Shown one piece after another: positions 1-64,000 of a DNA stretch of 64,000 nucleotides (its first letter is position 1; every line of letters begins with the position of its first letter). Under the pieces are notes generated by a model. It was not told the DNA's origin. It worked only from the letters and a program-made list of their open reading frames with translations, and did no database searches. The DNA lies in assembly GCF_900156625.1 (NCBI RefSeq), contig NZ_FTOB01000003.1, positions 744,001 to 808,000 of the forward strand, in the 5' to 3' direction. The translations under genes and the position numbers were made by a program. The DNA is from Zobellia uliginosa. Lineage in GTDB: Bacteria; Bacteroidota; Bacteroidia; Flavobacteriales; Flavobacteriaceae.

Positions 1-155
1 TGCAATAAAGAAGTGTCTTGGTCTAAAAAGTGAATGGTTCCCGTAGTGCAGTCAAAACCGCTGATAATGTCTTCCAAAAGTTGCTGCCAATTAGGCTCGG
101 GCTGTTTCAATTTTTCTAAAACGGTGGCTAGGGTCAATCCTTCCTTATGTTCCAT
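1..155 (-). CDS. GAF-domain protein (5' end only)
   Basis: The first 51 codons of a leftward gene whose remainder lies outside the window. The ATG is at 155 and the peptide begins MEHKEGLTLATVLEKLKQ, continuing with IISGFDCTTGTIHFLDQD. The last stretch looks like the beginning of a GAF domain: a helix, then the first strand with the usual G-T-I-H-x-L-D pattern. GAF domains bind small ligands or haem and often act as sensors. Which output domain follows cannot be seen, so function is open. It is divergent from the TetR gene at 357. Confidence 0.6.
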   Translation of the reverse strand, partial: MEHKEGLTLATVLEKLKQPEPNWQQLLEDIISGFDCTTGTIHFLDQDTSLL

Positions 156-308
156 AGTAATAGTATTTACGGTATAAAATCGGTTAGGTCTAATGTGAAT
201 ACGGGCTTCCAGATATATGGATCGTCCCTATACCTACAAATTTACTAAAGTAATCGGTAGTTAGGCCTACTCTATTCCGACAGAAAAACTAAACCTTTGT
301 TAAAAAAG

Positions 309-339
309 AATGAACGTTCATTTTTTGTCTTTACCTTTG
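309..339 (+). promoter_or_regulatory. TetR operator palindrome and -7 element
   Basis: A perfect 14-nt palindrome AATGAACGTTCATT lies at 309-322 and is followed by TACCTTTG at 332-339, an exact match to the Bacteroidetes -7 element TAnnTTTG. The start codon is at 357. A palindrome between the -33 and -7 zones is the expected place for a repressor, and no second copy is present further down the operon. I infer that the TetR protein encoded next binds here and controls itself and the four enzyme genes behind it. Confidence 0.7.
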
Positions 340-356
340 TATCATAATTTAGGACC

Positions 357-935
357 ATGACAACATTAACAAAGAGTCAAATTAAAAGAAAGGCGTTGGT
401 AGAAGCCACCATTGAACTGGTGAACAATAGTGGTTTCCACGCGGCGCCCATGTCGAAAATAGCAAAAATGGCCAATGTGTCCCCTGCTACTATTTACCTC
501 TATTTTGAGAACAAGCAAGATTTGGTCAATAAGGTGTATATAGAAGTAAAGGCGGCCTTTACGGAATATGCCTTTGCTACCTACGACCCCAAAATGGATG
601 TTGAAAAGGGCTTTGAGATCATTTGGAAACGCATAGCCGATTTTAAACTTAAGGAATGCGAGGAAGCCATGTTCTTGGCACAGTGTGATAATACCCCCAT
701 CATTGACGAACCGAGCCGTCAGGAAGGTATTAAACATTTACAGCCCCTATTGGACCTATGGGAACGCGGAAGGAAAGAGGGAAGGATAAAACCATTGTCC
801 GATTACATATTGTACGCCTATGCCATTAACCCCCTATCCTTTTTAATGATCATGCAAAAAAGGGGGGCGTTTCAATTGGACGAAGACCATTTGGAAGAAG
901 CCTACCAATCGGCTTGGAGCAGTATTAAAAAATAA
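357..935 (+). CDS. TetR/AcrR family repressor of the carbonyl-stress operon
   Basis: A 192-residue TetR-family regulator. The N-terminal helix-turn-helix (about residues 10-55) shows the classic pattern AKMANVSPATIYLYFENKQD; the C-terminal two thirds is the variable ligand-binding and dimerisation part. It is the first gene of a tight rightward operon (28 nt to the nitroreductase) and has a palindromic operator just upstream. Gene content suggests that the inducer is an electrophile, quinone or aldehyde, but the ligand cannot be read from the sequence. Family assignment is firm; target and ligand are inferred. Confidence 0.9.
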   Translation: MTTLTKSQIKRKALVEATIELVNNSGFHAAPMSKIAKMANVSPATIYLYFENKQDLVNKVYIEVKAAFTEYAFATYDPKMDVEKGFEIIWKRIADFKLKECEEAMFLAQCDNTPIIDEPSRQEGIKHLQPLLDLWERGRKEGRIKPLSDYILYAYAINPLSFLMIMQKRGAFQLDEDHLEEAYQSAWSSIKK

Positions 936-963
936 ACAGATCATCATTAAGCAATAAATATAT

Positions 964-1596
964 ATGGAATTACTCGATAAATTAAACTGGAGATACGCAG
1001 CTAAGGCGATGAATGGAGAGACCGTACCACAGGAGAAAGTGGACCGTATACTTGAGGCGGCCCGCCTCGCTCCTACCTCTAGTGGTTTGCAACCTTTTGA
1101 AATCATAGTGGTTACGAATCAAGAATTAAAGGAAAAGATAAAAGCGGTAGCATGGAACCAGTCGGTGGTCACCGATTCATCCCATTTGTTGGTTTTTGCG
1201 GCCTGGGACAACTATACCGAAGAGCGCATCAATAAAATGTTCGACCTTACCAATGAGATTCGTGGCTTTACGAACGAAGGTTGGGAAAATTATAGACAAC
1301 AATTATTGGGGATGTATCCACAGCGTGATCCCGAGGTAAACTTTCAACATGCCGCACGCCAAGCCTACATCGCATTTTCACAAGCGATTGCCGCTGCCGC
1401 CTTTGAAGGGGTAGATTCTACACCGATGGAAGGTTTTGACCCAGATGCGGTAGATGAAATCCTCGATTTAAGATCAAAAGGCTTACGCAGTTGTGTGTTA
1501 TTGCCTATCGGTTATAGGGATACAAATAACGATTGGTTGGTAAACTTGGTAAAAGTGAGGAAAAGTACTGAAGACCTGGTTACCGTACTCGATTAA
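964..1596 (+). CDS. NAD(P)H-dependent nitroreductase family protein
   Basis: A 210-residue FMN flavoprotein of the NfsB/YdgI nitroreductase fold. The N-terminus RYAAKAM and the PTSSGLQPFE segment at about residues 37-46 are the usual FMN phosphate and isoalloxazine contacts; the C-terminal LLPIGYRD closes the family pattern. Such enzymes reduce quinones, nitro compounds or enals with NAD(P)H. It is the second gene of the TetR operon, 13 nt before the MDR-family reductase, which supports a role in electrophile detoxification. Natural substrate unknown. Confidence 0.88.
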   Translation: MELLDKLNWRYAAKAMNGETVPQEKVDRILEAARLAPTSSGLQPFEIIVVTNQELKEKIKAVAWNQSVVTDSSHLLVFAAWDNYTEERINKMFDLTNEIRGFTNEGWENYRQQLLGMYPQRDPEVNFQHAARQAYIAFSQAIAAAAFEGVDSTPMEGFDPDAVDEILDLRSKGLRSCVLLPIGYRDTNNDWLVNLVKVRKSTEDLVTVLD

Positions 1597-1609
1597 AAAA
1601 AACAAGAAA

Positions 1610-2605
1610 ATGAAAACAATCCTATTAAAGAACAGGCCTAAGGGAAGACCAAGGGTCTCCGATTTTGAGTTTATTGAAAGTGAGGCCCCTTCGGAAATAA
1701 AAGAGGGCCAAATGCTTTTGGAAACCGCTTATGTTTCCGTAGATCCATATTTAAGGGGAAAGATGAACGATGTAAAGTCGTACACCCCTCCTTTTGAATT
1801 GAACAAGCCCATTCATTCAGGAATTGTAGCCAAGGTAGTGGCCTCTAAACATGCCGATTACAAACCAGGGGATTATGTAGCGGGAATGTTGGATTGGAAA
1901 ACCCAGCAAGTTTCCAATGGTGAAGGTTTGACCAAAGTAGACGAGACCAAGGCGCCCCTAAGTGCATACTTGGGCATTTTGGGGATGACGGGACTTACCG
2001 CTTATTTGGGACTTACCGAAATAGGGAAACCCAAGAAGGGTGAAACCTTGGTGGTTTCCGGGGCTGCAGGTGCCGTAGGAAGCGTTGTTGGTCAAATTGG
2101 TAAGATACTCGGACTTAAGGTTATTGGTATTGCCGGCAGTGATGAAAAGGTAGACTTGCTAAAATCGAAATTCGGTTTTGACGAGGGAATCAATTATAAC
2201 ACTACCGATGATATGACGGCAGCTATTAAAAAAGCGGCGCCGAAGGGGGTTGATATTTACTTTGACAACGTGGGCGGACCTATTTCAGATGCGGTCTTGT
2301 TCAACATCAACCAGTTTGCGCGACTGATCATTTGCGGGGCCATTTCAGTGTATAACAATACCGAACTGCCCAAGAGTGTAAGTGTTCAGCCGTTTTTGGT
2401 CAAGAACAGTGCCTTAATGCAAGGTTTTATCGTCTTTAATTACCATGAAAAATATCCTGAAGCCCTAAAACAATTATCTGCTTGGTTGGCCGAAGGAAAA
2501 CTGACCTATAGCGAAACTATAGTAGAAGGTTTTGAAAACATTCCCCAAGCATTTATCGACTTGTTCGATGGAAAGAATAAAGGAAAGATGGTCGTTAAAA
2601 TCTAA
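1610..2605 (+). CDS. NADP-dependent MDR-family oxidoreductase (YfmJ/CurA/leukotriene B4 dehydrogenase type)
   Basis: A 331-residue zinc-independent medium-chain dehydrogenase/reductase. The N-terminus has the conserved SVDPYLRGKM motif, the middle TAYLGL, and the nucleotide fold SGAAGAVGSVVGQIGK at about residues 149-164; FDNVGG at about 218-223 is also diagnostic. The family reduces the C=C bond of alpha,beta-unsaturated aldehydes and ketones such as 4-hydroxynonenal or curcumin. Length is typical (about 330-345). It lies between the nitroreductase and the aldehyde reductase in one operon, a sensible order for removing enals: first the double bond, then the carbonyl. Confidence 0.9.
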   Translation: MKTILLKNRPKGRPRVSDFEFIESEAPSEIKEGQMLLETAYVSVDPYLRGKMNDVKSYTPPFELNKPIHSGIVAKVVASKHADYKPGDYVAGMLDWKTQQVSNGEGLTKVDETKAPLSAYLGILGMTGLTAYLGLTEIGKPKKGETLVVSGAAGAVGSVVGQIGKILGLKVIGIAGSDEKVDLLKSKFGFDEGINYNTTDDMTAAIKKAAPKGVDIYFDNVGGPISDAVLFNINQFARLIICGAISVYNNTELPKSVSVQPFLVKNSALMQGFIVFNYHEKYPEALKQLSAWLAEGKLTYSETIVEGFENIPQAFIDLFDGKNKGKMVVKI

Positions 2606-2634
2606 CGATCGCAAACCACAAAAGTAAAAACGCT

Positions 2635-3795
2635 ATGAACAATTTTAAATTTAAAAATCCTACCAAAATTATATTTGGGAAAGATACGATCCATAAAATA
2701 ACAGAGGAAATTCCTTCCGAAGCCAAAATATTAATGCTCTATGGCGGGGGGAGCATCAAAAAGAACGGGGTTTACGAACAGGTGAAGACGGCCTTGGCCA
2801 AGGCGGATGTCGTTGAGTTCGGTGGTATTCCTGCCAACCCTGAGTACGCCGTACTTATGGATGCCTTAAAGGTAATCAAGGAAGAAAACATTACATACCT
2901 ACTAGCTGTCGGCGGAGGTTCGGTTATTGACGGAACCAAGTTTTTATCTGCTGCAGCAGTGTATGAAGGCGAAGAGCCATGGGACTTTGTAAGGAAAAGA
3001 GAGCCTATTCAAAAAGGAATGCCTTTTGGTACGGTGTTGACCCTGCCGGCTACCGGTTCGGAAATGAACTCGGGAACGGTAATCTCTAGAAAGGAAACCC
3101 AAGAGAAGTTGTCTTTTGGTGGTCCTGCCCTATTCCCACAGTTTTCGGTATTGGATCCACAGGTAATTACCTCCATTCCACAAAGACAATTGGTAAACGG
3201 TATTACCGATGCCCTTACCCATGTTCTCGAGCAGTATATGACCTATCCTGCAGGGGGACTTCTACAAGACCGTTTCGCGGAAAGTATCTTGCAGACCTTG
3301 ATCGAGATTGCTCCTAGGGTAATTAAAGACCCGAGTGATTACGAGGCCGCGGCCAACTTTATGTGGAGCTGTACCATGGCGCTTAACGGACTTATTCAAC
3401 AAGGGGTTCCCGGTGACTGGGCGGTACATATGATGGGGCACGAGCTTACGGCAATGTACGGCATCGATCACGCGAGGACGTTAGCGGTTGTAGCCCCAAG
3501 TCATTATAAGTACAACTTTGAGGCCAAGAAGGAAAAATTGGCCCAATATGGTGAGCGTGTTTGGAACATCACCGAAGGTAGTATCGATGATAAGGCCTAT
3601 GCGGCCATAGAAAAAACCGAAGCCTTCTTTAAGGGCTTGGGTATCGATACCAAATTATCGGACTATACTTCTGAATACGAAGGTACGGCCGAAACAATAG
3701 CACAACGTTTTACCGATCGCGGATGGAAAGGTCTTGGCGAACGTCAGGCCTTGACACCTCAAGATGCTGAGAAGATCGTAAAAATGGCATATTAA
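2635..3795 (+). CDS. YqhD-like iron/zinc-dependent alcohol dehydrogenase (aldehyde reductase)
   Basis: A 386-residue group III (iron-containing) alcohol dehydrogenase. It has the GGGS NADP loop (AVGGGSVIDGTKFL, about residues 91-104), the LPATGSEMNSG signature (about 137-147) and metal ligands in the D-A-L-x-H-V-L-E-Q segment and the MGHELTAMYGIDHARTLA segment. It resembles E. coli YqhD, an NADPH-dependent aldehyde reductase that protects against lipid-peroxidation aldehydes and methylglyoxal. Fourth gene of the TetR operon, 29 nt after the MDR-family reductase and 16 nt before the DJ-1-like gene. Confidence 0.9.
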   Translation: MNNFKFKNPTKIIFGKDTIHKITEEIPSEAKILMLYGGGSIKKNGVYEQVKTALAKADVVEFGGIPANPEYAVLMDALKVIKEENITYLLAVGGGSVIDGTKFLSAAAVYEGEEPWDFVRKREPIQKGMPFGTVLTLPATGSEMNSGTVISRKETQEKLSFGGPALFPQFSVLDPQVITSIPQRQLVNGITDALTHVLEQYMTYPAGGLLQDRFAESILQTLIEIAPRVIKDPSDYEAAANFMWSCTMALNGLIQQGVPGDWAVHMMGHELTAMYGIDHARTLAVVAPSHYKYNFEAKKEKLAQYGERVWNITEGSIDDKAYAAIEKTEAFFKGLGIDTKLSDYTSEYEGTAETIAQRFTDRGWKGLGERQALTPQDAEKIVKMAY

Positions 3796-3811
3796 CCCTA
3801 AAAATTAAAAG

Positions 3812-4489
3812 ATGAAAATATTATTTGTTTTAACCTCTCATGACAAATTGGGAGACACAGGAAAAAAAACAGGATTTTGGGTAGAGGAATTCGCAAATCC
3901 ATATTACACCTTGCTTGACAAAGGGGCCGATATTACGCTGGCGAGCCCTAAGGGCGGTGCCGCCCCAATTGACCCGAGCAGCGACACGCCCGATGCCAGT
4001 ACCAAGGATACCGAACGCTTTAATAATGATCCGGTAGCCCAGGAAAAAATCAAAAACACAAAAGTATTGGCCGATATGAAGACCGACGATTTCGATGCGG
4101 TTTTTTATCCTGGAGGTCACGGTCCGTTATGGGATTTGGCTACCGATGCAAATTCCAAGGCCTTGATCGAGAAGTTCAATGCACAGAACAAGCCTATAGC
4201 CTTCGTATGTCACGCCCCCGCCGCCTTAAAAGAGGTAAAGGGTACGGATGGAAACTTCTTGGTAAAAGGCAAAACGGTCACAGGATTTTCCAATACCGAA
4301 GAAGAAGCCGTACAATTGACGAATGTAGTGCCATTTTTGGTCGAAGATGCCTTAAAGGCCAACGGAGGAATATATTCTAGAGGGGAAGATTGGACCGCCT
4401 ATGCTTTGCAAGACGGAAACCTGATTACAGGGCAAAACCCTGCCTCATCGGAATTGGTGGCCGAAAAACTATTGGCCAGTATTAACTAA
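3812..4489 (+). CDS. DJ-1/PfpI family protein, Hsp31-like glyoxalase III/deglycase
   Basis: A 225-residue class I glutamine-amidotransferase-like protein. The nucleophile elbow is AFVCHAPAAL with Cys133 and His134; the acidic partner is in FWVEEFANPYY (Glu25 or Glu26), and PGGHG at about 100-104 completes the active site. This is the Hsp31/YDR533C branch, which converts methylglyoxal to lactate without cofactor or acts as a protein deglycase/chaperone. Last gene of the operon, directly before a terminator. With YqhD-like and MDR-family neighbours, a methylglyoxal or reactive-aldehyde role is well supported by context. Confidence 0.88.
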   Translation: MKILFVLTSHDKLGDTGKKTGFWVEEFANPYYTLLDKGADITLASPKGGAAPIDPSSDTPDASTKDTERFNNDPVAQEKIKNTKVLADMKTDDFDAVFYPGGHGPLWDLATDANSKALIEKFNAQNKPIAFVCHAPAALKEVKGTDGNFLVKGKTVTGFSNTEEEAVQLTNVVPFLVEDALKANGGIYSRGEDWTAYALQDGNLITGQNPASSELVAEKLLASIN

Positions 4490-4513
4490 TTGTAGTTCCC
4501 CCTTTTTTGCAAA

Positions 4514-4547
4514 AGGCTTACCATTTTTACTGGTAGGCCTTTTTTTA
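4514..4547 (+). terminator. Rho-independent terminator of the carbonyl-stress operon
   Basis: A 10-bp stem, AGGCTTACCA (4514-4523) with TGGTAGGCCT (4531-4540), contains one G-T wobble and has a 7-nt loop. It is followed by a run of T to 4546. It lies 24 nt after the stop of the DJ-1-like gene. Confidence 0.9.
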
Positions 4548-4562
4548 TCTTTAATACTTACC

Positions 4563-4952
4563 TTATTTGATGACGGTTGCTTCCAATTCGATTTTTAAGG
4601 TTTCAAACAGGCGTTTTACTTCCAAAACAGTACTTGCTTGTTGTATGTTATGCCTTGTAATCCAATTTTGAAATATATCAAAGCAGCTAAAAAATTGATC
4701 GGTAGATGTAGTGTAGATATTTAATCTAACGATGTTCTTACATTCAAATCCGGCCTCTTCTACGATTTTTTCCAAATTTTGAATCGCCTTTATCAATTGG
4801 GTTTCCATATTCCCGGTACTGGATTTCCCGTGGGCGTCAATTGCGGTCTGGCCCGATATATAAAGCGTTGCGCTTGGATGGATGACTTCAACGGCCTGTA
4901 CATAACTCCTGTCGTTTTGCCATTGCCATGGGTTGATACTGTTTTTTTCCAT
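4563..4952 (-). CDS. RidA (YjgF/YER057c/UK114) family protein
   Basis: A RidA-type protein of about 129 residues; these trimers hydrolyse reactive enamine/imine intermediates such as 2-aminoacrylate. The core SGQTAIDAHGKSS, the helix QNLEKIVEEAGFECKNIVRL and the TVLEVKRLF tail follow the family pattern. The catalytic Arg usually found in the NTRS segment is not obvious here (TTSTDQFF), so this may be a Rid subfamily with another activity. I start it at 4952 (MEKNSINPWQWQ), which matches family N-termini; an in-frame ATG at 4982 would add ten residues. A CRP-like palindrome lies about 130 nt upstream. Confidence 0.82.
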   Translation of the reverse strand: MEKNSINPWQWQNDRSYVQAVEVIHPSATLYISGQTAIDAHGKSSTGNMETQLIKAIQNLEKIVEEAGFECKNIVRLNIYTTSTDQFFSCFDIFQNWITRHNIQQASTVLEVKRLFETLKIELEATVIK

Positions 4953-5079
4953 TTGTTTTTGATGTTGTGCAACTATTGACATGAGAGCCGATAGCGCGAT
5001 GGTTAAGATTCTTTTTTATAAGTCACAGGTTCTATTCGAACGTGTCTTACAAAGGTTTGAACTTTAGCATCGTTTAGTG

Positions 5080-5095
5080 TGTGACAAACATCACA
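5080..5095. promoter_or_regulatory. CRP-type palindrome upstream of ridA
   Basis: TGTGACAAACATCACA fits the TGTGA-N6-TCACA consensus of enterobacterial CRP exactly. It lies between the 3' end of the Crp/Fnr-family gene (stop at 5118) and the start of ridA (4952/4982). The adjacent regulator has an R-E-T-x-x-R recognition helix like CRP, so binding by that protein is plausible. Confidence 0.55.
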
Positions 5096-5117
5096 GTTAT
5101 GAAAAATCACAAAACGG

Positions 5118-5681
5118 TTAAGATGACAATCTGCTTAGGGTTTCCCGAGATACGCCCAAGTAGGAAGCCAAAAGGGTTTTAGGTAGCCGCTGAAACAAAG
5201 ACGGATGTTCTTTTAAGAGCTGCTCGTATCTTTCTTTGGCGCTTGAAGTTAGAAAGGATAAAATCCTTTTTTGGGAAGCGATATGGCCCGCATTGGATTT
5301 CTTAAGAAAGAAATGTTCCATTTTGGAAAAATCGGCGGCGAGTTTGTTGTAGTTTTCGAGTGAAATGCCAAGTACATGGGTGTCTTCGATACATTGTAAT
5401 GATAGCTGTGCCTTGCTCTGGGCAAAGTAGGCGGCAAAATCGCTTTCCCACCAATTTTCCATGGCAAAGGAGGCTATATGTTGCTTTCCGTCGGCATCAT
5501 CATAAATCAATTTTAGAAGTCCGGAAATAACAAAATAGCAATACTTTACCGGCTCTCCCCTTCGGATAAGAAAATCATGTTTTCTATAGGCCTTTTTAGA
5601 AAAGTGTGACAGCACAAAGGCGTACTCCTCATCGTTTAAGGCAACCACTTCCTCTATATGTTTTCTAAGCTGATGACTCAT
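5118..5681 (-). CDS. Crp/Fnr family transcriptional regulator
   Basis: A 187-residue Crp/Fnr regulator of the short Bacteroidetes type. An N-terminal cyclic-nucleotide-binding-like beta-roll (about 20-115; RRGEPVKYCYFVISGLLKL) is followed by the dimerisation helix and a C-terminal winged helix ending LLASYLGVSRETLSRLSS. The recognition helix keeps the R-E-T-x-x-R pattern that in E. coli CRP reads TGTGA. No cysteine set for an Fe-S cluster is visible. It is the last gene of the leftward run after the methyltransferase (40 nt gap). Effector unknown. Confidence 0.85.
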   Translation of the reverse strand: MSHQLRKHIEEVVALNDEEYAFVLSHFSKKAYRKHDFLIRRGEPVKYCYFVISGLLKLIYDDADGKQHIASFAMENWWESDFAAYFAQSKAQLSLQCIEDTHVLGISLENYNKLAADFSKMEHFFLKKSNAGHIASQKRILSFLTSSAKERYEQLLKEHPSLFQRLPKTLLASYLGVSRETLSRLSS

Positions 5682-5721
5682 CCAATCGTTTTTATAGCCT
5701 TATAGGGCGGCGAAAAATCCG

Positions 5722-6336
5722 TTAACTTTTTGAAATCGATTTTTTACACCTTATTAAAAACATAGGCTGATTTTCATCTACAGCAACAATTTCTGTGAGT
5801 CCAAATTCGGCAAATTCGGTTTCTACGGCTTCCCTATCGTAATAATATATACGGACACCTCGGTGAAACTCAAATCGGTCTTTCCCTACTTTTTTTCCTT
5901 TTCCGTAATTGGGTGCTTCTTTGGTGATGGCCGTGAAGACCATCGTTCCGTTATCGCTCAGTTGCCCATAGCAATCTTGAATAAGTTTGGCCCGTTCATT
6001 TGCGTTTAATAAATGGATCAGGGCATGACAAAAAATGCCGTCATACTTTAGGTCGTCAAAAGGCATGTCGCTTACGGAACCGTGATATATGGGCATTGTT
6101 TCGCCGTAGTGCTTCCTGGCCAATTCAATAGCGGTTTTCGATATTTCTATGCCAGTGACCTGTATACCTTTCGATTTGAAAATTTCCGCATTCCGACCAT
6201 AACCGATACCCGGGATGAGTACATTTTTAACCGATGGCCCTTTAAAAAAATCTAGGGCCAACAAAGCGGACTTAGCAGGTTCAAAGCCCCACATTTCTTG
6301 TTTGTCTAAAAAATTATCTTCCCAAAACTCAGACAT
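5722..6336 (-). CDS. Class I SAM-dependent methyltransferase
   Basis: A 204-residue Rossmann-fold methyltransferase. Motif I is NVLIPGIGYGRNAEIF (about 38-53), motif II has the acidic residue in VTGIEIS, and the later strands FCHALIHLL and GTMVFTAI follow. The overall look is of the TehB/thiopurine methyltransferase type, small enzymes acting on soluble or inorganic acceptors. Fourteen nt separate it from the small gene upstream and 40 nt from the Crp/Fnr gene downstream, so it is probably cotranscribed with the flavoprotein of the Fur-regulated promoter. Substrate unknown. Confidence 0.8.
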   Translation of the reverse strand: MSEFWEDNFLDKQEMWGFEPAKSALLALDFFKGPSVKNVLIPGIGYGRNAEIFKSKGIQVTGIEISKTAIELARKHYGETMPIYHGSVSDMPFDDLKYDGIFCHALIHLLNANERAKLIQDCYGQLSDNGTMVFTAITKEAPNYGKGKKVGKDRFEFHRGVRIYYYDREAVETEFAEFGLTEIVAVDENQPMFLIRCKKSISKS

Positions 6337-6350
6337 AGTTTTTCCCTTTT

Positions 6351-6596
6351 TTATCTACAAATGTTATCCCTGATAGGTTCGCAAAGAATACCCTCGTTTC
6401 TAATTACATCCATTATTTGCTCCGTACGTATAGGGCTTCCTTCAAAGCGAAGAACGGTATGCCCGCAGGGATAAGACCGTCCCGTTTCATCCATGTCATA
6501 ATGGATTTTTAAATGCTCAAATTCCCTTTTAAGCCGTTTTACCGTTCTTTTGGCCTGTAAACTTTTTTCAATATTCGTAATTAAGACTTCAACCAC
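6351..6596 (-). CDS. Small HMA-like (ferredoxin-fold) protein
   Basis: An 81-residue protein beginning MVEVLITNIEKSLQAKRTVKRLKREF. The pattern of strand, helix, strand with SYPCGHTVLRFEG, and helix, strand (MDVIRNEGILCEPI) is like a heavy-metal-associated beta-alpha-beta-beta-alpha-beta domain. The usual CxxC metal site is absent; only single Cys residues remain. It sits 6 nt after the truncated flavoprotein gene and 14 nt before the methyltransferase, inside the presumed Fur-controlled operon. A metal or redox link is only an inference from that context. Confidence 0.6.
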   Translation of the reverse strand: MVEVLITNIEKSLQAKRTVKRLKREFEHLKIHYDMDETGRSYPCGHTVLRFEGSPIRTEQIMDVIRNEGILCEPIRDNICR

Positions 6597-6602
6597 AGCA
6601 TC

Positions 6603-7130
6603 TTATTTTAATTTATTTAAAAATCTCTCTTCCCTTGGCTCCAAGTTTGCCATGGCTCCGGCCATGATTCCTGTAGCAACCGCACTGGCAATGGAGCGTA
6701 TTTGTGTACTATTGTCCCCACAGGCGAACAATCCATTGGACTTAGTTTTTTGCATGGCATCTACTTGTATTAAACCTTGTTCGCTAATCGATCCGTTCAA
6801 TTGGGCGGGTATATCGGAATGTTGTGTGAATGGGAGACAGGCATGGATAGCGTCAAAATTTTCGGCTGATTTATTTCCCTTTAGGGCTACATCATTAATA
6901 AAGGAAACGGTCTCGTACCCTAATACTTGCGATTTGGCCTTTTTCAGTATTTCACTTGGCTTTATGCCATTAGGCGTTATAAAGTAATGGGCATGCGGTG
7001 TTTGCCTATTGTACGGAAGACCTCCGTCAATAATAAGCATACGTCGCAATGAAGGTCCTAAAGTTATGGTTGCTAGAAGCCCGGCATAACTTCCTCCTAT
7101 TATTACATCAAAAATTTCCTGTTTATCCAT
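6603..7130 (-). CDS. Thioredoxin-reductase-like flavoprotein lacking the NADPH domain
   Basis: A 175-residue protein made only of the two halves of the FAD domain of a TrxB-like oxidoreductase. The N-terminal part has FDVIIGGSYAGLLATITLG (dinucleotide motif, about residues 8-26). The C-terminal part has QHSDIPAQLNGSISEQGLI and the FAD signature GLFACGDNSTQIRSIASAV. In full-length relatives (about 300 residues) these are separated by an NADPH-binding domain, often with a CxxC pair; here some 125 residues are absent and the frame is kept, joining near residue 90. It may be a decayed enzyme or a minimal FAD protein. It diverges from the Fur-family gene over the double operator. Confidence 0.75.
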   Translation of the reverse strand: MDKQEIFDVIIGGSYAGLLATITLGPSLRRMLIIDGGLPYNRQTPHAHYFITPNGIKPSEILKKAKSQVLGYETVSFINDVALKGNKSAENFDAIHACLPFTQHSDIPAQLNGSISEQGLIQVDAMQKTKSNGLFACGDNSTQIRSIASAVATGIMAGAMANLEPREERFLNKLK

Positions 7131-7140
7131 AAGGGCCTAT

Positions 7141-7165
7141 ATTAATGCGATTATATCGCATTAAT
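7141..7165. promoter_or_regulatory. Fur-family operator, perfect copy
   Basis: A 25-nt inverted repeat with perfect 11-nt arms (ATTAATGCGAT and ATCGCATTAAT) around TAT. It lies 10 nt upstream of the flavoprotein start at 7130, and a second copy lies at 7195-7219. Length, AT-richness and position in the divergent spacer of a Fur-family gene fit a Fur/Zur/PerR-type box. Confidence 0.75.
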
Positions 7166-7194
7166 CGCGTTTTGCAAATATAGAAGATTTTTGT

Positions 7195-7219
7195 ATTATT
7201 GCAATTAAATCGCATTAAT
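7195..7219. promoter_or_regulatory. Fur-family operator, imperfect copy
   Basis: Same design as 7141-7165: left arm ATTATTGCAAT (two mismatches), spacer TAA, right arm ATCGCATTAAT (exact). The two sites are 54 nt apart start to start, about five helical turns. This copy lies 12-24 nt before the candidate start codons of the Fur-family gene, suiting autorepression. Confidence 0.7.
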
Positions 7220-7231
7220 TTTTCTGGTGTG

Positions 7232-7618
7232 ATGCTAAACGATATGAAAAGAAGAAATACTCCCACGAAGCAAGCGGTACTTTCGGTTTTGAGCTCCAGT
7301 ACCAAGGCCATGAGTCCTGATGCCATTAAGAAGAAAATAGATGTTTCCATCGATAGGGCCACTATTTATCGGGTATTGAACCGTTTTTGTGACGACGGGG
7401 TCTTACATCGGGTCGTAGCCGACGATGGAAAGCAATATTTCGCCATGTGCCAAAAGTGTGATGAAAATGAAAAACCTTTGCAGCATTTTCACTTTAGGTG
7501 TACCCATTGCGAGACCATAGAATGCTTGCCCCTTCCCGTAAACTACACCATAGCCAAGGGCTATGAAGTAAAAAATGTGAATTGTGTACTTATTGGGGTT
7601 TGTAAAGATTGCGCTTAA
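7232..7618 (+). CDS. Fur family metal-dependent regulator
   Basis: A Fur-superfamily repressor of about 128 residues (MLNDMKRRNTPTKQAVLSVL). The winged helix has the DRATIYRVLNRFCDDGVLHRV signature. The dimerisation part carries the zinc ligands C-x2-C (CQKC), HFHFRCTHCETIEC and the final CKDC. These are structural or regulatory Zn sites; Fur, Zur and PerR cannot be told apart safely. I start it at 7232; ATG 7244 (MKRRNTP) is equally possible and a TTG at 7199 would overlap the operator. Divergent from the flavoprotein operon and convergent with the siderophore-interacting/cytochrome pair, hinting at iron or zinc control. Confidence 0.88.
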   Translation: MLNDMKRRNTPTKQAVLSVLSSSTKAMSPDAIKKKIDVSIDRATIYRVLNRFCDDGVLHRVVADDGKQYFAMCQKCDENEKPLQHFHFRCTHCETIECLPLPVNYTIAKGYEVKNVNCVLIGVCKDCA

Positions 7619-7621
7619 ATT

Positions 7622-8395
7622 TTAAGAGTGTATTCCCTTCCTTCGAAGTTTCCTTTTGAGTCGTATGATGCCCCCTGCAATAAGTGCCGGTACACCAGTA
7701 AGTACGGTAACCTTGACCAAGGGCAATACATATCTCATCCAACTCATTCCCGGTCCTCCGGGCTCTTGTCCTGAGTTGTTTTCCGCACTTGTCCTTAAAC
7801 CTTCGGCCCATTGGCTGAATTCAAATAGATATACTGTTAAAGACAGAACAACACTTAGACTGATCAAGAGGAGCAGCTGGAGCATGCGTTTTGATATGAT
7901 GGCCCCCACTTCGGTCAAATGGTGTAAATCGGACTTGAATTTAAACTTGCTGAGAGCGCCGAGGATCCATCGCCAGTGTAAGGCGATATGAACACCGAAG
8001 ACAAGCATAAAGAGGGTGGCGCTAAGGTTGTGGATCTTGGTCCAAAACGGGTCGGCTTCAAAATGGATTCCAAAAACGGGCAAAGCGGCCTCTGAAATAA
8101 CGATACCGGAAACCGTAATGACAATCATAAAGACATAGAGGGTCCAGTTTAGGATATAATCGAATCGGGTTTTATTGGATTCCCTTTGAAAGAATTTTTT
8201 AGAATTCGTAGCGATCCAATCCCAATTAATAATGAGGTGTATAAAAAATGGGAGGATGATGATAAAACTGGCCCATTCATGAATGGCTATTCCGGTAGTT
8301 TGGGGAATAAGGACCAAGACCATTAATATAAAGAAGAACAAATCGACATAAATCCGCACCTTCGATGTTTTCTTATTTTTGGGGACTTCACTCAT
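7622..8395 (-). CDS. Membrane cytochrome b-like protein (DUF4405 type)
   Basis: An integral membrane protein of about 257 residues with five or six hydrophobic helices. Paired histidines (GIAIHEWASF, FIHLIINWDW, KIHNLSATLF, VHIALHWRW) are spaced as haem-b ligands in cytochrome b561/DUF4405-type proteins. I start it at 8395 (MSEVPKNKK); the open frame extends upstream but only over the end of the flavoprotein gene. It follows a siderophore-interacting-protein gene, so the two may form a transmembrane electron path: NAD(P)H to FAD to haem to an outside acceptor, perhaps ferric iron. Acceptor unproven. Confidence 0.75.
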   Translation of the reverse strand: MSEVPKNKKTSKVRIYVDLFFFILMVLVLIPQTTGIAIHEWASFIIILPFFIHLIINWDWIATNSKKFFQRESNKTRFDYILNWTLYVFMIVITVSGIVISEAALPVFGIHFEADPFWTKIHNLSATLFMLVFGVHIALHWRWILGALSKFKFKSDLHHLTEVGAIISKRMLQLLLLISLSVVLSLTVYLFEFSQWAEGLRTSAENNSGQEPGGPGMSWMRYVLPLVKVTVLTGVPALIAGGIIRLKRKLRRKGIHS

Positions 8396-8436
8396 CTGTC
8401 TGTCGTTAAAACTTGATGTTAAAAAATTAAGGGGGC

Positions 8437-9162
8437 TTATTCCAGTCCCTTTTTGTCGGGGTTCCAAAAAGGTTTGGTCTTGATTAGCTTCGTATCCCAA
8501 TTCAATTCCTTTCTAAAGTATTGGTTCAAGGCGACACACAGCCTACTGTCGCCCGCAATATAGACCATCTTTCTGCCCTGCATTTTTTTTAGTAAGGGCC
8601 TTAGTTCGGTCAAGACCTCTTCTACGGGATTTTCGGGCATTTCGTAAAAGCCAAAGGGCGTACTTCCATCAATATCGGGAAACATCTCGCCCGGGTCGTG
8701 ATTATAAATAATGCTTTCCACTTGCTTTTCCTCGGGCAAATGTCGTTTTATCACATAGAGATGCGATAAAGCCGATAGATCGCCGATCATCAAGTAACTG
8801 TCGGCACTATCGTCTAAAAGAAAATTTCCCTTTTTCCACTTGAAGTGCACCTCGGTATCCGTTTGGCAAGTTTCCGCCCACATAGCCCCTATGCCCTTGC
8901 TATGGGTGGCAATGGCCAAGTCTATGGTCTCGTTTTCCCTGTCAATGGCCCAAACGCTATAACTTCTTACCTTATCCTTTAAGGCAATTTCCTCTTGGCC
9001 GATACCGACCCCTAGCCTTATAAAATATCCGGGGGTAAAATCAACGTCTTTAATGTGTTTGCTTTTTATTCGGATTTTATAAACCGATTCGGAGAGCTTC
9101 GATTTTTCTACAACCTTTCCTTTCTCCAGTATTTTTTTGATGAGGGTCTCAACTATTCCCAT
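8437..9162 (-). CDS. Siderophore-interacting FAD-binding protein
   Basis: A 241-residue flavoprotein of the ferric-siderophore reductase family. The FAD motif RSYSVWAID is at about residues 64-72, followed by the phosphate-binding stretch HSKGIGAMWAE. The C-terminal half is the NAD(P)H domain (YLMIGDLSALSHLYVIKRHLP, then MVYIAGDSRLCVALNQYFRKEL). These enzymes reduce ferric chelates in the cytoplasm. It is upstream of the membrane cytochrome-like gene (41 nt gap when that gene starts at 8395) and near a Fur-family regulator, supporting a role in iron. Confidence 0.85.
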   Translation of the reverse strand: MGIVETLIKKILEKGKVVEKSKLSESVYKIRIKSKHIKDVDFTPGYFIRLGVGIGQEEIALKDKVRSYSVWAIDRENETIDLAIATHSKGIGAMWAETCQTDTEVHFKWKKGNFLLDDSADSYLMIGDLSALSHLYVIKRHLPEEKQVESIIYNHDPGEMFPDIDGSTPFGFYEMPENPVEEVLTELRPLLKKMQGRKMVYIAGDSRLCVALNQYFRKELNWDTKLIKTKPFWNPDKKGLE

Positions 9163-9419
9163 TTGGTTCTTTTTCTAAATTAAATACGCAGAGGTAAATC
9201 ACTTTATTACAGCTTTTTAAGGCTTTTTTTTGGTGATTTACTCCTGCCAACTAGCTGCGAACTTCCTTTAAAAGTCCTAAAAAGACCGATGCGGCCTCCT
9301 CTATTGGACGGTATTTTAAGGTTAAAGTTTAATCGGCCACCCCTAATTTTCAGATGGGTTTCGTTTTAAAACCGGAATGCCCATGAGAGAGGACTCCCTG
9401 ACCTTCGCTATGGGTTAGG

Positions 9420-10220
9420 CTATTCTTTGTAAGTTACGCTTTGCCATATGAAATCAACGATAGGCGAAGGATTTTTTAAGGAATGGGGATGATGGCCTAC
9501 CCCTTTTTTTTCGATGAGTTCAATTTGGCCACCTGCTTCTTTGAAGTTCTTGGCAAGCAGGGCCGTATTTTCTTCGAAAGGCACTACTACATCGGCATCT
9601 CCATAGACATGCAATACCGGAATACCTGCTTTGGCCACCTTTACACTATTGTTTATGGGGATATCATCAAAGTCTTTGATCGAATCGGCATCGAGGCCAT
9701 AGGCTTCCAGACAGCGTTTCCAGGCTTGGGGACTCCCCTCTCCGCTAAACATGCCTCCTGGCCAGCTTTTGATATCGCAGACCGGGGCATCGGCGTAAAT
9801 GGCGAATACCTTGTCGGTGTTTTGAGAGGCCCAATTATAGACGATCAATCCCCCTCGGCTCATTCCCTCTAAAACCACCTTTTTATGGAGTCCGTATTCC
9901 GAAGTGCAAAACGTATAGAAGTCGTTCCACAGGTCCACGGCCGTCTTGCTCCCAAATAAATCGGACACATCAACATATACCACGTGAAAGCCTTTTTCCA
10001 AAAGGGCTTTGTCTACTTGCGGTTCATGGCCCCAGAACCTTGCTCTCCAAATCCAATAACGGTTGGTGTTTCCCGTGTTGGGAAAGACTATTTTGGCCTC
10101 GTGCCCTTGAAACGAGAATTCCTTGACCTTGTATTCCGTAAAAATGGGATCTTGGCCATATGTACTTAAGGAAAGGAATAGGCTAATGAATATTAGGATC
10201 TGGCTTAGGCTGTTTTTCAT
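9420..10220 (-). CDS. Secreted alpha/beta hydrolase
   Basis: A 266-residue protein with a signal peptide (MKNSLSQILIFISLFLSLSTYGQ). The alpha/beta-hydrolase nucleophile elbow is EGMSRGGL (Ser121), the acid is in VYGDADVVVP (about residue 212) and the histidine in GVGHHPHSL. WGHEPQVDKALLEKGFHVVYVD is typical of the secreted Bacteroidetes hydrolases found near polysaccharide-degradation genes. Likely an esterase or related periplasmic enzyme; no substrate can be named. It is separated from the next hydrolase by about 250 nt with a terminator. Confidence 0.78.
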   Translation of the reverse strand: MKNSLSQILIFISLFLSLSTYGQDPIFTEYKVKEFSFQGHEAKIVFPNTGNTNRYWIWRARFWGHEPQVDKALLEKGFHVVYVDVSDLFGSKTAVDLWNDFYTFCTSEYGLHKKVVLEGMSRGGLIVYNWASQNTDKVFAIYADAPVCDIKSWPGGMFSGEGSPQAWKRCLEAYGLDADSIKDFDDIPINNSVKVAKAGIPVLHVYGDADVVVPFEENTALLAKNFKEAGGQIELIEKKGVGHHPHSLKNPSPIVDFIWQSVTYKE

Positions 10221-10379
10221 CTATCTTGGTTTTGGTATATGCGCCCGTGCGGTTAAACGTCTTAGGTGCTCCGTCTGTTTCCTTCGTAGGGCTATGGGTA
10301 CAAGTTAAATAAATTGTTGGGATCTTAGCCACTTGGAATTTAAAATACAGCTTATAAGGCAGGGAAGGCTATTCAAATA

Positions 10380-10402
10380 AAAGGCCCCGAAATGGGACCT
10401 TT
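10380..10402 (-). terminator. Hairpin terminator after the lipoprotein hydrolase gene
   Basis: An imperfect inverted repeat, AAAGGCCCC (10380-10388) with GGGACCTTT (10394-10402), has one internal mismatch. On the minus strand it is followed by TTTATTT. It lies about 70 nt beyond the stop of the gene at 10469-11527. Confidence 0.6.
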
Positions 10403-10468
10403 ATCTATGTTTTAAGATAGATTAAATGTATTAAGTGTGGCTGTCTTTACCTAGGTTTTGCCCCGCCC

Positions 10469-11527
10469 CTATTCACAATGGGCGCTCCTTGGGTTTTTTA
10501 ATGAGGCACATTTGAACAAATATTTGGACTGCGGGTAACCTGGGGTGGGATTATCGGTTACGGCCAAGGGTTCCAATGCTTGCCCCTCGTAACTGGGCAT
10601 GGTTATTTGCTCTGAGGAGCCGTTGCCCAGGGCGACTTTCTTTCCTTCTGGGTTTCCGTTAAAGCTGTAATCGATCATAGCATCTAAAAGCCTGTAAATG
10701 CCATAATAATCATAGGCATCATAGGCCGACTTCGTATTGGGCAGATTGTGTTCGGCCGAATAGGTGTAGTCGTTCAAAACACTGCTTTTGATCAAGATAA
10801 AGTCCTTTTCCGAATCGGCTATGTTGATGTTCTTGAAAATATCAATGGCCATTCTATGGTCGTTGGTTACATCATCGTCATAGACCTGTGTAATGAGTTT
10901 TGTGTTCGATGGAAAATTGTCTAGCTGGGTATCGGAGAGTTGGTAGGAAAACCATTGGGCCATGGCAAAAATAAACCTGCCGTTTTCGCCCCAGCCTTCT
11001 TCTACAAAACCTTTGTAGGCCAGGCTAAATGATGCGCCCCCGCCAAAGGAGTGTCCCATAAAACCGACTTTTTCCGTATCGATAATATCGGGATAATCGG
11101 TTGCGGCCTTTTTAAAACTTTCCCATAAGGTCTCATAGCGTTCGTCTACCGATACCCCGGTCGTAGGATAGGGAGCGAAGACCACGGCATATCCCTTTTT
11201 GGCTATAAACTCATAAAGTCCGATGTTGTATTCACTTTCCTCACCTCCGTAAGGGTGCGAATAGAAGATGGTAGGTAAAGCTTCAGTGGCTTCTTGGGGA
11301 TAGAATATTTCTACATTTTTTCCTTCGTAGAGGGGACTTTCAAATGAGGTTTTTATCACGGTATAAGAGCCATCACTCCCATAGCCGTCCAAAGGTTTGG
11401 CGATGGGGCCTTGAAGTTCGTTTTCAACAGTTGGTAAGGTTGGAAGGGAATCTTCAATGGCATCTTCGGAACAAGCGGTCACGATTAATAAGGCGAATAA
11501 GGCCTGGGCAATGGCTTTCATGTACAA
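10469..11527 (-). CDS. Lipoprotein alpha/beta hydrolase (dienelactone hydrolase/PAF-acetylhydrolase-like)
   Basis: A 352-residue lipoprotein: signal peptide with lipobox LIVTACS (Cys19). The catalytic core has the nucleophile elbow GFMGHSFGGG (Ser160) and the oxyanion stretch YSHPYGGEESEY. Overall it resembles chlorophyllase/PAF-acetylhydrolase-like esterases. The C-terminal tail contains two cysteines (FKCASLKNPRSAHCE) that may form a disulfide. A start two codons later (11521, MKAIAQ) would give a more standard signal peptide. Substrate unknown. Confidence 0.72.
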   Translation of the reverse strand: MYMKAIAQALFALLIVTACSEDAIEDSLPTLPTVENELQGPIAKPLDGYGSDGSYTVIKTSFESPLYEGKNVEIFYPQEATEALPTIFYSHPYGGEESEYNIGLYEFIAKKGYAVVFAPYPTTGVSVDERYETLWESFKKAATDYPDIIDTEKVGFMGHSFGGGASFSLAYKGFVEEGWGENGRFIFAMAQWFSYQLSDTQLDNFPSNTKLITQVYDDDVTNDHRMAIDIFKNINIADSEKDFILIKSSVLNDYTYSAEHNLPNTKSAYDAYDYYGIYRLLDAMIDYSFNGNPEGKKVALGNGSSEQITMPSYEGQALEPLAVTDNPTPGYPQSKYLFKCASLKNPRSAHCE

Positions 11528-11744
11528 TTTTTATAAATGATTGGATTATTGCCAACGTTTTAGCGAGGGTAATTATTATGTAGACGGATAGGAATCCCAT
11601 GTCTCTGACTCCATAATAGAAAAGTGTAGGAAGTACGAAGGTAAGGGGTGAGATCCCCCGCCCTACGGCTCCTTCTTCTAAGAGGGATTTATTTTTGGCG
11701 GTTTTTTAAATGATACACTCGTGTTAGTTGGCAAGTGGGGCACA

Positions 11745-12356
11745 TTAATCCCTAATCCTAACCAATAAGATGGCGTCTTTGTCGATTTCGTTGACCGCTT
11801 GTTCAAAGGTCTTTATTTCCGAACGCTGTTTTTCGAAAAGGTTTTCATTTAATTGATGTAAGTTGTCGGTATCGGCCTTGCGCAGGTCTTCGTCTGTAAT
11901 ATTCAGGTGTTTTAATTGCTCTGCGAGTTTCTTGGCGGTCGGGTAATTGATCAAAATAGGATGTTCGTCCCGTGTCCCGAATTTTTGGCGGGCCTCTTCG
12001 GTCAAACTATTCGTTATGTGTATTCCTTTTTGCTTGAGAAAATTTTGAAGGTCATCGAACATTAAAAAGGCTCGATCGTTCAATGCGCCGACCAAGCTTG
12101 TTTTCGAATTCAAGAAATCTTTATAATTATCGACAACAATTTCCTCATTAACTGTCCAAAACAATTTCTTCTTCTTTTTTGTAACCACCTTGTATTCGGC
12201 AGCTTCTACAAGCTCGTTCAGGTAGGAACTGTGAAGAAGTCTAAACTCGGCCGAAGGGTCGGCGGCTTTAGCGGGTTTGTTGGTGGCGGACTTTGGTCGG
12301 GCGTACTTTTTTGCTTCGTAGTTTTGCGCAAACTTTCCTGATGTTCTTCTAATCAT
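11745..12356 (-). CDS. Hypothetical charged protein
   Basis: A 203-residue soluble protein that I do not recognise. The N-terminal 35 residues are basic and proline/alanine-rich (KYARPKSATNKPAKAADPSAE), followed by a mostly helical, Lys/Glu-rich body and the end KDAILLVRIRD. No signal peptide or membrane segment. The basic tail could suggest nucleic-acid contact, but nothing specific supports that. Monocistronic, with more than 200 nt of non-coding DNA on either side. Confidence 0.6.
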   Translation of the reverse strand: MIRRTSGKFAQNYEAKKYARPKSATNKPAKAADPSAEFRLLHSSYLNELVEAAEYKVVTKKKKKLFWTVNEEIVVDNYKDFLNSKTSLVGALNDRAFLMFDDLQNFLKQKGIHITNSLTEEARQKFGTRDEHPILINYPTAKKLAEQLKHLNITDEDLRKADTDNLHQLNENLFEKQRSEIKTFEQAVNEIDKDAILLVRIRD

Positions 12357-12591
12357 AACAAAGGGCGTTTCTATCGTAAATTAGATTTATTTTCGGAAAT
12401 CACCATCGCTATACCCTAGGTTTTTTCAACAGGAAAAAAGGAATTTACGAAAATCATCCCTCGAATATGATTGATGCGATAAGTAGAGGGCTCACCATGG
12501 CGGGCCATCTTCCACCTTGCCCCTCCTCCGAAATGGGTACGGGACGCTCGCTCCAGCTGAAGATGTGATTTACCTTTGCTAGCTGTGCTTG

Positions 12592-13248
12592 TTATTCCCG
12601 TAGTTTATTTTTAATACTTTCTGAAATGTCTTTTAATTTATATATGGGTAGTATTTCGCTTTTGTGTTCGGAGTATATATTTGAGACTTTTTCAACATCT
12701 ATACAACCAATGATTTTGGCAAAATCGTATTCGCCAAGTGCCGTCTCTGCAATTCTAATGATAGAAGATTTAAAAGCATCATCATTGATAAATTTTTTAT
12801 CGCTTACATAGAACATGGTTTCCAAATAAGAGCCATTTCCACCACATGGATTTTCCATGTAGGTAAAAAATACATCTTTTTCGGTAAGTACAAAATCGTC
12901 AAGTCTGTAGTTAAATTTAGAAATGTCCCGAGCTTGTATAAAGGGTATAATTTTCCAGTTTTCTATCGTATGGGCGCTATTTACCAGGGCGATTACAGCG
13001 TCAAATTCTTCTATATTCCCTTCAGCCGTTATTAATAGATCATATGGTTTTTCTCCCCCCATTCTAAACCAAATGTTTTCATTGTATACGTGCAATTTTT
13101 CCTCAAAAACGTTCATTGCTTCATCAATTTCGCTTTGATGTAGTGAATTCAAATTGGCCAAAGTATACTCGTATTTCGCTTTGTTGCTATTGAACCAATT
13201 CCAAAATTGAGATGATCTGTTGTCTATATTCATTGCATTTTTTATCAT
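12592..13248 (-). CDS. Hypothetical protein with FWxWF N-terminus (DUF695-like)
   Basis: A cytoplasmic protein of about 218 residues. The pattern SQFWNWFNSNKAKY, then LHVYNENIWFRMGG, DLLITAEGNIEEFDAVIALVNSAHTIENWKIIPF recalls a widespread Bacteroidetes family around DUF695 (FWxWF, self-interaction score-like beta strands, W-x-I-x-P-F). The conserved NPCGGNGSYLE segment is also visible. Function of the family is not known to me. Start chosen at 13248 (MIKNAMNID); 13233 (MNIDNRSS) is equally possible, and 13257 would need TTG. Confidence 0.6.
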   Translation of the reverse strand: MIKNAMNIDNRSSQFWNWFNSNKAKYEYTLANLNSLHQSEIDEAMNVFEEKLHVYNENIWFRMGGEKPYDLLITAEGNIEEFDAVIALVNSAHTIENWKIIPFIQARDISKFNYRLDDFVLTEKDVFFTYMENPCGGNGSYLETMFYVSDKKFINDDAFKSSIIRIAETALGEYDFAKIIGCIDVEKVSNIYSEHKSEILPIYKLKDISESIKNKLRE

Positions 13249-13655
13249 GACGGCCAAGCCTTACATACCATTGGGGGCGATATTGTTTCCCCTTAAAACG
13301 ACCAAGATAATAAATCCCTAATGTTTTATATGATGCGTGATTCTAGGGAAGATATCCCTTACTCTTCGGACAAGTCCTTTCAAGGGGCGGTATGATTGCT
13401 TATAATCCCAAAGAACGAATTTGTGGAAAGGATTATTGCACCATTAAGGGCGAAATAAGACAGAGCATATATAGGTTGGTTTGCTTTGTTATGGAGGAGG
13501 GCATATAAGGCCAGGTATCCATTAGGGAGCTATGACTTATGTACCGTGTGACCAAGCAATGGATGGGTTATTGCCCACAAGGACTAAGATGGGAAATCAC
13601 CTATTTGTTAGTTGGTTTCGTAGAACTTCCGTCGTGTTATGATTCTTTTATACTA
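13249..13655. other. Non-coding stretch between the DUF695-like gene and the response regulator
   Basis: About 400 nt with no credible gene on either strand. It contains an AGGGA-AGATA-TCCCT inverted repeat near 13345-13360 whose arms are in the opposite order from the regulon box further right, so I do not count it as a copy. No terminator with a T-run is evident after the response regulator. Confidence 0.5.
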
Positions 13656-14288
13656 TCAGATCAAGCCTAGATAAATCGCATGTTTTGTGAGTCCCGCAAG
13701 GTTTTTGGCATCTAATTTTAACAATAAGTTTTTGCGATAAGTCTCAACGGTGTGTTTGCTTATAAAGAGTTTATCGGCAATTTCATTAGTAGTGTATTCT
13801 CGGGCTATCAATTTTAAAACCTGTAATTCTCTTGTACTTAAATGCGACTGCTTGGTTTCTTGTACGGTAAATAGGCTTTCTTTGTAGGCTTTGACTATGG
13901 AGTCGGAAAAATAGCTTTTACCCTCTAGGATTGTTTTTACAGCTTTTAACAGTTCGGCCTTTGAAGCATTTTTTTGTACATAGCCGTCTACTCCATTTTG
14001 TTTGAGTTGATGAAACATACTCGGATTATTGTGCATGCTTACCATAAGCATTTTGACCTGTGGAAAATCTTTTTTGATACAACGACTCAATTCGATGCCA
14101 TTCATTTCTGGCATGGTTATATCTGAAATCATTAAATCGATATGGTCGGTGTGTTTTAAAAATTTTAGAACCGTTTTAGGCTTGTCGGTTTTTAGAACAA
14201 TATCAATAGAATTTATATCTTCAAAAATACTCGTTAAACCGTCAATAAACATTTTGTGGTCATCAACTATGATTATCTTATGTGTCAT
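13656..14288 (-). CDS. NarL/LuxR-type response regulator
   Basis: A 210-residue response regulator. The receiver domain has the acidic pocket VDDHKMF, phospho-acceptor Asp56 (LMISDITMPEMNG) and Lys in GYVQKNASK. The C-terminal GerE/LuxR helix-turn-helix is STRELQVLKLIAREYTTNEIADKLFISKHTVETYRKNL. Its start overlaps the stop of the histidine-kinase gene by 4 nt, so the two are translationally coupled and form a cognate pair. Proteins of this family bind inverted repeats as dimers. The nearby CCC/GGG palindromes at 17337-31627 are the obvious candidate targets (inference). Confidence 0.92.
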   Translation of the reverse strand: MTHKIIIVDDHKMFIDGLTSIFEDINSIDIVLKTDKPKTVLKFLKHTDHIDLMISDITMPEMNGIELSRCIKKDFPQVKMLMVSMHNNPSMFHQLKQNGVDGYVQKNASKAELLKAVKTILEGKSYFSDSIVKAYKESLFTVQETKQSHLSTRELQVLKLIAREYTTNEIADKLFISKHTVETYRKNLLLKLDAKNLAGLTKHAIYLGLI

Positions 14289-16378
14289 GCAGCAGTTTTT
14301 TTTATGGGAATTATGATGTTCACAAGCATACCGTGGTTGTGCTGGGAGTCTATTGTGGTGGTGCCCCCTAGTGAGTTGACACGCTCGTTTATATTACGCA
14401 GCCCGATGCCGTTTTTGTTTTGGTCATAGACAAAACCTCTGCCATTATCTTCAAATAAGAGATTGATCATATCGGCATGCGCGTTTAATTGAATTTCAAT
14501 AGATGAAGCCTCGGCGTGTTTTATGGTGTTGTTGATCAGTTCTTGGAGTATTTTGTAAAGATTTGTTTGTATGACATTGCTTACCTCATTAATTAAGGTT
14601 TCGTTGAAAAAGGAAATATCAATATTTATATGGGTAGAAGTGGCTATCTTTTTAAGGTAGTTTTTAACCAACTGAACAAACTCGTCGTTCTCAATTTTTT
14701 CTAAAAGTAAATCATGGGAAATATGACGTACCTGGTTGTAGGTCTCGTCCAGATGATGCACGATGCTTAAAAGTTTTGGTTCCTTTGAGGAAAGATGGTC
14801 TAATTGCAGTTTTATTCCTGCCAAACTTCCTCCTACGGCATCGTGCAATTCTTGGGCGATACGCTTTCTTTCCTTTTCCTGGCCTTCTATGGAAGCTCGA
14901 ATGCTTTTTAATTCTTGTTCCTTTTTAAGGGTCAGGATTTGTTTGGCGTTTAATTCTTCTTGTTTTTTGGCCAGGGCCCTTTGGGTTTTTAGTTTTTGAT
15001 AATATACTATGAGTAAAATGCCCAGGGGAATACTGAAAACGATAAATCCTATGAGGTAGGCATTTTTTAGTTGTTGCGATTTACTGGCTTCCGCTTCGGC
15101 AAGTTCCCTGCTTTTCTTTAATAAGATGATTTTGTTTTCGTTTTCACTTCTATCTTTTTGTAATTGAAGAATGGTGTTTTGATGTTGTGAGGCCTCAAGC
15201 TCTTTTTCTAGGTTCAAGGCCTTTAAGGCCTTTTCCTTTTGGGAAATTTCCAATTCGTTCTTTTTCTTTTGAAGTTTTAAAAATTCGATTTCCTGTTGTT
15301 TCTCTTTGGTCTCATAGGCGATTTTTAATTCTTCGAACTGCTTGTTTTTTTCGATATTGAAAACACTGTCCTTAAAGGCGTTAACTTTCTTTAGATAGAT
15401 AATACTTTTTTCATAATTGCCCATGTTTTCATAAACCGAGGCATAGGTGTCGTATAAGCTTAATTGGTAGTTGACCGAAGGCTCCTTATTTAAAAAAACG
15501 GCCGCTTGATCCAAATAAGGTAAGGCCTTAAAGGCCTGTTTTGTTTTATTATAGGCAATGGCCAAATACAATAAAGACGAGGTAGTGAGAAATTGGGCGC
15601 CTATTTCTTCAGAAAGCTCGATTGTTTTTTCATAATATTCTATGGCCTTTTTATAGTTGTTCGCTTCAAAAAAAATATTGGCATAACCGATATAGATATG
15701 GCATAAAGCCATATTGTTCTTATTTTTTAGAGCTAGTTTTTCGGCTTTATCATATTGTTGTTTCGCTTGGGTGTTTCTATCGGTCTCTAAATATACCTCC
15801 CCAAGATTAATGTACTTGCCCAACTGTAAATGCTCGTTCAAATATTGATCGGTGGTTTGGTGGAAGTATTTTTCAGCTTCAAGATAATTTCTTTTTTCCA
15901 TTAGTAACACACCTATTTGGTGGAGTACGGTCGCTTTACTTCTTGCCGAGTATTTTTCGGAAAAACTTAGTGCCTTTTGATAGTTTTTCATGGCAAGCAA
16001 AGATTTCCCCTTGCCTTTATAGACATCTCCCAAAACACGATAATTATTGGCGTGAAATTTAATTTTGGTTGTGTCGTCGCAGGTTTCGATCAGGGGGATG
16101 TTTTCTTCTAAAACGGCGACTGCTTTCGATAGGTTGCCCTGACTGTTTAAGGCTACACCTTTGGCATATTTGATCTGTATGAGCAGTTCCTTTTCGGGAT
16201 GTAGGGCAGCCGCGGAATCAAGGGCCTTTATACCATCGTCGTAGTTTTGTTCCTTGTCGATTAGGGTAAGTCCTTTTTTAAACCAGGTTAGCGCCTCTGT
16301 AGGTTCTTGTGCCCAACAAAGTTGTACCAATAAAAGCATTAGTAGGGTTAAGCGTATATTTTTAAATGGTTGTAACAA
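14285..16378 (-). CDS. TPR-containing sensor histidine kinase
   Basis: A 697-residue membrane sensor kinase. It has a signal peptide (cleavage after LCWAQ) and about six to seven TPR repeats in the periplasm (roughly 25-340; for example LAMKNYQKALSFSEKYS). A long coiled coil (about 340-430) and one transmembrane helix (AYLIGFIVFSIPLGILLIVYY, about 434-455) follow. The HisKA_3 dimerisation helix is KERKRIAQELHDAVGG with His512. The HATPase has ELINNTIKHAEAS (N box) and EDNGRGF (G1). Such TPR kinases probably sense periplasmic peptides or partner proteins. Overlaps the response-regulator gene by 4 nt. Confidence 0.9.
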   Translation of the reverse strand: MLQPFKNIRLTLLMLLLVQLCWAQEPTEALTWFKKGLTLIDKEQNYDDGIKALDSAAALHPEKELLIQIKYAKGVALNSQGNLSKAVAVLEENIPLIETCDDTTKIKFHANNYRVLGDVYKGKGKSLLAMKNYQKALSFSEKYSARSKATVLHQIGVLLMEKRNYLEAEKYFHQTTDQYLNEHLQLGKYINLGEVYLETDRNTQAKQQYDKAEKLALKNKNNMALCHIYIGYANIFFEANNYKKAIEYYEKTIELSEEIGAQFLTTSSLLYLAIAYNKTKQAFKALPYLDQAAVFLNKEPSVNYQLSLYDTYASVYENMGNYEKSIIYLKKVNAFKDSVFNIEKNKQFEELKIAYETKEKQQEIEFLKLQKKKNELEISQKEKALKALNLEKELEASQHQNTILQLQKDRSENENKIILLKKSRELAEAEASKSQQLKNAYLIGFIVFSIPLGILLIVYYQKLKTQRALAKKQEELNAKQILTLKKEQELKSIRASIEGQEKERKRIAQELHDAVGGSLAGIKLQLDHLSSKEPKLLSIVHHLDETYNQVRHISHDLLLEKIENDEFVQLVKNYLKKIATSTHINIDISFFNETLINEVSNVIQTNLYKILQELINNTIKHAEASSIEIQLNAHADMINLLFEDNGRGFVYDQNKNGIGLRNINERVNSLGGTTTIDSQHNHGMLVNIIIPIKKTAA

Positions 16379-16517
16379 GAAATGGGAGGGTTTTTATAAC
16401 ATCCTTTATATAATAAAACACCAAAATATAAAAAATGTTATTATTCATTTGAGGTATAGGCTCTTTCAGCTTTAAAGGTATGTTGGGACGAAACTTTCGT
16501 TATAGCCGGTTATTTTT

Positions 16518-17138
16518 TTAGGTAGGACCTTTACCGCGATTTTTACGATTATCGGAGGAGGTATCCGATTCCATATGTTCGATTAAATTTAGAATCTCCA
16601 AATTGTTTTCATGATTGAGTTTTCCGTAGAAGCGCATTTCGTCCTTTCTGTTTTCTGGTCGATATAGCAGAGTTTTGCGGTCTATTCGTTTTAATTTCGT
16701 AAAGGGAATTACCTCCTTGCTAGAAGTTGGGACAATGTTGATTATAGAATCCTCTTCCATCCATTTGATCTCAAAATAGCGGTTTGTGGCTTTGTTTTGA
16801 ATGTGGCCTGTACCATTTTTGTTGAGATGCAATATCACTTGCGTTATCGCCCCTTCCATATAATTATATGTCGTGTACGTAATCTGCTTTTCCGCCGCTT
16901 GTATTTGACTTATCAGGTCATTTTCTTTTGTGTAACTTTCATGTTGTTCGGGAGAAAGACCTTCTTGCCTATGGGATGTATTTAGGTTAGTTTGACCTTG
17001 TAGAAAAGAAAATCGTTTACAGGAAGCAAGTACCGTGAAGCAGAGAACCGTGAAGCAGAGAACCGTGATATGTAAATGAAGTACTTTCAAATGTATTTTA
17101 CTTTTTATAAATGCTTTATGATACCAATAGCGGAACAA
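16518..17138 (-). CDS. Hypothetical lipoprotein with a repeat in its signal peptide
   Basis: A lipoprotein of up to 206 residues with no recognisable domain. The signal peptide core reads ITVLCFTVLCFTVLASC and is encoded partly by tandem 15-nt repeats (17032-17068). The mature protein starts at the Cys and contains a beta-rich part (IQAAEKQITYTTYNYMEGAI, then GTGHIQNKATNRYFEIKWMEED). The frame begins with TTG at 17138; TTG at 17087 (reading MKVLHLHITVL) would give a better lipoprotein signal peptide. Transcription probably begins near 17300, from the regulon promoter at 17307-17352. Directly upstream of the TPR kinase gene (about 140 nt gap). Confidence 0.6.
   Translation of the reverse strand: MFRYWYHKAFIKSKIHLKVLHLHITVLCFTVLCFTVLASCKRFSFLQGQTNLNTSHRQEGLSPEQHESYTKENDLISQIQAAEKQITYTTYNYMEGAITQVILHLNKNGTGHIQNKATNRYFEIKWMEEDSIINIVPTSSKEVIPFTKLKRIDRKTLLYRPENRKDEMRFYGKLNHENNLEILNLIEHMESDTSSDNRKNRGKGPT
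17032..17068. repeat. Tandem 15-nt repeat inside a signal-peptide region
   Basis: Two perfect copies of ACCGTGAAGCAGAGA (17032-17046 and 17047-17061) and a 7-nt partial third copy. On the coding (minus) strand each unit adds five residues of the set T-V-L-C-F to the hydrophobic core of the lipoprotein at 16518-17138. Copy-number change would lengthen or shorten the signal peptide without a frameshift. Confidence 0.85.
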
Positions 17139-17306
17139 CCCTTATACAGAACAAAAGGGTCGGCGAAATGGTCAAATTTATATCGACCATTTCCTTTGTT
17201 TCAGTAGTGTTGGAATTGTTTCGGTCCCATATGGGATGAACGCAACAAATCGGAAAAAGCCAAGAACTACTAGTTTACTCAGGGGCTTCATTGGATTGTT
17301 TTTTTA

Positions 17307-17352
17307 CAAAATTAGGCTGGTTTGCAAGATGGGAAATCCCTGTTTTCAGGTA
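17307..17352 (-). promoter_or_regulatory. Regulon box a and promoter of the 16518 lipoprotein gene
   Basis: Palindromic box at 17337-17352 (plus strand TCCCTGTTTTCAGGTA). On the minus strand it is followed after exactly 22 nt by TAATTTTG (17314-17307), a TAnnTTTG -7 element. The leader to the gene is unusually long, about 170 nt. The box lies 25 nt below the stop of the gene at 17377. Confidence 0.75.
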
Positions 17353-17376
17353 TTTTTTAATGTGGTTTAAAGGACT

Positions 17377-17880
17377 TTACTGGGGGTTTCCAATGGCCCA
17401 TTGGGCTTTTTCAATCCATGAATTGTAGTCGTGTACGGACTTTTTAGGAATACTAAAGCTGGGGTTTCCTTTCGTTTTTGTAATGCCCCTACCCTGTTTA
17501 TAGTTTACGATGTACCGTGTGCATTTGTAGACTGTATCCAGTTTTTTATAATTTAAGCCAGTTGGGCTCTGGGAGAAGTTTTCTTCAACCTCAATAATTT
17601 TAATGGGTACTAAGTTTTCCAAATATAAGGTGGTTTTGATACGGCCATAAGAAAGTCCCATTTCTTCCACAATTTTAACGATATCATTTTGTCGGTGCCA
17701 AACCTTTAAACCATAGCCGCCATCTAAATTTCCTTTAGATCCATTAGAAATTGTTATTGTTAATGTGGTGTCGGTTTTTATACGATTGACTTTCTTATTG
17801 ATTTCCTCTAACATCACGTCTTGCCCCAAAGCGCTAATGCTCGTAAGAAGTATCAAGGCGCTAAAAATTTTATTTATCAT
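17377..17880 (-). CDS. Hypothetical secreted protein
   Basis: A 167-residue protein with a signal peptide (MINKIFSALILLTSISALGQ). The mature part is beta-rich: TTLTITISNGSKGNLDGGYGLKVWHRQNDIVKIVEEMGLSYGRIKTTLYLENLVPIKIIEVEE, with the pattern of a small barrel or lipocalin-like fold, then a basic tail. I do not recognise a family. It is transcribed from the minus-strand promoter of the divergent regulon box b (-7 at 17967-17974), giving a leader of about 80 nt. Confidence 0.65.
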   Translation of the reverse strand: MINKIFSALILLTSISALGQDVMLEEINKKVNRIKTDTTLTITISNGSKGNLDGGYGLKVWHRQNDIVKIVEEMGLSYGRIKTTLYLENLVPIKIIEVEENFSQSPTGLNYKKLDTVYKCTRYIVNYKQGRGITKTKGNPSFSIPKKSVHDYNSWIEKAQWAIGNPQ

Positions 17881-17966
17881 TATTAAAATAGGCTTTCCAT
17901 TAATAAAAAAACGCCCCTGTATAGGTGAGATTCGACCTGTCTATTTTCCCTAAAAGGTGTTGGTCG

Positions 17967-18042
17967 CAAACTTAGTTTGGGGCCGAATATAAAATATCCC
18001 TGTTTTTGGGGAATTTATCCTATAAATAAGACAGGATATTTG
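17967..18042. promoter_or_regulatory. Regulon box b, divergent double promoter
   Basis: Box TCCCTGTTTTTGGGGA at 17997-18012. On the minus strand, 22 nt on, TAAGTTTG (17974-17967) drives the gene at 17377-17880. On the plus strand, again after 22 nt, GATATTTG (18035-18042) drives the gene at 18083. The identical spacing on both sides makes this the clearest copy showing that the box works in either orientation. Confidence 0.82.
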
Positions 18043-18082
18043 GCATTCATTTAAACTCGGAATTTTATTAAAAATCCAACTA

Positions 18083-18373
18083 ATGAATACACTTTATATC
18101 ATATTTGTTTCCATAGGGCTACTATACTCTTTATACAGTGCCATTATTTACAATAAACGAAGGTTGGAAGATAAAAAAACGACAAAAGAAGCCTTGGCCA
18201 CCCTGGTTTACCATAGGGAATTGACAGAGGAAGAACGCAGTCTTTTAGATGAGTTACGAAAAGAAGAAGAATTTAAAAAAACACATAAGCGAATAGATGA
18301 TAAAGTCTATTTGATCAAGGGAGCGTATAAAAGACACGGTATCGAAACACGCTATAATACTATGAAAAGCTAA
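18083..18373 (+). CDS. Small single-pass membrane protein
   Basis: A 96-residue protein. An N-terminal transmembrane helix (LYIIFVSIGLLYSLYSAIIY, residues 4-23) is followed by a highly charged cytoplasmic part (RRLEDKKTTKEALATLVYHRELTEEERSLLDELRKEEEF) that should be helical. No family recognised. It starts 41 nt after the plus-strand -7 element of regulon box b and is therefore the first gene of that unit; the 264-residue gene follows after 62 nt. Confidence 0.6.
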   Translation: MNTLYIIFVSIGLLYSLYSAIIYNKRRLEDKKTTKEALATLVYHRELTEEERSLLDELRKEEEFKKTHKRIDDKVYLIKGAYKRHGIETRYNTMKS

Positions 18374-18435
18374 TTCCTATCATAAAATAAAACCGGTCTA
18401 GACCTATTAAATTTTTTGACTCTTAATTAAATATT

Positions 18436-19230
18436 ATGAATATAGATAAAAGAAAGCGATTACACGACAAAAAATATAGCATAATTGGTAAACTAACTTA
18501 TGAAGAGATAATTAACTATTTTATAGAAAGTGAGAATGAAGCTCTTAAATATCAATTTCAAGGTCATTTTTACCCGATGTGGCATTATGAAATTAAAGAT
18601 GTGTTATCAAAGGCTTTAAAAGGTATGGAAGCCGAAAAAATGATTGATGCTTACTTTCATTTAACGAGATTAAATAAATTTATAAAAGTGAAAGAAAAAA
18701 ACTACTCTTATTTATTAAAGGGTGTTGAGAAGGGCTTACATTTATTAGGGAAAGGGTATTATATAAGCGAATCAGACCCAAGTGCTTTATTTCTTCTATT
18801 TGGAGTTATGAATAGTAATGATTCAGCTAAATTATATGATACAAGCCACACCGAGTATTTGAATGCTTTTCGGTTTTATAGAAAAATTAATTCGTACATG
18901 TGTTACCATAGTTTGCGAAAAAAGTTAAAACCTGAATTATACTTAAAAGATTCACTACTCTTAAAAAGAGCGCAAAAAATGACTTCTTTTTTTAATAATT
19001 TTGATTTTAATACCGCGGGAGTATTGGTGTTATTATTAGCCGATACTTCAATGTCATCAAAACAAGCGCTTTTAAAGTATCATACTACAGATTTAGATAG
19101 AAATATTGTTTGGCTTCTTGGAAGTTTTTATAAAGATTTTAATACTACCAAAGCCAATAAACAACTTTTAAAGGACTTGTATGATCATTATCCTTCAGAA
19201 TGGGTAGATGACTATGAATATCATTACTAA
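18436..19230 (+). CDS. Hypothetical helical protein, AT-rich
   Basis: A 264-residue cytoplasmic protein rich in Lys, Tyr and Leu and predicted largely helical (KALKGMEAEKMIDAYFHLTRL; AGVLVLLLADTSMSSKQALLKYH; acidic end SEWVDDYEYHY). Its base composition is clearly more AT-rich than the flanking core genes. The layout recalls helical immunity proteins of contact-dependent toxins, but I cannot assign a family. No box lies directly upstream; it may be read through from the 18083 promoter. Confidence 0.6.
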   Translation: MNIDKRKRLHDKKYSIIGKLTYEEIINYFIESENEALKYQFQGHFYPMWHYEIKDVLSKALKGMEAEKMIDAYFHLTRLNKFIKVKEKNYSYLLKGVEKGLHLLGKGYYISESDPSALFLLFGVMNSNDSAKLYDTSHTEYLNAFRFYRKINSYMCYHSLRKKLKPELYLKDSLLLKRAQKMTSFFNNFDFNTAGVLVLLLADTSMSSKQALLKYHTTDLDRNIVWLLGSFYKDFNTTKANKQLLKDLYDHYPSEWVDDYEYHY

Positions 19231-19520
19231 AAGAATGATATAGATATTCAATTATTCACCAAAAATAAAGAGACGTGTGAAAGTCAAACAATATATGGTA
19301 TAATTTATAAAACGTCTGTACGCTTTTTTTTGTAATAAGAGTAAAAACATGTACTATTAATTGAACTTCAAAGAAGTTTATAATGGCATTGATATTCTCT
19401 AGCCAATAGCTTCTAGTAAACATAGATAAGTCACTTAATTCCATTTCTGGTTTAGTAAAAAAAAAAAATCCTGATATAGGGCGAATTACATTAAAATTAA
19501 TAAAGAAACGAAAACTAAAA
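19231..19520. other. AT-rich spacer before operon c
   Basis: About 290 nt of AT-rich DNA with no convincing gene. A minus-strand frame of 99 codons runs through it but has an unnatural composition (long Phe runs from a poly-A tract at 19458) and would overlap the regulon box, so I treat it as chance. Confidence 0.5.
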
Positions 19521-19566
19521 CCCCTGAAAACAGGGAGTGCCCCTCTCTTTAACATTTATAAGTTTG
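19521..19566 (+). promoter_or_regulatory. Regulon box c and promoter of the 19592-22194 operon
   Basis: Box CCCCTGAAAACAGGGA (19521-19536), then 22 nt, then TAAGTTTG at 19559-19566. The start codon follows 25 nt later. No conventional -33 element is needed to explain the layout; the box is centred about 41 nt before the expected start site, as for a class II activator. Confidence 0.82.
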
Positions 19567-19591
19567 TGCTAATAACACAAACCTACATCTA

Positions 19592-19900
19592 ATGAAGAAA
19601 CTAAACACATTAATTTATGTTGCTTTGGCAATTCACCTTGTTTTATTACTTCTTATTGGTATTGAAGGAAGTAACGATGAAGGTGCAATAAAATTTTTAG
19701 CAATATTTATTTCAATTCCTGTCTCTATAAATTGTATTGGCTTTTGTTTACTGCAATTTACCAGTAACTCTAAGTTAGGAGCCAATGTTTTTATGTACTC
19801 AAGCTACGTTTTTGTGCCAATAGGGTTAATTGGGGTAGCAGGAGCAAAAAAAATATTGGACGATATAAACAAAAAATCAATTACCAATGAAAACCTATAA
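19592..19900 (+). CDS. Small multi-pass membrane protein
   Basis: A 102-residue protein with three hydrophobic helices (LIYVALAIHLVLLLLIGIEG; AIKFLAIFISIPVSINCIGFCLLQF; VFMYSSYVFVPIGLIGVAGA) and a short Lys/Asn-rich tail. No family recognised. First gene of operon c, transcribed from the box c promoter; the next gene follows after 29 nt. Confidence 0.6.
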   Translation: MKKLNTLIYVALAIHLVLLLLIGIEGSNDEGAIKFLAIFISIPVSINCIGFCLLQFTSNSKLGANVFMYSSYVFVPIGLIGVAGAKKILDDINKKSITNENL

Positions 19901-19929
19901 GATCAAAGAAAAATTGCAAAAAAAACTCT

Positions 19930-20295
19930 ATGGTAGCTATTATTGTTATAGGAGGCATTTTATTGATGTTTTTTATAGCTACAGGCTACATATTATTGCC
20001 TATTGTACCTTTATTTATACTATTGATTTTTTTATATTACTGGCATAGAAAAAATGATGTTCTTACTTTTGATACACACCACCTAGAATTTAAATTTACC
20101 CCACTTCAAAGTAAAAGGTTCGTAAAATATAAAACGATAATAGACCTTAAATATAACTCCAAAAAAAAAGTAGTACTTCTTATTACTGAAAAGAAAAAAG
20201 TGAAGCTTCCTGTAGGTGGCATAGAAGATCAAGATGCAGAAGAAATTATCTCCTTTTTAAAAAAACAAGTGCAGCAAAATAATATAGCCGTTTAA
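19930..20295 (+). CDS. Membrane protein with PH-like domain, paralogue of 23381-23773
   Basis: A 121-residue protein: two N-terminal hydrophobic helices (about 1-40) and a small beta domain, LTFDTHHLEFKFTPLQSKRFVKYKTI...KKKVKLPVGGIEDQDAEEIISFLKKQ. The domain has the strand pattern of bacterial PH (YcxB/YdbT-like) domains. The signature L-x-x-D-x-x-H-L-E-F-x-x-x-P-x-Q-x-K-R-x-V-x-Y is shared with the protein at 23381-23773, which belongs to another unit with the same promoter box. Second gene of operon c; 9 nt to the next gene. Confidence 0.65.
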   Translation: MVAIIVIGGILLMFFIATGYILLPIVPLFILLIFLYYWHRKNDVLTFDTHHLEFKFTPLQSKRFVKYKTIIDLKYNSKKKVVLLITEKKKVKLPVGGIEDQDAEEIISFLKKQVQQNNIAV

Positions 20296-20304
20296 AAAAA
20301 ATCT

Positions 20305-21072
20305 ATGAAAAAATTATTTTTAGTATCCATTGTAATGTGCTTTTTTTTAGTGTCACAAGCACAAATCAATGAAATTGGTAAACACGACTTGGAAGAACTT
20401 ACAGAAAAAATTTTTAAAAAGCATTATAAAGAAAACTATACTGCTCATCAAGTGAGAAAATCTAAAAGTCTTTTAGATAGTATCTTTCTTCATACAAACA
20501 CTTCTCATAGTATAGAAATAAAAGCAGACTACACAACTAAGACACCAAGTATTAAAACGGTAGTTTCTAAAGATAGTAATGTACGGGTAGTTACGGCCTA
20601 CCCAAGCAACCTACCCGAAATAAAGATTGTTCAATATTCGAAGAACAAAAAACAGTTGTTTCTTTTTTCAGATTATGTAGTACAATTAAAATTAGAAGGT
20701 GAGGTAAGAATACAAATTGATGCTATTTACAATTTAAGTGACGATACATATTTATTTAGCTGTACCCGTTTTGGGTTTTGGACCAATTCAGAAGATGTGC
20801 ATGCTTTTACGGTTAATCTAATATCAGGTAGTTTTAATTCAAATACCAACATGGTTTTTTCTGAAAAATTGGAAACGTTTTACCCTCAACTTCCTCCTGA
20901 AATTGATACCAAACCTTATTTTAAAATAATCTTCAATAAAGAAGATAAGATACTTACAACCCCTATTCATAAAGATGGAGAAATAAAGGGAATACATCTA
21001 TACAAATACGACAATGTAAAAAAAGAATTTACATCATTGGGCAAAGAAGAAGCTCCCTTAACGCAAAAATAA
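20305..21072 (+). CDS. Hypothetical secreted protein
   Basis: A 255-residue protein with a signal peptide (MKKLFLVSIVMCFFLVSQAQ). The mature part is an alpha/beta mixture with a repeated hydrophobic-polar alternation (VQLKLEGEVRIQIDAIYNLSDDTYLFSCTRFGFWT) and a lysine-rich end. No domain recognised. Third gene of operon c, 12 nt before the lipoprotein gene; probably periplasmic. Confidence 0.6.
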   Translation: MKKLFLVSIVMCFFLVSQAQINEIGKHDLEELTEKIFKKHYKENYTAHQVRKSKSLLDSIFLHTNTSHSIEIKADYTTKTPSIKTVVSKDSNVRVVTAYPSNLPEIKIVQYSKNKKQLFLFSDYVVQLKLEGEVRIQIDAIYNLSDDTYLFSCTRFGFWTNSEDVHAFTVNLISGSFNSNTNMVFSEKLETFYPQLPPEIDTKPYFKIIFNKEDKILTTPIHKDGEIKGIHLYKYDNVKKEFTSLGKEEAPLTQK

Positions 21073-21084
21073 TGTAAAACAGTT

Positions 21085-22194
21085 ATGAAATCATTTTCCT
21101 TAAGCTGTCTATTTTTAGTTTTAACTCTTGTGGGATGTAAAAAGACAGTCCCTGTTGATGAGTATTCAAAATTATATAAGGAAGCAACACATAAATTTCC
21201 CAATACGGTAACTAAAAAGGAACATGCTACGGGATTGGAATTAAACATCCCTTTTCATTACAATATTGAAAATGTAACTGCTCAGTTTAAAGAAGAGTTA
21301 AGAACAAACATCACGCCTTCTGAAATTTTTAAATTAGAATCAAACCTAACAAACTTTAACGGTTTTGGTGGACGTGTTTATTTAATTGAAAACAGTCAAG
21401 CCGATGTAGTTTCAATGGATAAAATATTGAAAAAATATTCATCCCAAATAAAACATATAGTATATCAAGATGCGGAAAGTATCATTTTTTATGATCGATA
21501 TATGGTCTATACAACGGTCTTTTTTCATTATATAGAAAAAGAAAGGGTTCACATTATTTTTGAAAGTACCAATGTTAGTCAGGGAAATAGTGTATATATT
21601 GACGAAAAAGGTGATTCACCATTGTTGTCACAAGCAATGTACGATTTACAGGTTGCTAAAACACTGGTAGAAGAAAGACCTAAGATAAAATTAGATACGG
21701 TATCCTGGAAAACATTTAAAAACAACCTAACAGGTAAGCAACGTCAGGCATATAAAGATGTAGCCTCACAAATAATAAAAGTTGCTGATACCATAGCTTT
21801 AAATACGGCTGATGAAAGTCCTTATGGCGAGATCCTTCCTTATGTAGGAATAATCAAGGTTCAAGACAAAAGCCCTTTGCTAACAATTTTCAATACAACA
21901 AGCTCTGAAAAAGAGATAACCCGATTACTTTCAAAAGAGATTGAAGCTATTGATCATTATACAACTAGAGAATATAAGGTGTTGTTGTTGAATAGAGATA
22001 AAAATGCCTTGGTTTTGGCTTTAGAACCCATCTATTTAACAGCACAAAGTGATTACGTTCACGTTTCTATTAATTTGTATACCAATAAGAAAGGAGAGCA
22101 ATTTTTATTATATGTTTTTCCTGAAGATGAAGCCATGGCTTATTTCTATTCAAAATTTTTAGCTACAATCAAAAATACGAGTGAAGAAGTATGA
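21085..22194 (+). CDS. Hypothetical lipoprotein
   Basis: A 369-residue lipoprotein: signal peptide SLSCLFLVLTLVGCKK with Cys18. The mature protein has several beta-rich stretches (GFGGRVYLIENSQADVVS; YEVLLLNRDKNALVLALEPIYL-like segments) and a central helical region LTGKQRQAYKDVASQIIKVADTI. I recognise no family. Last gene of operon c, with the secreted and membrane proteins before it suggesting an envelope-associated set. Confidence 0.6.
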   Translation: MKSFSLSCLFLVLTLVGCKKTVPVDEYSKLYKEATHKFPNTVTKKEHATGLELNIPFHYNIENVTAQFKEELRTNITPSEIFKLESNLTNFNGFGGRVYLIENSQADVVSMDKILKKYSSQIKHIVYQDAESIIFYDRYMVYTTVFFHYIEKERVHIIFESTNVSQGNSVYIDEKGDSPLLSQAMYDLQVAKTLVEERPKIKLDTVSWKTFKNNLTGKQRQAYKDVASQIIKVADTIALNTADESPYGEILPYVGIIKVQDKSPLLTIFNTTSSEKEITRLLSKEIEAIDHYTTREYKVLLLNRDKNALVLALEPIYLTAQSDYVHVSINLYTNKKGEQFLLYVFPEDEAMAYFYSKFLATIKNTSEEV

Positions 22195-22222
22195 TCAGCA
22201 CTGTTTGATATAGAGTACAAAG

Positions 22223-22577
22223 TTACCAATGAAGTGAAATAATATAATAGCCAACTTCATTATAAAATGAATACAAAGAAAATAGACCTAAACTAATCGT
22301 CACAAAAGCTATAATTTTTTTGGGTGGATTAACAGGGTTTAGAAACGATTGTATTTGTTTTCTACGAGCTCTTGCTTTTTGAATTTGTTGTTTACGATTT
22401 TTTTCTTGCTAGATAATGTCATTTTTTCTGTATCAATTTCTAACTGTGTTAAATGTCTGTTATCTATTCTGCCACAGCTGTTTTAATAGCTTTTGGAGTG
22501 TATTTGGGTTTTTCGTGAAGTATGGTTATTAGTTCTCTATTAGAGTACTCTTTATATAACTTTTGTAATTCATTCAT
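22223..22577 (-). pseudogene. Broken small membrane-protein gene
   Basis: Coding remains are visible on the minus strand. Frame one reads MNELQKLYKEYSNRELITIL and continues to a stop after AIKTAVAE. A shifted frame then reads RHLTQLEIDTEK. A third frame begins ND-II, passes an in-frame TAG and continues EKNRKQQIQKARARRKQIQS with a closing hydrophobic helix KKIIAFVTISLGLFSLYSFY. Two frameshifts and one nonsense codon therefore interrupt a gene of about 118 codons. It is the last element of unit d, 19 nt beyond the lipoprotein stop. Confidence 0.7.
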
Positions 22578-22596
22578 AACTATTTAATATAAAAGC

Positions 22597-23301
22597 TTAT
22601 TTAAAACTCTTTGGGTAGCGATTAATTTGTAGGTCGTTAATGGTAGCATTTTCCCATTGCTTGATATTTAACCCTAAAGCGGTGTTAATTTGTTTTAGCT
22701 TTTCGAGTCCTTCCATTTGATTGTCCTTAGGGCAAGGAAACCCGAACTCGAATACCAATTGTCCTTGTTGGTAAAACCCAAAGAGATACATGGTGTGATT
22801 GGAATTTACCCAGTAAACCACCGCTTTGTATTGGTCATTTTTTTCATATAAACGGGTTTCATATAAGTAGGCCCTATAGGTTTCGTTTAAGGCGTCAGCA
22901 CCGGAGAAAATTACATTGCCGCTCTCCCTATAATAATCTTTTAAGAACAATTCCTGTGGTTGATACAATAGCATGCCGTACATAAAGGATTCTCCCCAAA
23001 CGGAATCTTTGAATATTACGGATTGCTCATCGTATACAGGAGGGTTTTCTTCGTTTGTTTTTTTAAAATCCTTGAATTTTCCCATAAAGGGAAAAACTTG
23101 GTCTAGATTGGTAAAAACATAGGCATCGTCATCGTTATCAATACTCCATTCGTTATCAAAAGGCGCTTTTCGCAACCACGCTTTTAAGTTTTTATTGGTA
23201 AGTTGGGCCACATCATCGTCCCATTCCAAAGGTTTCTTGGGGTTACATGAGATAAAGGAAAGCGTTGTAACAAATAGGAAGAAAAACATTTTGGTTTTCA
23301 T
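22597..23301 (-). CDS. Hypothetical lipoprotein
   Basis: A 234-residue lipoprotein with signal peptide MKTKMFFFLFVTTLSFISC (Cys19). The mature protein is acidic (KPLEWDDDVAQLTNKNLKAW...NDDDAYVFTNLD) with strands such as AVVYWVNSNHTMYLFGFYQQGQLVFEFGFP. No family recognised. Third gene of unit d, 79 nt after the PH-like membrane protein; the leader peptide and company point to the envelope. Confidence 0.62.
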   Translation of the reverse strand: MKTKMFFFLFVTTLSFISCNPKKPLEWDDDVAQLTNKNLKAWLRKAPFDNEWSIDNDDDAYVFTNLDQVFPFMGKFKDFKKTNEENPPVYDEQSVIFKDSVWGESFMYGMLLYQPQELFLKDYYRESGNVIFSGADALNETYRAYLYETRLYEKNDQYKAVVYWVNSNHTMYLFGFYQQGQLVFEFGFPCPKDNQMEGLEKLKQINTALGLNIKQWENATINDLQINRYPKSFK

Positions 23302-23380
23302 GGGTAGGTATTTTTATTCGTTAATAAATTAGGGTCTCGGAGCCCCCTTTTTATTTATAGGAAATTGGCTTTCATGTTTT

Positions 23381-23773
23381 TTAGGAAGTGGTTTTTAATA
23401 GCTCTTCCTTGATGGCGCGTCTGTCGTTTTTATGGAATTCCTTAAGGGGAAGCTTGATTGTTTTAGAGGTTTTCGTAGTAAAAACAAATTTTTTGCCCTT
23501 TTCCGTAAAATAGGTATCCTTTAAATCGCTATACCGCACCATACGCTTGGCCTGTATGGGGCTCAGGCTAAATTCTAAATGATCTTCGTCCAGAATTAAG
23601 GCCTTATGATTCTGTTGCCAAAAATATCTAAAGATTAAAACCAGAAGCGGCGGAATCAGTATAGGGTTGATGCTTCCGGTCTTTTTAAAAAACATAAACG
23701 AGATACCTATAACGACTACAATGGCAACAAGTATGATTTTGTTGGTGTTCGGGTTGAGTTTATATACTTTCAT
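23381..23773 (-). CDS. Membrane protein with PH-like domain, paralogue of 19930-20295
   Basis: A 130-residue protein with two N-terminal transmembrane helices (IILVAIVVVIGISFMFF; PILIPPLLVLIFRYFW) and a C-terminal PH-like beta domain: LILDEDHLEFSLSPIQAKRMVRYSDL, then TIKLPLKEFHKNDRRAIKEELL. The signature matches the 121-residue protein in operon c over its whole domain. Second gene of unit d, 75 nt after the SUKH-like gene. Confidence 0.68.
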   Translation of the reverse strand: MKVYKLNPNTNKIILVAIVVVIGISFMFFKKTGSINPILIPPLLVLIFRYFWQQNHKALILDEDHLEFSLSPIQAKRMVRYSDLKDTYFTEKGKKFVFTTKTSKTIKLPLKEFHKNDRRAIKEELLKTTS

Positions 23774-23848
23774 TATAATTTGTGGTTTGTTCGATAAGTT
23801 TATTGGATGCCAAAATTCCGATTAGCCCGGCGGGGATAAATAATTTTT

Positions 23849-24397
23849 TTAATTGTCATGGTATTCTAGTTTTTGGTGAACCCAGTTTTTAAAGTGCGAA
23901 TCGTTGACATTCATAATTTCGCTTCCGGTTTTGGGTATGGTGACATGAAATGTAGCGCTTACCCATTTTTGAAAATCGGGGTTTATACTTTCATCATCGT
24001 CATCACTGTTCCATTCCTCAGCCGTTTTTGTCATATCTGCACTGCCTATTTCCGAATAGCCTATGGCCAGCATACGCAAAAAATCGACAAAAGAATCGGC
24101 CAATATGTAGAGGGCATCTCCTTCGGAGCCTAGATGCACAATTTTTTGATGGCCATCGTCATCTGCCCATAAGGCGTAGAGCGAACCATCGGGTCCTGTT
24201 CCAAAAACACCGAATCGGTCAGATACATCTTCGGAATCGAACCACGAACCTATACTCTCGCCATCATCTGCCATTAACTCAAAGCCACCGCTGATGGGAT
24301 AATCGTTTTCATCGATCCAGTCGCATAATAGTTTTAATGCTTTTGGCACTGATAGGGTTTTGGGAATGCCATTTTTAATTTCTGAAAAAGTTCTCAT
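23849..24397 (-). CDS. SUKH/SMI1-KNR4-like protein
   Basis: A 182-residue acidic protein. The stretch FGVFGTGPDGSLYALWADDDGHQKIVHLGSEGDALYILADSFVDFLRMLAIGY (about 62-114) is the SUKH-superfamily core: G-T-x-x-x-G-x-x-x-A-x-W, then G-S-E-G, then F-x-x-F-L. SUKH proteins are common immunity proteins against nuclease and deaminase toxins, though many are orphans. It is the first gene of unit d and starts 26 nt from its -7 element. No toxin gene lies nearby. Confidence 0.72.
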   Translation of the reverse strand: MRTFSEIKNGIPKTLSVPKALKLLCDWIDENDYPISGGFELMADDGESIGSWFDSEDVSDRFGVFGTGPDGSLYALWADDDGHQKIVHLGSEGDALYILADSFVDFLRMLAIGYSEIGSADMTKTAEEWNSDDDDESINPDFQKWVSATFHVTIPKTGSEIMNVNDSHFKNWVHQKLEYHDN

Positions 24398-24422
24398 GTC
24401 ATTAATTTGAATTGTGAAGAGC

Positions 24423-24468
24423 CAAAATTATGAGCGGACAAGATGGTATTTATCCCCAAAAACAGGGA
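24423..24468 (-). promoter_or_regulatory. Regulon box d and promoter of the SUKH-like unit
   Basis: Box at 24453-24468 (plus strand TCCCCAAAAACAGGGA). On the minus strand, after 22 nt, TAATTTTG (24430-24423) forms the -7 element; the start codon is at 24397. Confidence 0.82.
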
Positions 24469-24674
24469 TTTCGTTGAAGTGGTTGTTGTAAAAGAAAAAG
24501 AGGGTTATAGTACTTGATACCGTTGAAAGCGGCTTTGTAAATAGTTTTTTGTTTCCCGGTCTCTATACAATCATCAATTTTTATGGAAGTTAGTAGCACA
24601 GGATATTTGATTTATAGTTCAGAAAGTAAATGGTCTACAATGTTCTTTATATTTGGATCTTTATATGAGTGCAA

Positions 24675-25046
24675 TTAAACTAGCGTACTCATGATTTTTG
24701 TATAACTTATATTTGAAGCATCACCTAAACAGAATTTTCCATGTACCCATCGTAGGGTGTTATAATCGTTTTGCCCTAACCAAAGTTCACCGTCTTCCCA
24801 CCATTCAAAAATACTATCATCAGTACAGGAATGAAATTCTAAAACGGCTTCATATCTAAAATTATTAGCTACAGTATATAGATCTAGTAATTCGTTAATA
24901 ATCATTTTATTAACTCCAAAAGCAATTGCGCGATATTTGAGAGCTTCTAACTCTTTTTGTGTAGCTGGAATCAAGGCGCTTCTGTGTTTTTTAGGAAGTG
25001 TGTGCAACAATGCCTTTATTTCATCTTGGTTGTTAGTCGTTTTCAT
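24675..25046 (-). CDS. SUKH-like protein, probably shortened by a stop codon
   Basis: A 123-residue protein with a SUKH/SMI1-like core: LDLYTVANNFRYEAVLEFHSCTDDSIFEWWEDGELWLGQNDYNTLRWVHGKFCLGDA. After the stop at 24675-24677 the same frame stays open and reads HSYKDPNIKNIVDHLLSEL before a second stop at 24612. That segment looks like the natural C-terminus, so a nonsense mutation may have removed about 20 residues. The start overlaps the preceding gene by 14 nt. Last gene of unit e. Confidence 0.65.
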   Translation of the reverse strand: MKTTNNQDEIKALLHTLPKKHRSALIPATQKELEALKYRAIAFGVNKMIINELLDLYTVANNFRYEAVLEFHSCTDDSIFEWWEDGELWLGQNDYNTLRWVHGKFCLGDASNISYTKIMSTLV

Positions 25047-25521
25047 AACTCATGTGTTCGCCAAAAGTGTCAGCACAGGGTTTTAACCATTGCTGCATTT
25101 TAGAGTTCTTTTTTAAATACTGTTTTGGTTCTATTCCTATTGTGCTTATATCAATATGGCGTATAAATTTTACATCGAGTGCTGATTCTAAAGCAGGGAT
25201 TATAAGCGGAAATTTAGTATAAGATGCTAGTTTTGGCCACGGTATTAGTCTGCGATATTTAAGCTGTTGTGATTCTACCGTTAGTCCACTTTGTCGCCAT
25301 TGCGCTATAAAAAGTCGGTCTTTTCGTTCTAGTTGTGCTATCCAATCTCCTGTAATGCGCATGCTTAATGTAAGTTTTAAATCTTCAGGTTTTAATTGGT
25401 TACGGCTGTAAAGCCAATGTTCTATATTTACCGTGCTCATGGTGAGTGTCATGCCCCAATATTCCTTACTGTATTTAAGGTTTAAGGATGAAAGCCAGTT
25501 TTTTAAAGATTCTTTATTCAT
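25033..25521 (-). CDS. Hypothetical protein
   Basis: A 162-residue soluble protein, no signal peptide. Tryptophan-rich and basic (WLSSLNLKYSKEYWGMTLTMS; MRITGDWIAQLERKDRLFIAQWRQSG). It overlaps the lipoprotein gene upstream by 8 nt and the SUKH-like gene downstream by 14 nt, so it is translationally coupled to both. I do not recognise a family; position beside a SUKH-like gene suggests a related cytoplasmic role. Confidence 0.6.
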   Translation of the reverse strand: MNKESLKNWLSSLNLKYSKEYWGMTLTMSTVNIEHWLYSRNQLKPEDLKLTLSMRITGDWIAQLERKDRLFIAQWRQSGLTVESQQLKYRRLIPWPKLASYTKFPLIIPALESALDVKFIRHIDISTIGIEPKQYLKKNSKMQQWLKPCADTFGEHMSYEND

Positions 25522-25900
25522 TAGTTCTATAGTTTATTTTTTTCTTTAAATATATGGTGTCAAGATTACGGGAAGCACCTTTTTTAGTGCCGCCACCTCG
25601 GGGATTGATAAATGAAATATAGGTGGTTTTATAGCCTTCTTTTTTTACAGGGATGTTATATGCAATAGGAGGAGCTTCCATAATGAATAATTCTGAAAGT
25701 AAAAATTGGTTGTAGCGTTTTTCTGGAAGATAAAAATACCCACTACTATCGGTTGTTGTTTCCCCAATGGAACAATTTACAATAGGGTGTTTTTGGATAT
25801 TGACTACGGTTCCATAGAGTGCATGTTGTTCTAATCTAGATATGCAACTAGAGAGTGTTACTAAAAGTACGGCTATGGTGATTGTTTTGTTGCTAGTCAT
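25514..25900 (-). CDS. Lipoprotein with carboxypeptidase-regulatory-like beta domain
   Basis: A 128-residue lipoprotein (signal peptide TIAVLLVTLSSC, Cys19). The mature part is a small transthyretin-like domain: ALYGTVVNIQKHPIVNCSIGETTTDSSGYFYLPE, then IPVKKEGYKTTYISF. This G-x-V-x-D-x-x-G-x-P-I...T-D-x-x-G-x-F pattern is common in Bacteroidetes envelope proteins, often as a binding or scaffold module. It overlaps the following gene by 8 nt; 37 nt separate it from the gene upstream. Confidence 0.68.
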   Translation of the reverse strand: MTSNKTITIAVLLVTLSSCISRLEQHALYGTVVNIQKHPIVNCSIGETTTDSSGYFYLPEKRYNQFLLSELFIMEAPPIAYNIPVKKEGYKTTYISFINPRGGGTKKGASRNLDTIYLKKKINYRTNE

Positions 25901-25937
25901 TTGTCACAGTTGTTATTTTCGAGGGTTCTAATCACTA

Positions 25938-26639
25938 TTATCTAAAAATACCTTTATCAGCCTCTATATAGTTGCATATTTTTTCAAAGTTTGGCCACTG
26001 TTGCACTTTACCCTCATTATCCGTCATGCTTTCTATCAATTCGGGTTGAATGACCTCCGAATAGGGAAAGGCCTTTTGGTCTTGCCAATGGCAGTTTTTG
26101 TCCACTTTATATTCGGGTATTTCAAATCCCCAATAATCATGGGTAAGCAACAAATGGGCGAATTGTTTTTGGGCCCTTATGCGCCCGTGATTGTAGTGGG
26201 CTATAAAGCTATTGGCTACGTGAATGGTTTTGGCTACATAAATGTCGCTACCGGAACAAATGAAATTTTCCACCTCTAGGTTTCCCATTACGACCAAGGA
26301 AGTGTTGATATCTATTTCTGCATCTATGATCAAATGGTCTACGCTAAGGTTACCCTTGACCACCATGCTGTTTTCCGAAATAGAAGACAGGTCCAGTTGC
26401 TCTAAATTCAGATCGTGATCGTAATAGAGTGCCGTGGGTTCGGGCACTTGAAACGCTTGCTCACTTGTGGGCATTGTTTCTAGGTATGCCTCGGGAAGCA
26501 AGCCCTTCAATTCACCGAGCATATCTTCTTGCTCCTTTTTTGCTTTAGGGCTATTGCTGTATTTGTACTCTTCAATTAACCTGAGTGTGGGGAAGTCGGG
26601 AATCTCCTCCGATAGTTTTATAAGGCTCTTTGTTGTCAT
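25938..26639 (-). CDS. Beta-helix/polymer-forming-like cytoplasmic protein
   Basis: A 233-residue protein. The central part repeats short strands with V-x-G-N-L turns (ENSMVVKGNLSVDHLIIDAEIDINTSLVVMGNLEVENFICSGSDIYVAKTIHVANSFIAHYNHGRIRA), the look of a right-handed beta-helix as in bactofilins. Acidic helical tails flank it. No signal peptide. Second gene of unit e, 32 nt after the LRR lipoprotein. Confidence 0.62.
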   Translation of the reverse strand: MTTKSLIKLSEEIPDFPTLRLIEEYKYSNSPKAKKEQEDMLGELKGLLPEAYLETMPTSEQAFQVPEPTALYYDHDLNLEQLDLSSISENSMVVKGNLSVDHLIIDAEIDINTSLVVMGNLEVENFICSGSDIYVAKTIHVANSFIAHYNHGRIRAQKQFAHLLLTHDYWGFEIPEYKVDKNCHWQDQKAFPYSEVIQPELIESMTDNEGKVQQWPNFEKICNYIEADKGIFR

Positions 26640-26671
26640 GGGCGGTATGGGGTATACGTTTTTCGATTCGT

Positions 26672-27412
26672 TTAATTAGAGCAGTTACCATCGATTATAT
26701 CCTGTAAGATGGGATTGTATGCGTTCCCTTGGGTAATAAAACTAATGGTTTCGACATTTTCGGCAAGGCAATTGCCCAAGGCACAAAAGTCGCTTAAATT
26801 GGAATTGAGATATATTTTGATTTCAGAACTATGGGAAAGGCCTTCAAGGGCACTAATATCCGTTAGGCTGTTATTGTTCGTGAGTAAGAGCTCTTGGACT
26901 TTATTTAAGCTGTTGAATCCCTCTAAATTCCCCAGCGCAGGGTTGTTCATTACAGACAGTTGTACACCCACCGTTTCTAAATTTAACAGACCTGATAGGT
27001 CATTAAGAGTGGGGTTATCGTTAATGTTTAAAGCTTCCGAAAGTTCGGTTAAATTTTCAAGTCCGTTTAAAGAGGTCAACTCGGGGTTATTGCTAATTTG
27101 CAAATTATTTAGGCTTGCAATGCGCTCCAATCCCTCAAGGGAGGTCAACACATCGTTATAACTGATAAGGATGCTGCCCTCTACTTCTTTTAGATGGGCC
27201 AATGCGCTTAAATCTTCAACATTTTCCGTATAATGAACGACCAGATTACCACCTATTGTTTTGTAATTCTGTATGCTGGGGTCATCCAAATCCGCTTGGG
27301 AACGAATCTCCAAATCCCCGTCTAAAAAGGTGCTTTCAGCAGTGGTATCATCGTCCGTATTACAAGAAAGGAAAGTGAAAATGGTTACCAGTAAAAGTCG
27401 GGACTTTGTCAT
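26672..27412 (-). CDS. Leucine-rich-repeat lipoprotein (receptor L-domain-like)
   Basis: A lipoprotein of about 246 residues: MTKSRLLLVTIFTFLSC with the lipid Cys at 17. The mature protein has irregular leucine-rich repeats of about 23 residues (EGLERIASLNNLQISNNPEL, SLNGLENLTELSEALNINDN, DLSGLLNLETVGVQLSVMNN) typical of Bacteroidetes surface binding proteins, and a C-terminal capping segment with Cys pairs. I start it at 27412; the longer frame to 27460 would run into the -7 element of its promoter. First gene of unit e. Confidence 0.8.
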   Translation of the reverse strand: MTKSRLLLVTIFTFLSCNTDDDTTAESTFLDGDLEIRSQADLDDPSIQNYKTIGGNLVVHYTENVEDLSALAHLKEVEGSILISYNDVLTSLEGLERIASLNNLQISNNPELTSLNGLENLTELSEALNINDNPTLNDLSGLLNLETVGVQLSVMNNPALGNLEGFNSLNKVQELLLTNNNSLTDISALEGLSHSSEIKIYLNSNLSDFCALGNCLAENVETISFITQGNAYNPILQDIIDGNCSN

Positions 27413-27433
27413 TTTTATGGTTTTTGGTTTTTT

Positions 27434-27479
27434 CAAAAGTAATGTGGCCGTATGGCGCAAAGCTCCCTGAAAACAGGGA
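27434..27479 (-). promoter_or_regulatory. Regulon box e and promoter of the LRR unit
   Basis: Perfect copy of the consensus, TCCCTGAAAACAGGGA at 27464-27479. On the minus strand TACTTTTG (27441-27434) begins after exactly 22 nt. The leader to ATG 27412 is about 20 nt. Confidence 0.85.
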
Positions 27480-27523
27480 TATTGCTTTTTTGGGCAATGC
27501 CCGATGCCATGACGCTTTGCGGA

Positions 27524-30202
27524 CTATCGATTATCGAATAAATCAATTTGTAAAAGATCACTTCCCCTTACTTTTAAATCATAGCCCAGTCTATAAGACA
27601 AAATACGTTCGCCATAATCTTTGTACAGTTTTGGAACAATCTCGGCACCAAATAAAAGTTCCTGATTTTCGTTGTAGGCTTTTAAGGTAACGGTACCGTT
27701 CTGTTTACTTAATTGGGCATATTTCTCCGAAGGAAACCTACGGGAGGTTTTTAGCCAAACGGTGCCCTCTTGCAACTCACCATTATTGAAAACGGCTTTG
27801 TACTTGGGCTTGTTGTTGCTATACTGCACCACTTCGCCCTGCAATTCGCGGTATGCCTCAGTGTAGGTAAGCAGGCGTTTACCCTCTAGATCAAAAACCT
27901 CTTTCTTTTGGGTGTGTTCATTGAGATAGGTGGTAACGGTTTTAATGTTTTGGTAATTGTTTTGAAACTTAATTTCGGTCAGCCTGGTGTCTTTAACGAT
28001 GCTTCCGTCTTTATATATTTTTTCGTTGCCATACGAGTCGACCAAAACACCGTCGTAGGGCTCGTTGTTTTTATATAGCAGACGATAGGTTTTACCGGTA
28101 TTTTTATCGTAAGATGTGGCATAGCCTTCGCGTTTGCCATCCTTATACAAGACTTTCGATATCTCCTTTCCGGTTTTGTCATATGTAATGGTATAGCCAT
28201 CTTTTACACCATTTTTGTAGTTCTTCTCTAAGGTCTTGGTATTCTTTGCCTCGTAGGATGTACGGATGCCCGTCCATTTTATAAAGGTACCGTGCTTTTT
28301 ATCGTTGAGATACTGTCCTTCTTCCTTAATGGTTGTTCCATTCCCGGCGTAACGTATATACTTCCCGTGTCTTTTTCCCTCTTTAACCTCGTATTTTCTA
28401 TAGCTGTTCTTGTCGTACACTACACCAGACCACGGTTTTCCGTTTTTAAAAACAGCCTTGCCGATCAGGGTGCCTTGTTCAGAGTAAAATGCCGATTCGC
28501 CATTGGCATTGATAACTTCGCGAAGCACGTTCTTATGGCCTTTTATGCTCCTGTCATACTCCATCCGGTAGTCTTTACGGCTTACGAGTTCGCCATTTTT
28601 TTGGGTGGATATTTCCTTAATCGCATCGGATTGGGAATGATACTCATAAAAAGTACCTGTCTGGGTCGTATAATCGAACTCTGAAATTTGTTCGCCTTTT
28701 TCGTTGAAGAAGACACCCTTTTCCTTCTCTTCGGTTTCCGGATTATAGAATAGCTCGGATCGTTTGTTTCCGTTGCTAAAATAGAAGGTGTGCTTTATGG
28801 GTTTTTCCTTTTCATTGTATATAATGTCTTGCCTGAAGCAATTGTCATCCCTATAATTAAATAAGGTTTTTTTGGTCTTTTTGTAGTTGTTGAAGGTGGT
28901 CTTCTCCTCGATTCTGTTTTTATGGTCGTGGAACAACATGGTCCCTTCCACGGGAATCGGGCGATATGACCCATTCTCCAGTTTGTCTGGAACCCCCATA
29001 TCTTTGCTAGTGGCTACCTTTAATGTTGCAATCGGTTTTCCTATGGTATCGTAGTATGTGATGATAGAGTCTTTTAATGCGGCAAATGTCTTTTTGGAAT
29101 TAAGGTAAGGATAAAGGGCTTTTGTAATAATGCTGTTTTTATAGGAGACAATTTGGTTCCTATCATTTCGAAGTGTACCATTTAACACCCCGTTTTTTTG
29201 GGTAAACTCCCCTAGTTTTTTACCATCATCGGTATAGGAGACGGTTTTTACAATTTTATTATGGTCGTAAAATCGCTCACGTATGAGAATGGAGTACGTA
29301 TTGAAATCTTTACTATTGACCAGGTTCTCGGCCTCGTAAGTTTCAATTCTTTTAACGGTTCTTTCGTCGGTGTAAAATTTAAAGAGCTTACCGTGGTATA
29401 TCGATAATTGATCAAGTTCGCCCTTATACTGCAAGGTCCCTATCACTTTGCCCTTTTCGTCAAAGTAGGTCTTCATTTTTTGTATAGTATCAAAACTACT
29501 ACGTTGTTGTCCGTTGGGGTAATAGGCGTAAGCATACCATTCAAAGCCATCTTTGATTCTCGCAATTCGCTTAGGGCGCATGGGCATCTTGTAATAGCTT
29601 ACCGAGGTGCCGTAGTCATTGCCAAAGTCCAATGCATGGTAGGTACCCAATAACTTTCCTTCGGTATCATAGAACAGCTTTTTGTAAACGCTGCCCTGCT
29701 TATAGAAATATTCCTCGCGGGCACCCTTTTTGTCGGTATCGTAAATAATTTCCTTTATTGGGGAATTGTCCTTGTAGGCAACTTCCCGTATATGGTAGAT
29801 GCAATTTTCTTTTGGTGTTTCTTTGGTTTCGGGGATGTCTTTTTTATGGGTATTCTTTTTACATGTATCGTACTTATAGTAAGTACATAGGCCGTTTAAT
29901 TTATTGTTTGTATAAGTTTCGGTTTGCATTGCTTTACCATCCCTACGGTACCAAGTGGCCTTTCCTTCGAGGATCACGCTGTCCTTAAATTTGGAAAGAC
30001 CGGTCATTTGCAGGGTACCGTTCAGGTAATAGTCGTTAATGCGATAAAGGCTAGAGGTTTCCTTCTTAACCGGCGGCCTGTAATAATGTGCGTTGTCTTT
30101 GGTGGTTTTGTTCCAATTATGGTCAAACCATAGGGTGTCTTGTTGGGCCAAAGCGTTTATGGAAAAAGACGCTATTAAAAGAAGCGTTGTATATAATTTC
30201 AT
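27524..30202 (-). CDS. Giant secreted MORN/YwqK-repeat protein
   Basis: An 892-residue protein with signal peptide MKLYTTLLLIASFSINALAQ. The first part (QDTLWFDHNWNKTTKDNAHYYRP) is shared with the protein at 39072. Most of the rest is some 20 or more MORN_2/YwqK-type repeats of about 22-25 residues: Y-x-x-G-x-x-x-G-x-x-x-x-Y-x-x-x-G-K-x-I/L (for example NYKNGVKDGYTITYDKTGKE; LYKDGKREGYATSYDKNTGK). Such repeats form extended beta structures; in YwqK-type proteins they are annotated as antitoxins without firm proof. Last gene of unit f, 27 nt after the gene at 30230. Confidence 0.8.
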   Translation of the reverse strand: MKLYTTLLLIASFSINALAQQDTLWFDHNWNKTTKDNAHYYRPPVKKETSSLYRINDYYLNGTLQMTGLSKFKDSVILEGKATWYRRDGKAMQTETYTNNKLNGLCTYYKYDTCKKNTHKKDIPETKETPKENCIYHIREVAYKDNSPIKEIIYDTDKKGAREEYFYKQGSVYKKLFYDTEGKLLGTYHALDFGNDYGTSVSYYKMPMRPKRIARIKDGFEWYAYAYYPNGQQRSSFDTIQKMKTYFDEKGKVIGTLQYKGELDQLSIYHGKLFKFYTDERTVKRIETYEAENLVNSKDFNTYSILIRERFYDHNKIVKTVSYTDDGKKLGEFTQKNGVLNGTLRNDRNQIVSYKNSIITKALYPYLNSKKTFAALKDSIITYYDTIGKPIATLKVATSKDMGVPDKLENGSYRPIPVEGTMLFHDHKNRIEEKTTFNNYKKTKKTLFNYRDDNCFRQDIIYNEKEKPIKHTFYFSNGNKRSELFYNPETEEKEKGVFFNEKGEQISEFDYTTQTGTFYEYHSQSDAIKEISTQKNGELVSRKDYRMEYDRSIKGHKNVLREVINANGESAFYSEQGTLIGKAVFKNGKPWSGVVYDKNSYRKYEVKEGKRHGKYIRYAGNGTTIKEEGQYLNDKKHGTFIKWTGIRTSYEAKNTKTLEKNYKNGVKDGYTITYDKTGKEISKVLYKDGKREGYATSYDKNTGKTYRLLYKNNEPYDGVLVDSYGNEKIYKDGSIVKDTRLTEIKFQNNYQNIKTVTTYLNEHTQKKEVFDLEGKRLLTYTEAYRELQGEVVQYSNNKPKYKAVFNNGELQEGTVWLKTSRRFPSEKYAQLSKQNGTVTLKAYNENQELLFGAEIVPKLYKDYGERILSYRLGYDLKVRGSDLLQIDLFDNR

Positions 30203-30229
30203 GGAGTTGGTATTAATGGTATTCGTTTT

Positions 30230-30931
30230 TTATAAACTATCATCTGGGTATAGGGCATCGTACAGTTCGTTAAAGAGGTGTACGGACCAAAAATAACGTT
30301 CGGGCTGATTGCCTAGAATAAGTTCCATTTCTTCATTTTCTTTAGAAAAGTAGACCAAGTAGTCTTTCTGATACGATTTATAATAAAATATATCCAGTCC
30401 TACTTTTATACCAAGCATAGGCAATATCTCCTGTTTAAGGTTTTCTTGATTTATATGGCGCACATGGTACACAAAGGGTTTTGTGGGAAAGGGGTGCTCG
30501 TCATCATAAGAAGAAGAACTAAAACGCATGTCGCTTACAATTTGACGTAATTTTTTATAGTCTATCTGTGGGAAATAAAACATTGTGTTCTCAATACTGC
30601 TCAAGGTGCGTTCCCATAGCTTCTGTAAAGGGTCATCGGGTTTTAAAAGCAGGGTGTCGTTTGTGCTGTTATTTAAAAAATAATCTCGGGTATTTAGTGG
30701 TTTTGATTTATAATGGATATAAAGTTGTTCCGGGGCTGTATCGTTCCACAAAAAAGAGCATTCTTCATCAGGGTTGTTTATTGCTATCAAGTAATTTTGT
30801 GTTTTTTTCCCAAAAAGACGTTTAAGGATATTTTTATGTTCATCTTTTTTCTCTTTAAGAATCTCTACATATTCTTCCAGATTATTGTAAAGCCAATAGG
30901 TGGTGCAGTCCTGTAACAAGTCGCTGTTCAA
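30230..30931 (-). CDS. Hypothetical protein
   Basis: A 233-residue soluble protein without signal peptide; aromatic-rich (TTYWLYNNLEEYVEILKEKK; FYYKSYQKDYLVYFSKENEEMELILGNQPERYFWSVHLFNELYDAL). No family recognised. The only start in reach is TTG at 30931, 23 nt after the upstream gene, which suggests translation dependent on that gene. Second gene of unit f. Confidence 0.58.
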   Translation of the reverse strand: MNSDLLQDCTTYWLYNNLEEYVEILKEKKDEHKNILKRLFGKKTQNYLIAINNPDEECSFLWNDTAPEQLYIHYKSKPLNTRDYFLNNSTNDTLLLKPDDPLQKLWERTLSSIENTMFYFPQIDYKKLRQIVSDMRFSSSSYDDEHPFPTKPFVYHVRHINQENLKQEILPMLGIKVGLDIFYYKSYQKDYLVYFSKENEEMELILGNQPERYFWSVHLFNELYDALYPDDSL

Positions 30932-30954
30932 TATCTTAAAAAAGTTCTTGGAAT

Positions 30955-31554
30955 TTATGTAGCGGTCTGTAAAACAAACAGGGGTTTCAGGTCTTTTTTT
31001 TCGTATAGCAAAGGGAGCAGTTCAAAAGCATCCTTTATAGGTATGCTGGGGTCTGCAATAGTATCGGAAACCTTAAAATAAGAATTGTTCAAGCATAGTT
31101 TTTGTAATTCTTTAAGGTCGTTGAATGCTACTGGCAAGAACACTAGGTTATCGCCGTCGATATCGATAATCAAAACCTTTTGTTGGTGTTTTTCAAATAG
31201 CCCATTAAGATAATTATAACGCGCTACTTCGTCGGTTTCGAGTTCTTCGTTGGTGTGGTCATAGGGAACTTCAATGTGATGGAAAAATTTATAAATGTCC
31301 AAAGCATCATACATATCAAAACAATAGTCGTTCACATATACCAACTCCAATTCGTCTAGTTTATCGATGATGAAAAGGGTGATTCTGTCTTGAGGGGTTA
31401 GTTTTTTCTCAGGATACAGCTTTTCAAAGTCAATTTTTTTTTCAAGATAAAAGACGTCTTCGAGTTCGGCTTTTAATTCGGGGTTAAAATGTGATTTAAA
31501 AAGTAGTTCACAGATGCGTGTTAATGTGTTTAACGACTGCTCTTTGAGGTTCAT
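30955..31554 (-). CDS. Hypothetical protein
   Basis: An acidic, helical cytoplasmic protein of about 199 residues (MNLKEQSLNTLTRICELLF; NDYCFDMYDALDIYKFFHHIEVPYDH; KVLIIDIDGDNLVFLPV). I do not recognise a family. I start it at ATG 31554; the frame runs to 31602 but that would cross the -7 element of its own promoter. First gene of unit f, which continues with the 30230 gene and the giant MORN protein. Confidence 0.6.
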   Translation of the reverse strand: MNLKEQSLNTLTRICELLFKSHFNPELKAELEDVFYLEKKIDFEKLYPEKKLTPQDRITLFIIDKLDELELVYVNDYCFDMYDALDIYKFFHHIEVPYDHTNEELETDEVARYNYLNGLFEKHQQKVLIIDIDGDNLVFLPVAFNDLKELQKLCLNNSYFKVSDTIADPSIPIKDAFELLPLLYEKKDLKPLFVLQTAT

Positions 31555-31581
31555 ATGAGTAGGTGTTGTTAATTTGAACCA

Positions 31582-31627
31582 CAAAAATGATATATAGGCC
31601 AAGAGGATTTATCCCTATTTTCAGGGA
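31582..31627 (-). promoter_or_regulatory. Regulon box f and promoter of the MORN unit
   Basis: Box at 31612-31627 (plus strand TCCCTATTTTCAGGGA). After 22 nt on the minus strand comes CATTTTTG (31589-31582), with TTTG in the same position as in the other copies but C instead of T at the first place. The start codon is at 31554. Confidence 0.78.
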
Positions 31628-31792
31628 AATATCAGCCTTTTATGAGGTAGATTGGCAATTGGGGCAGTATGGGATAAATCCTGGGTGCGCCCCTCATGGG
31701 GGGGGTATTGGGGGACGTTTTCATGTGATCGGTACGAGCAGTACGCCCCAGTCAGTTTGGGGATGTGTTGGAATTGGGAACGTCCCCACCCT

Positions 31793-31811
31793 GCCCCCTT
31801 CAAAGGAGGGA
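31793..31811. repeat. Intergenic CCCCCTTCAAAGGGGG-type hairpin, copy 1
   Basis: A short inverted repeat with a TTCAAAG centre (GCCCCCTTCAAAGGAGGGA). Similar hairpins occur at 51423-51440 and 53287-53306, always between genes. Not followed by a strong T-run, so a dispersed element is as likely as a terminator. Confidence 0.5.
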
Positions 31812-31837
31812 TTGTTGTGAGACCTTTTTATGTATGG

Positions 31838-33088
31838 TTAGCCAACATATTTTTTTAGTATAAGGGCAGCACAATGTCCTCCAAATCCAAAACTGTTACT
31901 CAAGGCGTAATTAATATCTTTAGATGTTTTTTTACCGAGGGATAAGTTCAGTTTTTTTGATATGTTTTCATCTACTTCGGTGGTGTTTATCGTCGGGGGA
32001 ATCAAAGCTTTTTTTACCGATAAACAAGTGGAAATGGCCTCTATAGCCCCTGTTCCCCCCAATAAATGTCCTGTCATAGATTTAGTCGCACTAATTTGAA
32101 TTTTATCGAGATTTGAATCAAATAGCCTTTCGATGGCTTTAATTTCAGACAAGTCTCCTAAACCTGTAGATGTGGCGTGCGCATTTATATAATTAATTTC
32201 TTTTGGCGTAATATTCGCTTCGCTTATTCCGTTTTGCATGGCTAAAAATCCTCCAAGTCCTTCAGGGTGTGTGCCGGTAATATGATAGGCATCTGAACTT
32301 TCCCCACCTCCAACAACTTCGGCATAAATTTTGGCATTTCTCCTTATCGCGGAATCCAAACTTTCTATGATTAAGGCTCCAGCTCCTTCACCAACAACAA
32401 AGCCATCCCTCTTTTTATCAAATGGTTTTGAGGCGGAACTATAATCTTCATTGTTGGTGGACATGGCCTTCATTGCGTTGAACCCTCCAATTGAAGCCTC
32501 TGTAATTGGAGCTTCCGAGCCACCTGCGATAATGATATCTGCCTTTCCTAATCGGATATAGTTAAAAGCTTGAATTATACTTTGAGTTGATGAAGCACAG
32601 GCCGTTACCGGACAATAGTTTACACCTCTTAATCCGTTATTGATTGAAATGGTTCCCGATAAACCATTAGAAATTATTTTGGTTATAAAAAATGGATTAA
32701 ACCGAGGGGTAAAATGGTTATTGGTATAATCGATTATTTCCTTTTCAAAAGTTTCAAAGCCACCGATTCCGCTAGAGAATATCACACCAATTCTATTCGT
32801 GTCCAATTTTGAAAATTCCAGTTCAGCATCTTTGATAGCCTCTTCTGACGCGATTAGTCCGTATTGACTAAACCTATCGAGCTTTCTAGCTTCCTTGCGG
32901 TCAAAATAGTTCAAAGCATCATAGTCCTTTATTTCACAAGCAAATTGGGTTTTGAATTTGTTCGCATCGAAACGTGTTATTTTGTTCGCCCCTGAAACCC
33001 CTTTCAATAAATTATCCCAATACTCTTTTACGTTTTTACCAATAGGCGTAATGGCTCCCAGTCCTGTTATTACTACTCTTTTCATCAT
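31838..33088 (-). CDS. Beta-ketoacyl-ACP synthase II (FabF family) paralogue
   Basis: A 416-residue condensing enzyme. The nucleophile is in VTACASSTQS (Cys164), and the two histidines in NAHATSTGLGD and KSMTGHLLGG; the glycine-rich end SNSFGFGGHCAALIL is standard. It would elongate acyl-ACP in the cytoplasm. Being single, outside a fab cluster and under its own TetR regulator (48 nt upstream, with an operator between), it is more likely an inducible paralogue adjusting fatty acid or secondary lipid synthesis than the housekeeping fabF. A start one codon later is possible. Confidence 0.88.
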   Translation of the reverse strand: MMKRVVITGLGAITPIGKNVKEYWDNLLKGVSGANKITRFDANKFKTQFACEIKDYDALNYFDRKEARKLDRFSQYGLIASEEAIKDAELEFSKLDTNRIGVIFSSGIGGFETFEKEIIDYTNNHFTPRFNPFFITKIISNGLSGTISINNGLRGVNYCPVTACASSTQSIIQAFNYIRLGKADIIIAGGSEAPITEASIGGFNAMKAMSTNNEDYSSASKPFDKKRDGFVVGEGAGALIIESLDSAIRRNAKIYAEVVGGGESSDAYHITGTHPEGLGGFLAMQNGISEANITPKEINYINAHATSTGLGDLSEIKAIERLFDSNLDKIQISATKSMTGHLLGGTGAIEAISTCLSVKKALIPPTINTTEVDENISKKLNLSLGKKTSKDINYALSNSFGFGGHCAALILKKYVG

Positions 33089-33099
33089 TGTATATTTTG

Positions 33100-33119
33100 C
33101 ATATACCGTAAGGTATATG
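33100..33119. promoter_or_regulatory. TetR operator upstream of the FabF-like gene
   Basis: Perfect 20-nt palindrome CATATACCGTAAGGTATATG in the 47-nt gap between the tetR stop and the fabF-like start. A 17-of-20 match lies at 33733-33752 before tetR. Confidence 0.75.
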
Positions 33120-33135
33120 ACGGGTTAAATTTTTT

Positions 33136-33726
33136 TTACTCTTGTTTTAATTGAAGAATTTCTGTTTCGAGATATTCTATATTGTTTAATAATATTTCTG
33201 GTTTGTCCAGTGTTTTGGCCAGTAAGATGCTACCCTCGATCATAGAAATCATTCGGTATGAAAATTGGTTGGCGTCTATTTCTTTAAGTTCCTTTTTATT
33301 GATTCCATCCTCTAAAATGGAAGTGACGTTATGGTGCCAATTGTGAATGGTTTTTACGACTTCCTTATTCAATAGATCATTTCCGTCATCTGAATCTACA
33401 GCCGTATTCAATATGGCACAACCACCGTTTTTAAAAATCGGTTTAAAGGCTGTTTTGTAATGGTTTAAGAAAGCGATTAATTTATCTGTCGCCTTGTTTT
33501 CTTGTTCAATTTTATCTAGTATTTGTCTCGTCTGGAATTTATAGTTGTACCGAAAAGCTTCTAGCGCAACCTCGTTCTTATCTTTAAAGTTACCGTAAAT
33601 ACTGCCCTTTGTTAATCCCGTAGCTTTGGTTAAATCGGACAAATACGTTCCCGTATATCCCTTTTTATTGAATATAGAGGCGGTTTTCTCAATTATTAAT
33701 TGCCGGGTTTTTTCCGATCGTACCAT
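33136..33726 (-). CDS. TetR/AcrR family repressor of the FabF-like gene
   Basis: A 196-residue TetR regulator: helix-turn-helix TYLSDLTKATGLTKGSIYGNFKDKNEVALEAF (about 23-54) and a C-terminal TetR_C-like region with the GGCAILNTAVDSDDGN motif of the YxaF/LmrA-like branch. It precedes the FabF-like gene on the same strand, and matching palindromes are found before both genes, so it probably represses itself and fabF. An acyl or other hydrophobic ligand is an inference from the neighbour. Confidence 0.88.
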   Translation of the reverse strand: MVRSEKTRQLIIEKTASIFNKKGYTGTYLSDLTKATGLTKGSIYGNFKDKNEVALEAFRYNYKFQTRQILDKIEQENKATDKLIAFLNHYKTAFKPIFKNGGCAILNTAVDSDDGNDLLNKEVVKTIHNWHHNVTSILEDGINKKELKEIDANQFSYRMISMIEGSILLAKTLDKPEILLNNIEYLETEILQLKQE

Positions 33727-33732
33727 ATTGCT

Positions 33733-33752
33733 AATATACTCTACGGTATATG
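33733..33752. promoter_or_regulatory. TetR operator upstream of its own gene
   Basis: AATATACTCTACGGTATATG; its reverse complement matches the site at 33100-33119 in 17 of 20 positions. It begins 7 nt before the tetR start codon, fitting autorepression. Confidence 0.65.
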
Positions 33753-33850
33753 GATAGGCAAATTTTTATTTCGATTTTGTTTCTTCAGCTTTTGAGGGAC
33801 GTGTTTTTTGTCCCTGTTGGCTAAGGGCCTAATTAACGGTTTATGCTTTT

Positions 33851-34408
33851 TTAGAGATTATCTATTTTTTTGTTCAGCAGTTCAAAATCAGGTTCTAAGA
33901 AAGGAAGGGCGAATAGATTTATAGAGAACATCTTGTTCTTCTTGTGGAATAAGATAAAGTAACCAAATTTGCGGTTATCCGAAAAAATTTCATAGGTCAC
34001 ATAATTTGTAGAATTTATGGTAATGTTATCGACTTTAGTATAATCTAGTTCCTTAGAATCTAATAACTCTACGGTTTGGTCCATAACAAAAGCCATAAAA
34101 TGATTTTCTTCTACATCTAAAGGAAAGGCCGTGGTTTTATTATATAAGCCTAAGACGCCTTTATTCGTTATCTGTTCTGCCTGTAACTCGTAAGTAATTA
34201 TATCATCATCTTCAACAAACTTTTTAAATTCAGATTTGACCTCTGTAAAATATTGGTCAATTTGTTCTTCGGTGTAGAGATCGCTTAACCGTATGACTTG
34301 GTCGATATCTTTTTCGGTTGTGGGTATTTCTTTCTTTTCCGCATGGCAAGAAATCAGAAGTAGGACCACAAAAATCAGCGGGTATATGTTTATTATATGT
34401 TTTTTCAA
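33851..34408 (-). CDS. Hypothetical lipoprotein
   Basis: A 185-residue lipoprotein (signal peptide IYPLIFVVLLLISC, Cys21). The mature protein is acidic with an alpha/beta C-terminal half (NYVTYEIFSDNRKFGYFILFHKKNKMFSINLFALP). No family recognised. The only available start is TTG at 34408. An inverted repeat (AGGGAC/GTCCCT, near 33795-33815) lies downstream and may end its transcript. Confidence 0.6.
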   Translation of the reverse strand: MKKHIINIYPLIFVVLLLISCHAEKKEIPTTEKDIDQVIRLSDLYTEEQIDQYFTEVKSEFKKFVEDDDIITYELQAEQITNKGVLGLYNKTTAFPLDVEENHFMAFVMDQTVELLDSKELDYTKVDNITINSTNYVTYEIFSDNRKFGYFILFHKKNKMFSINLFALPFLEPDFELLNKKIDNL

Positions 34409-34483
34409 TGTGTGTAGACCTATGGTGATATCGAGGGCCGGACCAAAGGAAAGTGTATCTGACCTCTATGGTTCTTAAACGTT

Positions 34484-35230
34484 TTATATTTTTCCTTTCA
34501 AGGACTTCAGCCGGTTCAATTCGTCAAATTCCGCTACAACCACTTTACCATTTCTCATTCCTTCAACCTTATCTTCTGAAATAGCTAATTGAAACTCTCG
34601 GTCGATCAGATAATTCATAAAGGCGCTTTTATGGTTCAATTCCATTCCACTTATTAATTGAGGGAAGCAGCTCATTATTTTTTCAAAATTGTTTTTGTCA
34701 ATACCGGGTATTTTATCGTCATCTATGGTTACAACAAGGCTTCCTTGCCCATAATTGGCACAGTAATAGCTTTTTGAGCCAAACAAGCCACAAACCATCA
34801 TACCAATTTTGTGTTCAAAGCCTTCCTCCACATTAAAATGGGGATCGGTCAATTCTTTAATATGCTTCTCTTCCCCTATGGCCTTAAGCTGCTTGGATTG
34901 AATTAACAGGTTTTCAGGCATTCCGCTTTGTGTATTGGCCCAAGCCCACATCCAAGAGTTATCGTTAAAAGAAAGCGAACCGATTATTTGAATGGGAAAA
35001 GCTAGGGAATCAAACATGATTTTTCCCTTTCCCATATCAAGCTCCCAAGCTTTTGAACCGATTACATCTCCGAAAATCATTTGTTTTTCAAAGGATAGTC
35101 CCGCATTTTGACCAACAGCTTCCTCAAAATTTTTGTAATCGTTTTTTTTAAGTACTTTGAATGTGGAAGAATCAATTTTAGGATTCCCTTTCTGTTTCTT
35201 TCCTCCAAAGAGGTTGTCTAATATTCCCAT
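34484..35230 (-). CDS. Hypothetical protein (DUF6882-like)
   Basis: A 248-residue cytoplasmic protein starting MGILDNLFGGKKQKGN. The segment GSLSFNDNSWMWAWANTQSGMPENL with W-x-W-x-W spacing is characteristic of the DUF6882 group (a beta-rich domain of unknown role). A C-terminal tail with LAISEDKVEGMRNGKVVVAEFDELNRL follows. It is 75 nt upstream of the lipoprotein gene and may share its transcript. Confidence 0.65.
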   Translation of the reverse strand: MGILDNLFGGKKQKGNPKIDSSTFKVLKKNDYKNFEEAVGQNAGLSFEKQMIFGDVIGSKAWELDMGKGKIMFDSLAFPIQIIGSLSFNDNSWMWAWANTQSGMPENLLIQSKQLKAIGEEKHIKELTDPHFNVEEGFEHKIGMMVCGLFGSKSYYCANYGQGSLVVTIDDDKIPGIDKNNFEKIMSCFPQLISGMELNHKSAFMNYLIDREFQLAISEDKVEGMRNGKVVVAEFDELNRLKSLKGKI

Positions 35231-35349
35231 AGCGAAAGCTTTCTGTTTGTTTTATTAACCCAAGGTGCTTTGGATTTATTGTTCCGGTATCAAGCTCTCT
35301 ATTAAATATTTTGGTTTAAACTCAGATAAACTCATGAAATTTTCAAATG

Positions 35350-35601
35350 TCAAAGTTTGGTAATCCTTAATCCCTGTTTTTTATCGGAATTGATAGCGAA
35401 AACTTTTGAGCGGCATTTTGGACAATAGATATCTTGAGTAAAATAGGAATCAGGATTTTGCCTGTCCGCAACGAGTCCGATCAACCTTTGAATAGTAGGG
35501 CCTGTTTTTAGTGTTTTATCTTTTTCATTCGCTTCGGATACTATTTCGGCTATAGGCTTCCAGGCTTCGTTTTGTAAGCCACAAAAATATGTGACTACCA
35601 T
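35350..35601 (-). CDS. Small protein with a CPKC pair
   Basis: An 83-residue protein, MVVTYFCGLQNEAWKPIAEI..., with one CPKC pair (YCPKCRSKVFAIN) near the C-terminus that could hold half of a zinc site. No family recognised. It may be a fragment or an independent small gene; no clear promoter. Confidence 0.45.
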   Translation of the reverse strand: MVVTYFCGLQNEAWKPIAEIVSEANEKDKTLKTGPTIQRLIGLVADRQNPDSYFTQDIYCPKCRSKVFAINSDKKQGLRITKL

Positions 35602-35858
35602 ACCATCGTTTGAACTGTAAATATATTCCCCATAGTTGAAATCCGATAATAACGGGGCATCAAATTTATGTCCTTAACCAGGTTGGGTGCAATTTGCCTC
35701 AAATGTAGCTATATACTAAAACCGCTGGCAATTTTACGATAATTCGCTTAATGTTGTAAGATTTTATTTAAATAAAAAACAGCTGTTCAATCCAGCTATT
35801 CTATTCTATATCACTAATTTTCATTACCTTAAGTAAAAATTATATAAAATTTGAATGA

Positions 35859-38525
35859 TTGGGTGTAGCTAAAAACAATTCGAAGTCACAGAAAGAGTAT
35901 CAGAAAATGTTCATAGACCAGGCCTCTACTGCAATGGCTATGGTCGATAATGACATGTGCTACATTGCAGCGTCTCGATCATGGATAAAAGATTATGGCT
36001 TGGAAGGAATTGAAATAATAGGCCGTTCGCACTATGAAATCTTTCCTGAAATAGGTGAAGACTGGAAAGCTATACACAAAAGATGCCTAAACGGTGCTAC
36101 GGATATTTGTGAAGAAACGGCTTTTAAGCGTAAAAATGGTTCCATACAATGGATCTATTGGGATGTTCGCCCTTGGTTTATATCAGAGGACAAAATTGGC
36201 GGAATTTTAATACATACCGGCGATGTTACACGTCGAAAGGAAAAAGAGCTGGAAAAAGCCAGAATTGATGACATACTTGAAAAAACAAATGAAATTGCGC
36301 GAATCGGGGCTTGGGAGCTAAACCTTGTAACAAAAGAGGTGTATTGGAATAAGATAACTCGTGAAATACACGAGGTTTCAGAAGATTTTACACCCATTTT
36401 TGATAGTGGGGTCAATTTTTTTAAGGAAGGAGAGAGTAGGGATAAATTACTAAAAGCGTTTGAACGTGCCGAGGAAGACGGCACTCATTTTAATCTAGAA
36501 TTAGAAATTATTACCGCCAAGGGAAATGTATGTTGGACTAGGGTGGTAGGAAGGGCAGAATACTTGAATGGAAAACGGACCAGGCTTTTTGGAATAATAC
36601 AAGACATTAATAAAACCAAACTTGCCGAACAGCAATTAAACAAGGCCCATTCTGAATTGCAGGCTATATTCGATTCTAAATCGATTATGATCGTATCAAC
36701 GGATAAGGATGGTGTTATTAACCGTTTTAATCAGGGTGCCGAGGCTTTATTGGGCTATTCTGCGGCTGAAATGGCAGGAAAAGAAAAGCCTAGATTATAC
36801 ATTAACGAAGAAGAAATCATAAAATTCAAAAATGATATTGCAGTACTTAATGGAAGGGACCCGGCCACCTTTGATCATTATGTGAATTTTTCTAAAATAG
36901 AGTTGAACGACACTCGTGAATGGACCTATTATAAAAAAGATGGTTCGCCCGTTTACGTAATCTCTACGATTACGGGTATTAAAAATAACGCGAATGCGAA
37001 TGAAGGATTTATTGCAATCTCAAAAGATATTTCTAAAATAAAGTACGTTGAGAATGAATTACTGAAAAAAAATCAGCTGTTAAATTTTGCGGAACAGATT
37101 TCAATGATGGCCAGTTGGAAATGGGATACAGTTGCCGATAAAGTGAAATGGTCACAAAATTTCTATAAAATTTTAGAGCTTGATGAAGACATATCCGACC
37201 TTAATTTTAATTCGTATTACAGGTTTGTTCATCCTGAGGATATAAAAATTGTCGATCAACATTTTGAGAACGTAGAAAACGATAAAAAGTGGGAAAGTTT
37301 TACACATCGTATAATAACAAGCTCGGGTAAGGTCAAAACCATTCAGCTTTTTGGGGAAGTTTTTACAAACAAAAAGGGGCAGATTATTGAAATGATCGGC
37401 ACTTGCCAAGATGTTACCGAAATTAAAATGGAGGAAAAGAAGTTCAGAGGGCTTCTAGAATCGGCTCCTGACGCCATGGTTATCGTAAATGACAAGGGGG
37501 TAATACAACTGATCAATAAACAATCGGAAAAATTATTCGGATATACCCCGGCTGAATTAGTTGATAAACCCGTAGAAATCTTAATACCCACTAGATTTTA
37601 TCATAAACATTTAGACCACAGAAATAGTTTTTTCCATTCCCCGATATCTCGAGAAATGGGGCATGGCAAAGAGTTGTACGCCTTAAAAAAAAATGGGGAA
37701 GAAATACCCATTCAAATAAGTTTGAGTCCACTTCACACAGAAGAGGGTTTGTTGGTTTCTGCTGCTATACGTGATATTACAAAGCAGAAATTAGCCGAAC
37801 AAAAAATTAATGACGCAAAAAATAATTTAGAACTCGTAGCTCAAACACTGTCCGATCAAAACAAGCAGCTTGCAGATTTCACCCATATAACCTCGCACAA
37901 TTTAAGGGCTCCGGTGGCCAACCTTAACGCCTTACTTCAAATATATGATAAGTCAGAAAATGTAGCGGACCGTAAAGATATATTTAGCAAGTTTAAAATA
38001 GTTGTTCAGCATCTTACCTTAACGCTTGATACCTTGGTCGATGCATTAAAAACAAAGATTAGTGATTCTGGGGAAGATCTTGAAGATATCGATTTTGCCG
38101 AGGTGCTATTAAATACCAAAGAAATACTTAGTGGAGCCATATTAAAGTCCGGCGCCATAATCAAAGGCAACTTTTCCAAGGTTTCTACCATTCCCTATAA
38201 GAGAATTTACATGGAAAGCATTTTCCTGAATTTGATCGGAAATGCGATCAAATATAAATCTGAAGACCGCCTACCGGAAATACGTATCACAACAGGGATT
38301 GAAAACGGAAAAACCATACTTAAGTTCCATGACAACGGGCTCGGTATTGATTTAGAGCAACACGGGCATAAATTATTTGGATTGAATAAGGTTTTTCACA
38401 GGCACCCTGATGCAAAAGGTGTAGGCTTGTTTTTGACAAGAACGCAGATTGAAGCCATGGGCGGCGTTATCTCCGCATCTAGTACGGTTGATGTAGGAAC
38501 AACGTTCACTATACATTTCAAATAG
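35859..38525 (+). CDS. Multi-PAS sensor histidine kinase (orphan)
   Basis: An 888-residue soluble kinase with five PAS/PAC domains in a row, at roughly 15-130, 140-255, 265-400, 410-530 and 535-655. PAC ends such as HTGDVTRRK, IIQDINKTK, GTCQDVTEIK and AIRDITKQK mark the borders. The kinase core has the histidine in FTHITSHNLRAPVANL, then NAIKYKSEDRLP (N), HDNGLGID (G1) and GVGLFLTRTQIEAMGG (G2). No transmembrane helix and no response regulator beside it, so it must talk to a partner elsewhere. The long frame starts with TTG at 35859; ATG 35907 is an alternative. Confidence 0.85.
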   Translation: MGVAKNNSKSQKEYQKMFIDQASTAMAMVDNDMCYIAASRSWIKDYGLEGIEIIGRSHYEIFPEIGEDWKAIHKRCLNGATDICEETAFKRKNGSIQWIYWDVRPWFISEDKIGGILIHTGDVTRRKEKELEKARIDDILEKTNEIARIGAWELNLVTKEVYWNKITREIHEVSEDFTPIFDSGVNFFKEGESRDKLLKAFERAEEDGTHFNLELEIITAKGNVCWTRVVGRAEYLNGKRTRLFGIIQDINKTKLAEQQLNKAHSELQAIFDSKSIMIVSTDKDGVINRFNQGAEALLGYSAAEMAGKEKPRLYINEEEIIKFKNDIAVLNGRDPATFDHYVNFSKIELNDTREWTYYKKDGSPVYVISTITGIKNNANANEGFIAISKDISKIKYVENELLKKNQLLNFAEQISMMASWKWDTVADKVKWSQNFYKILELDEDISDLNFNSYYRFVHPEDIKIVDQHFENVENDKKWESFTHRIITSSGKVKTIQLFGEVFTNKKGQIIEMIGTCQDVTEIKMEEKKFRGLLESAPDAMVIVNDKGVIQLINKQSEKLFGYTPAELVDKPVEILIPTRFYHKHLDHRNSFFHSPISREMGHGKELYALKKNGEEIPIQISLSPLHTEEGLLVSAAIRDITKQKLAEQKINDAKNNLELVAQTLSDQNKQLADFTHITSHNLRAPVANLNALLQIYDKSENVADRKDIFSKFKIVVQHLTLTLDTLVDALKTKISDSGEDLEDIDFAEVLLNTKEILSGAILKSGAIIKGNFSKVSTIPYKRIYMESIFLNLIGNAIKYKSEDRLPEIRITTGIENGKTILKFHDNGLGIDLEQHGHKLFGLNKVFHRHPDAKGVGLFLTRTQIEAMGGVISASSTVDVGTTFTIHFK

Positions 38526-38735
38526 TTTTTGCCCCTAACACGGTCTTTCTAGCAAAGGCTGCTTCGGCTTTAAGCGGAACTTCCATAGATGCCGCCTTCA
38601 TCAACATGGGGACGGGGTTCATTTCCCCTGAAAATATTTTAAACAAATTACCGTTTATAGCCTCATAAAGTAATCCTTGGTTTTTTGTAAATGTTATATC
38701 CGTTCTGTGCCCATATTCCCTATAGTGCGTAACTA
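38518..38735 (-). pseudogene. Remnant of an unidentified gene
   Basis: On the minus strand an open frame of about 70 codons with protein-like composition ends at TGA 38518-38520 (NQGLLYEAINGNLFKIFSG, EMNPVPMLMKAASMEVPLKA, then FARKTVLGAKTI). It lacks a start codon; just upstream a different frame reads DVHPGSHKAYALTQA before a stop. I read it as the decayed 3' end of a gene lost upstream. It touches the 3' end of the PAS kinase. Family unknown. Confidence 0.35.
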
Positions 38736-39071
38736 AGCTTGAGTTAAAGCATAGGCCTTATGGGATCCGGGGTGAACATCTTTTTTCCCACTAAAATTAG
38801 AGGATTGGTTTAGGCTGGTAAATTAATTATAAGATTAAAAGAAAAATCCTATTTCACATATTGCCATCAAGTTTCGTATAAATATGCATTGCCAAGGGGG
38901 CGACACTGGCCCTAGCGGGTGAACCATTTCTCGATTCCCCCCGCTTTTTTTAGCTGCGGAAAAAGGAAGCAAGTCTACCCGTCCCCCCTACCCGCCTTTA
39001 CCGTGTCTCCTATCTATTAACGCCTAAATTTGCTATGTGCGGTGCCATTTCCGCCTAATTAAAATAAAATC
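38736..39071. other. Non-coding stretch before the second MORN gene
   Basis: No credible gene. It contains the direct repeat TACCCG (near 38977 and 38990) and a TAAATTTG -7 element at 39025-39032, about 40 nt before the start codon at 39072. The regulon palindrome seen before the other MORN unit is absent at the 22-nt position. Confidence 0.5.
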
Positions 39072-41159
39072 ATGAACACAAAATACTACACCCTTTGCCT
39101 TTTAGTTTTTACCCTATTCTTTCAAACCGAAATAAACGCCCAAAATGATACCATCTATTACGATCACAATTGGGGCGAAACCACAAAATCAAATGCCAGT
39201 TTCTACAGGCCCTTGCCCTTAAAGCAAGACGGGAATAGATATTTGGTAAAGGACTATTATATCGATGGCACCTTGCAATTTGAGGGATGGGAGCTAAGGA
39301 TGGATTCTACGGAAACGGCCGCTTTGGGCGCCAATACTTATTACGATGGCACCGTAGTGTGGTATTATCCCAATGGTCATAAAAAAGCAATGATTACCTA
39401 TAAAAACCAAAAAGAGAACGGAGCGATCATCTCTTATTATAAAAATGATGCCGTAAAAAGGGATGTCGAAGTTTTGAACGGCGAATGGCAATCCTCCAAA
39501 TCCTATGATAAAGAAGGTAAATTATTGACCACATTGCACTATAAAGATGGCAGGCCAAACGAAGGGGTCAGTGAGTGTTTTATAAGTTATAAGGAGGGAA
39601 ATAGAACAGGAGAACAATTGTATTATGAAAATACCAAAATACTGGCCTATGAACGCATTTGCCCGGAAAAAGGTTGTTATGATGAAAACACAGAGATCTT
39701 TTACGACAAAGCCGGAAGGGTGATCCAAAAAAACAACTGCATGGACGAAGAAGTTGTGGATGGCGCGGTCATAAGCTTTTTCAAAGGAGATCGGTGTGGA
39801 TATGTAAAAGGGATACAATCCATTACAAAAGTTGAATATGGAGGCTTTAACGGCCCCTATACGCGGTATGACAACAATGGTGAAGTAATGTATTCCGGAG
39901 TCTACAAAGACAACCAACCTTACGAAGGTACTTTTGAGACGGAAGACGAGGACAATCTTACCTATGTCACAACCTATACCCAGGGGACCAAAAATGGAAA
40001 GGAATCGGTATGGAACAAGGGAAAGAAAATTGCCGAAGGATTTTATAAAGAAGGCCTAAAACAGGACGGGACTTTCGTTGAAAAAAGACAGTTTACCGGT
40101 TGGTCTAAAATCCCCATTATTGTGAATTTAAAAGAGGGCAAGGAAGAAGGTCAACAAAAATTCTATAATGTCGCCAGGGATATGACCATAGGGTACTACC
40201 ATGCCAAAGCGGGAATAAAAGAGGGGGCCTATGCCGCTTTTTATTATGACGGGGAAGTACTTGCAGAGGCTACCTATAAAGACGGAAAACCATTTGAAGG
40301 TACAGTCTTGTTCAATGACGAATACCGTGCTTATAAAAATGGGGTACGGATTAGGGAAAATGTAGTGATAGACAGTGAAGAACAAGAGCGCTTACAAGCC
40401 TTTTCTAAAGGTTCCGATACGGTGGAAGGCGGGTATAACATGGGCGGTTTTGAAATGGCAAGTTCCATTGTCTTTTTAGACACCCACCAGTTTTTCTTCT
40501 CACTAAGTGTGGGCAGTATGGATCTGGTTATGTACGGAGCCTATCATTTAAAGAACGGATCCTTGAAACTACAGGTGCCCCAAGAACAAAAACAGGCCTT
40601 CGCAGTCTATGGCAGAAAAGATGAGACCCTAAAAGACACCATTCACATTCAGTATTACAATTACAATTCTCCCAGTAAACCCTTACTGCAATTGAACAAG
40701 CAATGGTATGCCTTGGACGATGAGCCCCAGGAAGCAATGGAAAACTATTCCCATAGTTATGAAACTTTTCAGGTAGACGTAAAGAAACCCACCTCCTTAA
40801 AATTAGGTATCAAAACCAGGGATGGTCAGTCCAACATACTGCATAGCATACTTGAAGCTGAAACCCTTCCCGCGTACAACGATTTTATCATAGCCTATAA
40901 TGTAACTAGCGATGAAATCAGGAAATTTGAGAACGCTGAATTTACCTTCAAGGGCGAAAACTTAATCGTTGAAGGTAAGGAAAAAAAGAAACTGCTCCTT
41001 AGCCCCGAAGATAAAGAAGATGTGTTGGACTATATTATAGAGAACAGGGGCTTTCCGGCTGCCATAAAGAACAATACCTATAAAAAAATAAAGCTGAAGG
41101 ATAAAATCGTTGACAAAAAAATAAAAAAGTACACCAACCTCATTAAAATCGAAGAATAG
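39072..41159 (+). CDS. Secreted MORN/YwqK-repeat protein, paralogue of 27524-30202
   Basis: A 695-residue protein with signal peptide MNTKYYTLCLLVFTLFFQTEINAQ. The N-terminus DTIYYDHNWGETTKSNASFYRP and KDYYIDGTLQFEGWE matches the giant protein at 27524. About a dozen YwqK/MORN_2 repeats follow to about residue 430 (YYPNGHKKAMITYKNQKENG; GVYKDNQPYEGTFETEDEDN). The last 250 residues are a different beta-rich region without repeats. Probably a cell-surface or periplasmic protein. Single gene. Confidence 0.78.
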   Translation: MNTKYYTLCLLVFTLFFQTEINAQNDTIYYDHNWGETTKSNASFYRPLPLKQDGNRYLVKDYYIDGTLQFEGWELRMDSTETAALGANTYYDGTVVWYYPNGHKKAMITYKNQKENGAIISYYKNDAVKRDVEVLNGEWQSSKSYDKEGKLLTTLHYKDGRPNEGVSECFISYKEGNRTGEQLYYENTKILAYERICPEKGCYDENTEIFYDKAGRVIQKNNCMDEEVVDGAVISFFKGDRCGYVKGIQSITKVEYGGFNGPYTRYDNNGEVMYSGVYKDNQPYEGTFETEDEDNLTYVTTYTQGTKNGKESVWNKGKKIAEGFYKEGLKQDGTFVEKRQFTGWSKIPIIVNLKEGKEEGQQKFYNVARDMTIGYYHAKAGIKEGAYAAFYYDGEVLAEATYKDGKPFEGTVLFNDEYRAYKNGVRIRENVVIDSEEQERLQAFSKGSDTVEGGYNMGGFEMASSIVFLDTHQFFFSLSVGSMDLVMYGAYHLKNGSLKLQVPQEQKQAFAVYGRKDETLKDTIHIQYYNYNSPSKPLLQLNKQWYALDDEPQEAMENYSHSYETFQVDVKKPTSLKLGIKTRDGQSNILHSILEAETLPAYNDFIIAYNVTSDEIRKFENAEFTFKGENLIVEGKEKKKLLLSPEDKEDVLDYIIENRGFPAAIKNNTYKKIKLKDKIVDKKIKKYTNLIKIEE

Positions 41160-41203
41160 GTTTCGTATATAGTTCGCTCTATGTTCATTCCCCAATAAGT
41201 AGT

Positions 41204-41446
41204 TTAGCCTTTATACATATCTCGGTTAATTGATGCTACTTTTCGAAACATGTCCATCGGACTATTATAAGCTATGGATTCATATCTTTTTTCCTTATTG
41301 TAATATTCAAAATACTTCGCCAATAGTAGGGACAGTTCCAGTCCTTCATTTGGCGAGTTCGGATACCTTCCCATATTTGACACTTCTCCACAGGCGTCTA
41401 TGAAGCCCTTGCCTATTAGGGTGTAATATTGATAAAATAGCTTCAA
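41204..41446 (-). pseudogene. Fragment of an IS3-type transposase (integrase core, C-terminal end)
   Basis: An 80-codon frame ending in LSLLLAKYFEYYNKEKRYESIAYNSPMDMF. This matches the C-terminal signature of IS3-family OrfB transposases (Y-F-x-x-Y-N-x-x-R-x-H/Y-x-S-L-x-Y-x-T-P). The DDE residues that should precede it are gone, and no terminal inverted repeats are visible. It lies between the MORN gene and agaA. Confidence 0.55.
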
Positions 41447-41563
41447 AAGCCTACTACATCGATAAGATTATTCTTTAATAATACTGTGGGAAAATATATA
41501 CAAATAACAGCTTTGTTCAGTTTTTGTTGAGCTGGCAAAACCAAGAAAACAGACACGGAATTA

Positions 41564-41571
41564 TATATTTG
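41564..41571 (+). promoter_or_regulatory. Probable -7 element of agaA
   Basis: TATATTTG fits TAnnTTTG and lies 62 nt before the agaA start codon. No palindromic regulator site is obvious around it. Confidence 0.45.
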
Positions 41572-41632
41572 GCGGTGATTCATCTTTTTGTTTGTTGAAT
41601 TCATTTTTATTAACCCCTAAAATCATATTATC

Positions 41633-43252
41633 ATGAAAAAAAATTATTTTTTATTGTATTTTATTTTTCTTTTGTGTGGCTCTATCGCTGCACAGGACTG
41701 GAACGGAATTCCTGTACCTGCCAATCCCGGAAATGGTATGACTTGGCAATTACAGGATAATGTTTCGGATAGTTTTAATTACGTAAGTAGTGAAGGAAAT
41801 AGGCCTGCTGCCTTTACTAGTAAATGGAAACCTTCCTATATCAATGGATGGACTGGCCCTGGATCAACAATTTTTAATGCACCGCAGGCATGGACCAATG
41901 GTTCTCAATTGGCCATTCAAGCACAACCAGCAGGGAATGGAAAATCTTACAACGGAATTATCAGCTCCAAAAATAAGATTCAGTACCCGGTATATATGGA
42001 AATTAAGGCCAAGATAATGGACCAGGTACTAGCAAATGCTTTCTGGACCTTGACTGACGACGAGACTCAGGAAATTGATATTATGGAAGGCTATGGCAGT
42101 GATCGGGGGGGTACTTGGTTCGCCCAAAGAATGCATTTGAGCCACCATACATTTATTCGTAACCCCTTTACGGATTATCAGCCTATGGGAGACGCTACAT
42201 GGTATTACAACGGAGGTACACCATGGCGTTCAGCATATCACCGTTATGGATGTTATTGGAAAGATCCATTTACATTGGAATATTATATTGACGGGGTAAA
42301 GGTTAGAACGGTCACAAGAGACGAAATAGATCCTAACAATCATCTCGGTGGAACAGGGTTAAATCAGGCAACAAATATTATTATTGATTGCGAAAATCAA
42401 ACAGATTGGAGGCCTGCGGCTACTCAAGAAGAACTGGCCGATGATAGCAAAAATATCTTCTGGGTCGATTGGATACGTGTGTACAAGCCTGTTGCGGTAA
42501 GTGGAGGTGGAAACAACGGTAACGACAGTGCCACTGAATTTCAATATGATTTAGGAACGGACACCTCGGCTGTATGGCCAGGGTATACACGGGTTTCCAA
42601 CACCACTAGGGCTGGTAATTTTGGATGGGCGAACACCAATGACATCGGATCAAGAGATCGTGGGGCTTCTAACGGAAGGAATAATATAAACCGTGATATT
42701 AATTTTAGTTCACAAACGAGGTTCTTCACTCAAGACCTATCCAATGGCACTTATAACGTATTGATCACTTTTGGGGACACCTATGCCCGAAAAAATATGA
42801 ATGTCGCGGCCGAAGGGCAAAATAAATTAACAAACATAAACACCAATGCTGGGCAATATGTTAATAGGTCATTTGACGTAAATGTCAACGACGGAAAACT
42901 AGATTTGCGATTTTCAGTTGGTAATGGCGGCGATGTGTGGTCTATTACAAGAATCTGGATTAGAAAAGTGACGAGCAACAGCGCTAATTTGTTAGCGGCA
43001 AAAGGATTAACATTGGAAGACCCTGTGGAAACTACCGAAGTTTTATATCCTAACCCCGCAAAAACAGATGATTTTGTGACTGTTCCTAATAGTGAAATTG
43101 GAAGTAGTATAATCATCTATAATAGTGTAGGTCAAGTGGTTAAAAAAGTAAGTGTGGTTTCCGAAAATCAGAAAATATCACTAGAAGGATTTGCTAAAGG
43201 AATGTACTTTATCAATTCCAATGGTCAGAGTACAAAACTTATTGTCCAATAA
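41633..43252 (+). CDS. agaA: Beta-agarase A, GH16, secreted by the type IX system
   Basis: A 539-residue endo-beta-agarase that cleaves beta-1,4 bonds in agarose outside the cell. Signal peptide 1-20; GH16 domain about 20-290 with catalytic motif EIDIME (Glu147 nucleophile, Asp149, Glu152 acid/base). A Gly/Asn linker follows at about 291-298. Next comes a beta-sandwich module (about 299-455) resembling the N-terminal domain of YesT-type esterases. A type A T9SS sorting domain closes the protein (YPNPAKTDDFVTV to the end). Length and sequence agree closely with Zobellia AgaA as I remember it. The gene stands alone, without SusC/SusD, followed by a strong terminator. Confidence 0.97.
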   Translation: MKKNYFLLYFIFLLCGSIAAQDWNGIPVPANPGNGMTWQLQDNVSDSFNYVSSEGNRPAAFTSKWKPSYINGWTGPGSTIFNAPQAWTNGSQLAIQAQPAGNGKSYNGIISSKNKIQYPVYMEIKAKIMDQVLANAFWTLTDDETQEIDIMEGYGSDRGGTWFAQRMHLSHHTFIRNPFTDYQPMGDATWYYNGGTPWRSAYHRYGCYWKDPFTLEYYIDGVKVRTVTRDEIDPNNHLGGTGLNQATNIIIDCENQTDWRPAATQEELADDSKNIFWVDWIRVYKPVAVSGGGNNGNDSATEFQYDLGTDTSAVWPGYTRVSNTTRAGNFGWANTNDIGSRDRGASNGRNNINRDINFSSQTRFFTQDLSNGTYNVLITFGDTYARKNMNVAAEGQNKLTNINTNAGQYVNRSFDVNVNDGKLDLRFSVGNGGDVWSITRIWIRKVTSNSANLLAAKGLTLEDPVETTEVLYPNPAKTDDFVTVPNSEIGSSIIIYNSVGQVVKKVSVVSENQKISLEGFAKGMYFINSNGQSTKLIVQ

Positions 43253-43275
43253 ACACAATAACAATTGTCAATTAA

Positions 43276-43321
43276 ACGACAAAGGCGCTCTGATGATACA
43301 GAAAGGCCTTTGTCGTTTTTT
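43276..43321 (+). terminator. Rho-independent terminator of agaA
   Basis: Perfect 11-bp stem, ACGACAAAGGC (43276-43286) with GCCTTTGTCGT (43306-43316), followed by TTTTT. It lies 24 nt after the agaA stop codon. Confidence 0.92.
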
Positions 43322-43388
43322 AAGTTACTTTAGAAACCAAGATAAATTTTTAGGTGCTATTGTTAGCTTTCCCTAACTAGAATATAAT

Positions 43389-43451
43389 CTGTGTTTCTAG
43401 GCTTCTTTCACCCGCTGTAAACCGCTTCTTTTTTGTGCTATGTCGGCACAT
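43389..43451. repeat. Direct repeat B, copy 1
   Basis: A 63-nt segment containing GCTGTAAACCGCTTCTT and GTGCTATGTCGGCACAT. A second copy with about 10 differences is at 46321-46383. The two copies bound the AT-rich island with the abortive-infection gene. Confidence 0.75.
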
Positions 43452-43477
43452 GGTTTATGCCTTGTTTACCGGGTAAA

Positions 43478-43786
43478 TTATGTACTTTTCTTTTTGAAGC
43501 TTACTTTTAGTACGGTATACTGTTCGTGAAATAAGAATATAGACACCAGAAGAAAAGGTAGCCCGGACCAGAAGGCCCATTTATGAAAATCGGTATGAGG
43601 TAGACTGGGATATGCCAAGTATCTAAATGAAAGATAGAGTAAAAGCACACCCAAAATACCAATTGTGTTTTTGGCAATGGTCTTTTTAATTACGAGACGT
43701 AACACGATAAGTAACTTGCCTAAAATAGCGGTTATTGTAGCCATCAGTAAGATATGGGAAAAAGCATCCGAAAACTTATTACCCAT
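43478..43786 (-). CDS. Small membrane protein
   Basis: A 102-residue protein with three hydrophobic helices (HILLMATITAILGKLLIVLRLVI; TIGILGVLLLYLSFRYLAY; FWSGLPFLLVSIFLF) and basic loops. No family recognised. It lies just inside direct repeat B and is the leftmost gene of the AT-rich island. Confidence 0.5.
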   Translation of the reverse strand: MGNKFSDAFSHILLMATITAILGKLLIVLRLVIKKTIAKNTIGILGVLLLYLSFRYLAYPSLPHTDFHKWAFWSGLPFLLVSIFLFHEQYTVLKVSFKKKST

Positions 43787-44027
43787 GGAGACCCCCCACC
43801 CTCTATCCTAATAAAGTCGATTTTTCGTCAGTTATTGATTTACCAAAGTAAAGGCTCCATTCTTCACATGAGGGTTGCTTCACGAATAATCATTTTCAGT
43901 TTTTCCATAATTTGATATTTTATCAATTCTACAAGCACTATTGCTAATGCGAAGAACAGAAACTTACTGAGGTCAAACAGATAGCTGGTTACTACATCTA
44001 CTTTGTTACATAGGCTCTTAGATATTT

Positions 44028-44864
44028 TTAGAAAGGCAAATCTTCCCAATCTGCCGATTCAGTTTCTTCTTTTTTATTTTCTTGTTTTAAAGTCTTTTCA
44101 ACGGATTCGATAAATTTTATCGAGTTAGTTACGTTGTTAAAAATCAAGACACTTTCAGAATAATTGAGAATTGAATTATCGTGTGCAAAACTTTTATTAT
44201 TCCTTATGTCATTAAATGCTTCAATGACGTGAATTGAATACTTTAGAATTCTCTCAGTCATCTTAGATTCAATTTTGTCGTGTGAAACAATAAATTTTAC
44301 ATATTTTCCAAAAATTGCGTTTAAAGATTCATCTTTTTTAATCTCAATTGTATGGTTCTCGCAAAGCTGTCTTATGTATTTCATAACATAAGTATGCAAC
44401 CTGTCTAAAGCTGCTTCGGGTTCATTTTTATCAATACTTTCTCGGATTGATTTTGCAAGCAAAGAGAAATCTTTGTCATTTTCTTTCTCCTTAATAACTT
44501 CAATTTCTTCAACTATTTTTTCTTCTTTCAGTCTTTTAGCAATCTTTAAACACTCTGTATATATATTTTTGTCTCGTTCAAAATCAAATCCATTCTCATT
44601 TGCTATTGCTTTTGTGTGCCAATAGTCCAAAAGAGCAGTTAGCAATTGTCCAACTTTATAGCTTGGTTCTTCTGTGAAAAAAGCTCTTAATCTATTTGCT
44701 TTTGAGCCACTTGCATAAAAATACTTGTCGTCATAAATATTTACTTTAATACTGTCATAAATAAATGATTGGAAAGTATTATTGGAAAAATCCATTACGT
44801 AGCCGGTTGGCATATCAAATAATTTTTCAATTAGAAACTTCTCTTTGTAATCTAATTCAGCCAA
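44028..44864 (-). CDS. Abortive-infection family protein (AbiJ-NTD3/Abi_C, HEPN-like)
   Basis: A 278-residue cytoplasmic protein. The N-terminal part (EKLFDMPTGYVMDFSNNTFQSFI, YASGSKANRLRAFF) matches the domain found at the N-terminus of AbiJ-type abortive-infection proteins. The C-terminal helical half holds RNNKSFAHDN, an R-x6-H motif as in HEPN RNases, followed by the Abi_C-like helix. Such proteins are toxic RNases triggered by phage infection. Single gene, AT-rich, in an island flanked by direct repeats. Start is TTG at 44864. Confidence 0.72.
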   Translation of the reverse strand: MAELDYKEKFLIEKLFDMPTGYVMDFSNNTFQSFIYDSIKVNIYDDKYFYASGSKANRLRAFFTEEPSYKVGQLLTALLDYWHTKAIANENGFDFERDKNIYTECLKIAKRLKEEKIVEEIEVIKEKENDKDFSLLAKSIRESIDKNEPEAALDRLHTYVMKYIRQLCENHTIEIKKDESLNAIFGKYVKFIVSHDKIESKMTERILKYSIHVIEAFNDIRNNKSFAHDNSILNYSESVLIFNNVTNSIKFIESVEKTLKQENKKEETESADWEDLPF

Positions 44865-44892
44865 TATTTATTCGTTTTTTTAAATTACACCC

Positions 44893-45008
44893 AACAATGG
44901 GATAGAGTCATTAATGCTATCCTTCTTATAGCACGCGCGCAACTATATCTTTTTTCTAAACCTCTAATTTAACATCTTTGCGAATACCTGCCTTACAGAT
45001 TTACGTAA
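44893..45008. repeat. Direct repeat A, copy 1
   Basis: A 116-nt segment from AACAATGGGATAG to the end TTTACGTAA. The copy at 46157-46272 has the same length and differs at about six or seven positions. It separates the abortive-infection gene from the two membrane-protein genes. Shorter related sequences occur at 51327-51366 and, weakly, at 53159-53184. Confidence 0.88.
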
Positions 45009-45042
45009 TGCAATGGTTATTATTGTTATAAGCAGGGGTTTA

Positions 45043-45339
45043 TCATTTATTTTCTTTTCCGTCAATAAAAATTGAGATTATTAATCCTAATCCTATAATC
45101 ACGTCTACCACATTCCAAATTTGTCTACCTAATGCAATTTTAAAAAATGGTTGAAAAAGTAAAGCCAAAGCACCAAAAATATACATCTCTTTTTCCTTCC
45201 CATTTCGATGTGATTCATAAGCTAAATATCCAAAACCAACAAGACCTGCGAACCTAACAAATTGATAATAACCATAGGGTAAATCAGCAAGACAGGTGAA
45301 TAATAAAATTGATAAAATTATTTTTATAGTGTTTGACAT
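45043..45339 (-). CDS. Small membrane protein (DUF6804-like)
   Basis: A 98-residue protein with three to four hydrophobic helices (IKIILSILLFTCLADLPYGYYQFVRFAGLVGFGYLAYE; MYIFGALALLFQPFFKI; WNVVDVIIGLGLIISIFI). The order of LADLPYGYYQFVRF, the R-x-G spacer and the NVVDVIIG end fits the DUF6804 family, whose function is unknown. 18 nt downstream of the 45358 gene on the same strand, between repeats A1 and A2. Confidence 0.68.
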   Translation of the reverse strand: MSNTIKIILSILLFTCLADLPYGYYQFVRFAGLVGFGYLAYESHRNGKEKEMYIFGALALLFQPFFKIALGRQIWNVVDVIIGLGLIISIFIDGKENK

Positions 45340-45357
45340 TAATTTTTTTTTAAGTAT

Positions 45358-46062
45358 TTACCTGCGACTATTTCCTCCACCAAGAATACCAAACCCTATA
45401 AAAATAAAACTAATCCACCACCAAATACTGTATGCTGTCGTTGAATTCGGTGCTTTACAATACACATCATCAGCAAACCAACTTACGACCCAATTCGGAA
45501 TAACAAAGATTCCGTGCCAAATTCCAGAATACCAAGAATAGGTTTTCTCTGGATCAATATTGCATATTTTAGTTGCTAATAAACAGAATGTCAAGAATAT
45601 TCCAAGGTAGAAAACAATGGAACCAATTGTCATTAACAGGCTCAAATTTTCTTCCTTTTCTTCAAACATTTCTATTCCTGCTCCAACTGATAAGGAAGCA
45701 GCAAATCCGATTGTCAAACAAGTGAGTAAAATAGCGAATAATACTCCAAAATTATCTTCGTAGGCGTCAGTCAGTGTCCAATAGTAAAGAATTTTTGAAA
45801 TCCCCAAAAGAACGCTTATTGTCAAAATAGAATAAAAAGCAAAATTTCTACTTGGTGATATTTTAGCAGATAACCAAGTAATTCCTCCCGGTAATAATTG
45901 GAATAATCCGACAGTCATACCACCAAAAAATATCAATAAGATAATTATCCAAAATTTACTTAGACTCATTAATCCAAATAATGAAATTGGTATTAATGAA
46001 TAAACTAAAAAAATAATCAGATAAATTATTGGAATGAAAATGATATACCTTATTGCTTTCAT
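45358..46062 (-). CDS. Hypothetical multi-pass membrane protein
   Basis: A 234-residue protein with six or so transmembrane helices (YIIFIPIIYLIIFLVYSLIPI; FWIIILLIFFGGMTVGLFQLL; FAFYSILTISVLLGISKILYYW; FAILLTCLTIGFAASLSVGAG; IVFYLGIFLTFCLLA; IWWWISFIFIGFGILGG). No family recognised. Upstream partner of the DUF6804-like gene, within the segment bounded by the two copies of repeat A. Confidence 0.6.
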   Translation of the reverse strand: MKAIRYIIFIPIIYLIIFLVYSLIPISLFGLMSLSKFWIIILLIFFGGMTVGLFQLLPGGITWLSAKISPSRNFAFYSILTISVLLGISKILYYWTLTDAYEDNFGVLFAILLTCLTIGFAASLSVGAGIEMFEEKEENLSLLMTIGSIVFYLGIFLTFCLLATKICNIDPEKTYSWYSGIWHGIFVIPNWVVSWFADDVYCKAPNSTTAYSIWWWISFIFIGFGILGGGNSRR

Positions 46063-46156
46063 ATTTGAGTTTGGTTCAAATTGTAATCTAAAAAAGTATA
46101 TACGATGTTTCTATAACTTTGTAAAGAATGTTTCTATATCGTACCTACTTGTGGCT

Positions 46157-46272
46157 AACAACGGGATATAGCTATTAATGCTATCCTTCTTATAGCACTC
46201 GCGCAACTATATCTTTTTTCTAAACCTCTAATTTAACATCTTTGCGAATACCTGCCTTACGGATTTACGTAA
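46157..46272. repeat. Direct repeat A, copy 2
   Basis: Second 116-nt copy (see 44893-45008). It is preceded by TGTGGCTAACAACGGG and followed 48 nt later by copy 2 of repeat B. Confidence 0.88.
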
Positions 46273-46320
46273 GGTTTTTTAGAAAGTTTTTGACAAGTTA
46301 TTCGTAAGTCTGCGTAGGGT

Positions 46321-46383
46321 CTGTGTTTTGGGGCTTCTTGTACTTGCTGTAAACCGTTTCTTTTCTCTGCTATGTCGGCACAT
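46321..46383. repeat. Direct repeat B, copy 2
   Basis: Second copy of the 63-nt element at 43389-43451. From 46384 to 46605 there is non-coding DNA with no further recognisable feature, although short frames are open on the plus strand. Confidence 0.72.
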
Positions 46384-46605
46384 CCCCATGATAAGAAATT
46401 CCTCACCTTTGAATGGGTTTGTTGGCCTGGAAAGGACATCCCCTACCCTGGGCGCCCTTCAAAGCCTAGTACTGAGCCTTCCGCAGTGGAAATTTATTGC
46501 AAGGCATTTTTATTTACGCGGAGCGAACAGCAGGCTTGTACCGGTTGGGTCGGTGTGTGGGCACTGTCGATTTCCACCCCATCGCATACGGAGCTATTTC
46601 AGGAC

Positions 46606-48333
46606 TTATTTTTTCTGGTAGTAATACAAACGAGTGAGCCCGCTAATCCAGCCGGCAGGGTGGTGAATTCCGCCTTCATCGCCGAAAACCGTAGGTAGAT
46701 CGGTTTCTTTTTTAGGTTTACTCAGTTTAAACTGACCATCGGCCTCAAAGCCGTTGGTTATGGTGCCGGTCATGGCATCCCAATCCGCTTTGGAACGGTT
46801 TCCTATTCCAACGATCATACTTGCCGAAAAGTCTTCCGTATTATCATGGAAGCCCGAATGAAGTCCCGTTATCCACTGTAAATTACCAAGGGCGATTTCA
46901 ATAAACCTATCGTCGTCATATAGGTTATAAAACTCCATGGCGAGGCCTGCGGCATAGCCGAAGATTTTATTATGTCCGTGGTACCATCCGCTCCAGTTCA
47001 ATAATCCCTCGTTTTTGTAGTATCCGGCGGGGAGTATTTTAAAAGGGTTTTGATGGGTGGCCGGCAGAAAGTAGTTAAAAGCGAAACTATCGACACAGGT
47101 TTTCCAACTCACCGCATTCGGGTGATCGCCCCATAGATCCATCATCTCTATTAACGGAATCAAGTAATGGGGAAAGTGTCCGCCTTGGTTATAGGCCTTA
47201 TAATTGGCATTCCATGCACCGCAGTGTATATCGGCTTTTTCGGTAAAATCATAGGAGTCGTAGGTGTAGAAATGACCGTAAAGGCCATCTTCGGCCCGGT
47301 CTTTCGGCACTTGTCTTTTTATGATTTTTGAAGCATAGTCAACGGCTTTGTCTTTATACTCCGATTCTCCGCACTTGTATAGTTCGAGCGAGGCCCACAT
47401 CATCATGACCAAATCCCTGGTCATCCATTCCTTGGGCGGTCTTTTCATGCCGTAAGGCGCGCCGTGGGTGATGGCGAAATTATCGGTATTGTCCCAATGA
47501 AGCACGGGGCCATACTCTGAAATCCATTGATATGATTTTAAGGAGCGGGCTTTATATGCATTGGCAAGCGAAGGGTTTTTAGCCCGTATCAAACGCGATA
47601 TTTTGGCCAATATCATGGCCGTTTTGGCCACATTTCCGGTCACGACCTTTAAATTCTCCCGGGCTTCATGAATGACGGCACCTTCCTTGAAGCCCAGCTC
47701 TTGCGCCTTGTCTTGACACAGGGCAACGTAATTCGCCCCCACTATCAATTGTTCGTGTATTTCCGCTTTGTGCGCCTGGGATAGGTGGCCTTTGTCCAAT
47801 TCCAATAGGTCACATAAGGCGTTTAACATAATGATATGGCTGCTTACCTCTTGTAAGGGACTGCCACAATCTTTCCACCCCCCTTCAGGTTGATAGCTCA
47901 GGCTATCGCGTATATGTAAGTGCGATAACGCGGTTGCATACCAAGTTTCGTCCCAGAGCTGTTTTTTGCCTATGGTAATGGGTAATTCCTTTTTACTTTC
48001 GAATATAGGTTTATTATGGTCCCTAATTTCCAAAACATAGGCACCGGCCGTTTTACAAGCTGAAAAATCGACTTTCCACCAGAATTTATTCCACTTTTTG
48101 GTAGATTTCCCAATCTTGCCTTTAAGCACCTTTTTATGGTCTGAGGCCCTTTTTAATATAAAGGTGGCATCGGCACTCAAAAATGTAGAATCGGTATTTT
48201 GAATCATGGCATTTTTGGGCATATGGCTGTCGTATCCTACCTGCGAATAGGTTAATAAGGTGTAATCGTATGGCTTTTGGGAAAAACCAAAAATCGATAT
48301 CAATAAAAAAAGGAGGCTGAGTATGTACTTCAT
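46606..48333 (-). CDS. GH9-like secreted protein with altered catalytic motifs
   Basis: A protein of about 575 residues with signal peptide MKYILSLLFLLISIFGFSQ. An N-terminal Ig-like CelD_N domain (about 20-125; LTYSQVGYDSHMPKNAMI) precedes an (alpha/alpha)6 barrel of GH9 type (GGWKDCGSPLQEVSS; RDLVMMMWASLELYKCG; WYHGHNKIFGYAAGLAMEFY; LQWITGLHSGFHDN). In active GH9 enzymes the first motif is G-G-W-x-D-A-G-D, whose last Asp is the base; here it is Ser. The C-terminal N-E-V-A segment with the acid Glu is replaced by GIHHPAGWISG. It may therefore act on another substrate by different residues, or only bind glycans. Confidence 0.7.
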   Translation of the reverse strand: MKYILSLLFLLISIFGFSQKPYDYTLLTYSQVGYDSHMPKNAMIQNTDSTFLSADATFILKRASDHKKVLKGKIGKSTKKWNKFWWKVDFSACKTAGAYVLEIRDHNKPIFESKKELPITIGKKQLWDETWYATALSHLHIRDSLSYQPEGGWKDCGSPLQEVSSHIIMLNALCDLLELDKGHLSQAHKAEIHEQLIVGANYVALCQDKAQELGFKEGAVIHEARENLKVVTGNVAKTAMILAKISRLIRAKNPSLANAYKARSLKSYQWISEYGPVLHWDNTDNFAITHGAPYGMKRPPKEWMTRDLVMMMWASLELYKCGESEYKDKAVDYASKIIKRQVPKDRAEDGLYGHFYTYDSYDFTEKADIHCGAWNANYKAYNQGGHFPHYLIPLIEMMDLWGDHPNAVSWKTCVDSFAFNYFLPATHQNPFKILPAGYYKNEGLLNWSGWYHGHNKIFGYAAGLAMEFYNLYDDDRFIEIALGNLQWITGLHSGFHDNTEDFSASMIVGIGNRSKADWDAMTGTITNGFEADGQFKLSKPKKETDLPTVFGDEGGIHHPAGWISGLTRLYYYQKK

Positions 48334-48434
48334 TTTCAATTTGTATTCGGGCATTACGCCCTTGTGGGTTGTTATTTTTTGGTCCGAAATGATGCGGTCT
48401 TGTATATGGGCCTACTATGGGAGGGGACTGTAAA

Positions 48435-48830
48435 TTACATTTCGGCGTCGGCCAACTTCTTGGTATCGACATACTGTTGAAAGGCGGTAATCTTTCCTTT
48501 ATCGTTAAGTGTCCATAAATGTGCGGCCTGGGCATTATAGCTTTTTCCACTAGCCTTTACCTTGGCGTCGTACCTTAAAATAGCTAAGGCCCTGTTATCG
48601 CTGATACCATGGATTTTTACGAAGTGCTCGTGCTTGGCTCCAAGGCGTGCAAATACGCCTTCTAAGATCGAATCTGGACCTATATAGGGGTTTCCGTCCG
48701 CAAGTGCATTGCCCTCGGCTTCCTTCCATTCGATTTTTGCGTGCATCAAGCCCGGAACAGTGGGCATATCGCCGGTAGCAAAAGCCTTGTACAAGGTGTC
48801 AATGGTTTGAATGTTCTGTTTTGTTCCCAT
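48435..48830 (-). CDS. NTF2-like (SnoaL/ketosteroid isomerase-type) protein
   Basis: A 131-residue single-domain protein of the NTF2-like fold: IQTIDTLYKAFATGDMPTVPGLMHAKIEWKEAEG (helix and W-x-E strand), then LEGVFARLGAKHEHFVKIHGI, ALAILRYDAKVKASG and HLWTLNDKGKITAFQQYVDTKKLAD. This is the pattern of SnoaL-like polyketide cyclase/isomerase relatives that bind small hydrophobic molecules. Catalytic identity cannot be fixed. Confidence 0.78.
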   Translation of the reverse strand: MGTKQNIQTIDTLYKAFATGDMPTVPGLMHAKIEWKEAEGNALADGNPYIGPDSILEGVFARLGAKHEHFVKIHGISDNRALAILRYDAKVKASGKSYNAQAAHLWTLNDKGKITAFQQYVDTKKLADAEM

Positions 48831-49058
48831 ATTTTTGGTTTTAGTTGGTCTTAATTTTAAGATAAGTGAGCTTGAACAATGAAAGTCAACAATGAAAAAT
48901 GGGTATCGCTACTATATAGTTATAGGCGCTAAAGCAATAAATCCCCTAAAGGAAGCTGGCCAAGGGGTATCTCTTTTAGAGGAAAGATTATGGATTCTAA
49001 GTTTCGGCATTCGCTCCCACTATTTTCTTCTATAAGGATGTTATATGGTACGGGGTGC

Positions 49059-49661
49059 CTATGTGTTCAACTTGCTTTTTAATCGCGATTTTCCATTTTC
49101 ATCCCATTCGTTTTTTAGAATGCTCAATAAAACGGAGTCGGTTCGTCCTATTCCGTTCGTTGCCGGAAAAATTCCCCGCATGATGCCTTCCTTTTTACAG
49201 CCTACGCTTTCCATTGCCGCAATGCTTATTTTGTTTTCGATATAGGCTCCTAGCCCAATTCTCTCAGCTCCCATTTTTTCAAAGGCGAATTCAAACAACA
49301 GATATTTGCAATGTTTGTTTAGACCCGTTCCCCTGAACGCTTTTCCGTACCAAGTATAACCTAACCGGATGGCTTTCAGACTAGGGCTTATTTCACAATA
49401 TCTGGTGCTTCCGGCAAATTGATTCGCGATTTTGTCAAAAACGATAAAAGGGTACTCCTTCCCTATCTTTCGGTTGTCAATGGCCGATTGGATGTATTGG
49501 GTCAGGTTTTCAATTCCGTCCCCTTTTACGAAAGAGTATTTCCAAATATCGGCTTCGTTGGCGATCTCAATTAAGTCGTTGACGTGCTCGGTCTTAAGGG
49601 GACTTAATTTGACAAAGTCGTCTTCTAAAATGTAGTTGTCCTTACAGTCGAAATTCAGCAT
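49059..49661 (-). CDS. GNAT family N-acetyltransferase (RimJ/RimL-like)
   Basis: A 200-residue acetyltransferase. It begins with the RimL-type FVKLSPLKTEHVNDLIEIANEADIW and contains the strand PFIVFDKIANQFAGSTRYCEISPSLKAIRLGYTWYGKAFRGTGLNKHCKYLLFEFAFEKM. The acetyl-CoA loop is F-R-G-T-G-L-N, and AAMESVGCKKEGIMRGIF closes the fold. Acts on protein N-termini or small amines with acetyl-CoA. Stands alone. Confidence 0.85.
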   Translation of the reverse strand: MLNFDCKDNYILEDDFVKLSPLKTEHVNDLIEIANEADIWKYSFVKGDGIENLTQYIQSAIDNRKIGKEYPFIVFDKIANQFAGSTRYCEISPSLKAIRLGYTWYGKAFRGTGLNKHCKYLLFEFAFEKMGAERIGLGAYIENKISIAAMESVGCKKEGIMRGIFPATNGIGRTDSVLLSILKNEWDENGKSRLKSKLNT

Positions 49662-49692
49662 TTGCTTTATTTTTATTCATTGTGGCCATGGC

Positions 49693-50562
49693 CTAATTAT
49701 CATGTGCCGCTTTTTTTATTTTGTATTCAAATTGTAAAACCCTCAAATTCCACAAGGTCAAGGTCTGGGTAGCGGTAATTCTTTGATGTTCACTTCGTAC
49801 TACAAGCTTGTCTTTAAATGAGGAAATGAACTTGGTCCATAATTGTCCCTTTGCGTCTTCCAGCAAAAAGTAAAATCCGCTATCCCCTATTCGATGTCCG
49901 GCGGAATCGAGTATGAGTTCACCGTTTCTTCCGACCTTAGGGGTTAAAATGACGGTAGCATTGCCATTGGGTAAAGGAAAAACCGCCTTGATGCCTGTCT
50001 GCCCCGATGGTAGGGTACAGGTTTCATAAACCCCCGAATACACGATTTGATCTGTTGACTTAAAGGTTCGGAGCCAGACCGTTCTTTTGACTTCATTTGT
50101 TTTGGGGTCTACTAGTTGAATTATTTCACTTGTCAATCCTGAGGGGTCCTTTATGTTTTTTATCGGGATGTTTAGTTGTTCTATCCTTTTGCTGAACAGT
50201 ATGTTTAGTAAAACGCCGAAGCCCTTAAAAAACGGATTCCATTTTACTTTTAACCGAAGGTCGTAATCAGATGTATTTTGATAAAAGTCAATCACATCTT
50301 TAGATAAGGCGTTTAATTCATTGGAAGACAGCTTGAGTTGGTCGATCGATTGAATCAATCCCTTATTTCTTTTCCCATGATCCACATGTAAACCTTCTTT
50401 TTGGGCCAGGTAGTCGATAAATTTTAAACCAATACCATTGGTGCCGCCAAAAGGACCTAAGAGCCATTGGTGTTCGGTCGTATCTATTTTCTTTCCAAAA
50501 AGAATAACCCACTGCTGCGTGATTCGATCTTGTAGACTTTGTTTTTTATGTGCTATTCCCAT
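49693..50562 (-). CDS. Hypothetical protein downstream of the CrtA-like gene
   Basis: A protein of about 289 residues (MGIAHKKQSLQDRITQQWVILFGKKIDTTEHQWLLGPFGG) without signal peptide. The second half is beta-rich (RTVWLRTFKSTDQIVYSGVYETCTLPSGQTGIKAVFPLPNGNATVILTPKVGRNGELILDSAGHRIGDSGFYFLL), perhaps a lipid- or small-molecule-binding barrel. No family recognised. I start it at 50562, 14 nt after the stop of the upstream gene; a GTG at 50613 would overlap it. The two genes form an operon. Confidence 0.6.
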   Translation of the reverse strand: MGIAHKKQSLQDRITQQWVILFGKKIDTTEHQWLLGPFGGTNGIGLKFIDYLAQKEGLHVDHGKRNKGLIQSIDQLKLSSNELNALSKDVIDFYQNTSDYDLRLKVKWNPFFKGFGVLLNILFSKRIEQLNIPIKNIKDPSGLTSEIIQLVDPKTNEVKRTVWLRTFKSTDQIVYSGVYETCTLPSGQTGIKAVFPLPNGNATVILTPKVGRNGELILDSAGHRIGDSGFYFLLEDAKGQLWTKFISSFKDKLVVRSEHQRITATQTLTLWNLRVLQFEYKIKKAAHDN

Positions 50563-50576
50563 ATCTACCGAAACCC

Positions 50577-51278
50577 TTATGCGATGGGAATAAAATTTGA
50601 TTGCCCTTTCCACTCGCCGAATTCGGCCAAAGGCTTAAACCTTAAAGTAGTAAACTCATAATGAAAGTTCTTTCTTTCTCTTTCTTTCATGGCGGCGGAA
50701 TGTCTTTGAGGTTTTTCTACCGCACTATGACCATGGACCATATCGGTCATTTCTTTTTCCGTTTTCCAAATCGAAAAAGTCGAGACGGTATTGGGAAAAT
50801 TGATAGACGCTAATGAAAGTACCGTACCCGGGTGGTCTCTCACCAGTTTTTCTACAGGTCTTCCCCAATGAATGAACCTCGGAAGCGCCAATGGCTTCAT
50901 TCGTGCTATGGTGACTGCGACTACGGGCGCATTAGAACTCTTTAGTTGCGCTCTGTGCTTTGGTATTTCAAACCCGCTAAACTTCCCCCACTCCCTAATA
51001 AAGGACAGGCGCACGTGCCAAGCTTTAGCGAGCCTACGTCCAAAACGGTCTTCTTTCAAATAGTTTTCAAGGGCCCTTTCGTTTTCCCATTGCATAAAAA
51101 CGGCCACTTGCCCGGGTAAGATTCGAGATGTGGATAAGATAGGAGCGCCCAGGGTCATTGCCGTCATGTATTCCGAGTGGATCAGCCCTTTCGTATTCTT
51201 GGCAATCGGATTCGAGAATATGCCTTTCATCGCATCGAAAAAGGGAAGTTTTACTAAATGATACGAGAATAGGCTCAC
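50577..51278 (-). CDS. CrtA (spheroidene monooxygenase)-like protein
   Basis: A 233-residue protein with two ferredoxin-like halves. LPGQVAVFMQWENERALENYLKEDRFGRRLAKAWHVRLSFIREWG lies in the first. VVAVTIARMKPLALPRFIHWGRPVEKLVRDHPGTVLSLASINFPNTVSTFSIWKTEKEMTDMVHG in the second resembles spheroidene monooxygenase CrtA (F-S-x-W-x-x-x-x-x-M). No carotenoid genes are nearby and CrtA relatives are widespread, so a carotenoid role is unproven. Start is GTG at 51278. Confidence 0.65.
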   Translation of the reverse strand: MSLFSYHLVKLPFFDAMKGIFSNPIAKNTKGLIHSEYMTAMTLGAPILSTSRILPGQVAVFMQWENERALENYLKEDRFGRRLAKAWHVRLSFIREWGKFSGFEIPKHRAQLKSSNAPVVAVTIARMKPLALPRFIHWGRPVEKLVRDHPGTVLSLASINFPNTVSTFSIWKTEKEMTDMVHGHSAVEKPQRHSAAMKERERKNFHYEFTTLRFKPLAEFGEWKGQSNFIPIA

Positions 51279-51326
51279 TTTGACTTTATTTGAATTCGTA
51301 GTTCTATGCTGTTTTCAAATCACATA

Positions 51327-51366
51327 CCAGGGGGTATAGTCATTGATGCTATTCTACTTATAGCAA
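51327..51366. repeat. Partial copy of repeat A
   Basis: About 40 nt resembling the first part of repeat A (GGTATAGTCATTGATGCTAT, then TCTACTTATAGCA) at roughly 80 percent identity by eye. It lies between the CrtA-like gene and the GNAT gene at 51530. Confidence 0.55.
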
Positions 51367-51422
51367 CTAAGGTAGTAAATCTCTCCTAACCTATAGCTGG
51401 CATTGGGATACTTGTGTGTATG

Positions 51423-51440
51423 TCCCCTTCAAAGGGGGAT
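51423..51440. repeat. Intergenic CCCCTTCAAAGGGGG-type hairpin, copy 2
   Basis: TCCCCTTCAAAGGGGGAT followed by TTTATTTGGG. Same TTCAAAG-centred inverted repeat as 31793-31811 and 53287-53306. Confidence 0.6.
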
Positions 51441-51529
51441 TTTATTTGGGTTTTGTAGGGCTTTGATTCTTTCTGCTCAGGATGCCTATTTGGTGTGGGA
51501 CCAACGTTCCCCATCGAAGCCGGAATGCC

Positions 51530-51973
51530 TTATTTTTTATTGGACATTGTCATTTGATAAAGGTCAAAGCCTTTTGCCCAAAAATCCTTTTCGGTTTTTT
51601 CAAGTTCGAATCCCATTTTTTCGTAAAACTTATGGGCCAATTGCGTGGTTCGAACGACGACTAGTTCAATATTTCCCCTCTCTTTTAAATGATGGAGCCG
51701 GTGCTGTGTCAGCTTTCTTCCTACTCCTTTTCCTTGGGAGTTTGGGGCGATGATATCCCACGAAATTCGGGCAAGTTTTAATTTGGGGAAGTAATTGATT
51801 CCTCCCGCTCCAATAATGCGGGCATCCTCTTCATAGACAAAGTAATCTTCCACTTCGTAGTCAAGATAGTTTACGAAATCAGCTTCTTCGGAAGGAGCAA
51901 AATAAGCAGGCGTATTCTTTCGCAGTAATTCGATGATTTTCGGTTTATCCTTATTTGAATATTTCCTGATCAT
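51530..51973 (-). CDS. GNAT family N-acetyltransferase
   Basis: A protein of about 147 residues starting MIRKYSNKDKPKIIELLRKN. The acetyl-CoA motif A is LARISWDIIAPNSQGKGVGRKLTQHRL (Q-x-x-G-x-G-x), followed by VVRTTQLAHKFYEKMGFEL (motif B). A typical small GNAT of unknown substrate. The frame is open to 52009, but ATG 51973 gives the standard family N-terminus; the gap to the SUFU-domain gene upstream is then 38 nt. Confidence 0.84.
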   Translation of the reverse strand: MIRKYSNKDKPKIIELLRKNTPAYFAPSEEADFVNYLDYEVEDYFVYEEDARIIGAGGINYFPKLKLARISWDIIAPNSQGKGVGRKLTQHRLHHLKERGNIELVVVRTTQLAHKFYEKMGFELEKTEKDFWAKGFDLYQMTMSNKK

Positions 51974-52011
51974 TATGTACGTTGTCGTTTGTTCAAATGA
52001 CTGCAGCAATA

Positions 52012-53127
52012 CTATACGATTTCGTCGCGTTGAAGTGAAAATATGTTTTCCCCTATTTCGTTAAACTTCTCAATCACCGAATCACTGCCATGGTCCATAA
52101 TTTCTTTTCTTTCCCTTTCGGATATGGGAACCATCCATAGGAAATTGATTTTTGAGCCACGATAGTCCTCTAGTTCTGTTTTGGGGAGGATATCCAATCT
52201 ATTGGTGAGCCAAACAAAATTGAATATTGATGAATTAAAAGACTTAAAATTGATGGTATGTCCTTCACCTAAAAACGTAATGTGGTCCCAAGGGATTGAA
52301 GATTGGGCACTTATCCACCGGGCTATTTCCTGCAATTCATCATTGGAAAAACCGGAATTCAATATAATTCCGAGTTCGATGCGATTCGACTCAAATCGGT
52401 CTTCAAAGTACATCTCGACCAAGGGCATGGGAACTAAGGAAAGTCCGACTGTCGCAAAGACCGTTTTTGACTCGCCTGCTCTTAAATAGAGTCCCTTAGG
52501 CGGCCATTCGTTACCATCTATGGCGTAATACTTGTCGTGCTTCCCAAACGATTCGTCGTAGGAGCCCAATATCAAGGGTTGTTGAATTTGAAAAGGATTC
52601 AATTCATTGCTCCAAGAATCCCAATAGGCCTTAGATCGTTGTATTCTGTCTAAAAATTCATTTGATTTTGTCAACTCCCAAGCCAAATCCCCTTGTCCGA
52701 TACAATCCCTTGCATATCCATAAAAGCCATTTTGTCCTCCCCAACTTGGGATGATGGCAATTACTTCGCCATTAGCTAAAAGACTTGCGGCATCCCCCTC
52801 TTCCGTCCAAATAATTTCTAGATCATTTGGGTTCAATTTCCCCTGTCCTTCCTTGAACTTACAAAATTGTTCGGGCAGCATGGGGGGAATGCCCTTATCC
52901 ATTAATTTTTCTTCCAATTCCGCCGGGGCTTTTTTTAGATTTCTAACCCAGCAAGATTTTACCCCAAAATTTGTTTTTTCATCTCCCCATAAATAAAAGT
53001 AGACGACTCGGTTGTCTTGTTCCACAAATGCCTTGATTGGGCAAGAAGGTGATGCTTCCTCGATAAGGACTTCTGCTTCTTGAAATTCTTCTTCTTCGGA
53101 TGAGAACATATTTTTTAGGAAACCCAT
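52012..53127 (-). CDS. SUFU (suppressor of fused)-domain protein
   Basis: A 371-residue cytoplasmic protein. The N-terminal part (about 30-165) is a beta-rich region with FYLWGDEKTNFGVKSCWVRNL and IPSWGGQNGFYGYARDCIG. The C-terminal part (about 180-365) has the SUFU pattern: VGLSLVPMPLVEMYFEDRFESNRIELGIILNSGFSNDELQEIARWISAQSSIPWDHITFLGEGHTI. Bacterial SUFU proteins act as immunity proteins to secreted toxins or as orphans. No toxin gene is adjacent. Confidence 0.72.
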   Translation of the reverse strand: MGFLKNMFSSEEEEFQEAEVLIEEASPSCPIKAFVEQDNRVVYFYLWGDEKTNFGVKSCWVRNLKKAPAELEEKLMDKGIPPMLPEQFCKFKEGQGKLNPNDLEIIWTEEGDAASLLANGEVIAIIPSWGGQNGFYGYARDCIGQGDLAWELTKSNEFLDRIQRSKAYWDSWSNELNPFQIQQPLILGSYDESFGKHDKYYAIDGNEWPPKGLYLRAGESKTVFATVGLSLVPMPLVEMYFEDRFESNRIELGIILNSGFSNDELQEIARWISAQSSIPWDHITFLGEGHTINFKSFNSSIFNFVWLTNRLDILPKTELEDYRGSKINFLWMVPISERERKEIMDHGSDSVIEKFNEIGENIFSLQRDEIV

Positions 53128-53286
53128 GTTTTAGTGTTTTGGTCGAGTTGGTTAAAGAAAGGATAGGATTATCGATGCCATCCTAAATTGATAACGTCAA
53201 AAATACGCATCTCATATATCGCTGTGCGGATACCATGAGTATGAGCCTTGCCTTAATCGGGGAATACCTATCCCGCCCTAGGGGCA

Positions 53287-53306
53287 TCCCCCTTCAAAAA
53301 GGGGGA
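53287..53306. repeat. Intergenic CCCCCTTCAAAGGGGG-type hairpin, copy 3
   Basis: TCCCCCTTCAAAAAGGGGGA with 8-bp arms, followed by TTTTAT. It lies 18 nt beyond the stop of the sugar dehydrogenase gene and could also act as its terminator. A weak relative of repeat A (GGATAGGATTATCGATGCCA) is at 53159-53184. Confidence 0.65.
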
Positions 53307-53323
53307 TTTTATCGGGAGTTGAA

Positions 53324-54526
53324 CTACTCGGCACTTGCGAGTTGTCCGCTATCCCCGGCATAGGTCACCCTATAAATGGCATCGCCAAAATCATCGGAAA
53401 TCAGAAGGGAGCCGTCTTTAAGGAACAGTACATCTACGGGCCTTCCGAAGGCTTCTTGGCTTTCTTCGTCCAACCAGCCGTCTATAAAGGTTTCATAAGC
53501 TACCGCCTCATTGTTTTCGATTTTTACCAAAGAAATCCTATAGCCAGATTTTTTAGAGCGGTTCCACGAACCGTGTTCGGCGATAAAGGCGTATTTCTTA
53601 TATTTTTCGGGAAACATATCGCCGGTATAAAACTTTATGCCCAAGGGGGCAACATGGGCTCCTAAGGTCTGAACGGGCGCTACAAAATCGGAGCACGGGC
53701 GTTGGTCTCCGAACTCGGGGTCCTTGATGGTGCCACCATGGCAAAACGGATAGCCGTAGTGCTGTCCGGCCTCCGTGACCCGGTTCAATTCACAGGGAGG
53801 GATATCATCGCCCATCATATCCCTGCCATTATCGGTAAAATACATTTCCTTGGTCTCTGGGTGCCACGTAAAACCTACGGTATTACGAACGCCCCTGGCA
53901 TAGATCTCGCGGTTGCTTCCATCGGGGTCCATACGGCTAATGGTGGCAAAACGCTCATCGACCATGGTAGAATCACAAATGTTACAGGGAGCGCCTACAG
54001 GAACGTACAACTTGTCATCGGGACCGAAGGCGATGTACTTCCATCCGTGATGAAAGGCGCCGGGAAAATCGTCGTATACGAGCTTGGGTTCGGGCACACT
54101 GTCTAAATTGGCCTCAATATTGTCATAACGGAAGAGTTTGCTCACATCGGCCACATAAAGCGAGCCATTTCTAAAAGCGATTCCGTTGGGTGAATCAAAA
54201 ATGGTATCCAGCTCAATCACTCTGTCCGCCTTAAAATCCTTATCACGGTCTTGAATGGCATATACCCTTTTGTCGTTTCGAGTGCCTACGAACAGGGTTC
54301 CGTCATCACCCATGGCCATAGAGCGTGCACCATCGATACTGTCGGCGAATACCTCTATCTTAAATCCGTCGGGTAAGTTCAGGCGGTCAATGGGGAGTTG
54401 TGACTTGGCTTCGTCGTAGCTTACCGCCGGTTCTTTTTCTTCGGTTTTTTCCTTTTTGTCGTTACAGGCCGTAAAGCCAACCCATATCAGGGTGGCTGCA
54501 ATTGTTTTTAGGGTAAGGTTTTTCAT
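53324..54526 (-). CDS. PQQ-dependent sugar dehydrogenase-like lipoprotein (sorbosone dehydrogenase family)
   Basis: A lipoprotein of about 400 residues (LIWVGFTACNDK, lipid Cys). The mature part is a six-bladed propeller of the soluble glucose/L-sorbosone dehydrogenase type: LPDGFKIEVFADSIDGARSMAMGDDGTLFVGTR, VYAIQDRDKDF, WKYIAFGPDDKLYVPVGAPCNICDS, RGVRNTVGFTWHPETKEMYFTDNGRDMMGDD, AEHGSWNRSKKSGYRI. Oxidises sugars with PQQ in the periplasm. I start it at 54526; the frame continues upstream over the neighbouring gene. 10 nt downstream of the isomerase gene. Confidence 0.85.
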   Translation of the reverse strand: MKNLTLKTIAATLIWVGFTACNDKKEKTEEKEPAVSYDEAKSQLPIDRLNLPDGFKIEVFADSIDGARSMAMGDDGTLFVGTRNDKRVYAIQDRDKDFKADRVIELDTIFDSPNGIAFRNGSLYVADVSKLFRYDNIEANLDSVPEPKLVYDDFPGAFHHGWKYIAFGPDDKLYVPVGAPCNICDSTMVDERFATISRMDPDGSNREIYARGVRNTVGFTWHPETKEMYFTDNGRDMMGDDIPPCELNRVTEAGQHYGYPFCHGGTIKDPEFGDQRPCSDFVAPVQTLGAHVAPLGIKFYTGDMFPEKYKKYAFIAEHGSWNRSKKSGYRISLVKIENNEAVAYETFIDGWLDEESQEAFGRPVDVLFLKDGSLLISDDFGDAIYRVTYAGDSGQLASAE

Positions 54527-54536
54527 GTGTTTGTCG

Positions 54537-55430
54537 TTAGAGGTATTTTTGTAAATTTTCTTTAAAGAACGTAGCACTATCGGCAATACTCTGCATATCG
54601 TTGCGGGCAAAGTTCCCGCCTTGCTCAATATAATAATACGCTAGGGCATCATGGTCGATTTGCGACAGCATTTTTACGTAGTCAATGGAGCCATTGCCCA
54701 GTTCGGTATAGTCTCGGTTCACTTTATCCATATCCTTGATATGCCACATGGCATAGCGCCCCGGGTGTTTGGCAATAAGCTCTTGTGGGGTGCTGTTTGA
54801 CGAATGTACCACCCAATACATATCCATCTGCAACTTGACCAAATCAGGATCGGTTTCCCTTAAGATAATATCATAAACGGTTTGTCCGTTGTGGTCGGTA
54901 AATTCAAAATCGTGATTGTGATAGGCAAAGCCCAAGCCTGCCGCCTTCACCTGTTCTCCCATCCAGTTCAGTTTGCCGCTTAGTGCCTTAAAATTTTCAA
55001 GGGTCCTAAACTCGGGAGCCAACCAAGGCCAGGTAATATAGGGTTTGTTCAGGATCTGGGCCCCTTGGATACAGGCGTCTAAATAGGCTTTTAGTTCGTC
55101 ATCGGGTTTGTCAAAATAAGACGAAAAATTATAATGCCCGCTAGAGACGGTCAGGTCAAGATCATCCAAAATCTGTTTGAACTCCCCTGCCCTATACCCG
55201 TAATACCCGATTCGGTCTGGGTCAAAACCATAGATCTCAAGGTCTTCATAGCCCATGGCCTTTGCTTTTTTAAGGCTCTCTATAGGGGCTTTCGCCATGG
55301 CATCGCGAATGGTAAACAGCTGTAGGCCCATTTTGAACTTGGGTTCACGGGCCAAGGGAAATTTGGTAATGGGCAGTAGGGTTGCAGCCGATGCCCATGT
55401 ACTCTGTTTAATAAAATCTCTTCGTTCCAT
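54537..55430 (-). CDS. Sugar phosphate isomerase/epimerase family TIM barrel, exported
   Basis: A protein of about 297 residues with a Tat-like leader MERRDFIKQSTWASAATLLPI (R-R-D-F). The body is a xylose-isomerase-like TIM barrel: MGLQLFTIRDAM, YEDLEIYGFDPDRIGYYG, GLGFAYHNHDFEF, LVKLQMDMYWVVHSS, YAMWHIKDMD, YYYIEQGG. The H-N-H-D-F and H-I-K-D motifs are metal ligands. With the adjacent dehydrogenase (10 nt) it probably works on oxidised sugars, such as 3-ketoglycosides. Start at 55430; an ATG at 55451 would add seven residues before the leader. Confidence 0.84.
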   Translation of the reverse strand: MERRDFIKQSTWASAATLLPITKFPLAREPKFKMGLQLFTIRDAMAKAPIESLKKAKAMGYEDLEIYGFDPDRIGYYGYRAGEFKQILDDLDLTVSSGHYNFSSYFDKPDDELKAYLDACIQGAQILNKPYITWPWLAPEFRTLENFKALSGKLNWMGEQVKAAGLGFAYHNHDFEFTDHNGQTVYDIILRETDPDLVKLQMDMYWVVHSSNSTPQELIAKHPGRYAMWHIKDMDKVNRDYTELGNGSIDYVKMLSQIDHDALAYYYIEQGGNFARNDMQSIADSATFFKENLQKYL

Positions 55431-55523
55431 TATTGGCGATATCTCATTCAAAAAAAAGGGTCTGCCCGCTAAGGCAAACCCGAATATATTACAAACTTTT
55501 GGGACAACGAAAATTTATACGAT

Positions 55524-56153
55524 TTATGAAACCGATTCCAGTGCTTTCCCGATTAGGGTATCGCCTTCGAGAATTTCAATGGTGGCATTGGTAAGGTCGT
55601 CATCGTGAAGGGCACGGACCAAGGTCTGGGCTACGTCGTCCCTGCTAATGGAGCCGGATTGGCCTAAGCTCGACGCGGCCTTGATCTTTCCACTTCCCTT
55701 GTCATTGGTCAGAGAACCGGGGCGTACGATGGCATAGGTAAGCTTGCTTTCCTTTAAATACGCATCGGCGTTGTGCTTGGCCTTAAGGTATTCCTTGAGG
55801 TCGCTTGCCTGTTCGGGCTTATCGGCTCCCATGGAGCTCAACATCACGAATTTTTTCAAATGGACGGATTTTGAGGCATCTACCAGTTTGTTGGCACCCT
55901 CTTCGTCCACTTCCTTGACTTTCTTCCCCCCTGAGCCGGCGGCGAATATTATCTTATCGATATCCTTTACCGTATGCGATATGTCGCCTTCCAAGTCGCC
56001 CAAGACCGTGGCAATGTTGTCTTGTTCAAATTGAACCTGTTGCGATGCCTTCCGCACCATGGCCACTGGGGTAAAATATTGTGATTCGTTGAGTAAGGCT
56101 ACTATCTTTTTTCCTGTGGTACCGTTGGCACCCGCTACTAATACATTTTCCAT
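55524..56153 (-). CDS. NmrA/HSCARG-like NAD(P)-binding protein (atypical SDR)
   Basis: A 209-residue Rossmann protein: VLVAGANGTTGKKIVALL (G-A-x-G-x-x-G), the acidic VLGDLEGDISHTVKD, IIFAAGSGGKK, KFVMLSSMGADKPEQ, YLKESKLTYAIVRPGSL. Close to YwnB/YtfG-like atypical short-chain dehydrogenases, which bind NAD(P) as a redox sensor or reduce quinones. The catalytic Tyr-x3-Lys is not obvious. Divergent from the pseudouridine synthase. Confidence 0.85.
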   Translation of the reverse strand: MENVLVAGANGTTGKKIVALLNESQYFTPVAMVRKASQQVQFEQDNIATVLGDLEGDISHTVKDIDKIIFAAGSGGKKVKEVDEEGANKLVDASKSVHLKKFVMLSSMGADKPEQASDLKEYLKAKHNADAYLKESKLTYAIVRPGSLTNDKGSGKIKAASSLGQSGSISRDDVAQTLVRALHDDDLTNATIEILEGDTLIGKALESVS

Positions 56154-56281
56154 TTCATCGTTTTTTTCTTCCTACGAATTTACGCCTAAGCCATGGTGCG
56201 GCTTGATCCAGAATGATTCCTTTTTGCCTCAAAAGCATATCCGATGTGCTTCCTTACCTTTGCGGCATAATTTTTTTTTGA

Positions 56282-56875
56282 ATGGCCCATCAACATTATA
56301 AGATATATAAGCCGTTCGGACTCATCAGTCAGATGGGGTCGAACAATGTAAGGGAGAAACGTAGCAAGCGCTTTATAAGCGAACTGTATGATTTTGTAGA
56401 AGGAAGTATGGCCATAGGACGGTTGGACGAAAAATCGGAGGGACTTCTTTTAATGACTACGGACGGAAAATTGAGCGATACGGTGAACCGGTCGGGAATA
56501 GAAAAGGAATATTATGCCCAATTGGACGGTCGCATTAGTCCGGAAGCCATAGAAAAACTTCAGCAAGGCGTCGAAATCGGTATTGCGGGTAAAAAATACC
56601 GTACTAAACCCTGTGCGGCGCGATTGATAAACGAGGATCCTGGATTTCCTAAGGCCCACCCCTTATTGCGTGTGGGGACGCATCGGCCTAATTCTTGGTT
56701 GTCGGTGACCTTAACGGAAGGTAAATTTCGGCAAGTACGAAAAATGACGGCAGCGGTAGGCTTTCCTACCTTGCGATTGGTGCGGGTGCGTATCGGGTCG
56801 GTGACCTTGGAAGGGATGAATCCGTCCGACGTTATCGATTTTCCGGATATGCCTGCGGCATTACATCTCAAATGA
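56282..56875 (+). CDS. 23S rRNA pseudouridine synthase, RluE type
   Basis: A 197-residue RsuA/RluB/E/F-family enzyme without S4 domain. It starts YKIYKPFGLISQMG (family K-P-x-G), carries the catalytic aspartate in GRLDEKSEGLLLMTTDG (Asp49), and ends with GKFRQVRKMTAAVGFPTLRLVRVRIGSV. The lack of S4 and the length fit RluE (pseudouridine 2457 in E. coli 23S rRNA); the exact target here is inferred. Ends 5 nt from the convergent DUF1080 gene. Confidence 0.9.
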   Translation: MAHQHYKIYKPFGLISQMGSNNVREKRSKRFISELYDFVEGSMAIGRLDEKSEGLLLMTTDGKLSDTVNRSGIEKEYYAQLDGRISPEAIEKLQQGVEIGIAGKKYRTKPCAARLINEDPGFPKAHPLLRVGTHRPNSWLSVTLTEGKFRQVRKMTAAVGFPTLRLVRVRIGSVTLEGMNPSDVIDFPDMPAALHLK

Positions 56876-56880
56876 TCGAA

Positions 56881-57564
56881 TTACTCGGTCAGTTTCTGAA
56901 TTGGGGTAAGTGCCACTTTTCTAAATTCTACCTCAGAACCTTCGGCCTGTAGGGCAATTTGTCCACTCTGGGCGGTAGCGTCATAGCCATGGTTGACCAT
57001 ATCGCCGTTTACCCAAACCTTGATTTCGTTTTTTAGGCATTCTATGGTCATATGGTTCCACTCCCCTACGGGTTTTTCCGAACCATCGGTCAGGTTGACA
57101 ATGCGTCGTTTCTTTCCTTCGGTAATACCCCACTCTTCTTTTGGTCCGCGTCGGGCCACCATATCATCTACCTCGATATCTTCTACAATACACCAAAAAT
57201 CACCGGCATTCTCGTGCATCATCTGCACCTCAATGGATTTGGGGAACATCTTATAAAGGGAGCGTGGCGTAGAGGCAAAGACCAAGACACCACAATTGCC
57301 CGGTTCCCCCGCAAAACGATACTCAAGGTCAAGGCGGAAGTCCTCGTACGAAGCATCCGTAATAATATGGCCTGCGGGCGTTCCCAAACTGACCAACATG
57401 CCGTCCCTCACAATAAAGGGGTTTCTGGCATCGGTGCTGTCCATGGCCGGTACATCAATGTGCCATCCGCTTAAGTCCTTGCCATTGAACAGGTTCTTGG
57501 CAGAGGGCGTACATGAACATAGGGTAGCAAAAGCTAGAGAAAAAACTAAAATGAATTTTTTCAT
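56881..57564 (-). CDS. DUF1080 protein (3-keto-disaccharide hydrolase-like lipoprotein)
   Basis: A lipoprotein of about 227 residues (MKKFILVFSLAFATLCSC). The concanavalin-like beta-sandwich has LFNGKDLSGWHIDVPA, ASYEDFRLDLEYRFAGEPGNCGVLVFA, KSIEVQMMHENAGDFW, VGEWNHMTIECLKNEIKVWVNGDMVNHG and GQIALQAEGSEVEFRKVAL. DUF1080 is now named 3-keto-disaccharide hydrolase in several annotations. It lies 1.4 kb from the sugar dehydrogenase and isomerase genes on the same strand, which supports a role with oxidised sugars. Confidence 0.85.
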   Translation of the reverse strand: MKKFILVFSLAFATLCSCTPSAKNLFNGKDLSGWHIDVPAMDSTDARNPFIVRDGMLVSLGTPAGHIITDASYEDFRLDLEYRFAGEPGNCGVLVFASTPRSLYKMFPKSIEVQMMHENAGDFWCIVEDIEVDDMVARRGPKEEWGITEGKKRRIVNLTDGSEKPVGEWNHMTIECLKNEIKVWVNGDMVNHGYDATAQSGQIALQAEGSEVEFRKVALTPIQKLTE

Positions 57565-57630
57565 AGACGTAGAAAACGGACATAGCATGCTGCCCTAGTT
57601 ATTAAGATTGTATTATTTGAAAACGGCCGT

Positions 57631-58086
57631 TTAAATTTTCTTTACGCGAACGGCGTTCATGCCCTTCATTCCCTTTTCAAGTTCAAAGGCTACCTTATCG
57701 TTCTCATCGATTTCATCGATAAGGCCACTAACGTGAACAAAGTATTTTTCTTGATTTTCAGAATCGATAATAAAACCGAAGCCTTTGGAGAAATCGAAAT
57801 AAGAAACCTTTCCGTTACGAACGGGGTCAAATTCCTCTTCTTCACCTTCCACTTTCTTGGGAATGCCCAATACGATATCTTCGGCATCGACCTGAACTTT
57901 TTGGGATGGGTCTGGTGGAGTATCTACAAGGTTACCATTATGGTCAACGTAGGCAAAAGGAATTCCTTCGCCTCCTTCTTTAGCAGCAGCTTTTCGAGCT
58001 TCTTTCTTCTTTTGTTTTTCTTCTCGTCTTTTTAGACGTTTCTTCTCTTTTTCAGTCTTATTATAGGTTTGCTGCGATTTTGCCAT
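57631..58086 (-). CDS. Cold-shock domain protein with long basic N-terminus
   Basis: A 151-residue RNA-binding protein. Residues 1-35 are a lysine/arginine-rich helix (KKRLKRREEKQKKKEARKAA), 36-88 an acidic linker, and 89-151 a cold-shock domain: GKVSYFDFSKGFGFIIDSENQEKYFVHVSGLIDEIDENDKVAFELEKG, with both RNP motifs (K-G-F-G-F-I and F-V-H-V). This extended form is common in Flavobacteria and is a probable RNA chaperone. A long non-coding region precedes it. Confidence 0.9.
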   Translation of the reverse strand: MAKSQQTYNKTEKEKKRLKRREEKQKKKEARKAAAKEGGEGIPFAYVDHNGNLVDTPPDPSQKVQVDAEDIVLGIPKKVEGEEEEFDPVRNGKVSYFDFSKGFGFIIDSENQEKYFVHVSGLIDEIDENDKVAFELEKGMKGMNAVRVKKI

Positions 58087-58502
58087 TCGGTATTTTTCTT
58101 GTTTTAAAATTAGGAGGATAAGATAGGCATTTATTTTGATTTTATTATGATTTTAGGGCAAAGAAATTCCATCGCCGGAGATGCTCGCCCCATTTTATAT
58201 TTTAGAAGGTAATGTATTTGTTTACAGGGTTGTACGTAAAATTATTCTACAAATAGAAATGGTATTTTCATTCTGGTTTTCTCATGAATGAAAACTAAGG
58301 GGCCATATTTGCTGGGAAAGAGGTCAAAACCCGAAAGCCTTGGCTTAAGATTCGTTCATTGTAATGGATAAAAAGGACTCCTTTCCGGGGTTGTGGGGTT
58401 TTGTGGTTTTCCAAAAGGGATAAAAGCAACTTTAGTTCCCTTTGTATATATCTTTTAGCTACATCCTTAATTGGGTTTTGTTTCCATAGGGAAGCAAAAG
58501 AA
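58087..58502. other. Long non-coding region upstream of the cold-shock gene
   Basis: About 415 nt with no credible gene (a 66-codon frame at its right end has no family features). On the minus strand this is the upstream region of the cold-shock gene, and cold-shock mRNAs often carry long structured leaders. I cannot fix the start site or fold from reading alone. Confidence 0.5.
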
Positions 58503-58536
58503 AAGCCCTTATCCGAAAAAGATAAGGGCTTTTTTA
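58503..58536. terminator. Bidirectional terminator
   Basis: Perfect 11-bp stem, AAGCCCTTATC (58503-58513) with GATAAGGGCTT (58521-58531), has A-rich sequence before and a T-run after. It works best for leftward transcription from the lipoprotein gene ending at 58555. Confidence 0.88.
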
Positions 58537-58554
58537 TAGCTCTATTTGTGAGTA

Positions 58555-59364
58555 TTAATCTTTTAATGAAATGGTTTCCTTGGTACCATCGGGATAAATG
58601 AGTTCACCTACATCATCACATTCACCGTTACCGAAATCAACATCTACGGTCAATCCATTTTTTGTTAGCTCCATAAGACCTTTTCCTATGTAATCACATC
58701 CAAACTCGGCTTCAAGGTCAGAGGTGATATTAACGGAATAGGTATTGCCATCGGCTTTTACGACCCATTCCCCATCAATTGTAAGTTTTCCGGTTCCGAA
58801 TTCCTCTCCCAATATGATGGTGGATATCTTGTTTCCTTTTTCGCTAATTACAGAATCGTCGGCCAGGGTCAATGACATATCGCTCACCACATTGAATACA
58901 ATTGTATTTTCTTCCTCGGCATCAAGGGAGATACTTCGGGTACCATCTAATTCGATGTCACCGACAATCAAATTATCATAGCTTACGCTATAGGTATAGG
59001 AGTCGTCTTGTCCGCCATAGGTTACGGTCAATGAACCACTAAGCACTTCCCCGTCGTCTTCAACCTTACATTGGTCAAAGGAGACCGTAAAGCCTGTGTT
59101 GGTATACTCGGCTTCATAGCAGCTGTTGTCTTTGGCCGATTTTCCCGATTGGCGATTCGTAAAAAGGTCTTGTATCACGGTATCCGCAGCGCTGGTCATT
59201 TGATCGGTTTCCAGAACGGTCTTGATTTCGGTCTGATCTACCTTTTGGTCTTGTTCGTCATTTAGTGTGCCTTCATCATCATTAGAACAACTAAAGGCCA
59301 AAAAGGCAACGGCGCCATATAAGGCGAAAGGTTTCATTTTATTGAATAAATAACTCATGTTCAT
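58555..59364 (-). CDS. Hypothetical lipoprotein, beta-rich
   Basis: A lipoprotein of about 269 residues (start MNMSYLFNKMKPFALYGAVAFLAFSC; alternatives 59358 and 59337). After an acidic linker (SNDDEGTLNDEQDQ) the mature part consists of many antiparallel strands (GFTVSFDQCKVEDDGEVLSGSLTVTYGGQDDSYTYSVSYDNLIVG; NITSDLEAEFGCDYIGKGLMEL) and four cysteines that may pair. No family recognised; likely an outer-membrane-anchored protein. Single gene with its own terminator. Confidence 0.7.
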   Translation of the reverse strand: MNMSYLFNKMKPFALYGAVAFLAFSCSNDDEGTLNDEQDQKVDQTEIKTVLETDQMTSAADTVIQDLFTNRQSGKSAKDNSCYEAEYTNTGFTVSFDQCKVEDDGEVLSGSLTVTYGGQDDSYTYSVSYDNLIVGDIELDGTRSISLDAEEENTIVFNVVSDMSLTLADDSVISEKGNKISTIILGEEFGTGKLTIDGEWVVKADGNTYSVNITSDLEAEFGCDYIGKGLMELTKNGLTVDVDFGNGECDDVGELIYPDGTKETISLKD

Positions 59365-59528
59365 AATTTTTGGGTTACGCACTAAAAACGCAATCTTCTG
59401 TGTTTTAGTATGATTCCGGCCGTTTTTCAGATGAAAGGCCAAAAAAATAGTGTCAACTGTATCCTTCATTAGTTTTAACGGAAGCTGGGAATCGAAGCCT
59501 GTATTTATTCTTAGTAAAATAATTGAAA

Positions 59529-59542
59529 AATCGTATACGATT
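59529..59542. promoter_or_regulatory. GntR operator palindrome
   Basis: Perfect 14-nt palindrome AATCGTATACGATT, 15 nt before the GntR-family start codon. The GTATAC core is typical of FadR-subfamily operators, so autoregulation is likely. Confidence 0.7.
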
Positions 59543-59556
59543 CCTATATTTACGGA

Positions 59557-60189
59557 ATGGGAATGAGCATTATACTACGTGATAAGGTAAGGGAACATCT
59601 TTTAAGGCAAATGCAAAAGGGCCACTTGCAGCCCGGACAAGGGATCAACCTGGCCGCCTTGGCGCGAAAACTCAAGGTGAGCGTAACCCCTATTCGCGAG
59701 GCCTTGACCCAATTACAGCAATCGCATATCGTACGGGCCATTCCCAACCGCGGATTCGTAATTGCGGCCGTAAACCCCGAAGAGGCCAAGAACCTTTACG
59801 AGCTGGTTGCCCATTTGGAAGTTCTTGCCTTGGAAGAGTCGACCTTTGACGAAGCCGCAATTTCCAAACTCAAAAAGCAAAGGGACCTTATCGCCAAGGC
59901 CGAGAATGCCCTAGAGCGGGTCAATGCCTATATGGAATTTCATCGCCTGCTTACTTCGAACTATAAAAATCCCGTGTTTCAACAAATACTCAAGGACCTC
60001 AAAACCCGTGTTTTTTTCTACGAACGCGCCTTTATGTCTAACGATTCCTTTCACTACAATTCCAACGACCAGCACGACGCCATAATTTCGGCTATTGAGG
60101 ACGATAATATTCCCTCGGCCGCACTGGTTCTAAAAATGAATTGGATGCTCATAAAAAGCTATATCGAAAAGCAGCTTGTGGTGTTGTAG
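59557..60189 (+). CDS. GntR family regulator, FadR/FCD subfamily
   Basis: A 210-residue regulator. The winged helix LAALARKLKVSVTPIREALTQLQQSHIVRAIPNRGFVIAAV is at about 28-68 and the FCD ligand domain at about 75-205. LYELVAHLEVLALE, FHRLLTSNYKNPVFQQIL and SNDQHDAIISAIEDDNIPSAALVLKMNW supply the usual metal-binding D/H positions, though not all are clear. FCD regulators respond to organic acids or sugar acids. Operator palindrome upstream; the target besides itself may be the small gene at 60460. Confidence 0.88.
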   Translation: MGMSIILRDKVREHLLRQMQKGHLQPGQGINLAALARKLKVSVTPIREALTQLQQSHIVRAIPNRGFVIAAVNPEEAKNLYELVAHLEVLALEESTFDEAAISKLKKQRDLIAKAENALERVNAYMEFHRLLTSNYKNPVFQQILKDLKTRVFFYERAFMSNDSFHYNSNDQHDAIISAIEDDNIPSAALVLKMNWMLIKSYIEKQLVVL

Positions 60190-60459
60190 ATTCTTCAACA
60201 AAAATTAGTAAACCCTTGGTTTTTTTGCAGTGATTTTGTGCTCTTGCGTCATTATTCGTATCGATATCGCACAAAATGTTGCGTACCTTTATGTTGTTCA
60301 TTTTCAATGCTTCGGTTAAATAATCACAAAGTTTTTGTAAAATGAATTACGGATCGAAAATACAGATATACATTTGATCTATAATTCGATTGAAAAACGA
60401 AAAACAAGACAACAATTTTTAAACAAAGGCGTTTTAACGATACCTAAAAAAACAATAAG

Positions 60460-60603
60460 ATGGGTTACTTATCTCCACAAATCGAAGTTTTGGCCAAAAA
60501 GAAAAAACGAGAAGAAAAATCATTGGTAAAGAAGGAATACTCTTGCGGTATTTTTCAAGACTACGGTGATTTGAACCAAGATACCGAACGTATAAAGAAC
60601 TAG
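60460..60603 (+). CDS. Small 47-residue protein
   Basis: ATG at 60460, stop TAG at 60601. The peptide reads MGYLSPQIEVLAKKKKREEK and goes on SLVKKEYSCGIFQDYGDLNQ, ending DTERIKN. The initiation context AATAAGATG, a protein-like order of basic then acidic residues and an isolated position 270 nt after gntR suggest a real gene, but no family is known to me. Confidence 0.5.
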   Translation: MGYLSPQIEVLAKKKKREEKSLVKKEYSCGIFQDYGDLNQDTERIKN

Positions 60604-60609
60604 TAGCTA

Positions 60610-61293
60610 CTAGTTTTTTAACAGGGTTCGGGCTACTTCCAAAACAGTTTTCGCCTCTAGGTCCGGTGTGCCGTCCAAGGGATAGACGGCGTGCCCCTCA
60701 CGGCCAACGAAAGCGGTTTGTAAGCCTGCCCTTTTGGCCCCCAAAATATCCCATCCGTGGGCAGCGACCATCATGGTGCTTTCTGCCGGGACCTTCATGG
60801 TCTCGAGAACCGCCTTATAAGGGGCGGCCCCAGGTTTGTAACGCCTTACGACTTCCACAGAAACAATAGCGTCAAAATAATCGGCAAGACCCGCAAATTG
60901 CAATTGTGCGTTTAAAAGTTTTCCGTTGCTATTTGATAAGGCCGCGAGTTTGATATGGGCCTCTTTCAACATTTTCAAGCCTTCCTTTACATCTTCGTGC
61001 GCAGGCAAGTTCTTTATATTTTCCAGAATGGCATCCAAGCGATTTTCCGATAAGTTTTTACCGAATTTCTGCAGGGTCATCTTAAGGGTGGCTTTCCCAA
61101 TAGTGCCGAAATCTACATAGTTTCCAGTTAAAGTTTCACTTAAGGAATAATGCAGTAAAGTTCTAAACCACAACGAAAAGGCATATTCGGAGTTTAGGGA
61201 TGTGTTGATAGCATTTTCCAGAGGCCCCATATCTAAAAGGGTCTCGTTTACATCGAAAATTACTAGCTCGGGTTGCTCTATTTTTGCCGACAT
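60610..61293 (-). CDS. Haloacid dehalogenase type II (HAD superfamily)
   Basis: A 227-residue HAD hydrolase. Motif 1 is VIFDVNETLLDM (nucleophilic Asp14), motif 2 ALSNSNGK, motif 3 the Lys in RRYKPGAAPYKAVLE, and motif 4 MMVAAHGWDILGAKRAGL. These fit L-2-haloacid dehalogenases (H-x-x-D in place of D-D). The natural substrate in a marine flavobacterium may be haloacetate from algae or an unrelated acid. 12 nt downstream of the emfourin gene, same strand. Confidence 0.85.
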   Translation of the reverse strand: MSAKIEQPELVIFDVNETLLDMGPLENAINTSLNSEYAFSLWFRTLLHYSLSETLTGNYVDFGTIGKATLKMTLQKFGKNLSENRLDAILENIKNLPAHEDVKEGLKMLKEAHIKLAALSNSNGKLLNAQLQFAGLADYFDAIVSVEVVRRYKPGAAPYKAVLETMKVPAESTMMVAAHGWDILGAKRAGLQTAFVGREGHAVYPLDGTPDLEAKTVLEVARTLLKN

Positions 61294-61305
61294 TTTAGCT
61301 GCAGT

Positions 61306-61572
61306 TCAGTGGCTTTTTTTTTGAACATCGGTAATAAAACGGCGAAGATTCTCGGGAAGGTTCGATTCGTTGAATTGTGACTCGTAGACTTCCTTGCCAT
61401 CGCTGAACTTTACCGTGTAGGTAAATCCGTCCCTTAAATGGCTATGGTCTTCGTGTGTAACACTGAGGGCTTCGAGCATGTTCTTTTCCACTTCTTTATC
61501 GAGTTTCAATTCCCCTTCAAATTGTTTGGGAATACCCGTAAAACCTCCTTCTATGTTGATCTGATATTTCAT
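61306..61572 (-). CDS. Emfourin-like protealysin inhibitor
   Basis: An 88-residue protein: MKYQINIEGGFTGIPKQFEGELKLDKEVEKNM, then LRDGFTYTVKFSDGKEVYESQFNESNLPENLRRFI. This is the pattern of emfourin, the cytoplasmic protein inhibitor encoded beside protealysin in Serratia. It overlaps the protease stop by one nucleotide, so the two are translationally coupled. Inhibition of the partner is inferred from that known pairing. Confidence 0.82.
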   Translation of the reverse strand: MKYQINIEGGFTGIPKQFEGELKLDKEVEKNMLEALSVTHEDHSHLRDGFTYTVKFSDGKEVYESQFNESNLPENLRRFITDVQKKSH

Positions 61573-62588
61573 TAGGCTACAATTGGGGTTAGACCTACTT
61601 GTGAAAAGCTATTACCTATAGCTTCAATTGCCTTTTCGGACACCTTGTTTTCCGAGATAAGTTCTTCTGCGGTACGGATCAAGGTTTCTACCATATCGTT
61701 AAAATCGGCCGTGCGCCAGAGCGATTTTAAGGTTTCGAACCATATCAGGGCACAGTCGTCTATACCGATTTCAAGACAGCAGAGATAAAAGGCCTTGTTG
61801 GGAATGCCCGAATTGATATGTACACCCTGGTTGTCTCCACTTCCATTATAGTAGTTGTCCATATGGTCGGGCTGGGTATCGAAATCGTTGGCCGTTCCCG
61901 GAGCCTTCATAGAGCGGATGGCAAGGCCGGGAAATCCCTCAGTAACCACACTGTCCCCGATAAGCCAATCGGCCTCTGAAATATCTTGCTTCAGGTATTT
62001 CTGTTTAATGATGGTGCCAAATACATCGGAAAAATGTTCATTGAGTGCCCCGGGCTGGCTTTGGTATTCCAAATTGGCCAAAAATTGTGTCACTCCATGG
62101 GTCAGTTCATGGGCCACAACATCAATGGCGCTGGCAAAATCGGTAAATTCCTTACCGTCTCCATCACCATAGGTCATTTCGTCGCCGTCCCAATAGGCAT
62201 TGTTATAGCCCTCGCCATAATGAACGTTGGAAATAATGTCCAGACCGTTCCCATCAATGGAATTGAGGCCAAAAGTGTCTTTGAAATAATCACGAACAAA
62301 ACCTGATGTCTCATAGGCCTTATTTACACTTGAGTCTGCTACGGCTTCCTGTCCCTCTTTGCGCACGAGTTCCAGACGTTGTTCGAATTGGTTCTTAGAG
62401 TCGTAGATAAAGCGCTCGCCCTTCCCCTCTTCCGGCTTGCGCAATAAGAGATTGTTAAGGCTGTTCCTTCTTCGTTCCGCAATCCTACCCGTATCGTTCA
62501 AAGCTCTCTTACAGCTGTTGTTGCCGTGTTTGGCCAGTTTTTCGAGCAAATAGGGAGGTACAATATAGCATTGGGCATGGGTACACAT
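61572..62588 (-). CDS. Protealysin-like M4 metallopeptidase
   Basis: A 338-residue thermolysin-family protease with a short propeptide and no signal peptide, as in protealysin: MCTHAQCYIVPPYLLEKLAKHGNNSCKRAL is the PPL motif region of the short propeptide. The zinc motif is VVAHELTHGV (His160, Glu161, His164), the third ligand is in GALNEHFSDVFG, and HINSGIPNKAFYL with the later His completes the site. Cytoplasmic or exported by a non-Sec route. Cotranscribed with its inhibitor. Confidence 0.92.
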   Translation of the reverse strand: MCTHAQCYIVPPYLLEKLAKHGNNSCKRALNDTGRIAERRRNSLNNLLLRKPEEGKGERFIYDSKNQFEQRLELVRKEGQEAVADSSVNKAYETSGFVRDYFKDTFGLNSIDGNGLDIISNVHYGEGYNNAYWDGDEMTYGDGDGKEFTDFASAIDVVAHELTHGVTQFLANLEYQSQPGALNEHFSDVFGTIIKQKYLKQDISEADWLIGDSVVTEGFPGLAIRSMKAPGTANDFDTQPDHMDNYYNGSGDNQGVHINSGIPNKAFYLCCLEIGIDDCALIWFETLKSLWRTADFNDMVETLIRTAEELISENKVSEKAIEAIGNSFSQVGLTPIVA

Positions 62589-62690
62589 AAAAAAATGGGG
62601 TTTCTGATTTACGATGTAATTTCGTACGTTTTCAGCTTACCTCCAAAAATTAAGCGTTAAGTTTTTCCCTTAAACAGGAAATGAAAAAGT

Positions 62691-63776
62691 TTATTCTTTG
62701 GGGAACAAATTTTTATCCAAGCCCGGTACCAGGGCGAGGGCATTCTTATAATACACCTTCTTCAACACCTCGTCGGGAAGATCGAGTCCGTACATAGCCC
62801 AAAAGGCGTGGTATTTTTTATAATAGGGAAAATATTCGTCATTCGATTCCAAGACCCTAAAATAGGTAGGGAACTCCTCGGGTTTCCAGCTGTCTTTCCC
62901 GAATAGGATACGGTCTTGATACTTGATGAAAAATTGCCGTGCGTTTTGCGGCTGTCGCCCCAGTTCGGCGATTACCGCGGCTATACCCACATACATATTG
63001 GGGATTTCATCGAGAAAGCGGCCCAATTGTTCTAAGTTATTGGCATACCAACCCATATGGGCATTGATAAACTTTGTATTCGGGTGTTTTTTGAACATGC
63101 GGTGCTGTTCGTCTATAATCTGCTGCCAAGGAGCCGGATCGGTATCGCTCCGTTTCCTACGGGGATGGGTCTTTAGTTCCAACCAGCGCTCGTTGTCGGC
63201 ATCCATAGCGTCCCAAAAGGATTTTGGGTCGGCGGAATGTATCAACACAGGCACCCCCAGTTCGCCGCATTTGGCCCAAATGGGATCAAGACGTTCATCG
63301 TCTACCGCCAGCCGCTTTCCTTCATGATCTACGTTTCGTAATCCCAGACTCTTAAAGACTTTTAGGCCCTTGGCCCCATTTTTAATATCGGCTTCCAACT
63401 GGGCCACGGCCTTTTCCGTCCAGCCCGGCTTTCCTGCCCCATCAAAGTCGACGTTGGCAAATACCACGAATCGATTCGGATAGTTTTGGGCTATGTTATC
63501 TACGCTTTCGGCCAAGCCACTGCCCGAACCTCCGCTTAGGTTGACCATAACGGCCTCGTTGAGGGCATCCATATCGGCTACCAAGCTTTTCAGGCGCGAA
63601 GCCCCCATGTTTCGCTGGTGGCTGTGAATGTCGACAAAGGGATATTTTGCCTTGCTTATTTTATGCCCGGGAACCACTAAGGTAGATTTGGGGTTGTAGT
63701 CTTCAAAACTCATTTCTTGAGCCCATAGACCCGTGCAGGCCAAGAGCAAAAATGCGATGCTAGTGTTCAGTTTCAT
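62691..63776 (-). CDS. Secreted amidohydrolase-family TIM barrel
   Basis: A 361-residue protein with signal peptide MKLNTSIAFLLLACTGLWAQ. It has the amidohydrolase_2 pattern: FVDIHSHQRNMG (metal H-x-H), VLIHSADPKSFW, TKFINAHMGWYANNLEQLGRFLDEIPNMYVGI, ILFGKDSWKPEEFPTYFR and a final LPDEVLKKVYYKNALAL. Likely a periplasmic hydrolase or decarboxylase-type enzyme; substrate unknown. Its start overlaps the 3' end of the nucleotidyltransferase gene by 17 nt. Confidence 0.82.
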   Translation of the reverse strand: MKLNTSIAFLLLACTGLWAQEMSFEDYNPKSTLVVPGHKISKAKYPFVDIHSHQRNMGASRLKSLVADMDALNEAVMVNLSGGSGSGLAESVDNIAQNYPNRFVVFANVDFDGAGKPGWTEKAVAQLEADIKNGAKGLKVFKSLGLRNVDHEGKRLAVDDERLDPIWAKCGELGVPVLIHSADPKSFWDAMDADNERWLELKTHPRRKRSDTDPAPWQQIIDEQHRMFKKHPNTKFINAHMGWYANNLEQLGRFLDEIPNMYVGIAAVIAELGRQPQNARQFFIKYQDRILFGKDSWKPEEFPTYFRVLESNDEYFPYYKKYHAFWAMYGLDLPDEVLKKVYYKNALALVPGLDKNLFPKE

Positions 63777-64000
63777 TTTTATGCTTTAGTCGTTCGTAAT
63801 CTTCGCTCGTATCGATATCAATAATGTTCTGTCCCGCAGAAAGCCTAATAACTTGGTTTTCTTCTTCTTGCAAGAGCTGCTTGGCTCCAAAATCCTTATT
63901 CAATTTTAAGAGGGCCTCAAAATACGGCTTGGGAAAAAGTGCGGGTACCCCTGCCCTATGCTTATACGTCGTGGCGATAATTTTGTCCTTATGCCGTATG
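63760..64000 (-). CDS. MobA/MocA-like nucleotidyltransferase (3' end only)
   Basis: The last 79 codons of a leftward gene that continues past the window edge. The sequence HRAGVPALFPKPYFEALLKLN, then GAKQLLQEEENQVIRL and IIDIDTSEDYERL, is the C-terminal third of the MobA-like NTP transferase family (MocA type: G-x-P-x-x-F, G-A-R/K-x-L-L, D-I-D-T-x-x-D). In molybdenum cofactor biology these add CMP or GMP to molybdopterin. Stop at 63760-63762. Confidence 0.82.
   Translation of the reverse strand, partial: IRHKDKIIATTYKHRAGVPALFPKPYFEALLKLNKDFGAKQLLQEEENQVIRLSAGQNIIDIDTSEDYERLKHKNETEH

Follow-up and report, generated by a model that had tools for sequence, protein, structure and literature searches.

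A palindromic box at a fixed distance from seven promoters in a Zobellia uliginosa island that encodes its own response regulator

We focused on a 64,000-nucleotide stretch of the Zobellia uliginosa genome (NZ_FTOB01000003.1, positions 744,001 to 808,000; hereafter, the window). The window contains an island encoding a two-component system and a set of cargo genes without assigned functions (Table 1). Comparison by blastn with a sister genome that has an empty site (G006, C1:4932000-4943000) gave aligned blocks that ended at position 13607 and resumed at 31825. The GC fraction of the island is 0.361, versus 0.424 and 0.408 in the left and right flanks, respectively. The island, regulator included, was apparently gained horizontally. 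Its ends showed no convincing direct repeats, and 20 kb of the window searched against plasmids gave no match.

Table 1. Features of the island; positions are those of the window
Feature	Position	Strand	Description
Island	13608..31824	.	18.2 kb; sister genome G006 has 86 bp in its place, with alignable flanks
Response regulator	13656..14288	-	210 aa; receiver and LuxR/GerE HTH (Pfam Response_reg 3.8e-24, GerE 2.3e-17)
Histidine kinase	14285..16378	-	TPR region, one TM (440-458, hydropathy), Pfam HisKA_3 and HATPase_c
Putative lipoprotein, family F04	16518..17138	-	First gene of kinase-regulator unit; lipobox-like LASC in translation; 5/5 islands
P1	17307..17352	-	Box 17337-17352, 22 nt, TAATTTTG 17307-17314; autoregulatory position
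Secreted-looking protein, family F12	17377..17880	-	Under P2; no Pfam family above cut-off
P2	17967..18012	-	Box 17997-18012, 22 nt, TAAGTTTG 17967-17974
P3	17997..18042	+	Divergent, shares P2 box; 22 nt, GATATTTG 18035-18042
IgaA homologue remnant	18083..18373	+	96 aa; under P3; identified by alignment to intact copies
Unknown, family F13	18436..19230	+	No Pfam hit; 87-92% in two islands
P4	19521..19566	+	Box 19521-19536, 22 nt, TAAGTTTG 19559-19566
Unit P4	19592..22194	+	Small membrane proteins F06 and F01, secreted-looking F14, lipoprotein F15
Unit P5	22597..24397	-	Weak SUKH-like protein (SMI1_KNR4 E 0.0063, below cut-off), small membrane protein, lipoprotein
P5	24423..24468	-	Box 24453-24468, 22 nt, TAATTTTG 24423-24430
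Unit P6	24675..27460	-	LRR lipoprotein (Recep_L_domain 3.7e-9; ATG near 27412, downstream of P6, is the probable true start), 233-aa protein, three small proteins
P6	27434..27479	-	Box 27464-27479 (perfect consensus), 22 nt, TACTTTTG 27434-27441
Unit P7	27524..31602	-	DUF6630-like gene and 892-aa secreted MORN-like protein; first true start probably near 31554
P7	31582..31627	-	Box 31612-31627, 22 nt, CATTTTTG 31582-31589

Two labels given to the cargo by the original prediction stood only in part. The giant MORN protein exists but the window copy has no Pfam hit, and the MORN assignment rests on weak matches. Its Tenacibaculum orthologue scored 19.1 bits for MORN_2 (cut-off 29.6) and 22.1 bits for DUF3598_N (cut-off 22). 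The SUKH-like protein fell below the cut-off in the window (17.5 versus 25.4 bits). The DUF6630-like gene, at 19.4 bits, is also below its cut-off of 27; it occupies two ORFs in the window and one ORF of 451-454 aa in three other islands. Proteins of unit P4 have counterparts in Maribacter thermophilus at 97-99%. AlphaFold models of lipoprotein F07 and the IgaA-like family F05 were unusable (mean pLDDT 40.5 and 38.9, respectively).

IgaA is the brake of the Rcs pathway. Its homologue is intact in four other islands, running 410-415 aa from a common start. Relative to the Maribacter copy, the remnant lacks about 927 bp, with a 7-bp overlap at the junction. All four intact proteins match PF07095 (107, 116, 112.7 and 108.7 bits; cut-off 25) over profile positions 2-359 of 702; Pfam returned no hit for the 96-aa remnant. 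Five transmembrane segments occur in IgaA order in three of the four, and six segments were called in the fourth. A loop of ~15-20 residues replaces the ~295-residue periplasmic domain of IgaA, and the gap between TMII and TMIII is 3 residues in the Maribacter protein. Because this large domain is missing, we describe the island protein as an IgaA homologue rather than a full IgaA. The homologue was absent from 395 genomes of the phylum that were searched.

The promoters share one geometry. As originally predicted, six copies of the palindrome TCCCTGaaaaCAGGGA are present, each at the position first given for it. Two divergent promoters share the box at 17997, so six boxes account for seven promoters. 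The box at 17337 has TACC in one half. Both inspection of the sequence and a script confirmed a gap of exactly 22 nt between the box and an octamer ending in TTTG at 7/7 promoters. The octamers agree with those listed beforehand and fit the Bacteroidota housekeeping -7 element TAnnTTTG; TTTG is invariant and the leading TA is kept in five of seven. From the axis of the palindrome down to the first base of the octamer is 30.5 nt, which puts the axis at about -41.

This arrangement is not expected by chance. With up to three mismatches, the full consensus matched the window six times (0.80 expected), and none of 100 shuffles reached six. The short form TCCC-N8-GGGA, proposed as part of a search pattern, was not significant by itself: with up to one mismatch it gave 24 matches against 20.65 expected, a count reached by 21/100 shuffles. 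The signal comes from the fuller consensus or from exact matches. TTTG occurred at a spacing of 22 nt in 7/12 box flanks and at any other spacing from 0 to 63 at most once. Given a background TTTG frequency of 0.0081, the enrichment has P ~1e-10 after multiplication by 64 spacings.

Random placement of the pattern across the genome had been named as the result that would refute the regulon. A scan of the 5.3-Mb genome did not refute it: the exact promoter pattern occurred at eight sites, six of them inside the island. The loose pattern, allowing up to one mismatch, was at chance level (50+46 versus 58+45 in the control). The regulon is local, not genome-wide, and is confined to one island that holds its own regulator. 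We found no description of it in the literature, judged by titles and the starts of abstracts, and a literature search did not find the 14-mer CCCTGAAAACAGGG.

The same rule holds in relatives. Islands were compared from the Zobellia window, genome G018, Maribacter and two Tenacibaculum genomes. Well-matching boxes (at least 13 of 14) numbered 31 in the stretches read. The 25 inside islands carry 30 promoters at 22 nt, so that 25/25 obey the rule; the six outside carry none. The next commonest TTTG spacing had four counts. Spacers of the Zobellia, G018 and Maribacter islands differ in sequence from those of Tenacibaculum, and their length is the same. Of the 30 island promoters, 4 have a TTG close to where a -33 element would be expected. 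The missing -33 element says little, because of what the available part of one source states about F. johnsoniae in general (PMC7366714). Cargo differs between islands, although several families recur in four or five of the five.

Homologues of the response regulator elsewhere in Bacteroidota also have the box beside them, with a spacing of 22 or 46 nt. Among the best 80 of 278 regulator loci, with 146 distinct box flanks, NANNTTTG lay at 46 nt in 49 flanks and at 22 nt in 16, five of these from three island loci; the next best spacing had four. A 22- or 46-nt promoter was found at 53 of these 80 loci. At the other 27 none was seen, which counts against the association, and some loci were incomplete. 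Reversed sequences gave two boxes and no spacing hits. Promoters of the 46-nt form have a second, weak dyad 24 bp downstream, and its axis again precedes the -7 element by 30.5 nt.

Comparative evidence supports the original idea of a class II-like operator, possibly in place of the -33 element, under control of the adjacent regulator, although the control itself is inferred. Orthologues of the island regulator occur in the four other islands at 79-83%, and the HTH segment SKHT[VI]E[TS]YRK is common to nine regulators. Genomes with a close regulator carried the strict pattern in 9/15 cases, versus 1/40 without (p 7e-6). Against this, six of the 15 lack the pattern and one of the 40 has it. Among the nine pattern-bearing genomes, five (G007, G033, G063, G147 and G245) have a strict site that is not beside the regulator gene; hence it may be a distant target or chance. 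The first gene of 13/26 22-nt promoters encodes a 657-747-aa protein of a single cluster, and the two members scanned were both TPR histidine kinases.

We consider it probable that the island is a self-contained, horizontally transferred regulon with its response regulator as class II activator. This reading builds on the observed box, spacing, locality, conservation, association with the regulator family, empty site and IgaA homology; regulator binding, activation, braking by IgaA and protection are inferred. Briefly, the TPR histidine kinase would phosphorylate the NarL/LuxR-type regulator, a dimer of which is predicted, without binding data, to occupy the palindrome near -41. Once bound, the regulator would recruit the housekeeping RNA polymerase of Bacteroidota to TAnnTTTG promoters without a -33 element. 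That it activates is inferred from box position only; there are no binding, start-site or expression data. All seven units would be driven, including the regulator's own operon, giving positive feedback. The IgaA-like membrane protein, which would be under the same control and is truncated in this genome, may restrain the kinase as negative feedback. Effectors (lipoproteins, secreted and small membrane proteins, SUKH/LRR-like proteins) may protect the envelope or confer immunity to toxins of neighbours. The role as an envelope-stress or interbacterial-immunity island is inferred.

The genome also encodes a paralogous regulator (C22:102156-102791) with 54% identity to that of the island, and a similar box, CCCCTGAAAACGGGGG, precedes its operon. 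Hence, cross-binding is possible. The HTH segment is near-identical in the paralogue's sister-genome orthologues. The paralogue could be the main reader of the island boxes, leaving the island regulator as a spare or competitor. We think this unlikely, since, in the genomes covered by the search, multiple strict 22-nt sites occurred only where a regulator of ~80% was present, and the paralogue's own promoter takes the 46-nt form in 9/9 genomes of the genus, some with one mismatch. Two of eight paralogue-bearing sister genomes were in the strict-site search (G007 with one site, G001 with none). Palindromes close to promoters are commonly repressor sites, and expression data that could bear on blocking of RNA polymerase do not exist. 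However, a repressor does not need a single exact spacing. The scarcity of -33-like TTG, the linkage to a NarL/LuxR-type response regulator and the matching register of the second dyad also argue against repression, which we rate very unlikely. Hairpins in RNA or DNA, such as terminators or repeat elements that bring their spacing with them, are scarcely credible. The inverted repeats are near-perfect and one box sits between divergent promoters, but the box is located upstream of the promoter, spacers of fixed length are unrelated between units and genus groups, and nowhere else in the genome was this box found in the exact promoter pattern.

As to function, it is quite possible, short of an even chance, that the island serves not in an envelope-stress response but as a polyimmunity locus under regulation, in which proteins giving immunity to toxins of neighbours are kept as an exchangeable store. 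Polyimmunity loci that contain SUKH and LRR proteins and vary in content have been described (Zhang et al. 2012, PMC3482391, available in part). The island resembles them in its SUKH/LRR-like proteins and variable cargo: the G018 island encodes a SUKH-1 protein (E 2.5e-19) with a Tenacibaculum family member by clustering, and the window has weak SUKH and DUF6630 matches besides the LRR protein. Unlike those loci, it has separately promoted units with one operator, a dedicated two-component system and IgaA. Most island proteins lack an immunity annotation, several families are too constant for a free store, and Pfam recognised no toxin or recombinase among 21 island proteins scanned. PADLOC assigned no defence family to 10 island proteins; a lone match (E 0.0093) was judged chance.

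To our knowledge, little is known about operators of NarL/LuxR-type regulators in Bacteroidota. The operator, the geometric rule (30.5 nt from axis to -7 element), the tandem variant and the candidate regulator can be tested jointly, and regulon and regulator apparently travel as one unit. Class II NarL/LuxR activators bind at about -41, and the island dyad would likewise abut the upstream promoter element or stand in for it. Unlike in those systems, the island promoters have the Bacteroidota -7 element TAnnTTTG, all sites seen keep one exact spacing, and a related 46-nt form has tandem strong and weak dyads. FimS/FimR of Porphyromonas gingivalis is a Bacteroidota kinase and regulator pair in which the regulator binds a promoter directly (PMC1974823, available in part). 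The FimS model weakly matches the TPR and kinase parts of the island kinase, which at 53.4 bits is not a FimS equivalog (cut-off 600). FimS/FimR differs in targeting fimbriae, and neither 'palindrom' nor 'consensus' occurs in the available part of that paper.

The Rcs phosphorelay of Enterobacterales (RcsF-IgaA-RcsC-RcsD-RcsB) shares with the island a NarL/LuxR-type regulator, an IgaA homologue with transmembrane segments and cytoplasmic domains in IgaA order, and envelope proteins as likely targets. In contrast, the island has a plain TPR histidine kinase, targets within one mobile island, an IgaA without the periplasmic domain that receives RcsF, and an operator different from the RcsB box. 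Its regulator is not an RcsB equivalog (88.7 bits; cut-off 235). Pfam gave no hit to RcsD/HPt or RcsF at E<=0.1 among 21 island proteins, the rest of the genome being outside the scan. Only tentatively, we suggest that the island is a mobile module of Bacteroidota that senses the envelope in an Rcs-like manner. In it, a minimal IgaA that lacks the RcsF-receiving domain would restrain the TPR kinase and NarL-type regulator, and identical class II promoters would switch on an exchangeable envelope or immunity set. The proposed brake would be lost here and, because IgaA is broken in this genome, cannot be general. In such a module each cargo unit has its own operator and promoter; hence, a unit swapped between species would come at once under the resident regulator. 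An IgaA homologue beside a NarL-type two-component system outside Enterobacterales offers a route to how IgaA-type control arose, and a way to ask what IgaA does without RcsF. As a separate observation, the IgaA of Eleftheria terrae sits among unrelated genes.

The original prediction placed six copies of a 16-nt palindrome, termed the box, between positions 17337 and 31612. All six are present at their predicted coordinates. With up to 3 mismatches, 6 matches were found against 0.80 expected, and 0 of 100 shuffled sequences reached 6. The predicted gap, exactly 22 nt to the -7 octamer, was also borne out: a TTTG-bearing 8-mer lies 22 nt from the 16-mer in 7 of the 12 box flanks in the window. 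No other TTTG spacing between 0 and 63 nt occurs twice in these flanks. The chance of such recurrence at any of the 64 spacings is ~1e-10. The short form of the box alone was not significant in the window, and the loose promoter pattern, with up to 1 mismatch, is found genome-wide at control level. Without mismatches, CCC-N8-GGG-N24-ANNTTTG identifies 8 sites in the 5.3-Mb genome. Six are in the window, at 17.9-31.6 kb, where the seventh promoter has one mismatch; the two sites elsewhere fail a stricter box. The stricter box pattern has 6 sites in this genome, all in the window. The promoter pattern is local within the genome. Among 249 family genomes, 10 matched the stricter pattern (17 matches; reversed control patterns, 4 in total).

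The boxes lie in an 18.2-kb island. In a sister genome, alignment to the window flanks stops at 13607 and resumes at 31825, and the sister genome has just 86 bp in place of the island. The island starts 48 bp past the stop codon of a response regulator (RR) gene and ends ~200 bp past the last box. With a G+C content of 0.361, it differs from the sequence to its left (0.424) and right (0.408). Inspection of the island ends revealed no repeats. The ~80% RR was found in 1 of 9 genus genomes, the others having 52-54% paralogues. It recurs with a related island in four more genomes: the relative G018, Maribacter thermophilus, Tenacibaculum larymnensis and Tenacibaculum sp. (split over two contigs). 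The neighbourhood is partly shared because relatives (77-90%) of the gene run near the window start lie close to the islands of G018 (all five genes) and M. thermophilus (first three). In these genomes they sit at the opposite island end, as if the island were inverted there.

Coordinates of features in and beyond the island
Feature	Position	Remark
TetR-like/nitroreductase/alcohol dehydrogenase/DJ-1-like gene run	window 357-4489	
IgaA homologue remnant, 96 aa	window 18083-18373	under promoter P3
DUF6630-like gene, two ORFs	window 30230-31602	
695-aa MORN_2 protein	window 39072-41159	outside island
Other LuxR-type response regulator	C22:64056-64664 (same genome, G000)	30% identity

In the stretches read of the five island genomes, both strands together give 31 boxes with a score of 13 or more out of 14. 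Each of the 25 inside islands has a 22-nt promoter on one or both sides, making 30 in total; none of the 6 outside has one. For this count, the other four islands were bounded by the outermost promoter and the RR gene. Spacers are nearly identical within the Zobellia, G018 and Maribacter set, and within the Tenacibaculum pair. Hence, the 30 promoters cannot be counted as independent. Across the two sets the spacers have no evident common sequence, though the same gene families are served. Thus, the spacers are conserved in length but not in sequence. Families F00, F04, F05, F07, F08, F09 and F10, the RR and its histidine kinase (HK) occur in 5 of 5 islands, and F01, F06 and F11 in 4; the remainder vary. 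Cargo identity across genera reaches 99%.

RR homologues (46-81% identity; best 80 of 278 loci) were examined for boxes. Around these 80 loci are 146 distinct box flanks. Here, NANNTTTG occurs at 46 nt in 49 flanks and at 22 nt in 16, five of the latter from three island loci; the next spacing has 4. The reversed-sequence control left 2 boxes and no spacing match. Either promoter form is present at 53 of the 80 loci and absent at 27, some of which are incomplete. In the 46-nt form at these loci, CAC occupies positions 9-11 past the box in 39 of 49 cases, and GTG is commonest at positions 20-22 (15 of 49). The axis of this proximal dyad is 24 bp from the box axis and 30.5 nt before the -7 octamer, the register of the box in the 22-nt form. 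We call the dyad weak because it is only partly palindromic: the fraction of palindromic pairs is 0.47 at the best axis and 0.42 at a different one.

Among genomes examined for both, the strict 22-nt pattern occurs in 9 of the 15 that have a close RR (by search, at least 50% identity or >300 bits) compared with 1 of 40 others (p = 7e-6). Genome G021, whose homologue has 48% identity, was placed among those without a close RR. Four of the 55 genomes had been selected because they have the pattern; in the unselected 31 the figures are 6 of 8 and 0 of 23 (p = 4e-5). In 5 of the 9 genomes, the site does not adjoin the RR gene. Among 74 first downstream proteins, 26 belong to a small membrane protein family (all 46-nt form), 15 to a 655-747-aa family (13 at 22 nt, 2 at 46) and 10 to a lipoprotein family. 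Two members of the 655-747-aa family were scanned; both are TPR histidine kinases. Two 46-nt sites recur in the genus, and one precedes the HK-RR operon of the paralogue in all nine genomes, in some of them with a single mismatch. The second (C22:61851-61919 in this genome) is ~2 kb from another LuxR-type response regulator, and is possibly a second target of the paralogue RR. In Chitinophaga and Parapedobacter, a 46-nt box promoter lies directly 3' of the RR gene (loci L169, L171, L176, L180, L182, L188 and L189). Hence, the operator extends beyond Flavobacteriia.

The RR has a receiver and a LuxR-type HTH; the HK is a TPR protein with one TM segment. A dyad located at about -41, as here, is typical of class II activation. 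That the RR would bind the box, and would activate, is inferred in both cases. Positive autoregulation of HK-RR is likely because P1 lies before these genes. The -7 consensus of the window promoters matches that described for Bacteroidota in the available part of one source (PMC7366714). The missing -33 element is soft evidence since, in the same partial source, no -33 motif was identified for F. johnsoniae (PMC7366714).

Compared with the Maribacter gene, the window IgaA remnant has lost ~927 bp, and there is an overlap of 7 bp where the ends join; the gene downstream is open. In the four other islands the orthologues score 107 to 116 bits against PF07095 (cut-off 25). Their identity to proteobacterial IgaA, annotated or presumed, is 22-29%, and comparison with the solved IgaA domain 4uzm gave E 4e-4. 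Searching for the IgaA family gave a match in one of 60 relatives, G018, and in none of 395 genomes from the phylum. By hydropathy, three of the four proteins have five TMs in IgaA order, with six segments called in the fourth; the TMII-TMIII gap is 3 residues in Maribacter. The TMIV-TMV loop is only about 15-20 residues. According to the portions available of two E. coli studies, N-terminal cytoplasmic domains of IgaA repress the relay and a 295-residue periplasmic domain receives RcsF (PMC5978795, PMC7418988). Therefore, the island orthologues retain the repressing part but lack the receiving one. RcsD, HPt and RcsF were not found among 21 island proteins scanned, and the island RR scores far below the RcsB cut-off. 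The island system may work like the Rcs phosphorelay, but is not a member of it.

The box 14-mer was absent from the 5.39 million papers covered by a text search, and no description of such a regulon was found, judging from literature listings alone. Two-component regulons with class II promoters are a known kind. As far as the searches go, novelty lies in the operator, the geometry common to both promoter forms, the organisation as an island and the connection with IgaA.

Island products include lipoproteins, secreted-looking and small membrane proteins and an LRR lipoprotein. SUKH and DUF6630 matches in the window are weak; SUKH-1 in the G018 island is clear. The accessible part of PMC3482391 describes polyimmunity loci that contain SUKH and LRR proteins. 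No toxin gene was recognised among the island proteins scanned. By inference, the cargo suggests envelope protection or immunity to neighbours' toxins. The DUF6630-like gene is split differently in M. thermophilus; the G018 island and the two from Tenacibaculum each have it as a single ORF. Outside the island, the MORN_2 gene showed no box with the 22-nt spacing. When its product is compared with the G018 orthologue of the 892-aa protein in the island, identity is ~31% across 235 residues.
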